A DNA stretch of 45,126 nt, from positions 1-45,126 of the forward strand of contig NZ_CAMLHX010000031.1 in NCBI RefSeq assembly GCF_946479965.1, given 5' to 3'. A program made the translations under genes and the position numbers. The stretch's first letter is position 1, and each line of letters begins with the position of its first letter. Below are positions 1 through 45,126 of the stretch, piece by piece. Source of the DNA: an uncultured Mucilaginibacter sp. (lineage in GTDB: Bacteria; Bacteroidota; Bacteroidia; Sphingobacteriales; Sphingobacteriaceae). Below the pieces are notes generated by a model. That model made no database searches. It had not been told where the DNA came from and was given only the letters and a program-made list of their open reading frames with translations.

Positions 1-144
1 AAAAAAGGAAAAGAAATAAAACAGAAAAAAACGTAACCTTTTCAGTCAAAATATCGTCTTATGGCTACTTTGTTTTAAAATCAATGACGATATTAAAAAC
101 ACAAGTAAAGGTTGCTAATTTGCTGACCACGAATTAACAACAGA

Positions 145-1230
145 TCAACTCGCTTCGGCGAGTTTTTCTGTTTCTAACAATGTCAGCAGGGCTTTTTCGG
201 CGGTATTTAATTCCGCCGCTTTTATGTCCTTTTCCTCATCAAGCTCCTTAATATAACTAAACAAGGTGCCATCCTCGTAGCTCTTTATTACTGTTGGATG
301 CACGTAATACTTTTTACAAACCGTACGGGTATTACCTAAGTTTATGGCTACCTCATCCAAAACACTTATAATCTTCTTTTTGCATTCGCTTACGGTTTCA
401 AATTCGCCGGCCTGCTTAAAGGCGTATAAGGCGCTTACGCTGCCCGCCCAGGTTCTGAAATCTTTAGCGGTAAAGTCCTCTCCGGTTATTTGCTTAAGGT
501 AATTGTTCACATCGCCCGAGCCTATAACACAACGTGTTCCATCAGCATTGTAATACTGGAAAAGATCCTTACCGGGAATATCCCGGCACTGTTTTACCAG
601 CCGGGCTAGTTTGCGGCTTTGCAAAGCAATTTTATGCATTACACCCTTTTTGCCTTTAAACTCAAAGTTGAGCTGCGTGCCATCAATTTTAACATGCCTG
701 TCCTGCAAAGTAGTTAACCCAAAAGATCCATACAGTTTTTTATACGACTCGTTCCCTACCCTAATGCTCGTCAGCTCCATCAGTCGCACCACCAGCGCCA
801 CTACTTTATCGTGGTCAAGGTTGGGGCGGGCCAGGTCCTTATCTACCTGCATGCGGATAGACGGCAAATGCGATGCGAAAGTTTGCAGGCGGTGGTATTT
901 TGATTGATTGCGAATGCTATTCCACGATGGATGGTAGCGGTATTGCTTACGTCCTGCCACATCAATAGCCGTAAACTGCAAATGACTGTTATCATACGGC
1001 GAGATCCAAACCCTGGTATAAGCCGGCGGAATAACCAGCGCATTAAAACGCTTTATCAACTCTTTGTCTTTTACAAGCGCACCACCGGCATCATAATAGC
1101 TCCAGCCCTTACCCGCTTTTTTGCGGGTGTAACCGGGAGTTGAATCGCTTACATAGCGCAGCCCAACGGCTTTGGCTGTGATCTTAGGATCGCGGCCTAT
1201 TTTTTCAAGTTTCTTTTGTAAGCGAGTCAT
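145..1230 (-). CDS. DNA topoisomerase IB
   Basis: Type IB topoisomerase of 361 residues, the usual bacterial length. It relaxes supercoils through a 3'-phosphotyrosyl intermediate without ATP. The N-terminal DNA-binding domain covers about residues 20-100 and the catalytic domain about 100-315. Candidate active-site residues are Arg157 in TSIRVGNE, Lys in the FKGKKG loop (192-195), Arg259 in KDFRTW, Asn300 in LGNT and the nucleophile Tyr309 in KKYYVHP. The start is ATG and no better upstream start exists. The gene is divergent from the aldo/keto reductase, with a 107-bp gap. Family identity is sure; the exact nucleophile (308 or 309) is assigned by analogy with other bacterial TopIB proteins. 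Confidence 0.95.
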   Translation of the reverse strand: MTRLQKKLEKIGRDPKITAKAVGLRYVSDSTPGYTRKKAGKGWSYYDAGGALVKDKELIKRFNALVIPPAYTRVWISPYDNSHLQFTAIDVAGRKQYRYHPSWNSIRNQSKYHRLQTFASHLPSIRMQVDKDLARPNLDHDKVVALVVRLMELTSIRVGNESYKKLYGSFGLTTLQDRHVKIDGTQLNFEFKGKKGVMHKIALQSRKLARLVKQCRDIPGKDLFQYYNADGTRCVIGSGDVNNYLKQITGEDFTAKDFRTWAGSVSALYAFKQAGEFETVSECKKKIISVLDEVAINLGNTRTVCKKYYVHPTVIKSYEDGTLFSYIKELDEEKDIKAAELNTAEKALLTLLETEKLAEAS

Positions 1231-1337
1231 AGTATGCTAACAACAGCAACCTTAGTTTTAAGTTTGACGCTGTACTAACCATTTTATTAGAGAATATTCC
1301 GAATTTTAGTTTTTATATTCACAACAAATAAACCACT

Positions 1338-2369
1338 ATGAAATACAATCTTTTAGGAAACACGGGCATCTACGTGTCCGAAATTTGTTTTGGCACCATG
1401 ACCTTCGGCGGCAGTAACGGCGGCATTTGGACCAACATTGGCCAGGTACAGCAACAGGAAGTGAATAGCCTGATGAAAACGGTTGTTGATGCCGGCATTA
1501 ACTTTATTGATACCGCTAACATCTATTCATTCGGCGAATCGGAAACACTGCTGGGGCAGTCTATAATTGATCTGGGCCTTAACCGCAATGACCTGGTTAT
1601 AGCCAGCAAGGTGCGCGGCCGCATGAGCAAGGGTGTTAACGATGTTGGCCTTACCCGCCTTAACATTTTTCAGGCCGTTGATGCCAGTTTGAAGCGCATG
1701 CAGCTGGATTATATGGATATACTATACGTGCATGGCACCGACCTTAAAACACCTATCGAGGAGACCGTGCGTGCATTGAATGATATTGTATTAACCGGCA
1801 AAGTACGCTACGTGGCCCTTTGCAACTGGCCCGCATGGATGGTGATGAAGGCATTAGGCATAGCAGATAAATACGGCTGGAATAAATTTGTCGGTCTGCA
1901 GTATTATTATTCGTTGGCGAGCCGTGATATTGAGCGCGAGATAGTTCCGTTGGCTGTTGACCAAAACCTGGCCATTATGCCATGGAGCCCGCTGGCAGGT
2001 GGCTTCCTATCAGGCAAATACACCCGCGATGGCGGCGCAGCCGGTGCACGCCGCGATAAGTTTGATTTCCCGCCGATAAACAAAGAAAAAACTTATGATA
2101 TAATTGATGTGCTGACGGAGATTGCCAAACAGCACGGTGTATCGGTTGCACAGGTGGCATTGGCATGGGTACGTTTACAAAAAGGCGTTACCAGTACCAT
2201 AATAGGCGCTAAAAACATCGATCAGCTGAATGATAACCTTAAATCAATTGATGTGGTGTTATCTGCCGATGAACTGAAACGTATTGACGAAATAAGCGCC
2301 CTGCCGCGCGAATACCCGGGCTGGATGGTCGAAAGACAATCAATGGACAGGGAACCGCCTGTGGTTTAG
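1338..2369 (+). CDS. Aldo/keto reductase
   Basis: NAD(P)H-dependent oxidoreductase with a TIM barrel, 343 residues. The catalytic tetrad is visible: Asp58 (FIDTAN), Tyr63 (NIYSFGES), Lys91 (IASKVRG) and His132 (LYVHGTD). The C-terminal cofactor-binding motif appears as TSTIIGAKNIDQL. The sequence resembles the YajO/general stress protein 69-like branch of cytosolic reductases; the substrate cannot be told. It is monocistronic, followed by a strong bidirectional terminator shared with the convergent barrel gene. Confidence 0.93.
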   Translation: MKYNLLGNTGIYVSEICFGTMTFGGSNGGIWTNIGQVQQQEVNSLMKTVVDAGINFIDTANIYSFGESETLLGQSIIDLGLNRNDLVIASKVRGRMSKGVNDVGLTRLNIFQAVDASLKRMQLDYMDILYVHGTDLKTPIEETVRALNDIVLTGKVRYVALCNWPAWMVMKALGIADKYGWNKFVGLQYYYSLASRDIEREIVPLAVDQNLAIMPWSPLAGGFLSGKYTRDGGAAGARRDKFDFPPINKEKTYDIIDVLTEIAKQHGVSVAQVALAWVRLQKGVTSTIIGAKNIDQLNDNLKSIDVVLSADELKRIDEISALPREYPGWMVERQSMDREPPVV

Positions 2370-2410
2370 TTGGCAGTTTTTAGTTGGCAGTTGGCAGCCG
2401 TCACTGGTCA

Positions 2411-2443
2411 AAATAGCGATGGGTTTGAAACCCATCGCTATTT
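2411..2443. terminator. Bidirectional Rho-independent terminator
   Basis: A 16-bp perfect inverted repeat with a single central base (2427), AT-rich at both ends so that either strand ends in a T-run. It lies between the convergent reductase gene and the outer-membrane barrel gene and probably ends both. Confidence 0.9.
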
Positions 2444-2455
2444 TTTTGGATCAGA

Positions 2456-4837
2456 TCAATTAGCAACATCATCATTCCGTATTCCAATTTTGGTGCGCTT
2501 AACCGCATCTTTCAGTTTACCGAAATTGTAATTCAAACTCAATTTGTAAGTTCTTAAAAAGGCTTGATTGTTACTTACCTCGTAAAAATCTGTCCCGGTT
2601 ACACGGGTCTCAATATTTCTGAACTTCTTAAAAGGGTTATTCAAGGTAGCCGTCATACTCAGTTTTCCTTTTATCAATTCGTGTGTGCTGCTAAAGGATG
2701 TATTGATCTGCGGAGCTATTAATGATTGAAAAGATTGTGGCGCGAAATTCTTTCCAATAAAATTCACATTGCTGCTTAAACGCCATGAGGCGCTTGGGCG
2801 ATAACTGCCACTGACGGTAAAATTATGATACCAGCCTTCTGTTTTAGGCAGCTCATTGGTTACCCGTACATTCAGGTAAGTTAAGTTGCCATTAAAGCCC
2901 AGGTTTAGCTCCTTGGTAGCGGTAAAATTCGCGTTTAAGTCAATACTTAAGGCATCACCTTTGCCAATATTTTTATAAGTACTGCGGGTTATGCCCGTTG
3001 CCGCATTATAGGTTAGCACCTTAAAATCTAAATTATTAAAGTAAGAATATCCTGCACCCATAGTTACTGAAAGCATTTTACCGCTGAAGTTATATCCAAA
3101 TAAAATATTGCTAACCGTTGATGGCCGCAGATCCGGGTTTCCCTGTATCTCATAATTGGGATTACTGCGATCTGTGAACGGGTTAATTCTGTTTATACCC
3201 GGGCGTCTCAATCTTTGCGAAAAGCCAAAATTGAAGCTGTTAGCCCCATCTACCTGGTAGCTTGCCGAAACAGAGGGCACCACATTTAAATAATCCTGGG
3301 TTACATCACCGCTTACAGCTGTTTTCTCGGCACGTACCCCGGCCTTAATTCCCCATTTTTTTGCGGTATAGGTTACAGAGCTAAAAGCAGAAAAAACGTC
3401 CTGCGATACATTAAAGTTATTAGTCAGCGCGCCCGCACCTGTGTAGCTAAAATCGCTGGAGTTACCCCGCAGAATGGCTTTAACACCATGTTCAAAGCCT
3501 AAGGCTTTGGTACCTGCGGCATAGTCAAGCTGAATGGTATGCTCATCGCTTCCGGCTATATTTTCCTGGTAAAAATCAGGAAGGGTATAATTTACCCTAT
3601 TACTAAGGCTTAGGCGGTTATCATTTTTGTTTACGTAATCTGTATAACGATAGGAAAAAGTAAGCAATCTTATTTTTTTTGATTGAAAAGCCAGCTGATA
3701 ATTTACCGAAACATCTAAACTGTTACCGTTGCCCTTAAAATTGTTTTGCAGGTTATAGCCCTGTAACACTCCACCTGTCCCGCTGAGTAACGATTGCTGG
3801 TAAATTGCCGTATTACTGCCTGTGCCGCTTACATTAAACTGGGCCGATAAAAGTTGAAATTTATTGATCTCATAACTTAACTCGGTGCCAAAGTAACCCG
3901 TTTTTCCGTCTGAGTTGCGCTTACCGCTCTGGGTAAGGTTAGTGGGGTTGCTGACAAATGAATTGCGCATTAAAGCGTTTTCTATTTCAGGTGTTTTGTT
4001 GAAAGATCCTCCCGCTGTAGCGGCAACCATTAGTTTACCCGCTTTAAAATTGAAAGAACCCCCTGCTCCCGGGCCGCCCGTTGGTGTGCTCCAGTTTAAA
4101 TTCATGGTTCCGTTGTAACCATCGGCTACCTTTTTATTGGTTATAATGTTAATTATCCCCACAAAACCTTCAGCGTCATATTTAGCAGGCGGAGTGGTAA
4201 TAACCTCTATTTTTTCGATAGTGGCGGCCGGCATGCTGCGCAACACATCTTTAGGGTTTTGCGCTATCATGCCCGAGGCCTTGCCGTTTAAAAAGATCTG
4301 AAACCCGGCGTTATTTTTAAGCAGGATATTTTGGTCGGCATCAAGCGATACAAATGGCACTTTGCGCATCATATCCAACACACTGCTGCCTTTGCTATCC
4401 GGATCGGCTTTTATATCGTACACCACGCGGTCGGCCTCCAGCCGCACCAATTGTTTTGTAGCCGCAATTTCTACTGTTTTAAGTGTTTTGGCCTCGGGTG
4501 CCAAATCCAGCTCAACCTCAATATGCCCGTTTGCAATGTTTTTTGATTCAACAACAATGGTTTTACTTTGGTAGCCCACCGTTTGGGCACCTAAGCGATA
4601 ATCGCCTTGTAACTCAGTGAAAGTAAACCTGCCTTTTTCGCCACTGACAACGCTTTTAACAGATTTATCGGTTAAAGACTTAACCGCGACCGTTGCTGCC
4701 TGTATGGGCTTTTTAGTAATAGAATCTGTAACCGTACCGGTAATTGAAAATCCGGAAGGCTTATTCTGCGCCTGTGTCAGGTTATAGCTGAACAGCACAA
4801 CAACTGTGATCAGCATTAATATTTTAAAAAATTTCAT
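2456..4837 (-). CDS. TonB-dependent receptor-like outer membrane beta-barrel protein
   Basis: A 793-residue outer-membrane protein. I chose the ATG at 4837 because it opens a clean signal peptide (MKFFKILMLI... cleaved after TQAQ); a longer frame from 4873 only adds 12 unlikely residues. After the signal come a carboxypeptidase-regulatory-like beta-sandwich (about 28-105), a plug domain (about 135-235, with VLDMMRKVPFVSLD and IEKIEVITTPPAKYDAEG) and a large barrel of the outer-membrane beta-barrel family 3 type, running to the C-terminus. Such proteins import or bind ligands at the outer membrane, but the substrate is not visible. No SusD-like partner is adjacent. It lies 103 bp downstream of a small membrane protein gene on the same strand, both divergent from an ECF sigma factor that may control them. 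Confidence 0.9.
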   Translation of the reverse strand: MKFFKILMLITVVVLFSYNLTQAQNKPSGFSITGTVTDSITKKPIQAATVAVKSLTDKSVKSVVSGEKGRFTFTELQGDYRLGAQTVGYQSKTIVVESKNIANGHIEVELDLAPEAKTLKTVEIAATKQLVRLEADRVVYDIKADPDSKGSSVLDMMRKVPFVSLDADQNILLKNNAGFQIFLNGKASGMIAQNPKDVLRSMPAATIEKIEVITTPPAKYDAEGFVGIINIITNKKVADGYNGTMNLNWSTPTGGPGAGGSFNFKAGKLMVAATAGGSFNKTPEIENALMRNSFVSNPTNLTQSGKRNSDGKTGYFGTELSYEINKFQLLSAQFNVSGTGSNTAIYQQSLLSGTGGVLQGYNLQNNFKGNGNSLDVSVNYQLAFQSKKIRLLTFSYRYTDYVNKNDNRLSLSNRVNYTLPDFYQENIAGSDEHTIQLDYAAGTKALGFEHGVKAILRGNSSDFSYTGAGALTNNFNVSQDVFSAFSSVTYTAKKWGIKAGVRAEKTAVSGDVTQDYLNVVPSVSASYQVDGANSFNFGFSQRLRRPGINRINPFTDRSNPNYEIQGNPDLRPSTVSNILFGYNFSGKMLSVTMGAGYSYFNNLDFKVLTYNAATGITRSTYKNIGKGDALSIDLNANFTATKELNLGFNGNLTYLNVRVTNELPKTEGWYHNFTVSGSYRPSASWRLSSNVNFIGKNFAPQSFQSLIAPQINTSFSSTHELIKGKLSMTATLNNPFKKFRNIETRVTGTDFYEVSNNQAFLRTYKLSLNYNFGKLKDAVKRTKIGIRNDDVAN

Positions 4838-4940
4838 ATGATTTGGCTTAGTAAGGCCGGCAGAAATGGGCATACCTCTCCCACCGGCCTTTTTGAGGTT
4901 AAAAAATTAACAGTAAATAATTAAGAAGATTAGTTGAGGC

Positions 4941-5282
4941 TTACGCGTCCGTTTTGTTATGGGCGATGAAATAGTACGCCAGAAAGCCAATAGCGATAAA
5001 GATCATCTCTATACCATAAGGAAGAGGCGATTCGTATTGATTGGCCGAGGGAATAAAATAAATGAGTACCAGCCCGATACCGCCGGATAGTAAAATTATA
5101 CCCCATTTAAGAGAGGCTATTTTTTGATTAAATGAATTACTGAGTATTTTGAGAACATCAGGGTTTGTTTGGCCTGAGTTGATAAGCCGCATTTTTAAAA
5201 TGAAGTTTAATATGGCTATTAATACTACACCTGTTCCACCGAACAAGGTTATGGATACCAGTATATTTTCTAAATTTTGCAT
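4941..5282 (-). CDS. Small two-helix membrane protein (DUF6249-like)
   Basis: A 113-residue inner-membrane protein with a helix at about 10-30, a basic cytoplasmic loop (KMRLINSGQ...KILSNSFNQKIASLKW) and two further hydrophobic stretches at about 58-77 and 88-106. The layout, a membrane helix and a loop ending in a sentence-like ILKxL motif followed by paired helices, resembles small Bacteroidetes proteins encoded beside ECF sigma factors (DUF6249 type); that family link is tentative. It is the first gene of a possible unit with the barrel gene downstream and is divergent from the ECF sigma gene at 5400. Confidence 0.75.
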   Translation of the reverse strand: MQNLENILVSITLFGGTGVVLIAILNFILKMRLINSGQTNPDVLKILSNSFNQKIASLKWGIILLSGGIGLVLIYFIPSANQYESPLPYGIEMIFIAIGFLAYYFIAHNKTDA

Positions 5283-5334
5283 GATGATTGTTTTAAATGA
5301 TTAATGCCCAGTAGACACAGCTGACTTTAAAAAG

Positions 5335-5376
5335 GTTGCAATAAAGCTAAAAATATTAATTTGGTGCAATTGCAAC
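5335..5376. promoter_or_regulatory. Inverted repeat, possible operator in divergent region
   Basis: GTTGCAAT (5335-5342) and ATTGCAAC (5369-5376) form an 8-bp inverted repeat, and the right half overlaps a perfect 10-bp palindrome, TGCAATTGCA (5365-5374). Both lie in the 117-bp gap between the divergent membrane protein and ECF sigma genes, where an operator would be expected. Function is inference. Confidence 0.45.
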
Positions 5377-5399
5377 ATTAGCCTGCCCGGGGGTGTCTA

Positions 5400-5969
5400 A
5401 TGGCCATGTTACATGAGCAGCAGCTTATCGCAAAAATACTGCGAGGCGATAACAAAGCTTTTGAGTTGCTGATCAAGCAGTACGAAAGACTTGTGTTGCA
5501 CGTAACAGGGCGGCTTATAAAACGAGACGAAGATGTTACCGATGTTTGCCAGGAGGTTTTTATAAAGGTATATTATGGTTTAAGTAAATTTAATTCGCAA
5601 TCTAAACTAAGTACCTGGATAGCACGGATTGCTTACCTTACTTCCGTCAATCATTTGCGGAAGTATAAAAATGAAAATCTGAACAGGGTGGTAAGTGAAG
5701 ATGATAACCTTGACAATTATCATTTTAGTAACGAAACCCCGGAGCACTTGCTGGTTAAAAAAGACGTTAACGCTTATGTGCATTATTTAATAATGCAATT
5801 GCCTTTAGCCTACCGTACCGTATTGACGCTTTATCACCTGCAGGAATTTAGTTATAACGAAATACAGGAAATTACCGGGATGCCCGAGGGGACCATTAAA
5901 AACTACCTGTTCAGAGGGCGGAACCTGTTAAAAGAAAAGTTGACCATCTATTTGCAAAACGAGGAGTGA
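5400..5969 (+). CDS. ECF RNA polymerase sigma factor
   Basis: A 189-residue sigma-70 family factor of the extracytoplasmic-function type. Region 2 is at about 20-85 (DVTDVCQEVFIKVYYGLSKF, then KLSTWIARIAYLTSVNHLRK) and region 4 at about 130-180, with a helix-turn-helix (YNEIQEITGMPEGTIKNYLF). Region 3 is absent, as usual. The frame opens with ATG at 5400; a second ATG two codons later is equally possible. The stop is separated from the next ATG by one base, so the sigma factor and the membrane protein at 5971 are translationally linked, the usual pattern for a sigma factor with a membrane regulator. Its regulon may include the divergent barrel operon. Confidence 0.93.
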   Translation: MAMLHEQQLIAKILRGDNKAFELLIKQYERLVLHVTGRLIKRDEDVTDVCQEVFIKVYYGLSKFNSQSKLSTWIARIAYLTSVNHLRKYKNENLNRVVSEDDNLDNYHFSNETPEHLLVKKDVNAYVHYLIMQLPLAYRTVLTLYHLQEFSYNEIQEITGMPEGTIKNYLFRGRNLLKEKLTIYLQNEE

Positions 5970-5970
5970 T

Positions 5971-6312
5971 ATGAAAAATTTAAAAGAGGACGATATAGAC
6001 GCTATACTGCTTACTGCATTAAAAAAGGAGCCCGAACTTGACCTGCCCCATGGTTTTGCTGCCATAACTGCCAGAAAAACAAGCCGCGCCAAAACGTTAG
6101 GATTTACTACCTATGCCCTCGCTTTAGTGGCGGTAATTGTGGCAGCATCAGTTATAGTTTGCATGCTCAAACTGTCAAAAACCGATACATCAAACCAGTT
6201 GCTCTCTTTCCTTTCGCATTTTAAATACCTAATCGCCTCGGTGTTATTGGTTGGGCTTGCTATTGAATACCTTGATCAAAAGTTGGTCAGGCCATCCGGA
6301 ATTAAGCAATAG
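5971..6312 (+). CDS. Putative membrane regulator of the adjacent sigma factor
   Basis: A 113-residue protein with a short acidic/basic cytoplasmic N-terminus (about 1-45) and two membrane helices (about 46-66 and 83-103). No known domain is recognised. It starts one base after the sigma stop codon. Position and topology fit an anti-sigma or accessory membrane protein, but no zinc-binding or classical anti-sigma motif is visible in the N-terminus, so the role is inference from context only. Confidence 0.7.
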   Translation: MKNLKEDDIDAILLTALKKEPELDLPHGFAAITARKTSRAKTLGFTTYALALVAVIVAASVIVCMLKLSKTDTSNQLLSFLSHFKYLIASVLLVGLAIEYLDQKLVRPSGIKQ

Positions 6313-6332
6313 AATAACATTATCTTAGCGGC

Positions 6333-6557
6333 ATGTTATTAATAAAGATCCTTCGCGCCATATTCGCCGTTTTTTTATGTGTAAACCTGTTTACATGGGG
6401 CATGACCTATTTTACAGGGCACGCCGTACCCGGCAAAACCGATATATTTTTTGGGCTGAATGGCATTGTGCTGCTGGGGTTGGTTGTGCTTTTTAACTAT
6501 TTGCATAATAGGAATAAGGCACGGGATGAGGGAAAAGAAAAAGATGTTATTGATTAA
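6333..6557 (+). CDS. Small two-helix membrane protein, unknown function
   Basis: A 74-residue protein with two hydrophobic helices (about 5-26 and 41-60) joined by a short loop, and a charged tail (NKARDEGKEKD). It starts 20 bp after the preceding membrane protein and ends 8 bp before the next lipoprotein gene, so it is probably part of the sigma operon. I do not recognise the family. Confidence 0.65.
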   Translation: MLLIKILRAIFAVFLCVNLFTWGMTYFTGHAVPGKTDIFFGLNGIVLLGLVVLFNYLHNRNKARDEGKEKDVID

Positions 6558-6565
6558 CAGATAAG

Positions 6566-6922
6566 TTGAAACGGATAAGATCGTTATTTTTTGTTTTATT
6601 TCTGATGCTGCACTCTTGCACACTTAATAAAGCATACAAAAAAGATCTATGGGTAGATGGAGATTCCGGGTTTCCTTCGCCAAGCAGGCAATCCATGTTA
6701 ACCGACCTTACAAAAAACCATAAATTAAAAGGCCTTACAAAAACTCAATTATTCAATTTATTAGGGCCATCAGATCATATAGAAAAAAACAATGTCTATT
6801 ACGATATCACTGTAGATTACGGAAACGATATAGATCCTGTTTACACAAAAACCCTCAAATTTAATTTAGCCGGAGATTCTGTCGTCAAGTCGTTTTCGGT
6901 TCTTGAATGGAAAAAACAGTAA
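6566..6922 (+). CDS. Small outer-surface lipoprotein
   Basis: A 118-residue predicted lipoprotein. The start is TTG at 6566: it gives a full signal peptide (MKRIRSLFFVLFLMLHSC) with a lipobox Cys at residue 18, whereas the only ATG (6605) would leave just four residues before the cysteine. The mature part has an SmpA/BamE-like layout, with the segment LKGLTKTQLFNLLGPSD (typical of proteins with a helix followed by a G-P turn) and a beta-rich C-terminus. The BamE-like fold is a guess. It is the last gene of the cluster that begins with the ECF sigma factor. Confidence 0.7.
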   Translation: MKRIRSLFFVLFLMLHSCTLNKAYKKDLWVDGDSGFPSPSRQSMLTDLTKNHKLKGLTKTQLFNLLGPSDHIEKNNVYYDITVDYGNDIDPVYTKTLKFNLAGDSVVKSFSVLEWKKQ

Positions 6923-7107
6923 TCAATTCTGGGTGCTTCTTTAACTACCCGCTGTCCATAGTCTCCTGACTACGGACGACTATGCTTGTTTCTGACTACA
7001 TTGCACAATGGAAAGTTAAATTCCGTTAAATAATTTGTGTTTATACGGGTAAGTAGGTAGATTGTGTTAACCAAACTTAAGCTATTCAGAATAATCACAA
7101 ACCCGCC

Positions 7108-7906
7108 ATGAAAAAGCTAAAATTTCTTTTATTTGCCGCTATAGGCTGTGCAAGCGCTTACGCCCAAAAACTACCCAACGTGCAGCAGGTAAGTTTACGC
7201 GCGCCGGCTAACGTTAAAGTAGATGGCAAGGCAACTGAATGGAATGATCAGTTACAGGCTTATAATACCACGTCTAATATCTCCTACTCAATAGCCAATA
7301 ATAATGAAATGCTTTACCTTGTTATCCAGGCAAAAGACGTAAATGTTATCAATACTATTTTTGGGTACGGTTTTGAATTTGCTATTCACCGATCGGGGAG
7401 AAAGAACGACAACGATAAAATTGCTGTAAATTATCCGGTAAATCCCAACCAATGGGCCAATACTTTTAGAAAGAACGATGTAAGCGGCGACACATCTGCC
7501 AGCCGAGAAAATGAACTTTAATAACAAAAGAATAACGAATCTTAAAAAGTTAATTGTTAAGGGGATACCCGGCCTGGATACATTGTCAATATATAATGAT
7601 GCCGGAATTATGGCAGCATGTCAGTTTGATATTAAAGGAGTTTATACTGTTGAGTTTGCAATCCCGCTTAAGCATTTGGGCCTTGCAGGCAATAGTGGTT
7701 CAACATTCTCTTACCACATGACGGTTAGCGGATATGTAGCACCTAAGAATTATACCATGGGTGCTGCGCCCATCATCCCGGGTATGGCACCACAACCCCA
7801 ACCAACTGCTGCCGAAATAGAACAAGGCATAGCAGAACTAAATGCACGCATATACGCCAGAAACCCGCGTACTGATTTTTGGGGAGAGTATACGTTGGCT
7901 AAATAA
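7108..7906 (+). pseudogene. Frameshifted exported CBM9-like protein
   Basis: The N-terminal part (7108-7521) and C-terminal part (from about 7511 to 7906) match successive parts of the next gene, from MKKxK...AQKLPxVQQVSLRAP at the N-terminus to DFWGEYTLAK at the C-terminus, but lie in different frames. Losing one A from the A4 run at 7508-7511 would join them as ...SRE-MNFNNKR..., matching IMIVNNKK in the paralogue. The product would carry a signal peptide (cleaved after AYAQ) and a beta-sandwich resembling carbohydrate-binding family 9 domains (VDGKATEW, then YSIANNNEMLYLVIQ). It could be a true pseudogene or a base-calling error. The two fragments are otherwise well conserved, which suggests recent damage or an error. 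Confidence 0.8.
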
Positions 7907-7913
7907 CTTTACT

Positions 7914-8744
7914 ATGAAAAAGATCAAACTACTTCTTTTAGCGGCGTTTAGTTTTACAAGCGCTTGTGCCCAAAAGCTACCCGGCGTGCAGCAGGTAAGT
8001 TTGCGTGCACCTTCTACCGTCAGAATAGATGGTAAAGCAACAGAATGGGGCGATAAATTTCAGGCGTATAACCCCGCCACTGAACTTTTTTATACCATTG
8101 CTAATGATAGTAAAAAGTTATACCTGATTGCGCAAACAGACAACCAAAAGGTATTTAATAACATTATAAGTGGCGGCCTAAGGATAAACATACAAAAGGC
8201 GGGCAACAAAGCTGATGCAGGGGCTTGGGCGGTAAAATTCCCTTATCTGGAAAAAGGCAAAATACTATTGTTCACACTTCATAAAAAGGGCGAAATCCCG
8301 CCGCCCAAAGAGCTGGCTGATCATATAGCAGACTCAATAATGATAGTTAATAATAAAAAGCTTGCCGCTAATATAAAATGGATATATACAAATGGCATAA
8401 CGGGTGTAGATAGCCTATTGTCGATATATAACGATAAAGGGATTGAAGGTGCGGCGGCCTTTGATGCCAAAAAAACTTATACTTATGAGTTGGCTATTGA
8501 TCTTAAACTTCTTGGGTTATCCGCAGAAAATGCATCAAAATTCGCCTACCATATTATGGTGAACGCAGAGCCTAATAAATTTTCTATGAGTCAGTTTTTC
8601 GGCCCGGTTACCGGTGGGACCAATGGCGACGGCAGCCCTATGAGCCAGGCACAAATGGACGCAGTGGCCCAAAGCATACAAAAAACAGCAAATGATATAA
8701 GTGCCAGTACCGATTTTTGGGGCGAGTATACGTTGGCAAAATGA
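7914..8744 (+). CDS. Exported CBM9-like protein (intact tandem paralogue)
   Basis: A 276-residue secreted protein. The start is ATG 7914, which gives MKKIKLLLLAAFSF...CAQ; a longer frame from 7842 overlaps the previous gene and adds nothing. The cysteine at 18 (SACAQ) makes either signal peptidase I cleavage or lipidation possible. The body resembles CBM9-like beta-sandwich domains of Bacteroidetes: RIDGKATEWGD at 38-48, YTIANDSKKLYLIAQ at about 60-74, and a closing DFWGEYTLAK. Such domains bind glycans in characterised enzymes, but here no catalytic domain is attached. It starts 7 bp after the frameshifted paralogue, so the two probably form one tandem-duplicated unit. Confidence 0.8.
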   Translation: MKKIKLLLLAAFSFTSACAQKLPGVQQVSLRAPSTVRIDGKATEWGDKFQAYNPATELFYTIANDSKKLYLIAQTDNQKVFNNIISGGLRINIQKAGNKADAGAWAVKFPYLEKGKILLFTLHKKGEIPPPKELADHIADSIMIVNNKKLAANIKWIYTNGITGVDSLLSIYNDKGIEGAAAFDAKKTYTYELAIDLKLLGLSAENASKFAYHIMVNAEPNKFSMSQFFGPVTGGTNGDGSPMSQAQMDAVAQSIQKTANDISASTDFWGEYTLAK

Positions 8745-8777
8745 CCCTTTAAGATTAAGTTTTGATATGCATTTACT

Positions 8778-8989
8778 GTTTCAAAAGCGTTTCATTTTGG
8801 AACACAAACACTACCAGTTTACAATTATCTGTAATACAGCTCTCTACAACACTTTTACAGCTAAATTTCCTGACTTATAAGTAGTTTCAAAGTGTTTCAC
8901 TCAAAAAATTAAACAGCTTACTATCAAATACTTATATAAAAAAGCGTTTCATCCGTTTCACGTGTGTTATATTCTGTGTGAAACGGAAC
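8778..8989. repeat. Hexamer-iterated 3'-end element, copy A (GTTTCA type)
   Basis: GTTTCA occurs on the plus strand at 8778, 8789, 8884, 8894, 8946 and 8955, followed by one inverted copy (TGAAAC) at 8979-8984. Steps within pairs are 11, 10 and 9 bp; the gap from second to third pair is 52 bp. CCGTTTCAC (8953-8961) and GTGAAACGG (8978-8986) form a 9-bp inverted repeat that spans the stop codon of threonine aldolase. The block TTTACAGCTAAA at 8855-8866 is shared with copy B. See copies B and C. Confidence 0.8.
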
Positions 8990-10007
8990 ACCTTGCTAAA
9001 GAGCATAAAACCCCAACAGCATAATCTATCTGTTCCGGGTCCACATCCAGATGCAGCACAAAACGTATGCGGTTGGGCGCGGTAGCCATGGCCTTAACAC
9101 CCCAGACAGTCAGCAGCTCAATTACAGACGAGGCGGGTTGAACGGTATCAAATAACACAATGTTGGTCTCAACCGGCATCACGCTGCTTACCCACGGGCA
9201 TTGTGCAAGGGCTTCGGCAATTATACGTGCGTGGGCATGGTCTATCTTCAACCGCTCTACATGATGATCTAAAGCGTAAATACCCGCCGCCGCCAGAAAG
9301 CCCGCTTGCCGCCAGCCACCACCCAAAACCTTGCGTATGCGCCTGGCTTGTTTAATAGTCTCCCTATCAGCCAACAGAACCGACCCCACCGGCGCTCCCA
9401 ACCCTTTTGATAAACAAACAGAGATACCGTTGAAGTATTGGCCATAGTCGGCAGCGCTATCGCCGGTATGCGCAAGGGCATTAAAGAGTCGGGCGCCATC
9501 CAGATGCAGCTTAAGTCCGCGAGAGCGGCAGAGGTCAGCAATGGGCTTTATTTGCTCCAATGTATAGCAACTGCCTCCGCCGCGGTTGCTGGTGTTCTCC
9601 AGCACCACCAAGCTGGTACGTGAGTAATGAATGTTATCGGCATTGATCTCGGGTTCTATCATCTCGGCAGTAATGAGCCCGCGGTAACCATTAAGCAACC
9701 GTGCAGACACGGCTGAGTTGAACGCTATACCTCCGCCCTCGTAACGGTACACATGCGCGGTTTGGTCGGTTATAAGCTCATCCATGGGCTGGGTGAAGCA
9801 CTTAATGGCTATCTGGTTTGTCATGGTACCTGATGGACAAAACAGGCCAGCCTCCATACCGAACATGGCAGCGGCTTTTTCCTCTAATTGGCTAACGGTT
9901 TCATCCTCGCCAAACACATCGTCACCAACTTTGGCGTTTAACATGGCCTGTAACATACCCGGTGTGGGGCGGGTAAGGGTATCGCTTCTTAAATCAACGG
10001 TCATCAT
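8967..10007 (-). CDS. ltaE: Low-specificity L-threonine aldolase
   Basis: PLP-dependent enzyme of 346 residues that cleaves L-threonine or L-allo-threonine to glycine and acetaldehyde. N-terminal motif VDLRSDTLTRPT, DDVFGEDETV, the PLP-binding LHLDGARLFNA and the Schiff-base lysine in CLSKGLGAPVGS mark the family. It starts with ATG at 10007; a second ATG follows at once. The last seven residues (CSVSHRI) are encoded by the inverted arm of repeat element A, so the native C-terminus was probably replaced when the element arrived. It is divergent from the exported protein gene at 10048 with a 40-bp gap. Confidence 0.93.
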   Translation of the reverse strand: MMTVDLRSDTLTRPTPGMLQAMLNAKVGDDVFGEDETVSQLEEKAAAMFGMEAGLFCPSGTMTNQIAIKCFTQPMDELITDQTAHVYRYEGGGIAFNSAVSARLLNGYRGLITAEMIEPEINADNIHYSRTSLVVLENTSNRGGGSCYTLEQIKPIADLCRSRGLKLHLDGARLFNALAHTGDSAADYGQYFNGISVCLSKGLGAPVGSVLLADRETIKQARRIRKVLGGGWRQAGFLAAAGIYALDHHVERLKIDHAHARIIAEALAQCPWVSSVMPVETNIVLFDTVQPASSVIELLTVWGVKAMATAPNRIRFVLHLDVDPEQIDYAVGVLCSLARCSVSHRI

Positions 10008-10047
10008 ATATCAAATATGCTTAAAATTACGTTATTTGTGTTTTAGT

Positions 10048-10743
10048 ATGATACGCCACATTACAACCTTTATATTATTCAGCCTACTAAGCATTAGCGC
10101 CATTGCCCAAAAATGGCAGCAAGGCTATTTTTACGATAAGCGGGGCGCAAAAAACGTAGGCTATATCAGCCAAAACCCATCAGGCAAGGGCCCCCTAAAA
10201 AACGAGGCCTTTATTGAATTTAAAGAGTACGAAAAGGACAAGCCCATTAAGCTAAGCGCCAGCGACATGAAGTCGTACGTGGTAGGTCGCGATAGCTTTA
10301 TTGTGGCCATATCCCTTACCGACGATTGGGCAAGTGAGCAGATGGATTTTATCCGCGTAGCTATAAATGCTCCCCTAAAATTATACATGGCAAGGGTTGG
10401 CAACGTAAATGCACAGCAAAAAGCGGTATCGGTAAGCCCGGCCTTGAGCACTGGTTACGGTAGCGGCGGCATGGGTGCCGGCGTTGGCGGCGGCGTAGCC
10501 ATTAACTTGGGCCGCAACCGCGGTGGTGGTGGCACGCACATAAGCTATTTCTATGGCGAAAGCACCAACGGCATGAAAGCCATAACCCCCGAAAACTTTG
10601 TTGACGTGATGATAGAAGTGATGGGTGATGAACCCGCAGCTGTTGAACAATTAAGAAGCGGTAAAGTGGGCTTGAAGGATATTGAGAAGATAATTGCCTA
10701 TTATCATTCCTTGCAGGACGAGCGCAGCAGGCGCAGCAACTAA
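10048..10743 (+). CDS. Exported protein of unknown function, glycine-rich centre
   Basis: A 231-residue secreted protein. ATG 10048 gives a signal peptide (MIRHITTFILFSLLS...AIAQ). An upstream extension to 9784 would run through the antisense of threonine aldolase and is rejected. The mature part starts KWQQGYFYDKRGAKNVGYI, has a central Gly-rich segment (about 135-170, GYGSGGMGAGVGGG) and ends with an Arg/Ser-rich tail (LQDERSRRSN). I do not recognise a family with certainty. Its stop overlaps the stop of the convergent flavoprotein by 3 bases. Confidence 0.75.
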   Translation: MIRHITTFILFSLLSISAIAQKWQQGYFYDKRGAKNVGYISQNPSGKGPLKNEAFIEFKEYEKDKPIKLSASDMKSYVVGRDSFIVAISLTDDWASEQMDFIRVAINAPLKLYMARVGNVNAQQKAVSVSPALSTGYGSGGMGAGVGGGVAINLGRNRGGGGTHISYFYGESTNGMKAITPENFVDVMIEVMGDEPAAVEQLRSGKVGLKDIEKIIAYYHSLQDERSRRSN

Positions 10744-11954
10744 AGGTTTTGAGCGATAACAAAGCCGCTTGCCCAGGCCCACTGAAAATTGTATCCGCCC
10801 AGCCACCCTGTAACGTCAACGCACTCGCCACCAAAGAACAGGCCTGGCACTTTCTTAGCTTCCAACGTTTTTGAGTAGAGTTCGTCAGTTGATACGCCGC
10901 CGCGCATAACTTCGGCTTTATCGTAACCCTTATCGCCGGCAGGCTTTACCTTAAAATTATGGATGAGGTTGTGGATACTCTCGAGATCCGTTTTACTTAG
11001 TGATGCCAGGTTTTTATCAACAGGTAAATGATCGCTCAGCGCCTCAACAAACTTGCGGGTGTATAGCGTAGTAAGGAAGTTTAGCAGCATTTTTTTGCCG
11101 TTTACTGTTCGTTCTTCTTGTATAAGTTGGCCTATATCCCTATCCGGTAACAGATCAATATAAATAAACTCCCCCGGCCGCCAGTAGGATGAGATTTGCA
11201 AAATGGCCGGGCCGCTAAGGCCCCAATGCGTAAACAGAATATTCTCATCAAAGCTGGCCCTATCGTTCCAAACCCGGCAAAAAATGCTGTTGCCCGACAG
11301 CTGCTCATACCAAGGCTGATCTTTGCCTGTAATGGTTAGGGGCACAAGGGCAGGCGCTGTGTTGACAATATTTAAGTTGAACTTACGCGCAGTACGCAAG
11401 CCAAAATCAGTTGCGCCCATTTTAGCTATGGGCAGGCCGCCAGAGGCGATAACTACCTTGGATGCGGTAAGTTCCACTTCCTCGCCATAGCTTTCATAAA
11501 CTACTTTAAAGCCATCAGCAGTTTGCTCAATCTGCTTAACATCTGCATTGCATTCTATTTCCTGACCGAGATCCTGGCACAGATCGGTAAATACTTTAAC
11601 CACATCGCGCGCCTTATCGCTCTCCGGGAAAAGCTGACCCAAGGTTTTTTCTTTGCCGGTTATGCCGTAGGTTTCAAAAAAACTAATGGTATCGTCAACC
11701 GTCCACTGCGCAAAAGCCGACTTTACAAAATGCTCGTTCTCGCTAATAAACTGTTGGTCTGTAGTGTAAAGATTGGTGTAATTGCAACGTCCACCGCCGC
11801 TGATCAATATCTTGGCGCCTACCTTGTCGTTCTTTTCCAGAATAAGCGTTTGTTTACCTAAAAAACCAGCCTGAACAGCGCACATCAATCCGCATGCGCC
11901 ACCGCCGATAATTATAGCATCAAAATGGGTTTGTTTTATTAATTTTGCAGACAT
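10740..11954 (-). CDS. FAD-dependent flavoprotein, HI0933/BaiN family
   Basis: A 404-residue cytosolic flavoprotein. The FAD-binding Rossmann motif IIGGGACGLMCA is at about 13-24, followed by GAKILISGGGRCNYTN, the family signature. Near the C-terminus VMRGGVST and GLFFGGECVDVTGWLGGYN are the characteristic closing FAD contacts. The family (YhiN/BaiN) has few characterised members and the substrate is unknown. The start ATG is chosen at 11954: it lies just before the Rossmann fold and shares bases with the nuoA start on the other strand (CATG). Upstream starts would run antisense through nuoA. Confidence 0.92.
   Translation of the reverse strand: MSAKLIKQTHFDAIIIGGGACGLMCAVQAGFLGKQTLILEKNDKVGAKILISGGGRCNYTNLYTTDQQFISENEHFVKSAFAQWTVDDTISFFETYGITGKEKTLGQLFPESDKARDVVKVFTDLCQDLGQEIECNADVKQIEQTADGFKVVYESYGEEVELTASKVVIASGGLPIAKMGATDFGLRTARKFNLNIVNTAPALVPLTITGKDQPWYEQLSGNSIFCRVWNDRASFDENILFTHWGLSGPAILQISSYWRPGEFIYIDLLPDRDIGQLIQEERTVNGKKMLLNFLTTLYTRKFVEALSDHLPVDKNLASLSKTDLESIHNLIHNFKVKPAGDKGYDKAEVMRGGVSTDELYSKTLEAKKVPGLFFGGECVDVTGWLGGYNFQWAWASGFVIAQNL
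11940..11947 (+). promoter_or_regulatory. Candidate nuoA -7 promoter box
   Basis: TAATTTTG matches the Bacteroidetes -7 consensus TAnnTTTG exactly and ends 5 bases before the nuoA ATG, so a transcript from it would have almost no leader. It lies inside the first codons of the flavoprotein on the other strand. I saw no matching -33 TTTG at the expected distance. Confidence 0.45.
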
Positions 11955-12570
11955 GGGTGAAGTTTCGCAAATATCAGAATTTGGCAAGATACTTATCTTT
12001 TTAATTGCGGGAATAATTATGGTATGCGTTGGCTTTTTGGCCAACCGCGTTTTATCTACCAATAAACCAAATCCCGTCAAGCTCTCTTCGTACGAATGCG
12101 GTGAAGAACCAACAGGTAATGCCTGGTTGCCGTTTAACCCACGGTTTTACGTTATAGCGCTGGTTTTCCTGTTGTTTGATGTGGAAATGGTGTTCATTTT
12201 CCCTTGGGCCACGGTATTCGGCAATCACGAAATTATAGCTGCTGCACCTAATTGGGGTTGGTTCTCGTTAGCAGAGATGTTTATATTTTTAGGCATACTG
12301 ATATTAGGCTTGGTTTACGTATGGGTAAAAGGTGATCTGGATTGGATTAAGCCAAACCCTGTCGTACCCACTACCAACGTCAACATTCCCGCATCGTTGT
12401 ATGAAAAAGTAAACCTGCAGCAAAGCGCTTATCTTGTTAAAAAGTTTGGAGCGGAACCTGTTGTTATGGAACCTTTAGCCACCGTAACAACCGAAAAACC
12501 GGTAAGTGAGACACCCATAAGAAAGCCTATGTTCAAACCTACCTTTAAAAAACCTGCAAGCGATGAGTGA
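11953..12570 (+). CDS. nuoA: NADH-quinone oxidoreductase subunit A
   Basis: Membrane-arm subunit of respiratory complex I. The three helices lie at about 10-30, 68-90 and 105-125, with the conserved [20 protein letters not shown] loop and acidic residues in [16 protein letters not shown]. At 205 residues it is far longer than a usual NuoA (about 120): the extra 70 residues (about 137-205) are a Pro/Val/Lys-rich tail ([15 protein letters not shown]) of unknown role. The stop overlaps the nuoB start by 8 bases, so both are translated together. The start codon shares bases with the divergent flavoprotein start. Confidence 0.95.
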
Positions 12571-13042
12571 TCTAAATAACGAGGGCGGTGGTTTTGTAGT
12601 TACCAAATTGAACGATCTGCTTAACTGGTCGCGGTTATCATCAGTATGGCCGCTGCAGTTTGGTATAGCCTGCTGCGCCATCGAAATGATGGCCTCGTAT
12701 GCTTCAACTTATGATCTGGAGAGATTCGGTGTCTTTCCGCGTGCTTCAGCACGCCAGGCAGATGTTATCATTATAGCCGGTACTGTTACCTTTAAAATGG
12801 CCGAACGCATTAAACTTTTGTATGAACAAATGCCCGAGCCTAAATATGTTATTTCAATGGGATCATGCTCCAATTGCGGCGGCCCATATTGGCAGCATGG
12901 TTATCATGTAGTGAAGGGTGTTGATCGGGTAATTCCGGTTGATGTATATGTGCAGGGCTGCCCACCCCGCCCTGAGGCATTGATTGGCGGTATATTGGAG
13001 CTGCAAAAGAAAATTGAAGGGGAACAACTCATCAAAATATAA
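12563..13042 (+). CDS. nuoB: NADH-quinone oxidoreductase subunit B
   Basis: Peripheral-arm subunit of complex I (159 residues) that holds the terminal iron-sulfur cluster N2. All four ligands are visible: the tandem cysteines in [10 protein letters not shown], Cys in MGSCSNCGG and Cys in VQGCPPRPE. It overlaps the nuoA end and its TAA shares the A with the next ATG, so it is in a tight operon with the membrane protein gene that follows, not with nuoC as in most bacteria. Confidence 0.97.
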
Positions 13043-13515
13043 TGTACAACCTAAGCAATTACAAAAAACACGCCTTAAAAAACATCCTTTGGGTGGGTTT
13101 TTTGGTTGGCACGTTGGATGGACTTGCGGCTTTACTACTTAATTACAACGTCGGTCCGGCACCGATATTCAAATTTATAGCAAGCGGCGTGTTCGGTCCA
13201 GACGCATTCAAGGGCGGCACCGAAATGGTTGTGGCGGGCATTGTGTTTCATTACCTCATTGCTTATTTGTTTACAACAGCTTTTTATCTACTATATCCTT
13301 TCAGCCTATCATTGTTAAAAAACAAGTATGTTGTGGCCAATGTTTACGGTGGGATAACATGGCTTTTTATGAATATGATCGTGGTACCGCTAAGCAAGAT
13401 CGGCCCGCATGATTTTAAAGCGTTTGCTGTTGTTAAGGCTTTGTTGGTATTGATAATTTGTATAGGGTTACCTATTGCTCTGATAGCGGATAAGAAGTTA
13501 CACGCAGACAGATAG
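13042..13515 (+). CDS. Conserved four-helix membrane protein
   Basis: A 157-residue inner-membrane protein with four predicted helices (about 12-32, 66-92, 98-120 and 130-150). Conserved-looking motifs are KNILWVGFLVGTLDGLAALL, KFIASGVFG and GGITWLFMNMIVVPLS. It resembles the YagU/DUF1440-type of small membrane proteins, but I am not sure of the family and know no function. It begins on the last base of nuoB, so it belongs to the nuoAB transcript; a link to complex I is not implied. Confidence 0.75.
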   Translation: MYNLSNYKKHALKNILWVGFLVGTLDGLAALLLNYNVGPAPIFKFIASGVFGPDAFKGGTEMVVAGIVFHYLIAYLFTTAFYLLYPFSLSLLKNKYVVANVYGGITWLFMNMIVVPLSKIGPHDFKAFAVVKALLVLIICIGLPIALIADKKLHADR

Positions 13516-13565
13516 CACAATTACCTATATTTTTTGAAAGATTTAGGGTAAACTTGCAATTGGAA

Positions 13566-14705
13566 ATGAAAACATTTTACGGAGACCTTAAACTCGGCAT
13601 TTTAGGCGGCGGACAATTGGGCCGCATGCTGATACAACAGGCTATAAATTATAACGTTACGGTTAAAGTACTCGACCCTGATCGAGAAGCTCCTTGCCGC
13701 AAATTATGTGATGAGTTTGTGGTAGGCGCACTAAACGATTATCAAACAGTTTACAACTTCGGCAAAAAGGTTGACCTGCTAACAATTGAGATTGAGAAAG
13801 TTAACGTGGACGCCCTTGAGCAGTTAGAGAAAGAAGGCGTATTAGTTTATCCACAGGCACGTGTTATCCGGTTGATACAGGATAAAGGCCTGCAGAAGCA
13901 ATTCTTTAAACAAAACGATATCCCCACTGCCCCGTTCCAGGTAATTTCTTCGCCTGCAGAATTGGAGCAGATCAGCATGCCTTTTCCATTCATTCAGAAG
14001 TTAAGGCGAGATGGTTATGACGGCCGTGGCGTTTATAAGGTGGTTGATAGATCGTATTTAAAGGAAGCATTTAAAGAGCCCAGCCTAATTGAGCAGTGGA
14101 TAGATTTTGAAAAAGAACTAGGTGTAATTGTGGCGCGTAATGAAAGCGGCGACATCAGCGCCTTCCCGATGGTGGAGATGGAATTTAACCCGGATGTTAA
14201 CTTGGTTGAGTTTCTCATCACCCCTTCTACCCTTCCATTTGAAATACATCAGCAAGCTGAAAACATCGCCAAAAAAATAGCCGACGACCTAAAAATTGTG
14301 GGCCTGTTAGCGGTTGAAATGTTTTTAACCAAAGACGGCCAGATATTGGTAAACGAATTGGCACCGCGCCCACATAACAGCGGTCACCAAAGTATTGAGG
14401 GTAACGTAGTATCGCAGTTTGAGCAACACTTACGCGCGATATTTGACCAACCGCTTGGTGATACCGCCTGCCTTAACAATGCCATAATGGTTAACGTTTT
14501 AGGCGAAGAGGGCCACGAAGGACCGGCAGTTTACCAGGGAATTGAGAAAATATTAAAATGCCCCGGCGTATACGTACATTTATATGGCAAAGCTTTAACC
14601 AAGCCTTACCGTAAAATGGGACATGTTACCATAATTGACGCAGACCGTGAAAAGGCTATTGAGAAGGCGAGGTTTGTGCAGAAGACTTTAAAAGTTATTA
14701 GTTAA
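13566..14705 (+). CDS. purK: N5-carboxyaminoimidazole ribonucleotide synthase
   Basis: ATP-grasp enzyme of 379 residues that carboxylates AIR with bicarbonate in de novo purine synthesis. The N-terminal Rossmann motif LGILGGGQLGRML is at residues 9-21; ATP-grasp features include PFIQKLRRDGYDGRGVY (about 135-151), IEQWIDFEKELGVIVAR and NELAPRPHNSGH (about 265-276). I start it at ATG 13566; a TTG at 13554 would add four residues. It sits between nuoAB and its pathway partner purE, which follows after one intervening gene. Confidence 0.96.
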   Translation: MKTFYGDLKLGILGGGQLGRMLIQQAINYNVTVKVLDPDREAPCRKLCDEFVVGALNDYQTVYNFGKKVDLLTIEIEKVNVDALEQLEKEGVLVYPQARVIRLIQDKGLQKQFFKQNDIPTAPFQVISSPAELEQISMPFPFIQKLRRDGYDGRGVYKVVDRSYLKEAFKEPSLIEQWIDFEKELGVIVARNESGDISAFPMVEMEFNPDVNLVEFLITPSTLPFEIHQQAENIAKKIADDLKIVGLLAVEMFLTKDGQILVNELAPRPHNSGHQSIEGNVVSQFEQHLRAIFDQPLGDTACLNNAIMVNVLGEEGHEGPAVYQGIEKILKCPGVYVHLYGKALTKPYRKMGHVTIIDADREKAIEKARFVQKTLKVIS

Positions 14706-14726
14706 GATTTTTAAGCTCGCTAATTA

Positions 14727-15395
14727 ATGAACCTAAAATCGGTTGTCGTTTTACTTAACTTTCTGTTGATATCGATAACTGCCTTTGGGCAATATACTTA
14801 TATTCAAAAACTAGGTAGTATTGCTACTGTTGCGTTACCAGATACGCCTAAATTGGTTGATGCAGAGGGCATTAAGCAGTATGTAGCAGTTAATGAAAAC
14901 GGAGTAGTTTTTCAAGCGGCTTTCGTACATGTAAATAAGGGCTTAAAAAATATTTTTTCTTCCTCTCGTATCGACTCTTTGTATGTGGATTATTTAAAAG
15001 GGTTTTTACATAGCACTAAAGGTAAACTGATATATAAAGACAAAATTAAAATAAACGGGCATCAAGCCATACAATTCGCTTTTAAGGGAATAGCAAAAGA
15101 TCAAATCATTTACGGACATTATCGTACGGTGCTCTTAGGCGATACATTAGTATCATGCGGAGTTTTATCATCAGACTTGGTGCCTAAAAACGAACGAATT
15201 ATTAAGGCATTTTTTGATACATTTAAGGTAATAAGCGTAGCAGAGTTAGACGAAATTGACGCATCCACTGCTGCGCATAAATTTGGTAGCGCTATAGGAA
15301 TATTAATTGTGGTTGCTATTCCATTAGTTATAGGATTAGCGATCGTATTTCTATTAAGAAAAATAATATATAAAAAACAAAAAAAGCTCCCTTAA
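14727..15395 (+). CDS. Exported, C-terminally anchored protein of unknown function
   Basis: A 222-residue protein with an N-terminal signal peptide ([16 protein letters not shown]...FGQ) and a C-terminal membrane helix (about 190-212) followed by a very basic tail ([12 protein letters not shown]). The middle part would lie in the periplasm and looks beta-rich; no known domain is recognised. It is more AT-rich than purK and purE and lies between them, with 21 bp before it and one base between its stop and the purE ATG. It is probably a lineage-specific insertion into the purKE operon. Confidence 0.75.
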
Positions 15396-15396
15396 T

Positions 15397-15894
15397 ATGA
15401 GTTTCAGTAAGGTTAAAGTAGGAATAATAATGGGCAGTAAATCGGATCTTCCGGTTATGCAGGATGCTGCTGACGTGTTAAAGGTACTAGGTGTTGAATA
15501 CGAAATAACCGTTGTATCGGCCCACCGCACGCCCGACCGTATGTTTGCCTACGCCCGCGAAGCTGCGGGGCGTGGTATCAAGGTGATTATCGCCGGCGCC
15601 GGTGGCGCGGCGCATTTGCCGGGCATGGTGGCTTCACTAACTCATTTGCCTGTTATTGGTGTTCCGGTAAAGTCAAGTAATTCGATTGACGGCTGGGACT
15701 CTATCCTGTCTATCCTGCAAATGCCTAATGGTATCCCCGTTGCTACAGTGGCATTAAACGCAGCAAAAAATGCAGGTATACTAGCTGCACAGATCATATC
15801 AACCGCTGACGAAACCGTTGTTAAAAATCTTATTGCGTTTAAAGAGGATCTGAAGAAGAAAGTGGAGGAGTCGGCAGAGGATATGGGTAAGTAA
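15397..15894 (+). CDS. purE: 5-(Carboxyamino)imidazole ribonucleotide mutase
   Basis: Class I PurE of 165 residues, which moves the carboxylate from N5 to C4 of the ring made by PurK. The family motifs are complete: [11 protein letters not shown] (about 11-21), [11 protein letters not shown] (about 40-50), [15 protein letters not shown] (about 65-79) and the [14 protein letters not shown] segment. It follows the purK operon and ends before the convergent DUF3592-like gene. Confidence 0.97.
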
Positions 15895-15919
15895 TCTTGC
15901 TGTTGTCGCCGATGTCTTT

Positions 15920-16348
15920 TTAGGTGAAGAATATATTAAAAAACAAAAAACCCGAATATAAAATTAAGGCGACACCTATCAATACAAATACCATATTGAT
16001 CAATCTGGTATCATCGCCTTTTATTAAAAACTCTTTGGGATCGTCAACAAAATATTGAATTGTAACCTGCTGACCATTGGCATATTTTATCGGGTTACTA
16101 CCTTCACTATACTCTTCCCTTATCAATAATTCATCCTCCGTTGCAAACCTTATAATCGGGTAATAAATAACCGAGCTCATATTTCCCGAACCTCTGCTAT
16201 AATTTTCTTTCTGATCAACGACGGTGCCGGTAACTTCCTTGCAGTTGCTCAATATTTTTCTTTTGCGCTCGCCTCTGCCTTTAATAACAAAAATAACAAT
16301 CAGGCCGAACACCAGTGATAAAAGCGGTTGGTAATAAATTTCATCCAT
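15920..16348 (-). CDS. DUF3592-like membrane protein
   Basis: A 142-residue protein with membrane helices at about 7-23 and 117-140 and an extracytoplasmic beta-rich domain between them (ATGTVVDQKENYSRGS-type start, then IIRFATEDELL and YANGQQVTIQYFVDDPKEFLI). This is the typical layout of the DUF3592 family, whose function is unknown. It stands alone, convergent with purE. Confidence 0.8.
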   Translation of the reverse strand: MDEIYYQPLLSLVFGLIVIFVIKGRGERKRKILSNCKEVTGTVVDQKENYSRGSGNMSSVIYYPIIRFATEDELLIREEYSEGSNPIKYANGQQVTIQYFVDDPKEFLIKGDDTRLINMVFVLIGVALILYSGFLFFNIFFT

Positions 16349-16435
16349 GCAATAAAATTACCGAAAATATTGATCGTTGATCTATCATGATTTTTGCAGA
16401 TTTAGAACCAATGAATTAGCTTTTAAGAGTAAAAC

Positions 16436-16849
16436 CTAATCAAACTTAATCACCTGCGGCCCTGAAATCCGCGCAACGTGGCAATTACAGCCACCTGATA
16501 TTTTAAATATGGCGGTTTTAGTTTGTCCGGTTGTGGGATGTGTTGCTGTAACAATTACCTCATCGCCTGTTGTTGAAAGCTTACCAAGTACATTATCATC
16601 TGCAACGGTGTAACCGTAACTATTTGATCCCGGGTTGCTGCCTGATGACAGCGTTTCATTAGTGCGTTGATTGACCGCCGTAAAATTTTTCACATCCACG
16701 GCATTTCCATTCTTATCCTGAAACTGCACGCTTATTGACGCAAACACCATGGTACATGCCTGCGCCGGGCAATCAATCACATCCTGTTGAATTTTACTAC
16801 AACCGAAGCAGCAGGCAACTAATAATACAATGAATATTTTTTTTGTCAT
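16436..16849 (-). CDS. Small lipoprotein of unknown function
   Basis: A 137-residue lipoprotein. The ATG at 16849 gives MTKKIFIVLLVACCFGC with a lipobox cysteine (CFGCSK); an upstream ATG at 16873 adds eight residues and would spoil the signal. The mature part has several cysteines (DCPAQAC, GGCNCH) and an Ig- or CarDB-like beta pattern (SISVQFQDKNGNAVDV...). The family is not recognised. It has no close operon partner. Confidence 0.75.
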   Translation of the reverse strand: MTKKIFIVLLVACCFGCSKIQQDVIDCPAQACTMVFASISVQFQDKNGNAVDVKNFTAVNQRTNETLSSGSNPGSNSYGYTVADDNVLGKLSTTGDEVIVTATHPTTGQTKTAIFKISGGCNCHVARISGPQVIKFD

Positions 16850-16948
16850 GGCAGATGATATTTTGTTGAACATATTTCATCTGAAACGCTAAGACACTTT
16901 CAAACGCTACACTTCCCTTCAACTATTCCACTGCTTAAGTGAGCGGAT

Positions 16949-17512
16949 CTAATTCAACTGCGGGTTTTCGGGGAAATTAGCAATGTGAGCAAAACGCTGC
17001 CCCATACTTATTACCACTTGTTTCCACATTTGCTGATCGTTGCTGTTAAACAACATTTCGCTGTTAAATTTATCGGTTACCAGCCAACTGTTGTCTCTTA
17101 TCTCGTCGGATAATTGTTCGGGCGACCACCCGGAGTATCCCATAAAAAACTTTATCTCTGTCTCGTTTAATTGATAGCTGCTCACCAATTCTTTCACCTG
17201 TTCAAAATCGCCGCCCCAATAAATTCCTTCCGTTAATTCAATTCCGCCATCAATTTTTTCGGGCGCGCGATGGATGAAATGCAGTGTGTTTGCCGCTACC
17301 GGGCCGCCGGTAAATACCGGGATCTCAGAATAGGAAACATCAGGCAAAACATCACCTAATAAATAGTCGCTTTGATGATTCAATATAAAACCCATCACCC
17401 CTATATCGGCATACTCCGTTATTAAAATAACCGACCGCTTAAAGTTGGGGTCCATCATAAAGGGCTCTGATATTAACAATCCGCCCGCCGTTGGTGTAAT
17501 TGAATTTAACAT
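16949..17512 (-). CDS. YqgE/AlgH family protein
   Basis: A 187-residue cytosolic protein of the UPF0301 (YqgE/AlgH) family, whose biochemical role is unsettled. The family pattern is clear: GGLLISEPFMMDPNFKRSVILI at the N-terminus, GVMGFILNH, VFTGGPVAANTLHFIH and FMGYSGWSPEQLSDEI. ATG 17512 is the family start; a frame from 17542 adds ten residues. It is divergent from pdxH with a 120-bp gap. Confidence 0.93.
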   Translation of the reverse strand: MLNSITPTAGGLLISEPFMMDPNFKRSVILITEYADIGVMGFILNHQSDYLLGDVLPDVSYSEIPVFTGGPVAANTLHFIHRAPEKIDGGIELTEGIYWGGDFEQVKELVSSYQLNETEIKFFMGYSGWSPEQLSDEIRDNSWLVTDKFNSEMLFNSNDQQMWKQVVISMGQRFAHIANFPENPQLN

Positions 17513-17610
17513 CGTTTTTATTTTTATATAATATAGACACAATTAACAAGCCAAAGTAAATTATTGCCTAAGTAATATTTTGCTATACAATATTAAGTAT
17601 TACGGCTTAA

Positions 17611-17626
17611 TAAATTTGTAAGTTTG
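17611..17626 (+). promoter_or_regulatory. Tandem -7 promoter boxes of pdxH
   Basis: TAAATTTG (17611-17618) and TAAGTTTG (17619-17626) lie back to back, both exact matches to TAnnTTTG. The second ends 6 bases before the pdxH ATG. I found no good -33 TTTG at the expected distance, so the call is tentative. Confidence 0.4.
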
Positions 17627-17632
17627 CAGGTA

Positions 17633-18280
17633 ATGAACCGCGAAGAATTACAAAATTTAAGGAAAGACTACAGTTCAGCCTCGTTAACTGAAAAGGACAG
17701 CGACGCTAACCCCATTAAGCAGTTTGATGCCTGGTTTAACGAGGCAATAACAGCAAATGTGCTTGAGCCAAACGCCATGACGCTTTCAACCGCTACCACG
17801 GATGGGCGACCGTCAGCGCGGGTTTTATTATTAAAAGATTATAATCCGGATGGGTTTTCTTTTTATACCAATTACTTAAGCCGGAAAGGCCGCGAAATAG
17901 CTAAAAACCCCATGGGGGCGATTACCTTTTTTTGGGGCGAGTTAGAGCGCCAGGTGCGCATAGAGGGCACTATAGAAAAACTGAGTAAGGTTCAATCCGA
18001 CAGGTATTTCAACTCCAGACCCAAAGGCAGCCAGATAAGCGCAGTAGTTTCGCCTCAAAGCCAGGAAATTGGCAGTCGCGGCGAGTTGGACAGCATGATG
18101 GTTAAGGCGGAGAACGAGTATAAGGACAAGGAAGTTTTGAAGCCTGCGCATTGGGGGGGATATATATTAAAACCCCGCGTAATTGAGTTTTGGCAAGGCA
18201 GACCAAGCCGTATGCACGATCGTATTGTTTATAAAAAAGTTGACAATAAAACCTGGAAAAAAGTACGCCTTGCGCCATGA
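17633..18280 (+). CDS. pdxH: Pyridoxamine 5'-phosphate oxidase
   Basis: FMN-dependent oxidase (215 residues) that makes pyridoxal phosphate from the amine or alcohol forms. The family motifs are ALSTATTDGRPSARVLLLK (about 45-63), SFYTNYLSRKGREI, the FFWGELERQVRIEG strand, SRPKGSQISAVVSPQSQEI and the C-terminal EFWQGRPSRMHDR. ATG 17633 is the typical start; a TTG at 17624 would add three residues. Its TGA overlaps the nuoC ATG (ATGA), so pdxH and nuoC are co-translated, an unusual pairing. Confidence 0.96.
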   Translation: MNREELQNLRKDYSSASLTEKDSDANPIKQFDAWFNEAITANVLEPNAMTLSTATTDGRPSARVLLLKDYNPDGFSFYTNYLSRKGREIAKNPMGAITFFWGELERQVRIEGTIEKLSKVQSDRYFNSRPKGSQISAVVSPQSQEIGSRGELDSMMVKAENEYKDKEVLKPAHWGGYILKPRVIEFWQGRPSRMHDRIVYKKVDNKTWKKVRLAP

Positions 18281-18774
18281 GTTTTGACGGTATCAAACAA
18301 ATATTAACAGATAAATTTGGCGCCGCAGTTATTGTCGGCGAGGAAACGTCGGTTCTGCAACCTGCATTGCTGATAGCTCCTGATCTGATAGCTGGTGTAT
18401 GTTTGGAACTGCGCAATAACCCATTAACCTATTTCGATTTTCTATCATGTCTCACTGGCGTTGATCATGGTGCCGAAGATGGCCGCTTTGAGGTGGTTTA
18501 TCATTTATCATCCATCCCCTATCATTTACAGCTCACTCTAAAAGTGGCCAAGGTGCATGACAGGGCAATCCAAGACCTTCCATCATTTAAAAGCGTAGCC
18601 GATGTGTATCGCACTGCCGAATGGCATGAGCGTGAAGCCTATGACCTGGTAGGGATATTTTTTGAAGGCAATCCCGATCTGCGCCGTATTTTATTGCCGG
18701 ACGATTGGGAAGGTTACCCGTTAAGGAAAGATTATACTAACGCTGAATATTATAAGGGAATTAAGATAGATTGA
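18277..18774 (+). CDS. nuoC: NADH-quinone oxidoreductase subunit C
   Basis: Peripheral-arm subunit of complex I (the 30-kDa subunit family), 165 residues. The family signature EWHEREAYDLVGIFFEGNPDLRR is followed by ILLPDDWEGYPLRKDY. It overlaps pdxH by four bases and ends directly before the left arm of the S23-type element that separates it from nuoD. Confidence 0.96.
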   Translation: MSFDGIKQILTDKFGAAVIVGEETSVLQPALLIAPDLIAGVCLELRNNPLTYFDFLSCLTGVDHGAEDGRFEVVYHLSSIPYHLQLTLKVAKVHDRAIQDLPSFKSVADVYRTAEWHEREAYDLVGIFFEGNPDLRRILLPDDWEGYPLRKDYTNAEYYKGIKID

Positions 18775-18776
18775 TG

Positions 18777-18802
18777 TCGGATTTCGGATGTTCGATTTCG
18801 GA
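18777..18802 (+). repeat. Left arm of 26-bp inverted repeat around S23-type ORF
   Basis: This 26-bp stretch begins 2 bases after the nuoC stop and is a perfect inverted copy of 19235-19260. It is built of repeated TTCGGAT/TTCGAT words. The arms enclose the degenerate S23-type ORF, so RNA could fold the insert into a long hairpin. Confidence 0.9.
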
Positions 18803-18817
18803 TATTTTTATTGAAAG

Positions 18818-19191
18818 ATGGATAAAGCGGAACTAAAACGTAGAACACAAAGATTTGCAGTTGATGTTATTAAGTTTACTGAGGGTATCCCTTATATCGC
18901 GCCGCTAACACATTATGTAATCAATTGCTACGAAGTGCTACGTCAGTAGGTGCTAACTATAGGGCGGCGTGCAAAGGTAAATCAACTGCCGACTTTATTA
19001 ATAAGATAGTAATCTGTGAAGAAGAAGCAGATGAGTGTATATATTGGATCGATTTGTTGATGGAAGCAGAGTTAGTTCAACCGAATCAAGTAATTACTTT
19101 ACGAAACGAGGCCAACGAACTAACTGCTATATTTACGACCATAGGAAAAACAGCCAAAGAAAATCAAAGAATAAAAAATTCAAAAAAATAA
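18818..19191 (+). pseudogene. Frameshifted S23/IVS-type four-helix-bundle protein
   Basis: The first part (from ATG 18818: MDKAELKRRTQRFAVDVIKF...) and the second part (18901-19191, with LLRSATSVGANYRAA and EEADECIYWIDLLMEA) together make a four-helix-bundle protein of the kind found in 23S rRNA intervening sequences. The parts lie in different frames; the shift falls close to 18899-18907, and a missing base there would restore one frame. In the original frame translation stops at 18947. A downstream TTG at 18925 could still give an 88-residue fragment. The gene sits between nuoC and nuoD, inside inverted repeats, as such elements often do in Bacteroidetes. The role of these proteins is unknown. 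Confidence 0.85.
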
Positions 19192-19201
19192 AATCGAAAT
19201 G

Positions 19202-19297
19202 GAACATTCGAAATTTGAAATAAAAACAAATAATTCCGAAATCGAACATCCGAAATCCGAAATCAAAATAAATTGAACATTCGAAATTCGAAATAAA
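19202..19297 (+). repeat. Three degenerate direct repeats plus right inverted arm
   Basis: Three copies of a unit resembling GAACATTCGAAATTCGAAAT begin at 19202, 19244 and about 19275. The middle copy lies within the right arm (19235-19260) of the perfect 26-bp inverted repeat. The last copy runs straight into the TTG used as the nuoD start. Confidence 0.85.
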
Positions 19298-20518
19298 TTG
19301 AACCAGGCTTTAAAAAACTATAACGAAAAAATCTCTGCTGCAAGCGTAGAAGACATGGTGCTGAACATGGGGCCGCAGCATCCGTCTACGCATGGGGTTT
19401 TGCGGTTGGAGTTGATTACCGACGGCGAGATTGTGAAAGAGGTGATCCCACACATGGGTTACCTGCACCGCTGTTTTGAGAAACATGCAGAGCGGCTTAC
19501 CTATCAGCAAACCATTCCGTTTACCGACAGGATGGACTACCTGGCATCAATGAATAATAGCCACGCTTGGGTAATGGGCGTTGAGCGTATGTTGGGCATT
19601 GATAAAGATATCCCTAAACGTGTTGAATATATCCGCGTGTTGGTTTGCGAGCTTAATCGCATCGCCTCCCACTTAATTGCTGTCGGAACTTATGGTATTG
19701 ATATTGGTGCTTTTACACCATTTTTATGGTGTTTCCGCGACCGCGAACATATAATGGGGATGTTAGAGTGGGCATCCGGCTCGCGCTTGTTGTATAACTA
19801 CATTTGGGTAGGTGGTTTATTTTACGATCTGCCTGTAGGGTTTGAGGAGCGCTGCCGCGAGTTTGTAAACTACTTTAAGCCTAAAATGGTTGAACTTAAT
19901 CAATTGCTTACCAATAACCAGATCTTTATAAGTCGCACCGCTAATATTGGCGTGCTACCGCTTGATGTGGCTATTAATTACGGCTGCTCGGGCCCAATTG
20001 TGCGGGCATCCGGCTTAAAATATGATCTGCGCCGCATAGATGGTTACTCTGCTTACCCCGAACTTGATTTTGATATCCCGGTAGGTAAGGGAGAAATGGG
20101 CAGCAAAGGCGATTGCTGGGACCGCTACAAGGTTCGTATTGACGAGATAGAGCAGTCGCTTAAAATTATTGAACAATGCCTTGATCGCCTGCAAAAAGAA
20201 TTAAAACGCACACCCGACTTTGATCCGCGCGCCAAACTCCCACGTAAACTCACACCAAAGCCACAGGATTACTATGTACGCTGCGAAGGACCAAGGGGTG
20301 AACTGGGCTTTTACTTTATCCACAAGCAAAATAAAGAACTAAGTAAGGACGGTTCCATACGGATGACAGACACCGAAGTACCTTTCCGCGCAAAAGCTCG
20401 TGGGCCCGGCTTTAATAACCTGTCTGTACTGCCTGAGTTGGCTAAAGGCGTTATGATAGCCGATCTGATAGCTATAGTAGGATCAATTGATTTTGTATTA
20501 GGCGAAGTTGACCGCTAA
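19298..20518 (+). CDS. nuoD: NADH-quinone oxidoreductase subunit D
   Basis: The 49-kDa quinone-site subunit of complex I, 406 residues. Family motifs: [16 protein letters not shown] (about 22-37), [14 protein letters not shown], and the C-terminal [30 protein letters not shown]. The start is TTG at 19298; the only ATG nearby (codon 20) would cut off residues close to the quinone site. The TTG is contributed by the end of the inserted repeat element. nuoE to nuoN are not in the window: a terminator follows directly. Confidence 0.96.
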
Positions 20519-20519
20519 T

Positions 20520-20548
20520 AAAAAGAGACGCTTTAGGCGTCTCTTTTT
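20520..20548. terminator. Bidirectional Rho-independent terminator
   Basis: A 12-bp stem (20520-20531 with 20537-20548) and a TTTAG loop, with A- and T-runs on both ends. It lies two bases after nuoD and before the convergent protease gene and should stop both. It shows that the nuo genes here do not continue into nuoE. Confidence 0.93.
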
Positions 20549-20571
20549 GTTTATAAAATGTCGGTGTTTTA

Positions 20572-21666
20572 TTAGTTACCGTATGTTTTAACCATAAAAG
20601 TAAAATTTTTAACCTTTTCTATTTTATCAGCCTCGTTCAAACCAGACAGAGAACTCTTTTTGGTAAGCGTTACTTTTTGGGTCAGCGAATCTTCAGGAAT
20701 GTTCTTTATAGCGTCCAACAAATATTTTGATTTGATGGCATAATGCGCCCCCTCTGTTTGAGCTTCTTTTGCATCAGTAATACCAACTAAATTGCCCCTG
20801 GCATCCAAAAGCGGGCTACCACTATTGCCGGGCAAAATGTTAATATCTATCTGGTAATGTAAAGTATCGCGGCGGTAACCGGTTTTAGCTTCTAAATAAC
20901 CTGTGTGGAATGTTGCTGTACGATCAGGATAACCGTAAGTAAACAATCGCTCGCCAAGAGCACTTTCTGAACGCTTGATGGCATACGGAATTGTGCCTAA
21001 ACCGGAAAATGATTTATCTGCTATTTTAAGGATTGCCAGATCATGTTGAGGCTCAGTATATAAAACATTAGCTTTGAATGACTTCCCTTCTTCATTTTGC
21101 ACATAAACCGAATCGGCGTTCTCAATTACGTGATAGTTGGTAGCAATAATACCGTCGGATGTTACAGCGAAACCGGTACCGGTACCGCTGTAACGATCGT
21201 CAGTTTTTTCCTGTTGCGATTTTATTGCATTGATAGACTTGCTAAGTGTAGCATTTGATCTGTCTAATTGGGCAACTTTGCTTTTTAGCGCCTGCAAATT
21301 GTCGTGATTATCAAACTTACCGGCACCCCACAAAATAGATAAAACTGCTAAAATGGTTACCGAAGCCGCCACCGATATTTTTGAATGATGGTTACGCCAT
21401 AGGCGCACAACCCATAATGGATGAGCCATAAGGCTTTCCTTCAGATCGTGTACGTCAATTTCCTGGTGGATGGTGTTCAGGCGGTTTTCTAACTCCACCC
21501 GTTCGCTGTATTGTTTAAGTAAGCCGGCAAAAAGCTGATGTTCCACAACTTTCGCATCAAATCCGGCATCAGCTTTACGCATCGCTTCAAATTCTTTACG
21601 TTCCGCCGCGGTCATCTGGCCGCTATGGTATCGCTCAATATTCTCTAAAACCTGACGCTCACTCAT
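20572..21666 (-). CDS. Membrane-anchored trypsin-like protease with anti-sigma-like N-terminus
   Basis: A 364-residue protein with three parts. Residues 1-95 are a cytosolic helical domain resembling anti-sigma N-termini (LENIERYHSGQMTAAERKEF). Residues about 97-115 form one membrane helix. Residues 160-325 are a trypsin/HtrA-like protease with His179 (TNYHVI), Asp209 (HDLAIL) and Ser282 (GNSGSP), all present. A coiled coil (about 120-150) links helix and protease. No PDZ domain follows. It starts 18 bp after the ECF sigma gene, so the two form an operon: the protease domain would sit in the periplasm and the N-terminus could hold the sigma factor. The anti-sigma role is inference. Confidence 0.85.
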   Translation of the reverse strand: MSERQVLENIERYHSGQMTAAERKEFEAMRKADAGFDAKVVEHQLFAGLLKQYSERVELENRLNTIHQEIDVHDLKESLMAHPLWVVRLWRNHHSKISVAASVTILAVLSILWGAGKFDNHDNLQALKSKVAQLDRSNATLSKSINAIKSQQEKTDDRYSGTGTGFAVTSDGIIATNYHVIENADSVYVQNEEGKSFKANVLYTEPQHDLAILKIADKSFSGLGTIPYAIKRSESALGERLFTYGYPDRTATFHTGYLEAKTGYRRDTLHYQIDINILPGNSGSPLLDARGNLVGITDAKEAQTEGAHYAIKSKYLLDAIKNIPEDSLTQKVTLTKKSSLSGLNEADKIEKVKNFTFMVKTYGN

Positions 21667-21684
21667 CTTGATTTACCCTCCGTT

Positions 21685-22257
21685 TTATATCTGCTGAAAA
21701 AACAATTTTTTCAGCCTTTGCAGGCATTTATATTTTTGTGTTTTGGCATTATCGGCATTGGTATAGCCAAAACGTTCACAGATCTCCTGCATTGATCTGT
21801 TATGTATATAAAAATCTTCCATAATGGTTTTGCAGGGTTCGCCCAACAATTGTAAGGCGCTTTCCATTTTTTTAAACTGAAGGTCGCGATCCTCATGTTT
21901 TTCAAGATCATCCTCCTCAACCGGAAGAAATTCCTGGAAATCTTTGATATCGCCACCGTACCGGTTTATCTGGTTAAGTCGTTTTAGCCACAAACGCCTG
22001 CAAACAGAATAAATGTAAGTTTTTAGCTTACTGCTTAACTCAAAATCACCTGCCTTAACCTTATTATAAAGAACAATTATAGCCTCCTGATAAATATCCT
22101 TTGCATCATCCTCATCGCCGCTGTTGTTTATTATCAGCTGCAATATCATCGGGAAATACGCAACATACAGCTTTTTTAATGCTGTTTCTGAGTTGTTGAG
22201 TATACCAAGAATAACTTCGCTGTCTGTTGGCGTTGAATCTTTTAGCTCTTTATTCAC
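21685..22257 (-). CDS. ECF RNA polymerase sigma factor
   Basis: A 190-residue sigma-70 family factor. Region 2 appears as DEDDAKDIYQEAIIVLYNKV, SSKLKTYIYSVCRRLWLKRL; region 4 as CKTIMEDFYIHNRSMQEICERFGYTNADNAKTQKYKCLQRL. The start codon is GTG at 22257, and no ATG gives a full region 2. It is the first gene of an operon with the membrane-bound protease gene at 20572. The region-4 helix differs from the sigma factors at 5400 and 25467, so the targets probably differ. Confidence 0.9.
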   Translation of the reverse strand: MNKELKDSTPTDSEVILGILNNSETALKKLYVAYFPMILQLIINNSGDEDDAKDIYQEAIIVLYNKVKAGDFELSSKLKTYIYSVCRRLWLKRLNQINRYGGDIKDFQEFLPVEEDDLEKHEDRDLQFKKMESALQLLGEPCKTIMEDFYIHNRSMQEICERFGYTNADNAKTQKYKCLQRLKKLFFQQI

Positions 22258-22463
22258 TACTTAATACCTTTTATATAAAATTGTAACCCAACGCGGGTGA
22301 TAAAAAAATAAAAGTATAAATATTATTACAATGTGCTATGCTCAACGCCAACAGAAAGTTTTTAATGCTGATTTCGTCGAAATATATTATTTAAAGAAAA
22401 ATGGGGTTACCTTTTTTAATTGAAGGTATTAACAGTTACATATAACTTAAAAACATTTCTATT

Positions 22464-22652
22464 ATGAAAAATTTATTTAAACTGGCTTTCGTAGCCTTAG
22501 CTTTAGCAACAACGGTTTCTGCCTGTAAAGGTGATGGTGACAAAGGAGTTGACACAACTGTAGTTGATTCAACTGTGAAGGTTGATTCTACTATCAAAGT
22601 TGATTCTACTGTAACTGATACAGTTCATACTGACACCGCTGCAAAAATGTAA
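22464..22652 (+). CDS. Micro-lipoprotein, Val-Asp-Ser-Thr repeats (copy 1)
   Basis: A 62-residue lipoprotein: signal MKNLFKLAFVALALATTVSAC with lipobox Cys21, then a low-complexity Asp/Thr/Val tail made of VDSTV-like repeats (VVDSTVKVDSTIKVDSTV) ending in TAAKM. Tails of this kind are probably unstructured. It is a tandem duplicate of the next gene and shares an upstream box with it. Function unknown; an envelope surface or stress lipoprotein is the best guess. Confidence 0.8.
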   Translation: MKNLFKLAFVALALATTVSACKGDGDKGVDTTVVDSTVKVDSTIKVDSTVTDTVHTDTAAKM

Positions 22653-22688
22653 TTTTTAAATTTAGTGGCTGATTATTAGCTATTTTAC

Positions 22689-22729
22689 AAAAGGTAACCT
22701 ATTTTTTTAAAATACATGGGTTACCTTTT
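22689..22729 (+). terminator. Hairpin between the micro-lipoproteins
   Basis: AAAAGGTAACC (22689-22699) pairs with GGTTACCTTTT (22719-22729) over a 19-nt loop, with a T-rich tract after it. It can end the first micro-lipoprotein transcript. Its right arm is also the box repeated upstream of the first copy (22405-22416), so it may be regulatory instead. Confidence 0.6.
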
Positions 22730-22784
22730 GCTTTTTGTTGTATTAACAGCAAAACTATATAGTCACTTTTAAAATTTTAAAAAA

Positions 22785-22961
22785 ATGAAAAACTTAAAAA
22801 TCGCTTTCGTAGCATTAGCTATCGCAACTTCATTCGCAGCTTGTAAAGGTAAAGAAGAAGCTGTTGTTGATTCTCCAGCTGTTGACACTACAGTAGTTGA
22901 TACTACTGCTGCTGACACTACTGCTGACACAGCTGCTAAAGACACAACTACTAAAATGTAA
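22785..22961 (+). CDS. Micro-lipoprotein, Asp-Thr repeats (copy 2)
   Basis: A 58-residue lipoprotein, too short for common gene-length cutoffs. Signal MKNLKIAFVALAIATSFAAC with lipobox Cys20, then an acidic low-complexity tail (VVDTTAADTTADTAAKDTTTKM). The signal and the last residues match the previous gene, so this is a tandem duplicate. A strong terminator follows 19 bp later. No function is known. Confidence 0.82.
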   Translation: MKNLKIAFVALAIATSFAACKGKEEAVVDSPAVDTTVVDTTAADTTADTAAKDTTTKM

Positions 22962-22980
22962 TCCATTTTTAGCTAAACAA

Positions 22981-23010
22981 AAAAGGCCTCCGATAACTCG
23001 GAGGCCTTTT
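22981..23010. terminator. Bidirectional Rho-independent terminator
   Basis: A 13-bp stem (22981-22993 with 22998-23010) around a TAAC loop, with T-runs on both strands. It is shared by the micro-lipoprotein and the convergent PA2169-type gene. The core CCGATAACTCGG recurs in the terminator at 32771-32798. Confidence 0.93.
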
Positions 23011-23024
23011 TTGTTTTAAACCGA

Positions 23025-23480
23025 TTAATGAACCGTGCTATCGCGTAATGCTTTGATCTCATCATGCGAAGCTTGTAAAACTACCAGTTGATCATTTAAC
23101 AGATCCCTTACATAAGCCGGCAAATGTTCTTCGGCCAGGGCGCTTCTGTAAGCTTTCAAAATGGCGTCTTCACCAAATTCGCAATCTTCTAAAATGGTAT
23201 GTTCGCTGTGGCCGGTAAACTTAGCCCGCAGATCCAGCCAGTTGCGGTGTATGGTACCGCTTACGCTGGTGCCGGTTTCGGCATCCTGACCCAAAGCTTC
23301 AACTTCTTTAGCCAATTGCATTTTAAGATGGTGGCTTTCGCCAATTTTTTCAGTAAAGGTTGCCCTTAGTTCTTCGTCGCCCTCTACATCTTTTAAGGCT
23401 TTCTCAAAACCCTTTACCCGGTCGTTATTGATCTCTATCAGATCATTCAAAATTCCAACTGTTTCCTTTGTGTTTTCCAT
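23025..23480 (-). CDS. PA2169 family four-helix-bundle protein (DUF2383)
   Basis: A 151-residue, acidic, all-helical protein of the PA2169/DUF2383 family of ferritin-like bundles. Typical segments are LNDLIEINNDRVKGFEKAL at the N-terminus, GTIHRNWLDLRAKF and HTILEDCEFGEDAILKAYRSAL in the middle. Members are often stress-induced in Bacteroidetes and Proteobacteria, but their activity is unknown. The gene stands 83 bp from the neighbouring small lipoprotein gene and may be on its transcript. Confidence 0.9.
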   Translation of the reverse strand: MENTKETVGILNDLIEINNDRVKGFEKALKDVEGDEELRATFTEKIGESHHLKMQLAKEVEALGQDAETGTSVSGTIHRNWLDLRAKFTGHSEHTILEDCEFGEDAILKAYRSALAEEHLPAYVRDLLNDQLVVLQASHDEIKALRDSTVH

Positions 23481-23563
23481 GATATTAGATGTTTATTAAA
23501 TAACCTGAGTAAACGCAAACTGTTTTAATTTAAAAAACATTTATTTTCACATTTGTAAATAAA

Positions 23564-23728
23564 TTATTTCGATCGAAATTTCGACATAAGCCATAAAATT
23601 AGAACCAGGATAACCACTACGGCTACTATCCCGGTAACTGCGCCGGCTTTAAAAATTCCGCCAATTACCTCGCAACTGCTTAACATGGTTACGAGTAAAA
23701 TAAAAAAAGGTAGGGTGAGCTTTTTCAT
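23564..23728 (-). CDS. Small lipoprotein with C-terminal membrane helix
   Basis: A 54-residue protein. N-terminal signal MKKLTLPFFILLVTMLSSC with lipobox Cys19, then EVIGGIFKAGAVTGIVAVVV and a hydrophobic helix to about residue 48, ending KFRSK. Many Bacteroidetes genomes encode proteins of this pattern (SCE-[LV]-IGGIFKAG-...), sometimes mislabelled as cytidylyltransferase. Its role is unknown. It lies upstream of the PA2169-type gene on the same strand. Confidence 0.8.
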   Translation of the reverse strand: MKKLTLPFFILLVTMLSSCEVIGGIFKAGAVTGIVAVVVILVLILWLMSKFRSK

Positions 23729-23880
23729 AGGTTTACATTTTAGTAGGTCTATTTCAATAATTGCGCCTTTTTTTACCCCCGCATAAAAAGCAATTCCCGG
23801 GCCTTTAAAATGTAGTTTTATAGCTACACTTTGTTTTATTATTAGCTTATAAACGATATATAACTATTTTTACCGCCCAA

Positions 23881-25380
23881 ATGCAGCCACTATTTTCTAT
23901 AGCCCATGCTACCGTAAAACTGTTTAACAACACGGTATTTGCCGATCTGAATTTCAGCATCAATAAAGGTGAGCATTGGGCCATTGTGGGCGAAAGTGGA
24001 TCGGGTAAAAGCGCACTGCTGCAAACCATAGCGGGTAATTTAAACGCCGCCGGCGGAAATATACACTATCATTTCTTTGAAGAATACATCCGCCAACATC
24101 CTGACCAAAAAGGCTATATCACTCATCACAAAATGATAGCTTTGGTTGAACCCCGGCATCATTTCAGAAATCTATCTAACACTACCGAATTTTATTACCA
24201 GCAGCGCTATAACTCCTCCGACTCAGAAGATGCGCTCACCGTTGCCGCGTATCTGGATACTATCAAGCCCTTAACCGGCGGCAATAGCTATTGGAATTAT
24301 GACAAGATAGTTTCTGCATTAAAGCTAGGGGAGCTTAAAGAAAAACAGCTCATCAAACTATCCAACGGTGAGGGCAAACGCTTACGTATTGCAGCCGCGC
24401 TGATGAGAAACCCTGTGCTGCTCTTGCTGGATAGCCCACTTACAGGGTTGGATGTTGAAACCCGACGGGAGTTTAATAACATTATTGGCGAAATTGCCGC
24501 CTCAGGTATTACCATTTTAATGGCTACCTCACCCGATGAACTACCGGATATTATTACAAACGTAGCCCTATTAAAACATGGCGACATTAATTGGTATGGA
24601 CCAAAAGATCAGTTTAAAACCCACCTGGCTGCCCTGCCGCCGGATACCGGCGTAAATAAAGCGGAGATAAAATCGCTTTTAAATTTAAACGCTGCAGAAA
24701 CCTTCAGGCAAATAATCAGCATGAAGAACGTGACCATAAAGTACGGCGACAATGTAATTTTAGACAAAGTAAACTGGCATGTAAAACCCGGCGACAAATG
24801 GGCGCTATTAGGCCACAACGGAGCGGGTAAATCAACTTTACTGAGCTTAGTTAACGGCGATAACCCCCAGGCCTACGCCAATGATATTGTGTTGTTTGAC
24901 AGAAAACGCGGGAGCGGCGAAAGCATTTGGGACATCAAAAAGAAAACCGGCTTTGTCTCGCCCGAACTGCATCAGTATTTTCCAACTGATAACAGCTGCC
25001 TGCAGGTAATTGAGTCAGGTTATTATGATACCCTCGGCTTGTTCAGACAAAGCAACCCAAAACGCGCGGAAATTGCCTTACGCTGGATGAAAGCATTGGA
25101 GATTGATAAATACGCACGCGTGTTATTAAAAAACATTCCCGCAAGTGCGCAGCGGCTTTGCTTGCTTGCCCGCGCACTCATTAAAAACCCGCCGCTATTA
25201 ATTTTTGATGAACCCTGCCAGGGAATGGACGCGCACCAGGTACAGCATTTTAAAACGCTTGTTGATACCATTTGCAGCTTAAGCAATGTTACACTGATCT
25301 ACGTTACCCATTACCAGCACGAAATACCGAACAGTGTCGATAAGGTTTTGAAACTGAAAAAAGGAAAAGTTGTGTTATGA
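23881..25380 (+). CDS. Twin ABC ATPase, ModF-like
   Basis: A 499-residue protein with two ABC ATPase domains and no membrane segment, as in ModF/PhrA proteins, which are linked to molybdate handling but not understood. Domain 1 has Walker A GESGSGKSALL (about 38-48) and signature LSNGEGKR, but Walker B reads LLLLLDSPLTGLD, with Ser where the catalytic Glu belongs. Domain 2 has Walker A GHNGAGKSTLL (about 316-326), intact Walker B LLIFDEPCQGMD and an H-loop (THYQHE), but its signature is degenerate (IPASAQR). No modABC genes are next to it, so the molybdenum link is from similarity alone. Confidence 0.88.
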   Translation: MQPLFSIAHATVKLFNNTVFADLNFSINKGEHWAIVGESGSGKSALLQTIAGNLNAAGGNIHYHFFEEYIRQHPDQKGYITHHKMIALVEPRHHFRNLSNTTEFYYQQRYNSSDSEDALTVAAYLDTIKPLTGGNSYWNYDKIVSALKLGELKEKQLIKLSNGEGKRLRIAAALMRNPVLLLLDSPLTGLDVETRREFNNIIGEIAASGITILMATSPDELPDIITNVALLKHGDINWYGPKDQFKTHLAALPPDTGVNKAEIKSLLNLNAAETFRQIISMKNVTIKYGDNVILDKVNWHVKPGDKWALLGHNGAGKSTLLSLVNGDNPQAYANDIVLFDRKRGSGESIWDIKKKTGFVSPELHQYFPTDNSCLQVIESGYYDTLGLFRQSNPKRAEIALRWMKALEIDKYARVLLKNIPASAQRLCLLARALIKNPPLLIFDEPCQGMDAHQVQHFKTLVDTICSLSNVTLIYVTHYQHEIPNSVDKVLKLKKGKVVL

Positions 25381-25401
25381 GATAATGAACGGGCACCATT
25401 A

Positions 25402-25437
25402 AAAAACCCCGCTAACCTATTCGGCAGCGGGGTTTTT
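25402..25437. terminator. Bidirectional Rho-independent terminator
   Basis: A 12-bp stem (25402-25413 with 25426-25437), 12-nt loop, A- and T-runs on both sides. It lies between the ABC protein and the convergent sigma factor gene. Confidence 0.9.
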
Positions 25438-25466
25438 CCATTATATATGTTGAGTTTAATATAGTT

Positions 25467-26003
25467 TTACATTTCTGCGTAAACCGGTTTTTTAACACCG
25501 TTATCATACGCTTTTAAGTTTTTCTTCAATAGCTTACGTGCTACGTGAATGCGGGTTTTAACAGTACCAATCGGAATCGCTAAATGATCTGCTATCTCAT
25601 GGTATTTATGTCCTTCAAAATACATAGTGAACGGCACATAGTAATCAGCAGGTAGCCTGTCTAAAGCTCTCTTGATGTCGTCCATCACAAATTTAGCCTC
25701 GCCCTGATTTTTAGTAGAGCTGAATACCAGGTTAGGCGATGAGATCTCGTCACTCTTGGTAACAAAAGTGCTCATTTTAACAAAACGGCGATAATTGTTA
25801 ATGAAAGTGTTTTTCATGATGGTATACAACCAACCTTTCAAATTAGTGCCTTCTTTAAACTTATTATAATAAGTAATGGCTTTTAAAATAGTGTCTTGCA
25901 CTAAATCGTTCGCGTCGTCTGCGTCGTGTGTAAAGTGTAAGGCGTATGACCTTAATGAACTTGCTTGACGTAATACCAGGGTGTTAAACTCAATTTTTGT
26001 CAT
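25467..26003 (-). CDS. ECF RNA polymerase sigma factor
   Basis: A 178-residue sigma-70 family factor. Region 2: FTHDADDANDLVQDTILKAITYYNKF, NLKGWLYTIMKNTFINNYRR. Region 4: DRLPADYYVPFTMYFEGHKYHEIADHLAIPIGTVKTRIHVARK. I use ATG 26003 (MTKIEFNTL), which fits the family; an extended frame from 26060 adds 19 residues with no match. No anti-sigma gene is adjacent. It has a long AT-rich upstream region (26004-26241). Confidence 0.92.
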   Translation of the reverse strand: MTKIEFNTLVLRQASSLRSYALHFTHDADDANDLVQDTILKAITYYNKFKEGTNLKGWLYTIMKNTFINNYRRFVKMSTFVTKSDEISSPNLVFSSTKNQGEAKFVMDDIKRALDRLPADYYVPFTMYFEGHKYHEIADHLAIPIGTVKTRIHVARKLLKKNLKAYDNGVKKPVYAEM

Positions 26004-26241
26004 TTTGCTAATGTTTTGTATTGCATTTAAGACAAAGTTGATACCACAATACGATTTCATCTGCTTTTAAACATTAGCGGCAATGACTTAACAATGACAG
26101 GAATTTAGTTGTGTATTATCCACACAAAAAATAATGTATATGTTTGATTTACAGACATATATGTATGATTATTTTTTGCACAAAACTAACTCAATATCAG
26201 TTGATACAATGCAAATATTAACAAGGAAAAAAGTTTTTATC

Positions 26242-27261
26242 TTATTTAATAATATTCACTTCGCGTTGTAGGGCAACGCCAAATTTAGTGTACACACTGT
26301 CTATGATTTGCGACGAAAAATTGTACACCTCCTGCCCCGTAGCGCCACCGTGGTTAACCAGCACCAGCGCCTGGTTTTTCCATGTACCGGTATTGCCAAC
26401 CACTTTTCCCTTCCAGCCGCATTGCTCTATCAGCCATCCGGCGGCCAGTTTAACCAGCCCTTCGCCTGCAGGATAATGCACTACATCAGGGCGATTTATT
26501 AAGATGGGTGCAAACTCATCTGCAGTAATAACAGGGTTTTTAAAGAAACTGCCCGCATTACCTATGGTAGAAGGATCGGGCAATTTAGCTACGCGGATGT
26601 GCGACACCACCTGCGATACATCCTTAATATTAGGTTGGGTTATGCCCCTGTACGCCAACTCCTGCTCAATGGCACCGTATTTTAAATTAAGATTAGGTAT
26701 AAGGGACAGATGAAACTTAACGGAAGTAATAATGAATTGCTCCTTCAGTTCGTCTTTAAAAACGCTTTCGCGGTAGCCAAATTTGCAATCGGCTTTGGTA
26801 AAGGTTTTAAATTTGCCTGTGGCTATCTCAAAGGCTTTGCAGCTTTCAAAAACATCCTTCAACTCAACACCATAAGCGCCTATGTTTTGTATGGGCGATG
26901 CGCCAACCGAGCCGGGTATCAAACTCAGGTTTTCTAAACCGGCAAAGTCGTGTTTCACTGCATAATTTACCAGATCGTTCCAAACCTCGCCTGCGCCTGC
27001 TTCAACAAATACCTCGTTATGGTTAATGCGATGTTCGATACCGCGGATGTTCAATCGGATAACCAAACCATCAAAATCGTTTATCAGCAGCATATTGCTG
27101 CCGCCGCCCATTACCAAACGCCGGGTGTGCTGCCATTGCGGATCCATAAACAACTCCACCAGGTCGTCCTCATGGTTGATCTCCACAAAAAAGCGGGCAT
27201 TAACATCAACGCCAAAAGTGTTAAAGTTTTTTAGGGATACGTTTTCCTGTATTTGCAGCAT
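26242..27261 (-). CDS. murB: UDP-N-acetylenolpyruvoylglucosamine reductase
   Basis: FAD-dependent reductase (339 residues) that makes UDP-N-acetylmuramate for peptidoglycan. FAD-binding motifs MGGGSNMLL (about 51-59) and LSLIPGSVGASPIQNIGAYG (113-130) are clear. Likely catalytic residues are Arg164 (GYRES), Ser238 (NAGSFF) and Glu334 (QREVNII), matching the type I enzyme of E. coli. It is divergent from the TPR lipoprotein gene with a 51-bp gap and has no cell-wall genes beside it. Confidence 0.96.
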   Translation of the reverse strand: MLQIQENVSLKNFNTFGVDVNARFFVEINHEDDLVELFMDPQWQHTRRLVMGGGSNMLLINDFDGLVIRLNIRGIEHRINHNEVFVEAGAGEVWNDLVNYAVKHDFAGLENLSLIPGSVGASPIQNIGAYGVELKDVFESCKAFEIATGKFKTFTKADCKFGYRESVFKDELKEQFIITSVKFHLSLIPNLNLKYGAIEQELAYRGITQPNIKDVSQVVSHIRVAKLPDPSTIGNAGSFFKNPVITADEFAPILINRPDVVHYPAGEGLVKLAAGWLIEQCGWKGKVVGNTGTWKNQALVLVNHGGATGQEVYNFSSQIIDSVYTKFGVALQREVNIIK

Positions 27262-27312
27262 GTGGGCGAATTTCGGAAATAAATTAGTTATTTTTAGATA
27301 AACTAATGTACC

Positions 27313-27960
27313 ATGTTAACCGCCCCCCTTTCAAAAAAACACCTTATAGCTGCTCTGCTTTTAATATTTCTGCTTTCCTGTCAACAGAGCAAAGAAGAAA
27401 AAGCCTTTAAAATCTTTAACGAAGGTGCTTCCTTGTCGTTAGAAGCATATGAAGAATCGGAAAAAGGGAATCAGGAAAAAGCAAATGAGCTGAATAATGA
27501 GGCAATAAAAAAGTTTGAGGAAACATTAAAAACAGATTCCAATCACAAGGTTGTGCGTAGTGCTTTAGCCCATAGTCTTTACCTGAATAGAAATTACAGG
27601 GAAGCTATTAATTGGTTTAAAAAAGCTAACACAATAGATAAATCATCTGCCGCAAATTACAGGGAATTGGGTTTAAGTGAAATAAACCTGGGTATGGTTA
27701 AAGAAGGTGAAAAAGATCTGCTTAAGGCTTTTGAATTAGATAAATCCAAAGAAATTAAAGACATTACTGTGGAAGATTTGCATGACGTTGGTAAACTTGC
27801 TTTTGCTTATGGAGAAGGCTATGAAAAAGAAGGTAAAAAAGAGGAAGGTTTAAATTATAAAAAATTTTCTGTTGGAGTTTTAAACCTCGCTTTTAAAATT
27901 GATTCCTCAAGAACTGATATTCAGAAAACCGCACTGGATTACAATAAAAAAATAAATTGA
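27313..27960 (+). CDS. TPR lipoprotein
   Basis: A 215-residue lipoprotein. The signal runs to the lipobox cysteine at residue 23 (LLIFLLSCQQ), followed by helical repeats of the TPR type: KAFKIFNEGASLSLEAYEES, VRSALAHSLYLNRNYREAINWFKKA, NYRELGLSEINLGMVKEGEKDLLKAFELD. TPR proteins hold partners together; none can be named here. It ends just before a 100-bp hairpin repeat. Confidence 0.85.
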   Translation: MLTAPLSKKHLIAALLLIFLLSCQQSKEEKAFKIFNEGASLSLEAYEESEKGNQEKANELNNEAIKKFEETLKTDSNHKVVRSALAHSLYLNRNYREAINWFKKANTIDKSSAANYRELGLSEINLGMVKEGEKDLLKAFELDKSKEIKDITVEDLHDVGKLAFAYGEGYEKEGKKEEGLNYKKFSVGVLNLAFKIDSSRTDIQKTALDYNKKIN

Positions 27961-27981
27961 TCAGTCGCATAGGAGGGCCTG

Positions 27982-28081
27982 CTCGCGCTCGTTTACAACG
28001 AGTGCGTAACACTTAACAGCGTTTGCAACGCGATACAATCGCAACCCCACATTAAGCACTCGTTACAAACGAGCGCAAGGT
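27982..28081 (+). repeat. 100-bp four-hairpin intergenic repeat, copy 1
   Basis: It contains four short hairpins in a row: GCGCTCGTT-tac-AACGAGTGC, GCGTT-tgc-AACGC, GCGAT-aca-ATCGC and an end hairpin matching the first in reverse. The outer two are complementary to each other, so a long alternative stem is possible. Copy 2 (30441-30540) has the same length, about 90% identity and the same orientation. It lies between convergent gene ends. Confidence 0.9.
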
Positions 28082-28091
28082 TTACTGGTTG

Positions 28092-29114
28092 TTAGGGCTT
28101 GCTATCTAAAATTGCATCTACAGCTTTTGCAATATCATACAGGTTACCATTCCGTTGGTTAGTTAAGATAATGATGGTTCTGCCTTTGCCTGTGTTTGTT
28201 GTGAGCAACGCCTGATAGTGCATTGCGGTGCCATCGTGTACGTGGGTCGTTATTTTATCTCCCTCCATAGTGCCGCCCCCCAGGCCTGATTGATTATCGG
28301 GCGCAAAGGGAATGAGGATTTGACGTGTAGAAGTTGGATCTATAAGGCGAAAGTTAACTATACATTCCGACCATTTGTAAAAATCGTCTAAATTCAGCGC
28401 CGTCCATCCCGATATTGGAACTGCAAGGCCATCCTGTACAAAACTTTCATTAAATGATTTGGCCATTAACGGTTCACTGTCGGTTGGGTCTACAATACCA
28501 TTGCTGATACCTGCTTTTTTTAGTAAAGTTTGCTGTACAAATTGGGTAAAAGGCATACCTGTAACCTTTTCAATTAGTCGTCTGCGTAAAAAAGTATTGT
28601 TGTTGTTATAAGCGTATTTGCTGCCGGGTTCAAAGTCTAATTGTTGTAAGGACTGAAGGTCTTTCCAATTATCAGCATCGGTATGAACAGTTTTCCATTT
28701 CACCTCTGGCAGACCGCTGGTATATTGTAATAAGTTTTTTATGCTTACTTTTTCCGCCCATGCAGGCAGATCAGGAAAAAACTTTGCTACCTTATCATCC
28801 AGGTTTAGCCTACCTTGTTCCTTAAGCATCATTAATCCTACCGCGTCAAACTCTTTCGCAATTGACCCAATATGAAAACGGTATTGTGTTTTAAGCGGAG
28901 TTTTTTTTGCTGCATCTGCATAGCCAAAAGCCGCTTTTACAATGAGTTTTCCATGGTCTACTACCAATATATTACCATTGAAAGACCCTGATTGAAATGT
29001 TTCGTTTAAATATTTATTTATTGAAAGCGCCTTGTTATTTTGGCCAAATGCGTGGGTACCCATTAAAATTATAGTAAGCAAAACAAGGGTGCTATTTTTG
29101 TAAAATATCTTCAT
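28092..29114 (-). CDS. Exported serine hydrolase, beta-lactamase class C family
   Basis: A 340-residue exported serine hydrolase of the class C beta-lactamase/penicillin-binding family. The signal peptide (MKIFYKNSTLVLLTIILMG...AFG) supports ATG 29114; an extended frame from 29225 runs through intergenic repeat remnants. The nucleophile motif SIAK (HIGSIAKEF), a Tyr-x-Asn motif (YAYNNNN) and a C-terminal HDG (HVHDG) in place of KTG are visible. Such proteins act as peptidases or esterases; true beta-lactam hydrolysis is not implied. It is the second gene of a two-gene unit enclosed by hairpin repeats. Confidence 0.9.
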   Translation of the reverse strand: MKIFYKNSTLVLLTIILMGTHAFGQNNKALSINKYLNETFQSGSFNGNILVVDHGKLIVKAAFGYADAAKKTPLKTQYRFHIGSIAKEFDAVGLMMLKEQGRLNLDDKVAKFFPDLPAWAEKVSIKNLLQYTSGLPEVKWKTVHTDADNWKDLQSLQQLDFEPGSKYAYNNNNTFLRRRLIEKVTGMPFTQFVQQTLLKKAGISNGIVDPTDSEPLMAKSFNESFVQDGLAVPISGWTALNLDDFYKWSECIVNFRLIDPTSTRQILIPFAPDNQSGLGGGTMEGDKITTHVHDGTAMHYQALLTTNTGKGRTIIILTNQRNGNLYDIAKAVDAILDSKP

Positions 29115-29166
29115 AAACGTTCTGTTTACTTTAAGACATAACAATAGTTGCTTTGTTACGCTATTC

Positions 29167-29190
29167 GTGCTCGGCGCAGACGAGGGCAAG
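29167..29190 (+). repeat. Remnant of the four-hairpin repeat
   Basis: GTGCTCGGCGCAGACGAG with GGCAAG after it resembles the 3' end of the 100-bp repeats (CACTCGTCGCAGACGAGCGC, AAGG) with a few changes. It lies between the two genes that the full copies flank. Confidence 0.5.
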
Positions 29191-29199
29191 TTCTTACAT

Positions 29200-30261
29200 T
29201 TACTTCTGCGACGGCATAAACTCAAAAGGCAATAACATGTTAATACGGTAAACGCTGATATTTCCTTTCCATTCTAAGCCTTCGTCGTAATACCCATTTT
29301 TATCAATACTTACTCCCGCGTAGCCATCTTCCTGTTGCAAAAAAGATTCGTTTCCCTTTTTATAGGTGATAAAAACCTCATTTCTATCAAACTTATTCTC
29401 GTCCTTGTCTGCCTCTTTTTTAAGCATGACAAATTTTTGCCCGTCAGAAACCTGAACAATACTATTATAGCCAAGCATGTTTGCAGGATCAAGGTTAACT
29501 TCCTTGTTAGAACTCGCGGCCCCGGCCGGCGTTTTGTACATTAAAAAATTATTTTCCTGTACCTGATCTGCCCATAATGAACGGATAAAGTGCATTCTTG
29601 ATCCAAAATACGCTTCGTCCCTCGCCTTCATAACGGCCTTTACTTTAGCCGGTTTAAGGCCCGCTACATCTTCCGTAAAAAAATAATTCCCTTTGTATTT
29701 TGTTTGTGAAGGGGTGCGACTAAAAGAGGTTAAGAAATAAGTGATCTTATAACCCAGTAGCTTGTTAGTAATAATTAATGGCTTTTCGGTATCGGCGGTT
29801 AGCAGGTCCCTCTTTTTATTATAGCGGAAATAAATTTCATCCTGATTATCTATCACGCAATCTTTGCTATCCTCGCCAATAAACTCCTTCAAAAATACCT
29901 TCATGGCCTTTTCCCTGCTTATCTCATCGCCGCCAATGGTTACCTCTGCCAGTTCAATTACTTTATGTTTTAAGGCGATGTTTAAACTTGCATCCGTGTA
30001 GTTACTTATCTTTTGCGATTCGTAGCCCATGGAACTGACAACAAGCGGAGACTTGGTTTTTATGGTGTTATTTAAAGCGAAATTCCCGGCACTATCAGAT
30101 ACCGTGCCCTGAAAAGTGCCGTCAAAATAAACACTCACCTTGTCTAAGGGCTTGCCTGTAACGGCATCGGTAATTCTGCCGCTTACAACCTGCGCCCGCA
30201 ACACCGTTGGAAGCAGAAGCAAGAGTGTTACTAAGAATTTAAAAGATGCCTTTTGTTTCAA
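29200..30261 (-). CDS. Exported carboxypeptidase-like regulatory domain protein
   Basis: A 353-residue secreted protein. Signal peptide MKQKASFKFLVTLLLLLPTVLRAQ, then a carboxypeptidase-regulatory-like beta-sandwich (about 25-100: VSGRITDAVTGKPLDKVSVYFDG, SDSAGNFAL, SSMGYESQKI), then a C-terminal domain of about 240 residues of unknown fold, found in many Bacteroidetes proteins of this layout. It is not a TonB receptor: no plug or barrel follows. It lies upstream of the serine hydrolase gene on the same strand with an 85-bp gap. Confidence 0.88.
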   Translation of the reverse strand: MKQKASFKFLVTLLLLLPTVLRAQVVSGRITDAVTGKPLDKVSVYFDGTFQGTVSDSAGNFALNNTIKTKSPLVVSSMGYESQKISNYTDASLNIALKHKVIELAEVTIGGDEISREKAMKVFLKEFIGEDSKDCVIDNQDEIYFRYNKKRDLLTADTEKPLIITNKLLGYKITYFLTSFSRTPSQTKYKGNYFFTEDVAGLKPAKVKAVMKARDEAYFGSRMHFIRSLWADQVQENNFLMYKTPAGAASSNKEVNLDPANMLGYNSIVQVSDGQKFVMLKKEADKDENKFDRNEVFITYKKGNESFLQQEDGYAGVSIDKNGYYDEGLEWKGNISVYRINMLLPFEFMPSQK

Positions 30262-30440
30262 AATTTTATTTAGCTAAGTATGATTCCCTGAAAAATTGAT
30301 CGCGCTGTAAACTCATTTGAGATTAAAACACATACAAGTATACCGCTTAGACTGCACGTGTAAAAGTAAAGTATACAATGGGTTATAATGTTGCGACTAT
30401 AGGGCAAATTGATGCGACATCGTTTTGTTATGCCATGCTA

Positions 30441-30540
30441 CTCGCGCTCGTTTGCAACGAGTGCGTAACACTTCAAAGCGTTTGCAACGCGATTCAATCG
30501 CTGTCCCACATTAAGCACTCGTCGCAGACGAGCGCAAGGT
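30441..30540 (+). repeat. 100-bp four-hairpin intergenic repeat, copy 2
   Basis: Same orientation and length as copy 1 (27982-28081), differing at about 10 positions. Several differences are on both sides of a stem or in loops, so all four hairpins are kept. It lies upstream of the carboxypeptidase-like gene, in a 323-bp gap that otherwise holds only AT-rich sequence. Confidence 0.9.
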
Positions 30541-30584
30541 CATATCCTAATAAATCATATCATTTTATTACGCTTTGCTTAATG

Positions 30585-31325
30585 TCAATCAGCTTTTTCC
30601 TTGCGCTTAAGGCGCAAAAATGTTTTATGGATCTTGGTCCGGAAAATATCATAAAACATAACAAAAGCGAGGATGGCCGCGGGAATAAAAAACTCATTCA
30701 AGCCAAAATAACGATACAGATAAGCTGCTGATACGCATCCGAAGAAAAAGAAAAATATAATGACCAGGCGCAAGGATATGCGCTGGCGCAATGGACTCAT
30801 GTCCTCAGCGGCGTTGCTTTGTATTATTGCCGATAGGTCAATGCCCAGATCGGTAAATATCCCGGTTAAATGCGTGGTGCGCACCACCGAGCCCGAAACC
30901 ATAGAAACCATGGCATTTTGCAGCCCCATAGCGAACAATAAGCTACCGGCCAGCAAACGCGTGTTTACTACCGATGGACGCATATTGGTGCCATAAATAG
31001 CCACAAATAACAATATGGCTATCTCTATACATATAGATATGGTGTAGGCGAAGCGTTGCTCCTTACCCACCCTGCGGATAATAAAACTGGATACAAATGC
31101 ACCCGCCAAAAACAGGATCATCCACATGCCCACGGTGCGTGCGTCTGTAAAATCGCCTGCCGCCAGCTTCTCGGCAAAGAGCGCTACGTGGCCCGTTACA
31201 TTGGTAGTAAGCACATAAAATGATAAAAAACCGGCACCATTAACAAAGCCAGCTGTTAGGCACAAAAGCGCTGCCAACCGCAGATTGTGCGCGTAGGTGC
31301 GATATTTGCCTGTGTGGTGTAACAT
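30585..31325 (-). CDS. DUF1275 (YoaK-like) membrane protein
   Basis: A 246-residue inner-membrane protein of the DUF1275 family with about six helices. Family features: CLTAGFVNGAGFLSFYVLTTNVTGHV at the N-terminus (about 21-46), and MGLQNAMVSMVSGSVVRTTHLTGIFTDLGID (about 135-165). Function unknown. The window between its start and the next gene (31326-31657) holds element B. Confidence 0.92.
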   Translation of the reverse strand: MLHHTGKYRTYAHNLRLAALLCLTAGFVNGAGFLSFYVLTTNVTGHVALFAEKLAAGDFTDARTVGMWMILFLAGAFVSSFIIRRVGKEQRFAYTISICIEIAILLFVAIYGTNMRPSVVNTRLLAGSLLFAMGLQNAMVSMVSGSVVRTTHLTGIFTDLGIDLSAIIQSNAAEDMSPLRQRISLRLVIIFFFFFGCVSAAYLYRYFGLNEFFIPAAILAFVMFYDIFRTKIHKTFLRLKRKEKAD

Positions 31326-31438
31326 GTTGAATTATTGCGATCGGATCAGTACCTGATGCGAATAGATGTTCTGGTTTTAATGTAAGTATACTGAAAATCA
31401 CACAGCTTTCAAAGGTCGATAACTGCTGCGGCATAGCT

Positions 31439-31645
31439 GTTGCAAGCAAAGTGTAAAATTTCCTGATATTGAATACCTTTATAATCAAAGTCTTACAATG
31501 CTTTTACAGCTAAAATTCATAACGAATAAGTCTGTTGCAAAGTGTTGCATGTTTAGACTTATAATATTTGCAAAGTTTTAATCACCAAACACTTACAAAA
31601 AACAGTGTTGCAAGTGTTGCAAAGTGTTGTATATATTTCTGCAAC
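31439..31645. repeat. Hexamer-iterated 3'-end element, copy B (GTTGCA type)
   Basis: GTTGCA lies on the plus strand at 31439, 31534, 31544, 31607 and 31616, then a variant GTTGTA at 31626, then the inverted copy TGCAAC at 31640-31645. Steps are 10 and 9 bp in the pairs. The first-pair to second-pair distance is 95 bp, as in copy A; the second-to-third gap is 63 bp instead of 52. TTTACAGCTAAA (31503-31514) and AACGAATAAGT are shared with copies A and C. It ends 12 bp from the DUF3810 stop codon. Confidence 0.78.
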
Positions 31646-31657
31646 AGCAATCAGTAT

Positions 31658-32731
31658 TTACCGCTTATACCAGTTTACCAGCAACAGCACCATTTGGTTA
31701 TAGGTATCCATACCCATGGGCTGGTTATTGGCCTTTAAAAAGTCGTTATAAAGCATGCCGCTAAGCAGTCCCGCTTTACCGCGAAAGGAGAACCAATAGT
31801 AGCGTTCGGCTATAAAATCGCCCCTAACCTTTTGGGAAATGTGGGTTTTCAGTTCGTTACTGATCAGGGTATCGCGGCGGCGCATAGACTGCATGCACTC
31901 CCCCAACGCTAACTGGTATGCAGAGTAACGTAGCAGCCGGTCGCGCGAGTTTATACCCGCCAAAAAGCCGGCAAAATTGGCCTCATCCTCGGCGCCAAAT
32001 CCCGTTTGATGAGAAAGCTCATGGCAAGCCACAACCGGGCGCGCAAAAACCGGCATCTGGTAGTTTATCTGCGCTTCGCCGGTAAAAGGGTTATAATAGC
32101 CTGACGTTGTGAGATAGTTAATAACAGGCGTAAGCAGAGACGATTTTATCCCGGGATAGTAAGTTCGGAAGTTAGCTGAATCGGCAGAAAGCTTTTTTAT
32201 AGCCGACAGGGCATTGCCGTAAATTTGTTGGTTGGTTTGCAGCGTGTCTTCGTGCTTTAATCGCATGCGGGTGACGTTGGCGCTATCAATAATTGCGCAG
32301 GTAACGGCTTCCAGGTCGGCGGCGGTGAATGCTGTATCGCGCAGGTTAAGGCGTTCCGCTGCCGAGGGGCGATAGTAGTTCATCCCCCAAAACAAATAGA
32401 ATATAACATAGGCAGCCTGTATGCCAATGATCAATCCTAACAAAGCCCTGCCTATTACCTTAAACCTGCCTTTAAACAGCAGGTAAATGAGGCGGCCAAC
32501 CAAATAAATTAGATATAAAATAACAGCCGAGTAAAGCACATCGCCAAAGCTTAAGGGAAGAATATTTAAAACGGGATGCAGCACATAGCAAACGCCCACA
32601 TAAAAACCCCGAGAGTAATAGCGCTCAACTACAGCCGGGTAATTAGTAAGCACATTAAGCAGGCAAATAACCAAAGCCAGACCGGCAATGGCAATAAGTC
32701 GCTTTACAAATGGGTTTAGCTTACGTGGCAT
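31658..32731 (-). CDS. DUF3810 membrane protein with HExxH motif
   Basis: A 357-residue protein with three N-terminal helices (about 8-30, 50-75 and 90-115) and a large outward domain carrying ACHELSHQTGF, an HExxH zinc-protease-like motif, followed by GAEDEANFAGFLA, where the Glu could be the third ligand. This matches the DUF3810 family of putative metalloproteases; activity is unproven. ATG 32731 gives MPRKLNPFVKRL; a longer frame from 32803 runs through a terminator hairpin and is rejected. It runs into element B at its 3' end. Confidence 0.88.
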   Translation of the reverse strand: MPRKLNPFVKRLIAIAGLALVICLLNVLTNYPAVVERYYSRGFYVGVCYVLHPVLNILPLSFGDVLYSAVILYLIYLVGRLIYLLFKGRFKVIGRALLGLIIGIQAAYVIFYLFWGMNYYRPSAAERLNLRDTAFTAADLEAVTCAIIDSANVTRMRLKHEDTLQTNQQIYGNALSAIKKLSADSANFRTYYPGIKSSLLTPVINYLTTSGYYNPFTGEAQINYQMPVFARPVVACHELSHQTGFGAEDEANFAGFLAGINSRDRLLRYSAYQLALGECMQSMRRRDTLISNELKTHISQKVRGDFIAERYYWFSFRGKAGLLSGMLYNDFLKANNQPMGMDTYNQMVLLLVNWYKR

Positions 32732-32770
32732 TAGCACAAATATAGGTTTGTGTATCCAATGGGCACAAAA

Positions 32771-32798
32771 AAAGCGTCCCGATAACTCGGGACGCTTT
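32771..32798 (-). terminator. Rho-independent terminator of the DUF2911 gene
   Basis: A 12-bp stem (32771-32782 with 32787-32798) and TAAC loop followed on the minus strand by a T-run. It lies 20 bp past the DUF2911 stop and before the DUF3810 start. The core CCGATAACTCGG is the same as in the terminator at 22981-23010. Confidence 0.9.
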
Positions 32799-32817
32799 CT
32801 CACAAATTTAATTGTAG

Positions 32818-33381
32818 TTATTTTATGCTTACAGGTACTTCAGTATTTTCCCATATCAAAGAAAAACCTGTAGGGTTGATAACATACTTTAAACTCTCAA
32901 CGGCGTACCATCTCTGTAAACGGTCAGTAGCAGTTGCTGTTTTAGCTTTAACTGTAGCCTCTAGCACATTCTTCGCAGGGTCTGCATTAGCCACGCCACC
33001 TTGCTTAATACCCCATTGGCCTACCTGCGAGTTAAATACTATTTTCCACTCGCTTTCGCCCGGCATAGCGAAAAAGGTGTATTTGCCGGCCGGCAGCTTT
33101 TTGCCTTCTATCATTATGTCCTTATCAGTAGTAAATACGGTGGCCTGGTTAGCTCCGGCGCGCCATAGTTTACCATAAGGCTCTAAACCGCCAAATATTT
33201 TACGTCCATTTACTGAGGGGCTGCCATAATTAATGCTGATGGTAGCACCGCCTACTTTAGCGCTAACACTGTCGCGCGGACTTGCTTGGGGCCTGCCGCC
33301 TTGTGCAAACGCGGATGATGACATTAAAAATAAAGCAAATGCAAAACAAGCAGCTGCTGTAAATTGGAATACTTTTTTCAT
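32818..33381 (-). CDS. DUF2911 family exported protein
   Basis: A 187-residue exported protein with a signal peptide (MKKVFQFTAAACFAFAL...AFAQ). The DUF2911 pattern is clear: ISINYGSPSVNGRKIFGGLEPYGKLWRAGANQAT, then KLPAGKYTFFAMPGESEWKIVFN. DUF2911 proteins are common in Bacteroidetes, and their function is unknown. It is monocistronic with its own terminator. Confidence 0.93.
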   Translation of the reverse strand: MKKVFQFTAAACFAFALFLMSSSAFAQGGRPQASPRDSVSAKVGGATISINYGSPSVNGRKIFGGLEPYGKLWRAGANQATVFTTDKDIMIEGKKLPAGKYTFFAMPGESEWKIVFNSQVGQWGIKQGGVANADPAKNVLEATVKAKTATATDRLQRWYAVESLKYVINPTGFSLIWENTEVPVSIK

Positions 33382-33602
33382 GGTTTCTTCTTAAGCTTAA
33401 TATTGATTGTAACAAATATAAATTAAAAACTTGGTGCTGCTAATATAACTGATTAGTTAGTAAACGCCGATTTTTTAAAAATATGTTAAATTTTAAAAAC
33501 TAAATATTACGGTGCTTTGTTTATGTTTCTGACTTGCATTGCAGTTAGGAATTGACCGTAAGGTTAACCATACCCTAAGGTTAAACAATTGTTGTGAGTT
33601 GG

Positions 33603-33628
33603 CCCTTGCCGTGAGGCAGGGGTTTTTT
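33603..33628 (+). terminator. Orphan terminator in a divergent intergenic region
   Basis: CCCTTGCC (33603-33610) pairs with GGCAGGGG (33615-33622, one G-T pair) and is followed by six Ts. It lies between two divergent genes (32818-33381 on the minus strand and 33689 on the plus strand), so no annotated gene ends there. It would close a short leader RNA or small RNA made from about 33480-33600. The rest of this 307-bp gap holds two copies of TAAGGTTAA near 33560-33583 and AT-rich sequence. Confidence 0.7.
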
Positions 33629-33688
33629 GTTTCTTGTTTATTTTGCGATGGCATAGCAATAGACCATTATTATACTTTAATTTGAAGC

Positions 33689-35338
33689 ATGAAAAAACAG
33701 GAAAAGCTGTTTTACGTGCTTTTTATAATGCTTGCCTTTGTCGTTAATGTTAGCGGCATTAACCTCGCTTTTTTTACTGATGACCCCGGCCTGTATGCCG
33801 CCATCGCTAAAAACATGCTGTACAGACATGATTGGCTATCGTTATATAGTTACGGACAGGATTGGCTGGATAAACCCCATTTTCCGTTTTGGATGGCGGC
33901 TGCCAGTTTTAAACTGTTTGGTATAAGCGCCTGGGCGTACCGCCTGCCTGCTCTGCTGTTTTTTACCTTGGGACTGTGGTACACTTACCTTTTAGGCAAA
34001 AAATTCTATACACAGGAGATTGCGTTTGTGGCTGTGCTGATTGTGCTTGCATCGCAGTACGTTATAATGAGCAATACAGACGTGCGCGCTGAGCCGTACT
34101 TAATGGGCCTTATAACCGGGGCCATTTACCACATAACCGGACTTAACGACCGCTTTAATTATAAGGACCTGCTACTTGCCGCACTGCTAACTGCCTGTGC
34201 GGTTATGACCAAAGGGATATTTGTTCTGGTGGTTATTTATGGCAGTTTGCTGGGGCAACTCATTTTTCAGAAAAGGTTTGCAGAGGTGTTTTCTATAAAA
34301 TGGATAGGCTTGTTCTTGCTTACCTTGCTTTTTACCCTGCCGGAGCTGTATGCTTTATATATACAATTTGATCTTCATCCCGGGAAAACTGTTTTTGGCA
34401 GGCAAGGCGTATCCGGCATAAAATGGTTTTTGTGGGACAGCCAGTTTGGGCGCTTTGTAAACAGCGGGCCCATCAGTCAGCAAAAATCAGGCGATGTATT
34501 CTTCTATGTACATACCCTGCTTTGGGCGTTTGCTCCCTGGTGTTTGTTATTTTACTTCGCTTTGTATAGCCGCATATGCGGGATTATAAAAGGGGAAAAA
34601 CAAGCCGAGTATTACACCCTTGGCGGTGGCCTGCTTTTGTTGCTGTTGTTTTCGCTGTCGCGATTTCAATTGCCGTTTTATACAAATATCCTGTTTCCGC
34701 TGTTTGCCTTAATTACCGCGCCTTACTGCTTTGAACGCCTAAATGTTTGGGGCAGCCGCATAAGGATTATATCGTGGTGGTTATACATCGCGGCTTTCAC
34801 CCTAGGAGTATTCGCTATCAACTACTTTTTAAACATCAGCAGCTATGTGTTTTTGACCGTTGTTTGTGTGCTGTATTTTGCCTTGATATCTTATATAACA
34901 AATAGGGTTAAAAACGCGGTAAAGACTACTTTTTTTATCGCTGTCACAGCCGCGCTCTTTGCCAACTTTTATATAAACAATACCGTTTATCCTATACTTG
35001 GCTATTTTAACGGACAAATAGCCGCGGCGAAATATGTAAACCAGCCCAAGTTTAAAAGTTACAAAATATACTCCCTCAAACAACAAAACAACGTCTTCCA
35101 GTTTGAGTGCAACAGGCCGGTGGGCTATATGCCCCTGGAAAGCTTAAAAGGATCGTTGCCCGCAAACGCCATCTGCTACGCTAACCAGCAATCGGTTGAC
35201 TATCTACGGCAGCAAAATATTCCCTTCGAAATATTAGGTCTTTTCCCCAACTATCCGCAGGAGCGGATACTGCCAGCCTTTGTTAATGCAGCAGAACGGA
35301 ATACCGTGTTAGATAAGGTCTACCTCATTAGCAAGTAA
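33689..35338 (+). CDS. ArnT-like glycosyltransferase (GT39/83 type)
   Basis: A 549-residue membrane enzyme with about 11-12 helices. The first periplasmic loop has the family's acidic motif (FFTDDPGLYAAIAKNML, about 29-45) and DWLDKPHFPFWMAA, which match lipid-linked sugar transferases of the ArnT/PMT fold. They move a sugar from a polyprenyl phosphate to a lipid or protein outside the membrane; the acceptor is not visible. It ends directly before element C. Confidence 0.9.
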   Translation: MKKQEKLFYVLFIMLAFVVNVSGINLAFFTDDPGLYAAIAKNMLYRHDWLSLYSYGQDWLDKPHFPFWMAAASFKLFGISAWAYRLPALLFFTLGLWYTYLLGKKFYTQEIAFVAVLIVLASQYVIMSNTDVRAEPYLMGLITGAIYHITGLNDRFNYKDLLLAALLTACAVMTKGIFVLVVIYGSLLGQLIFQKRFAEVFSIKWIGLFLLTLLFTLPELYALYIQFDLHPGKTVFGRQGVSGIKWFLWDSQFGRFVNSGPISQQKSGDVFFYVHTLLWAFAPWCLLFYFALYSRICGIIKGEKQAEYYTLGGGLLLLLLFSLSRFQLPFYTNILFPLFALITAPYCFERLNVWGSRIRIISWWLYIAAFTLGVFAINYFLNISSYVFLTVVCVLYFALISYITNRVKNAVKTTFFIAVTAALFANFYINNTVYPILGYFNGQIAAAKYVNQPKFKSYKIYSLKQQNNVFQFECNRPVGYMPLESLKGSLPANAICYANQQSVDYLRQQNIPFEILGLFPNYPQERILPAFVNAAERNTVLDKVYLISK

Positions 35339-35344
35339 CAACAG

Positions 35345-35543
35345 GTGTTTCACAAAAATATGAAACACAGGTGAAACGGATGAAACGCTTTTATTCGTAA
35401 TCTCTTTAATATAAGACCTTTGCAATTTCGCATGAAACAGAATGAAACTACTTATTCGTCAGTAAGTTTAGCTTCAAATATTACACAAACCACTTATTAT
35501 CAACTAATTGTCAAATAGTAGTTTTTTGATTGAAACGTGAAAC
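35345..35543. repeat. Hexamer-iterated 3'-end element, copy C (GTTTCA type, reversed)
   Basis: On the minus strand GTTTCA occurs at 35538-35543, 35531-35536, 35443-35448, 35433-35438, 35381-35386, 35372-35377 and 35361-35366, with the inverted copy at 35347-35352. Steps are 7, 10, 9 and 11 bp, and the gap from the second to the third pair is 52 bp, as in copy A. GTGTTTCA/TGAAACAC (35345-35352 and 35361-35368) form an 8-bp hairpin that starts 7 bp after the glycosyltransferase stop. Confidence 0.8.
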
Positions 35544-35566
35544 GCGAAAACGCCCTCAGGACGCAA

Positions 35567-36727
35567 TCATTTGTGCTCCTCATCAATACGATAAACCAAA
35601 AACAAGATCATCAAACCCAACAAAGAGATCAAACCAAATGATGCGCGCAGGCTAAGTGCTTCGGCAACAAAACCCACAAATGGCGGGACCAGCAGAAAAC
35701 CCAAATAGCCAATAGATGATATGGATGCCAGAGCGGTACCGCTACTCATTGTTTTTGAACGCCCGGCCATTTGAAAAACCATTGGCACTACGCACGATAC
35801 GCCGAAACCTACCATGATAAAACCCAGCGCCGCTATCAGTTGATTTGGAAATATTACCGATAACAGCAAGCCAATAAATATTAACACCCCGCTGCCGCGA
35901 AGCACATTCTTAATACCAAAGCGGTTAACAATCGCGTCGCCAACAAAACGGCCAAGCGTCATGGCTATCATATAAACAACAAACCCCTCGGTAGCGTTGC
36001 CTTTTGATACATGTATAACCTTTTCGAAATACACTCCGCTCCAGTCGTACATAGTATTTTCGCAGGCCATACAGCAAAAACAGATGAGCGCGAAGATGAT
36101 CAACGATTTTTCGGGAAGTGAGAACAGTTTTCGCTTGGGCTGCACTATGGGCGGCTGATATATAGTGCCCGAAATGAACCAGAATGAGCAAATTATAAGT
36201 AAAATACTTACTGCCGGTAAATGGTAGAAGGTGCTTATACCATAATGCACCGCGAAATATCCAATAGCAGCGCCGGCAAAACCCGCAAGGCTCCATATGC
36301 CGTGAAAATTGGCCATTATGGAACGATCATACAACGACTGCACAGCTACTGCCTGCGCGTTGGTAGATATATTGAACAAATTGCGGGTGGCACCCAAAAA
36401 GAACAATACCACCACCAATTGCCACACTGTATTGCAAAACCCAAGCAGGCCCAGATCAATAGCAAATAATACCCCACCAACCAACATAACTGTGCGACTG
36501 CTAAATTTGCTTAGCATTTTACCGGTTACCGGTACGGTGAGCATTAAGCCAACTGGTGTAGCCAACAAAATGCCGCCTAACTCAGCTTCGTTTAAATTAA
36601 ATTGTTTTTGAATATCAGGAATACGCGATGCCCAGGTGGCAAAACCAAGGCCGGATAGGAAAAAGAAAACGGCATTTGCCAGGCGCAGTTGCCGAGGCGT
36701 TCTATGTTCGGTTGATTTTTTTAGCAC
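35567..36727 (-). CDS. MFS transporter
   Basis: A 386-residue transporter of the major facilitator superfamily with 12 predicted helices. Near the N-terminus, ANAVFFFLSGLGFATWASRIPDIQKQFNL resembles the FucP/YbjJ-like branch; loop 2-3 has GKMLSKFSSRTVMLVGG. The substrate is unknown. It is followed (on the other side of its stop) by the first pair of element C hexamers. It starts 54 bp from the end of the EamA gene on the same strand. Confidence 0.93.
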   Translation of the reverse strand: MLKKSTEHRTPRQLRLANAVFFFLSGLGFATWASRIPDIQKQFNLNEAELGGILLATPVGLMLTVPVTGKMLSKFSSRTVMLVGGVLFAIDLGLLGFCNTVWQLVVVLFFLGATRNLFNISTNAQAVAVQSLYDRSIMANFHGIWSLAGFAGAAIGYFAVHYGISTFYHLPAVSILLIICSFWFISGTIYQPPIVQPKRKLFSLPEKSLIIFALICFCCMACENTMYDWSGVYFEKVIHVSKGNATEGFVVYMIAMTLGRFVGDAIVNRFGIKNVLRGSGVLIFIGLLLSVIFPNQLIAALGFIMVGFGVSCVVPMVFQMAGRSKTMSSGTALASISSIGYLGFLLVPPFVGFVAEALSLRASFGLISLLGLMILFLVYRIDEEHK

Positions 36728-36781
36728 AATTGATGCAAATTTACAGCAATGGGCTTAAATTATTCTATAACGCTCCAAAAA

Positions 36782-37195
36782 CTAAAATATCAGCACTAAG
36801 GTGCCGCTAACAATAAGCGCAGTTGCAATGCCGGTTTTTAAAGTTATTTGTTCGCCTAAAAACAATGCCGCTAATATAATAGCCAGCGCAACGCTCAATT
36901 TATCAACGGGTGCGACCTGAGAAACCTTTCCTAATTGCAAAGCCTTAAAATAACAAAGCCATGATAATCCTGTTGTAATTCCCGATAGAATAAGGAATAT
37001 CCAATTCTGGCGGCTTAGCGAGGTAATTGCGTTGCCTGTTCCTTTAAAAGCAACTATTGTCCAAGCCAAAACCACTATAACAACAGTTCGAATAGCAGTA
37101 GCCAAATCTGAGTCTATTCCCTTGATCCCCACCTTTGCAAACAATGCTGTCAGGGCTGCAAAAAGTGCCGATAGTAAAGCGTATATCCACCACAT
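36782..37195 (-). CDS. EamA-family half-size transporter
   Basis: A 137-residue inner-membrane protein with five helices and one EamA domain (WWIYALLSALFAALTALFAKVGI at the N-terminus, VAPVDKLSVALAIILAALFLGE near the C-terminus). Full-length drug/metabolite exporters carry two such domains, so this half-size form probably works as a dimer. The substrate is unknown. It is divergent from the desaturase gene across a 364-bp gap that holds a duplicated 36-bp box. Confidence 0.9.
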   Translation of the reverse strand: MWWIYALLSALFAALTALFAKVGIKGIDSDLATAIRTVVIVVLAWTIVAFKGTGNAITSLSRQNWIFLILSGITTGLSWLCYFKALQLGKVSQVAPVDKLSVALAIILAALFLGEQITLKTGIATALIVSGTLVLIF

Positions 37196-37245
37196 GATTT
37201 ATTTTATAATTGTTTATAGACAAAAGAGGAGAAATTACCTTAATT

Positions 37246-37281
37246 ATCACAAATAAAAATTTTATAACTTTTATGTAAAAT
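37246..37281 (+). repeat. 36-bp direct repeat, distal copy
   Basis: This AT-rich 36-bp unit begins ATCACAAATAAAAATT and differs from 37450-37485 at a single base. Both are in the gap between the EamA gene and the desaturase. Between the two lie three TTGGCTCAT-like words (about 37336-37373). Confidence 0.85.
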
Positions 37282-37449
37282 CCAGCCTGTGGTCGGTGTT
37301 GTCACCGCACCACATAGAATGATAGATTCCTTATTGGCTCATTATTAGTTCTTATTGGTTCATATCGGCTCATTTTTATTCCGAATCCTGATAATTAACA
37401 TCAAAAAATCCTTACCTCACAGCTTCTAAGTAGCCATTTTATGACGTTT

Positions 37450-37485
37450 ATCACAAATTAAAATTTTATAACTTTTATGTAAAAT
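37450..37485 (+). repeat. 36-bp direct repeat, proximal copy
   Basis: Same unit as 37246-37281, 204 bp downstream, 35 of 36 bases identical, and 75 bp before the desaturase ATG. It may be a duplicated promoter or protein-binding site. Confidence 0.85.
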
Positions 37486-37559
37486 TTTATAATTATTATT
37501 GGAAATTGGAGTTTGTATAGGATAGGCGAACCTGAATTTGAATATTTCTCTTATAAAAA

Positions 37560-38561
37560 ATGGCTAAAAAAACTGATTTTGTTTACTCAGAAGTTTCTGA
37601 ACCACACCGTAAACGCACTAAGCAAATTTTAAAGGAATTTCCTGATCTGAGGAACCTGATAGGCAAAAATCCCAACACAATTTGGGCTATAATTGGCTTG
37701 GTATCCTTTCAGTTAGTTTTGGCTTGGTTGCTTCGCGATCAATCATGGTGGCTGGTATTTGGCGCAGCTTATTTTTTAGGTGCCTTTGCAGATCACGCCC
37801 TTTTTGTAATGATACACGAATGTGCTCATCAACTACTATTTAAAAGCAGATCTGCTAATCGTTGGGCCGGTATTTTTGCCAATATGCCGCAAATTTTCCC
37901 AAGCTCCATATCATTTGAGCGATACCATATAAAGCATCACTCGTTTCAGGGTGTGCATGAGCTGGACGCCGATCTACCCAACAAATGGGAAGCAAAACTG
38001 ATAAACAACTCGTTTTTAGGCAAAGCGCTTTGGCTGCTTTTCTACCCACTGTTCCAGGTTTTCCGTTTATCGCGCTTACGCGAAATACAAACATTTGATA
38101 TTTGGATAGTAACCAACTTATTGGTGCAGGTAGCTTTTACAGCTGTTATATATTACTTTATGGGATGGCACGCATTAGCGTTCCTGCTGTTAAGCTTTTC
38201 GTTCTCGGTAGGTTTGCATCCGCTGGGTGCACGCTGGGTACAGGAGCATTACTTAACCCATAGTGTTGAGCAGGAAACTTACAGCTATTATGGCGGCCTT
38301 AACCTGGTAGCTTTTAACGTGGGCTTCCATAACGAGCACCATGATTTTCCTTCTATCCCATGGAACAAGCTTCCGCAGATAAAGAAAACAGCGCCGGCAT
38401 ATTATGATACGCTGTTCTACCATAAATCGTGGACCAAGTTATTCTTCCGCTTCCTTTTCGACAAAGAGATATCGCTTTTTAACCGCATACTGCGTAAAGA
38501 AAGAGGTAAAGTGGCTTTGACCGATGTGTCAAAACCTGACGTTGAAATGCAGATCCAATAA
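37560..38561 (+). CDS. Sphingolipid (dihydroceramide) desaturase-like fatty acid desaturase
   Basis: A 333-residue membrane di-iron desaturase. The three histidine boxes are complete: His86-Glu-Cys-Ala-His90, His123-Ile-Lys-His126-His127 and His257-Asn-Glu-His260-His261. The sequence around them closely follows eukaryotic dihydroceramide delta-4 desaturase (DES1): the N-terminal YSEVSEPHRKRTKQILKEFP, the SISFERYHIKHH box, and ETYSYYGGLNLVAFNVGFHNEHHDFP. Such enzymes put a double bond in the sphingoid base of dihydroceramide. Sphingobacteriaceae make sphingolipids, so this is plausible, but the bacterial substrate is not shown. There is no sphingolipid synthesis gene beside it. Confidence 0.9.
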   Translation: MAKKTDFVYSEVSEPHRKRTKQILKEFPDLRNLIGKNPNTIWAIIGLVSFQLVLAWLLRDQSWWLVFGAAYFLGAFADHALFVMIHECAHQLLFKSRSANRWAGIFANMPQIFPSSISFERYHIKHHSFQGVHELDADLPNKWEAKLINNSFLGKALWLLFYPLFQVFRLSRLREIQTFDIWIVTNLLVQVAFTAVIYYFMGWHALAFLLLSFSFSVGLHPLGARWVQEHYLTHSVEQETYSYYGGLNLVAFNVGFHNEHHDFPSIPWNKLPQIKKTAPAYYDTLFYHKSWTKLFFRFLFDKEISLFNRILRKERGKVALTDVSKPDVEMQIQ

Positions 38562-38597
38562 ATTATTCTGTCTTAATTTTTAAGCTATTTTTTCGCT

Positions 38598-39515
38598 ATG
38601 TTGTTCCCCCGGATAAGCAGAAGCAGAAAGCTTAAATACATAGCTGTAGTAGTCATCTTTTTATTTGTTGGAGCTTTCGCCCGTCACCGCTATTTACTTA
38701 GCAAGATCACCATAACGGGCCAGCTACAGAATAAAGCTATGAGCGAAACATCGGGCATGGCGGCATCAGGTATTAACGACCAATTATTTTATGTACATAA
38801 TGACAGCGGCGATGGTAGCCGCTTTTTTGTTATAAACGCCGAAGGAAAGCTTTTTAATACTATTTCCTACCAAGGTAATCCCTTGTTTCCGACAGGCGTT
38901 TACGATTGCGAAGACATGGCCGTGGGGCCGGGACCAAAAGCCGGGAAAAGTTACATTTATATAGGTGATATGGGCGACAATTCTTTTAAAAGGCCCGCCA
39001 TTACTATTTACAGAATGGAAGAAAAAGAGGCGCTGCTTGACGGAACTACCAAAACAGTAAAAGCAATGCCCATTTATTTGAAATATCCTGACAGTCCGAA
39101 GGACGCCGAAACACTGATGATAGATCCGCTGGAGAAACTGCTTTACATAGTAACCAAACGTGGCGATGCGGTGGGTGTTTATACAGCCCCTTTAAATTCA
39201 GCACCGGGTGACACCGTTACGCTAACCAAAAAATGCACGTTAACTTTTAGCGGCATAAAACCTTTAAAATGGATAACTGCCGGCGATATATCAAAAGACG
39301 GGAAACACATCTTACTAAAAAGCTACCAGGAGATCTACTACTGGGAACGCCGCGACAATGAAACTGTATGGCAGGCCATGCAAAGAAAACCGTTTAACCC
39401 ACATTACGAAGAAGAAAAATTAGGCGAAGCCATTGCTTTTGGTGCCGACGGCAGGGGCTTTTATACCACCAGCGAAGGTGTGTTTGCCCCGATATATTAT
39501 CATAAAACACCATAA
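38598..39515 (+). CDS. Membrane-anchored beta-propeller-like protein
   Basis: A 305-residue protein with an N-terminal signal anchor (residues 12-27 after RSRKLKY) and an extracytoplasmic domain of beta-propeller type, with repeated segments such as LFYVHNDSGDGSRFFVINAEGK, CEDMAVGPGPKAGKSYIYIGDMGDN, AETLMIDPLEKLLYIVTKRGD and GEAIAFGADGRGFYTTSEG. Such domains bind ligands or sugars; no active site is seen. It follows the desaturase by 36 bp on the same strand and may share its transcript. Confidence 0.75.
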   Translation: MLFPRISRSRKLKYIAVVVIFLFVGAFARHRYLLSKITITGQLQNKAMSETSGMAASGINDQLFYVHNDSGDGSRFFVINAEGKLFNTISYQGNPLFPTGVYDCEDMAVGPGPKAGKSYIYIGDMGDNSFKRPAITIYRMEEKEALLDGTTKTVKAMPIYLKYPDSPKDAETLMIDPLEKLLYIVTKRGDAVGVYTAPLNSAPGDTVTLTKKCTLTFSGIKPLKWITAGDISKDGKHILLKSYQEIYYWERRDNETVWQAMQRKPFNPHYEEEKLGEAIAFGADGRGFYTTSEGVFAPIYYHKTP

Positions 39516-39568
39516 GCCTTTTAAAAAGAATTTCTATATTTAATGCACCGAAAAAAACTAAAATAGTT

Positions 39569-39922
39569 ATGAAGAAAAAATTATCTATTGCAGCACTACT
39601 TGTTTGCTGCGTTACTGTTGCTTTTGCAGCATTTGCAGATCTATCCGGAAAATGGAAAGGCACATTAAAATTTGGCGACATGGAAATCCCGCTTAATTAT
39701 ACTTTTAAAGTGGATGGCGAAAAACTAACCGGCTCAATTGGCTCTGACCAGGGTGAAAACCCGATTTCTGAGGGTAAAATAAAGGGAAATGATTTTTCAT
39801 TTTCTTTAGATTTTAACGGAGAAAAAATACCTCATACAGGTACGTACTATGGTGATTCTACCATTGTCATTTCTGAATTTCAGGGTCAGAAAAACCGTGT
39901 TAAACTTACCCGCGCCCAGTAA
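39569..39922 (+). CDS. Small exported protein, tandem family member 1
   Basis: A 117-residue exported protein. Signal peptide MKKKLSIAALLVCCVTVAFAAFA, then a beta-rich domain (DLSGKWKGTLKFGDMEIPLNYTFKVDGEKLTGSIG...GKIKGNDFSFSLDFNGEKIPHTGTYYGD) like a small lipocalin-type barrel. It is the first of three head-to-tail copies. The closing KLTRAQ is kept in all. The family is not known to me by name. Confidence 0.82.
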   Translation: MKKKLSIAALLVCCVTVAFAAFADLSGKWKGTLKFGDMEIPLNYTFKVDGEKLTGSIGSDQGENPISEGKIKGNDFSFSLDFNGEKIPHTGTYYGDSTIVISEFQGQKNRVKLTRAQ

Positions 39923-39998
39923 CAGAGTTTTAAATCGATTTGTCGTTGGATAAGCTCCAATGACAATTAAAGCATTAAACCGAAAACCAAAAGTAATT

Positions 39999-40352
39999 AT
40001 GAAAAAAAGAATTTCAATTATTGCAGCACTTGTTTGCAGCTTTGTTGTTGCACTTGCAGCATTTGCCGACCTAAATGGAAAATGGAAAGGCACATTAAAA
40101 TTTGGCGACAATCAAATTGACCTGACCTACACTTTTAAAGTTGATGGTGAAAACCTGACAGGTACTATAGGCACAGGGCAGGGCGAATTCCCCATTGCTG
40201 AAGGAAAAATAAAGGGCAACGATTTTTCTTTCTCACTTGATTTTAACGGAACCAAAATACCTAACACAGGTAAATATTATGGCGATTCAACCATTATAAC
40301 ACAAGATTTTAATGGCAACAAAACCAATATTAAACTTACCCGTGCGCAATAA
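39999..40352 (+). CDS. Small exported protein, tandem family member 2
   Basis: A 117-residue copy, start ATG 39999 (MKKRISIIAALVCSFVVAL...FA); a frame from 39960 adds 13 residues before the signal peptide and is rejected. The body matches member 1 closely (GKWKGTLKFGDNQIDLTYTFKVDGENLTGTIG, GKIKGNDFSFSLDFNGTKIPNTG). It is preceded by a CCGAAAACC leader motif. Confidence 0.82.
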   Translation: MKKRISIIAALVCSFVVALAAFADLNGKWKGTLKFGDNQIDLTYTFKVDGENLTGTIGTGQGEFPIAEGKIKGNDFSFSLDFNGTKIPNTGKYYGDSTIITQDFNGNKTNIKLTRAQ

Positions 40353-40400
40353 ATATTAAACCGAAAAATCCCTTAAAATAAAACCGAAAACCCAATTATT

Positions 40401-40754
40401 ATGAAAAAAAGACTATCAATCATTGCGCTGCTTGTTTGCAGCTTTGCAGTTGCATTTGCAGCATTTGCCGACCTGAATGGAAAATGGAAAGGCACATTAA
40501 AATTTGGCGACTTTGAATTGCCGCTTACTTATACTTTTAAAGTTGATGGCGAAACTGTAACCGGCGCCTGCACTACTGATCAGGGCGACCTTCCTATCTT
40601 AAACGGCAAGATCAAAGGAAGTGATTTCACATTTGCCTTAGATATTCAAGGACAACAAATGCCGCAAACCGGTAAATTCTATGGTGATTCAACCGTTATT
40701 ACTTCTGAGTTCCAAGGCCAAAAAACCCGCGTTAAATTAGTGCGCGCTCAATAA
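40401..40754 (+). CDS. Small exported protein, tandem family member 3
   Basis: A 117-residue copy (MKKRLSIIALLVCSFAVAF...FA), with GKWKGTLKFGDFELPLTYTFKVDGETVTGACT. It has diverged more in the middle (GDLPILNGKIKGSDFTFALDIQGQQMPQTG). The CCGAAAACCC leader is kept. A terminator follows. Confidence 0.82.
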   Translation: MKKRLSIIALLVCSFAVAFAAFADLNGKWKGTLKFGDFELPLTYTFKVDGETVTGACTTDQGDLPILNGKIKGSDFTFALDIQGQQMPQTGKFYGDSTVITSEFQGQKTRVKLVRAQ

Positions 40755-40774
40755 CAGCATTAAATTAAAAAGAG

Positions 40775-40800
40775 AAGGCCTGCAATTTCTTGCAGGCCTT
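40775..40800 (+). terminator. Rho-independent terminator
   Basis: An 11-bp stem (40775-40785 with 40790-40800), TTTC loop and a run of seven Ts. It closes the cluster of three exported paralogues. Confidence 0.93.
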
Positions 40801-40806
40801 TTTTTA

Positions 40807-40838
40807 TTTGCTTTTACCCCTGTCCTACGCTACTTTTG
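40807..40838 (+). promoter_or_regulatory. Bacteroidetes-type promoter
   Basis: TTTG (40807-40810), a 20-bp spacer, and TACTTTTG (40831-40838) match the Bacteroidetes consensus TTTG-N19-TAnnTTTG. The start point should fall at about 40843-40845, that is on the ATG at 40844, so the mRNA may be leaderless. Confidence 0.75.
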
Positions 40839-40843
40839 CAGCA

Positions 40844-41215
40844 ATGTTAAACCGTGTTACTGCCATAGTGTTATTGGTTGCGCTGCTTTCGGCCAATTTT
40901 TCGCGCTTGTTTGTTTATGCCGGTTTTGAACTGAACAAAAAATACATTGCAACCCAACTTTGCGAGAACAGAGATAAACCACTGCTGCATTGCGACGGGC
41001 ACTGTTACTTTATGAAAAAAGTTAAACAGGTGCAGGAAAAAGAAAAAAGCAATGAGCGCCAAACGCAAAAAAGCTTGTTTCAGGAAGTTTTTGTAAAATC
41101 ATCCAGCTCAGTAAAGTTCTTTTCGCAGGTAGTTAATACCATAGCTACACCTTATAAAATGGCCGGGACCACATCTTCCCCGCTTGGCGTGTTCCAGCCT
41201 CCGCAATTAGCGTAA
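40844..41215 (+). CDS. Small exported protein with HCxGHC metal-binding-like motif
   Basis: A 123-residue protein, ATG 40844. Signal peptide-like start (MLNRVTAIVLLVALLSANF), then CENRDKPLLHCDGHCYFMKKVKQ, a cysteine and histidine cluster (about 46-57) typical of small Bacteroidetes proteins found upstream of TonB receptors for metals or siderophores. The rest is helical and rich in Lys, Glu and Ser. A metal-binding role is inferred. It heads an operon with the receptor and PepSY protein and has a clear promoter. Confidence 0.8.
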   Translation: MLNRVTAIVLLVALLSANFSRLFVYAGFELNKKYIATQLCENRDKPLLHCDGHCYFMKKVKQVQEKEKSNERQTQKSLFQEVFVKSSSSVKFFSQVVNTIATPYKMAGTTSSPLGVFQPPQLA

Positions 41216-41313
41216 TAATTCCTTTCTCTTAGTGCATTTTTAATCAACGGACTGCCTTGCTTTGCCGTTTGATCAAATCGTACGCTTAAGTACTCCACTA
41301 TTTTATGCTAATC

Positions 41314-41332
41314 AAGGGAGAAGATCTCCCTT
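41314..41332 (+). promoter_or_regulatory. Leader hairpin before the TonB receptor
   Basis: AAGGGAGA (41314-41321), loop AGA, TCTCCCTT (41325-41332): a strong 8-bp hairpin without a T-run, 16 bp before the GTG start of the receptor. It could affect translation or mRNA stability. Confidence 0.5.
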
Positions 41333-41348
41333 AACAACAAACACTTAG

Positions 41349-43676
41349 GTGAAAAAATACTATGTATTGTTTTTGCTGAACCTGCTTACAGTGGCAGCAT
41401 TCAGTCAAATAAAAGGCACGGTTACCGATGCCATAACACACGAAGGCTTGGCCGGCGCAGCGATAAACGACGGCGCTAAAAGCCTTACCCATACCAACAT
41501 ACACGGAGAGTTTAGCCTGCTCCAATCGGCGTTAAAAACCATTAAGGTGACCATGGTGGGTTATACCCCACGCACCGTTATAGTTGTAGACGGTGCTCCG
41601 GTCAGCGTTGAGCTTGAACCTTCAACAACCGATCTGCAAACCGTTGTTGTCTCGGCTAATCGTGAGGGACAAGACCGCCGCGACGCTCCTATCGCCATCA
41701 GCAAAATCAATTCAACTTTAATAAAAGACACCAAAGCAACAGCGCTGTACCAATTGTTAAATAAGGTACCCGGCGTTTATATGGTGAACCTGGGTAACGA
41801 GCAGCACACCATGTCTATAAGGCAGCCCATCACTTATAATGCGCTGTATTTATATATGGAAGATGGTTTGCCCATACGCCCAACAGGGATATTCAACCAC
41901 AACTCGCTGTACGAGATCAACATGTCGGGTGTAAAGGATATAGAAGTGATAAAAGGCCCGGCATCCTCATTGTACGGAAGCAACGCTATTGGGGGCGCTA
42001 TCAATTTTATTACGCAAAGTCCGCCGGCTGGTTATGCAGGAAATGTTTCCATACAGGGCGATAATTATAACTATCGCCGGGTTGATGCCGACGGTGGTTT
42101 TACTAAAGGAAAGTTTGGTTTGTATGTGGGCGGATATTTGGTAAAGCAAAAAGATGGCTGGCAGGATTATTCTGATTTTGATAAAACCTCCCTCAATTTA
42201 AAAATGACCTATGCGGCTACTGATCGCACCAAACTAACCTTTGCATCGGCATACAACTACCTTAATACCCAAACGCCGGGCAGTTTGGATGCTTTTAAGT
42301 TTTATAGTCGCAGTTATGGTGCCAACCAACGGTTTACCTATCGCAGGGTAAAAGCTTTCAGGGCATCGCTTAAACTGGAGCATAACTGGAGCGAAAAGAG
42401 CAGCGCCTTTATTACTGCCTTTATCCGCGCCAATTCTACTGCTCAGTTGCCAAGCTATTATATCTCGGATGTGCGGGATAATACGGGCGCGTATTTAAGC
42501 TCCAACGGACAGGTTAATGATCAGCGGCTGCAAAGTTTTGGTTTGTTAGCGCAACACCGTGTAAATATGAACTTTCTTAACTCGCGTTTAATTTTGGGTG
42601 GATATTTGGATAATAGCCCGAGCTCATTTTACGCGCAGTTTTTAGATATTCAAAAGGATGTTGCCCGTAATTACTATACCGGCTTTACCAACAGCGGTAA
42701 ATATTTAGATGATTACCGGATAAAACTTTTTAATACCGCTGCCTATGCGCAATACGAAATGAACCCTGTTGAGCCGCTGCGGATAGTTTTGGGTGTAAGG
42801 TATGACCATGTTCATTATAACTTCAACAACAACCTTACAGCAGGCACCAAATACAAGCAGCACGAGGTTAACGATTTTAATATTGTAGCGCCTAAGCTCG
42901 GGCTTACTTATAATTTTGGTAGCAATACAGGTTTATATGCTAATTATAGCATAGGTTTCCAACCACCTGAAACAGGCGACCTATACAGTGCACGGCAGCT
43001 AACACCACTTAAACAGGCCACATTTAATAACTATGAAGTGGGGGGATGGCTGGCAATGCTTAACAAGAAAGTTTACCTGGAAGTAAGCTTATACGATTTG
43101 GAAGGGCGCAATGAGATCATCAACCAACTACTGCCTGATAATACCACCCAAAACCAAAACGCAGGTGCCACGCGCCACCGTGGTGTCGAGTATGCGGTTA
43201 CTTATGCGCCATCCGCACAATTGAGTTTCAGGTTTAGTGGTACCAATGCTAAACACTCGTATTTAGATTATAGTGAGGTAAGCACCAATTTTGCCACAAA
43301 CACCAGCACAATCAACGTGTATAACGGCAACCGCATGAATAATGCACCGGCTTGGATAGCCAACAGCGAGCTTACTTACAAGCCATTGTTTATACCCGGT
43401 TTCAGAATAGCTGGCGAATGGCAGCATATTGATAAATACTTTACCAACCCGGCAAATACCAAAAGCTACAGCGGCTATAATATTTATAACCTGCGTTTAG
43501 GCTATGAAGCAAAACAAAATGCGTTAAACGGCTTTGGTATATGGTTCAACGTACTCAATTTAACTAATAAGCTGTATGCCACAACGGTTGTAAGCAACCA
43601 ATACGGCGACACTTATACTGCCGCGCCACCGCGCACTTATACACTGGGTTTAAACTATTCGTTCTCAAAAAACTGA
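41349..43676 (+). CDS. TonB-dependent siderophore/metal receptor
   Basis: A 775-residue outer-membrane receptor. The start is GTG at 41349; it opens a signal peptide (MKKYYVLFLLNLLTVAAFSQ). A carboxypeptidase-like domain (about 21-100: IKGTVTDAITHEGLAGAAIND), a plug (about 115-235: LYQLLNKVPGVYMVNLGNEQHTMSIRQP, VKDIEVIKGPASSLYGSNAIGGAINF) and a barrel to the C-terminal Phe-containing strand (YTLGLNYSFSKN) follow. The plug motifs are typical of siderophore-type receptors. With the HCxGHC protein before and the PepSY membrane protein after it (3-bp gap), it looks like an iron or copper uptake operon. Confidence 0.93.
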   Translation: MKKYYVLFLLNLLTVAAFSQIKGTVTDAITHEGLAGAAINDGAKSLTHTNIHGEFSLLQSALKTIKVTMVGYTPRTVIVVDGAPVSVELEPSTTDLQTVVVSANREGQDRRDAPIAISKINSTLIKDTKATALYQLLNKVPGVYMVNLGNEQHTMSIRQPITYNALYLYMEDGLPIRPTGIFNHNSLYEINMSGVKDIEVIKGPASSLYGSNAIGGAINFITQSPPAGYAGNVSIQGDNYNYRRVDADGGFTKGKFGLYVGGYLVKQKDGWQDYSDFDKTSLNLKMTYAATDRTKLTFASAYNYLNTQTPGSLDAFKFYSRSYGANQRFTYRRVKAFRASLKLEHNWSEKSSAFITAFIRANSTAQLPSYYISDVRDNTGAYLSSNGQVNDQRLQSFGLLAQHRVNMNFLNSRLILGGYLDNSPSSFYAQFLDIQKDVARNYYTGFTNSGKYLDDYRIKLFNTAAYAQYEMNPVEPLRIVLGVRYDHVHYNFNNNLTAGTKYKQHEVNDFNIVAPKLGLTYNFGSNTGLYANYSIGFQPPETGDLYSARQLTPLKQATFNNYEVGGWLAMLNKKVYLEVSLYDLEGRNEIINQLLPDNTTQNQNAGATRHRGVEYAVTYAPSAQLSFRFSGTNAKHSYLDYSEVSTNFATNTSTINVYNGNRMNNAPAWIANSELTYKPLFIPGFRIAGEWQHIDKYFTNPANTKSYSGYNIYNLRLGYEAKQNALNGFGIWFNVLNLTNKLYATTVVSNQYGDTYTAAPPRTYTLGLNYSFSKN

Positions 43677-43678
43677 TC

Positions 43679-45082
43679 ATGACAAAAAATACAGCCAACA
43701 ACCAGGCAGCTAAAAAGCGTTTTTATAAATGGCACCGGATACTGGGGCTAACCGCATTGATACCTATTATCGGGTGGACCATCAGCGGGCTATCGCATCC
43801 TTTAATGTCAAACTGGTTAAGGCCGGCCATAGCTAAGGAGGTGTTTGTTCCGGCTACGCAGGATAAAATTGCGCCGCAAGTTTCGCTGCAGCGGGTTTTA
43901 GAGATGCATAACATTACCGAGGTAAGAAATTTCAGTTTGATAAAGTTTAACAAAGGCGCGTATTATCAAATTCTGGGTAGCAACAATGTTTATGATTACT
44001 ATTCGGTTACTGATGGTAGTTTCCTTCCTAATGGCGACAAAGCTTATGCCGAGTACCTGGCCCGTTATTTTACGCAGGATAATACATCGCCAATAAAGAA
44101 AATACGGTTGCAAACTAGATTTGACAGCTATTACCAGCCTATAAACCGCCTGCTACCCGTTTGGAAAGTAAGTTTTGCCCGCCCTGATGGAATGGATGTA
44201 TACGTAGAAACCGTGCAAAGCCGCATGGGAACGTTCAATAACGACACACGCAAGTTCTTCCTGGTGTTGTTTGAGCAATTGCACACCTGGCAATTTTTAG
44301 TGGCCATTGGTGGAGAGCAATTCAGGTTGATAGTTTTAATGGTAGTGGTAAGCGTTATATTTCTTGCCATGCTGAGCGGCTTAACCGTTTATGGTTTGTT
44401 TTGGAAGAAATTTAAAGAGGTAACACAGAAAAAGAAAAATAACGGAACGGAAGATAGGCGTATCATTCACCGTTACCATAGGCAATTGGGGCTTATTATG
44501 TCGGCGTTAATGCTGACGTTTACCTTAAGCGGGGCGTTTCATATCTATATTTCCTTATATAATTTGAAGGGAGAAAGCAATGACTACCGGCAACTGATAA
44601 ATATACAGGAATTGAAATTATCCAACCTTGAATTGCCCATAGCTGACAGCACCATTTTGCGGATTGGCCTGGCTAAGTTTAACGATAAAACCGATTACCA
44701 AATACTCACTGATAACAAGAAGGTGCGATATATTGATGCACAAAACGGCGGAGAATTACAAAATGGTGATGCGGAATTTGCCCGCTTTTTAGCTACCTAT
44801 TACAAAACAGCGGATGCCGTCGACAGAAAACAAAAATTATACGCCCGTACAGTTGTAACTCCCGTTAAGCAATTCACCAATGAATATGGCTTTATCAATA
44901 AGCGCTTGCCGGTTCAGCAGGTAAGTTACCCTAACGATGGTGACTGGTACATTGAAACAACATCAGCTAAATTAGCCACCAAAGTAGATGGAACAGATCG
45001 CGCAGAAGGCCTAACTTTTATATTTTTACACAAGTTTTTCTGGATGACCTGGGCCGGTAAAGACATACGCGATATTGTAAGC
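43679..45082 (+). CDS. PepSY-associated TM helix protein, 3' end missing
   Basis: The frame opens at ATG 43679, two bases after the receptor stop, and has no stop before the native sequence ends at 45082 (468 codons). Membrane helices lie at about 18-38, 210-235 and 275-300, with PepSY-type extracytoplasmic domains between them (VLEMHNITEVRNFSLIKF...). Such proteins act with TonB receptors in siderophore or metal reduction or uptake (FoxB/PiuB type). The remaining C-terminus is lost because the contig ends. The next 14 codons are adapter-derived, not protein. Confidence 0.88.
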
Positions 45083-45126
45083 AGATCGGAAGAGCACACG
45101 TCTGAACTCCAGTCACTATTCCGGAT
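45083..45126 (+). other. Illumina TruSeq adapter contamination
   Basis: The 34 bases 45083-45116 start AGATCGGAAGAGCACACGTC and match the Illumina TruSeq read-1 adapter throughout. They are followed by an 8-base index (TATTCCGG, 45117-45124) and AT, the first two bases of the constant part after the index. In frame with the PepSY gene it encodes RSEEHTSELQS, a known adapter-derived peptide in protein databases. It should be trimmed. Confidence 0.98.

Follow-up and report, generated by a model that had tools for sequence, protein, structure and literature searches.

What are the three intergenic elements of a Mucilaginibacter contig that are built from one repeated hexamer, and what might read them? 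The window analysed here, a stretch of 45,126 nucleotides, contains elements A, B and C (Table 1), which a sequence-only reading had described as paired hexamers at fixed steps with a conserved block before the second pair and a final inverted hexamer, lying either on one helix face or in equivalent hairpins. We found that the common architecture is real: the words GTTTCA or GTTGCA recur at rigid spacing, each element ends in the inverted hexamer, and the distances between word starts reproduce those claimed, namely 10 bp within the second pair and 9 bp within the third in A, B and C alike, 52 bp from the second to the third pair in A and C (63 bp in B), and 95 bp from the first to the second pair in A and B (88 bp in C). 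Some details had to be amended. Pairing holds for the second and third pairs, whereas the left end of B is a single word; the 10-then-9-bp rhythm likewise belongs to these two pairs, and the first pair steps by 11 bp in A and by 7 bp in C; and the block is common to all three elements, although A has TTATAAGT in place of AATAAGT. Mean column identity of the A/B/C alignment is 71%, and in element B the fourth letter of every word, including the inverted one, is G instead of T. A pattern composed of the block and the first middle word matches exactly three times in the window and never in 100 dinucleotide shuffles. A scan blind to the word, which accepts any hexamer repeated at +10 with a second pair of that hexamer 45–95 bp further on and then its reverse complement, returned exactly A, B and C from the window and nothing from 150 sequences of 45 kb that were simulated with its dinucleotide composition. 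We note that element A overlaps the 3' end of a lyase/aldolase ORF, as that ORF was called.

Table 1 Coordinates of the repeat elements and their parts within the window
Feature	Position	Strand	Details
Element A	8778..8989	+	Words GTTTCA at 8778, 8789, 8884, 8894, 8946, 8955; inverted TGAAAC 8979-8984
Conserved block AGCTAAATTTCCTGACTTATAAGTA, element A	8859..8883	+	Directly 5' of the middle word pair; alignment also includes B, C and 26 copies of other genomes
IHF-type site, exact match WATCAANNNNTTR (TATCAAATACTTA)	8922..8934	+	Spacer of element A, after the middle pair and before the right-hand words
Element B	31439..31645	+	Words GTTGCA at 31439, 31534, 31544, 31607, 31616; inverted TGCAAC 31640-31645
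Conserved block AGCTAAAATTCATAACGAATAAGTCT, element B	31508..31533	+	Matched by the block pattern
Element C	35345..35543	-	Words GTTTCA, low coordinates 35538, 35531, 35443, 35433, 35381, 35372, 35361; inverted word 35347-35352
Conserved block AGCTAAACTTACTGACGAATAAGTA, element C	35449..35473	-	Matched by the block pattern

Elements A, B and C are members of a dispersed noncoding repeat family that is limited to part of the Mucilaginibacter set. Our model of the family matched 32 of the 149 genomes of the genus, and a family-level search matched 8 of 399 genomes, all 8 within the Mucilaginibacter set; the further copies in related Mucilaginibacter are spaced non-randomly. The family is thus real, and neither outcome that would have refuted the earlier reading, a lack of further copies or random spacing, was seen. 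Copies are intergenic and scattered through a group of soil bacteria, with no chromosome-wide position bias established, and their numbers differ between genomes, three of which have at least 42 pattern matches each (42 in G097). Used as a DNA query against 30 Mucilaginibacter genomes, element C gave short weak matches only (best E 9.8e-4). The exact core pattern had no match in viral and genome contigs, nor did BLAST of plasmids and phages give any; among viral contigs the middle-pair pattern occurs in 29 and the TGATCC pattern in 24, none of them matched by the profile, and one right-end-like match is not supported by the profile either. A literature search found no description of this repeat family.

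The presence of individual copies differs between species. The site of element 2 on G117C50 is filled in G107, and both G076 and G086 have an empty site there; the site of L098 is also occupied by an element in G099 (L179) and G116 (L174), and G111, G071 and G077 have just 50, 17 and 43 bp, respectively, in its place; and at one site G107 retains solely the right-end palindrome. Because sites are empty in other species and one has been reduced to its palindrome, a single copy is dispensable, and because presence varies from species to species, the family also spreads.

Copies span about 130–215 bp and follow one order: two words that start 10 bp apart, then an AT-rich spacer that holds an IHF-like site, then a group of two or three words at 9- to 10-bp steps, and an inverted word, with a right-end palindrome of the form TTGTTTCAC-N6-GTGAAACAA. 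The word, of six or seven letters, is GTTNCA, mostly TGTTNCAY; in a sister class (L116, two copies in L133, and L179) it is TGATCCA and the layout is unchanged. DnaA was a further candidate reader, as the words fit TGWTNCA, which differs from the DnaA box at one base. In 71 of 73 copies we measured the distance from the first middle word to the first right-hand word, which is 62–65 bp in 65 and 73–74 bp in 6; these two classes lie one turn apart and correspond to arms separated by six or seven helical turns, and this, with the 9- to 10-bp steps, fits the earlier proposal that the words occupy one helix face. Specifically, in 30 loci read out of the 42 pattern matches of G097, which were chosen by the left end only, the start of the middle word is constant (30/30), the right-hand words follow at 64 bp in 29, and the inverted word follows 33 bp later, again in 29. 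Borders of the G097 copies are sharp and their length near-constant, with TGAAACAAAA on the left, GTGAAACAAAACA on the right and random flanks; TGAAACAAAA stands in direct orientation at both ends, and the ends are inverted repeats in neither the G097 nor the G111 type. Copies of G107 and G117 have short TTGTTTCA...TGAAACAA ends, the left-end word is absent from most G111 copies read, and many copies lack the left-hand words altogether. When one mismatch at most is allowed, an IHF-type motif is present in 0.90 of the 30 spacers read in G097 and in 0.92 of 52 further spacers, compared with 0.17 and 0.15 after shuffling, in a test that ignores the shared ancestry of the copies.

The words are conserved far beyond the DNA between them. 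Among the 30 G097 loci, pairwise identity of five words is 0.99, 1.00, 1.00, 0.96 and 0.99, that of the third right-hand word is 0.73 and that of the spacer 0.56. In five pairs of copies at loci shared by the sister species G117 and G107, 14 of 38 words have changed, all at word position 5 and all in one direction (T in G117, A in G107), and the other six positions have not changed at all (0/228), while spacers at shared loci differ at 129 of 832 positions. One left-hand word of L084 carries a 2-base deletion. The pattern fits double-stranded DNA that is recognised by a sequence-specific protein, bent by an IHF-like protein and under selection in place, and does not fit a hairpin; since words are kept while the surrounding DNA changes, a putative protein probably sits on the words. 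Gene conversion between copies could also make words alike, and a block change seen in the L084/L098 pair suggests such conversion.

We tentatively favour, at somewhat less than even probability, the explanation that the family is an exapted mobile repeat whose copies serve as partition- or chromosome-organising, intasome-like assembly sites. A single dedicated, sequence-specific protein would bind the direct-repeat words, which form two arms, with several molecules side by side; an IHF- or HU-type protein would bend the AT-rich spacer, and the bend would let the two arms join the final inverted word in one complex. We infer this reading of the words, the bending and the role of the complex. 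The repeat would have spread first as a non-autonomous mobile element and would now provide the cell's scattered partition- or chromosome-organising sites, with a mode like that of plasmid P1 parS and a scatter like that of Noc sites. No reader protein was found through the integrase, RAYT and ParB leads. A bolder version, which we consider rather unlikely, is that tens of multi-protein sites form a clade-specific network derived from a domesticated mobile repeat, and that the word drifts genome-wide together with the putative DNA-binding protein, sister species rewriting the same base at shared loci. If true, the family would be a natural record of how tens of sites and the DNA-binding protein that reads them change together, would add a fresh example of a mobile repeat turned chromosome architecture, and would make testable how a recognition word shifts genome-wide with every site still in use.

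It is plausible, if on balance doubtful, that the family is instead a purely selfish non-autonomous element, the words being end sites of a transposase or recombinase helped by IHF, as in Mu ends, attP arms or Correia elements, and their conservation reflecting recent spread. The sharp borders, near-constant length and random flanks in G097, the filled and empty sites described above, the clade-limited and variable copy numbers and the reach of element A into the called ORF all speak for such an element, but shared-locus copies hold their words while the spacers diverge, and the ends of the G097 and G111 types are not inverted. Moreover, no autonomous copy was seen among the 30 of 42 G097 left ends read, all of which lead to short elements, and no target duplication was noticed when flanks were inspected by eye. 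In G112, which has a single model match, L079 was considered as an autonomous copy and rejected, as an ordinary gene adjoins the element. A tyrosine integrase was likewise rejected as a partner: from 46 matches listed, 16 without a locus, the 30 loci examined (8 genomes) contain no element, and L205 has one stray word pair. Regions with Y1_Tnp matches contain an element in 7 of 20 read, 0.1 to several kb away and never on both sides; the carrier G086 has no Y1_Tnp match. RAYT-like genes at L350, L353 and L354 have elements within about 2 kb. The RAYT gene at L256, about 130 bp from an element, was rejected since it has palindromes of its own; the RAYT of L346 is flanked by its own GTTCGAAGTC palindromes with the element outside, on one side.

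It strikes us as improbable that the words are sites of the chromosomal ParB, namely directly repeated half sites of parS (TGTTNCAC). The words and the opened right-end palindrome do agree with the consensus TGTTTCAC-GTGAAACA that PMC7383237 gives for parS, and P1 parS likewise places word boxes around an IHF site (PMC5016525). However, of 13 genomes tested, 12 have TGTTCCACGTGGAACA as their native parS and G105 has sites with one mismatch only; this parS and the words disagree at the variable base, where the parS of the main carriers has C; it is identical in G107 and G117, and the T-to-A drift of the G107 words is absent from it; and the TGATCCA class breaks the motif. The elements do not match the 16-bp parS palindrome TGTTNCACGTGNAACA, their words being either directly repeated or inverted with a gap of about 6 bp between the two, and the canonical parS lies elsewhere. 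A second, paralogous ParB was rejected as the reader, as it is absent from the main carriers: HTH_ParB has one match each in G117, G107, G097, G111, G038, G116, G099 and G076, two in G112, G073, G124 and G080, which carry just 1 to 6 model matches, and G086, a probably incomplete genome of 2.5 Mb, has none.

Direct repeating at a step of 10 bp suits OmpR/PhoB-type response regulators, and the elements might be binding arrays for such a regulator, spread as movable regulatory modules; we give this explanation little weight. The middle pair TTGTTACATTTTGTTACAT of many G107 and G117 copies contains exactly the E. coli OmpR repeat GTTACATTTTGTTACAT reported in PMC5438342. Among the papers searched, four word-pair strings occur in a single one, on OmpR. 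Other copies, however, carry GTTTCA, GTTGCA or TGATCCA, word pairs are rare outside elements (in 845 kb, 21 of 25 clusters lie inside and 4 outside), and promoters are not favoured: by mechanical ORF calls on both sides, 57 copies lie between converging (17), same-direction (25) and diverging genes (15).

A structured RNA or a DNA hairpin or cruciform (equivalent hairpins were the alternative half of the earlier proposal) is disfavoured and very improbable indeed, for although the right-end palindrome exists and its variable pair has changed on both sides in 4 of 29 sequences, that pair is broken in 5 of the 29, RNAalifold predicts 11 pairs (8 in the right-end stem, plus a 3-bp stem) with covariation energy near nil, the third right-hand word pairs with the inverted word in 0 of 30 G097 loci, the stem being mismatched in all 30, and Rfam has no match at gathering score in the window.

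How, then, would assembly sites of the kind we favour relate to known systems? Correia elements and similar MITEs are likewise small, intergenic, present in many copies and equipped with an IHF site; the present family differs in that no long terminal inverted repeats were seen and in having iterated words that are kept at shared loci after speciation. REP/BIME sequences with RAYT are also multi-copy intergenic repeats, but the elements have no palindromic REP unit and the nearest RAYT has palindromes of its own. Integrase attP sites combine direct-repeat arm sites, an IHF bend and an inverted pair with a 6–8 bp gap, much as here, yet no element adjoins the integrases in the 30 loci examined. 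OmpR sites, whose repeat is found unaltered in the middle pair of many G107 and G117 copies, differ from elements that are not concentrated at promoters and that use other words in other clades. Noc sites are likewise scattered over the chromosome, and TGTTTCAC resembles a parS half site (PMC7383237), but Noc and chromosomal parS sites are 16-bp palindromes, whereas the elements are arrays of half-site-like words over about 130–215 bp whose variable base departs from the local parS. In P1/P7 parS, as PMC5016525 describes it, short word boxes lie asymmetrically around an IHF bend site, and the motif enrichment points to a similar arrangement of putative IHF sites between word-box arms in the elements; P1, in contrast, has two kinds of box in a plasmid site, whereas here the copies are chromosomal, number in the tens and carry a single kind of word that is mostly repeated directly, and the main carriers have no second ParB.

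The sequence-only reading described three intergenic elements (A, B and C) in the window, built from iterated hexamers (words) at conserved spacing, and the word starts, steps and gaps confirmed their positions and spacing. A pattern made of the conserved block and the first middle word matches only A, B and C in the window and nothing in 100 shuffles, and a scan blind to the words returned exactly these three, with no match across 150 simulated 45-kb sequences; against a family profile that itself includes A, B and C, their E-values run from 1.2e-28 to 4.1e-33. In B the fourth letter of every word, including the inverted word (the reverse complement at the right end), is G where A and C have T. 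Element A lies between converging genes, its right end running into a lyase/aldolase ORF as called, C is flanked by converging genes, and B by two minus-strand genes. Pfam matches for 19 of the 20 window ORFs scanned, mostly to ordinary cell functions, together with the best relatives of the DUF3810 protein adjoining B, which are mainly from Mucilaginibacter (at most 63% identity in the best segment), identify the window as Mucilaginibacter-like chromosome. No element was found at any of 54 related DUF3810 loci (E up to 1e-4), which makes B a local feature. Other Mucilaginibacter carry tandem 7-bp repeats right after the DUF3810 match (GGTTCAT, CATTGGT and others), one arm being direct and a second arm further on its reverse complement, with a heptamer that varies by locus. 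The window holds further repeats of other kinds, among them three ~300-nt copies that are probably tandem paralogues.

Coordinates of elements, other repeats and related features (G, genome; C, contig; L, individual locus)
Sequence	Positions	Feature
Window	8778-8989 (+)	Element A
Window	31439-31645 (+)	Element B
Window	35345-35543 (-)	Element C
Window	18771-18812; 19197-19297	AT-rich 28-nt repeats, three direct copies; inverted match 412 bp from one
Window	27979-28081; 30438-30540	103-nt repeat, two copies 2.5 kb apart, 89% identical
Window	39553-40684	~300-nt repeat, three copies (76% and 73% identity to first), overlapping three ORFs of 117-130 aa
L098	537-787 (reverse strand)	Other dispersed repeat, ~250 bp
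G117:C13	37009	Copy of L098 repeat, 95% identical
G107:C86	4386	Copy of L098 repeat, 94% identical
L346	1657-7827	Variable G107 region: RAYT between inverted GTTCGAAGTC palindromes, plus an element
G117:C55	41823-41919	TGTTCCACGTGGAACA parS copies
G107:C136	26633-26729	TGTTCCACGTGGAACA parS copies
L009	5055-5183	DUF3810-adjacent heptamer array
L018	11067-11231	DUF3810-adjacent heptamer array
L022	11005-11214	DUF3810-adjacent heptamer array
L025	11084-11271	DUF3810-adjacent heptamer array
L032	11062-11284	DUF3810-adjacent heptamer array
L485 (viral contig)	3000-3400	Three GTTACA words, 9-bp steps, and inverted TGTAAC

A covariance-model search of relatives, proposed along with the original description, uncovered further copies. 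A sequence-only model built from 29 copies gave at least one match at E up to 0.001 in 32 of the 149 genomes of the Mucilaginibacter genus set, some of them with a single weak match, and since at most 21 candidates were scored per genome, the model counts per genome are lower bounds. Of 399 genomes drawn from the taxonomic family, 8 had a model match at E up to 1e-5, all 8 belonging to the genus set. The middle-pair pattern occurs in 11 of the 149 genomes (reversed control 0), or seven once four look-alikes, which were excluded from all alignments, are dropped (L073, L074, L076 and L082, the sole matches of G048, G069, G100 and G139); it occurs 44 times in G107 and 32 times in G117. Right-end pattern counts are 46 in G111, 39 in G107, 29 in G117, 23 in G097, 12 in G086, 10 in G038, 7 in G116, 4 in G076, 1 in G135 and 0 in G099 (control zero), and a G097-type left-end pattern is found 42 times in G097 and in neither G038 nor G099. 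Among 57 copies with both neighbours called (mechanical ORF calls; one more copy, too near a contig end, was left out), neighbouring genes run in the same direction at 25, converge at 17 and diverge at 15; converging gaps, which overall account for 26 of all 188 gaps on the G097 contig examined and for 20 of 109 on that of G117, look over-represented among element sites.

The shared layout starts on the left with a conserved block, whose last letters are ATAAGT or AAAAGT, followed by a pair of words at a 10-bp step. An AT-rich spacer separates this pair from another two or three words, set at 9-10-bp steps, and about 8 bp on comes the inverted word. The distance from the first middle word to the first right-hand word was measured in 71 of 73 copies and falls into two classes one helical turn apart, 62-65 bp (65 copies) and 73-74 bp (6 copies); B belongs to the long class. 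Many copies in G107, G117 and G086 carry additional words on their left side, and the G097 element is a ~130-bp unit that has TGAAACAAAA at each end and lies in random flanking sequence. An alternative left module, GG(T/C)GGC..TAT.TTGTC.G..AT, immediately precedes the first word in some copies of G038, G111, G107 and G117 (L381, L400, L401, L098 and L103); in the DNA searched it occurs only beside elements (7 matches, 5 places). Words are GTTTCA, GTTACA or GTTGCA in most copies; the word-blind scan also returned TGATCC elements of the same layout (L116, two copies in L133, and L179), and words starting with T all fit TGWTNCA. The viral word array, which precedes a terminase small subunit gene by ~135 bp, gave no match to the element profile.

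All 30 G097 loci picked by their left end hold the full unit, and pairwise identity among them is 0.96 to 1.00 for five words, 0.73 for the third right-hand word and 0.56 for the spacer. Five element pairs were compared between G117 and G107, four located via their flanks and the fifth (L084/L098) sharing flanks. Their 38 words show 14 differences, all at word position 5 (T in G117, A in G107), with 0 of the 228 remaining word letters differing, although words were chosen on the G117 side, so that word loss there would go unseen; 129 of 832 spacer positions differ, and L084 has a 2-base deletion in one left-hand word. A flank search in G107 for seven G117 elements found four sites filled and one with only a right-end stub. 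The third right-end word is GTTACA in 21 of 39 G107 copies and in none of the 9 listed among the 29 G117 copies. The words are thus maintained locus by locus, while a single base has changed genome-wide in G107. Gene conversion among copies is the leading alternative and may account for the pattern instead.

The site of the L098 element is occupied by a TGATCC-type element in G116 (L174) and G099 (L179) and by the GTTNCA kind in G107 and G117; gaps of 50, 17 and 43 bp stand there in G111, G071 and G077, and unrelated DNA in other genomes. Judging by their different scaffolds, the two types are probably separate insertions. The dispersed ~250-bp repeat of L098 is absent at the corresponding place in G107. 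Presence or absence at shared sites differs between species, which implies gain or loss of elements between them. The analysis turned up no mobilising enzyme. Among 46 Phage_integrase matches listed, 30 loci from 8 genomes were inspected and none contained an element. Carriers and non-carriers alike have Y1_Tnp matches, the carrier G086 has none, and 7 of 20 Y1_Tnp regions have an element, at 0.1 to several kb. A RAYT was rejected as partner of the elements, the nearest having palindromes of its own. ORFs of the variable L346 region presumably encode reverse-transcriptase-like and HTH, RAYT and Mu-transposase-like products.

The suggestion that the repeats might form equivalent hairpins was not supported, as the only pairing that RNAalifold predicts is the palindrome of the right end plus a stem of 3 bp, to which covariation contributes almost nothing, and the third word partners the inverted word in 0 of 30 G097 loci; a folded strand is thus very unlikely. 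The IHF consensus, WATCAANNNNTTR, is enriched in the spacers. Its exact form is present in a fraction of 0.60 of the 30 G097 spacers and 0.17 of the 52 others (shuffles 0.011 for each), and allowing one mismatch raises these fractions to 0.90 and 0.92 (shuffles 0.17 and 0.15). Because element copies are related by descent, the shuffles overstate this enrichment; two mismatches leave little contrast (1.00 against 0.79 and 0.75).

The family consists of clade-limited arrays that resemble protein sites; they contain a bend motif, and their words are constrained at shared loci. We infer that the elements may have a dedicated reader, that is, a sequence-specific protein binding the words, and that they may be bent and play a chromosome-level role. 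That they are exapted sites is a tentative reading, somewhat short of an even chance; that they are purely selfish is only slightly less likely. TGTTTCAC is half of the parS consensus given in PMC7383237. As a reader of the words, ParB is not favoured, because the main carriers have a single ParB and the local parS, TGTTCCACGTGGAACA in 12 of 13 genomes tested, is identical in G107 and G117; two HTH_ParB matches occur in four genomes, each with only 1 to 6 model matches. This parS stands in one place, as two or three exact copies ~40 bp apart, in most of the 13 genomes. An OmpR-type protein is a candidate reader: although the elements are not concentrated at promoters, GTTACATTTTGTTACAT is identical to the E. 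coli OmpR repeat reported in PMC5438342.
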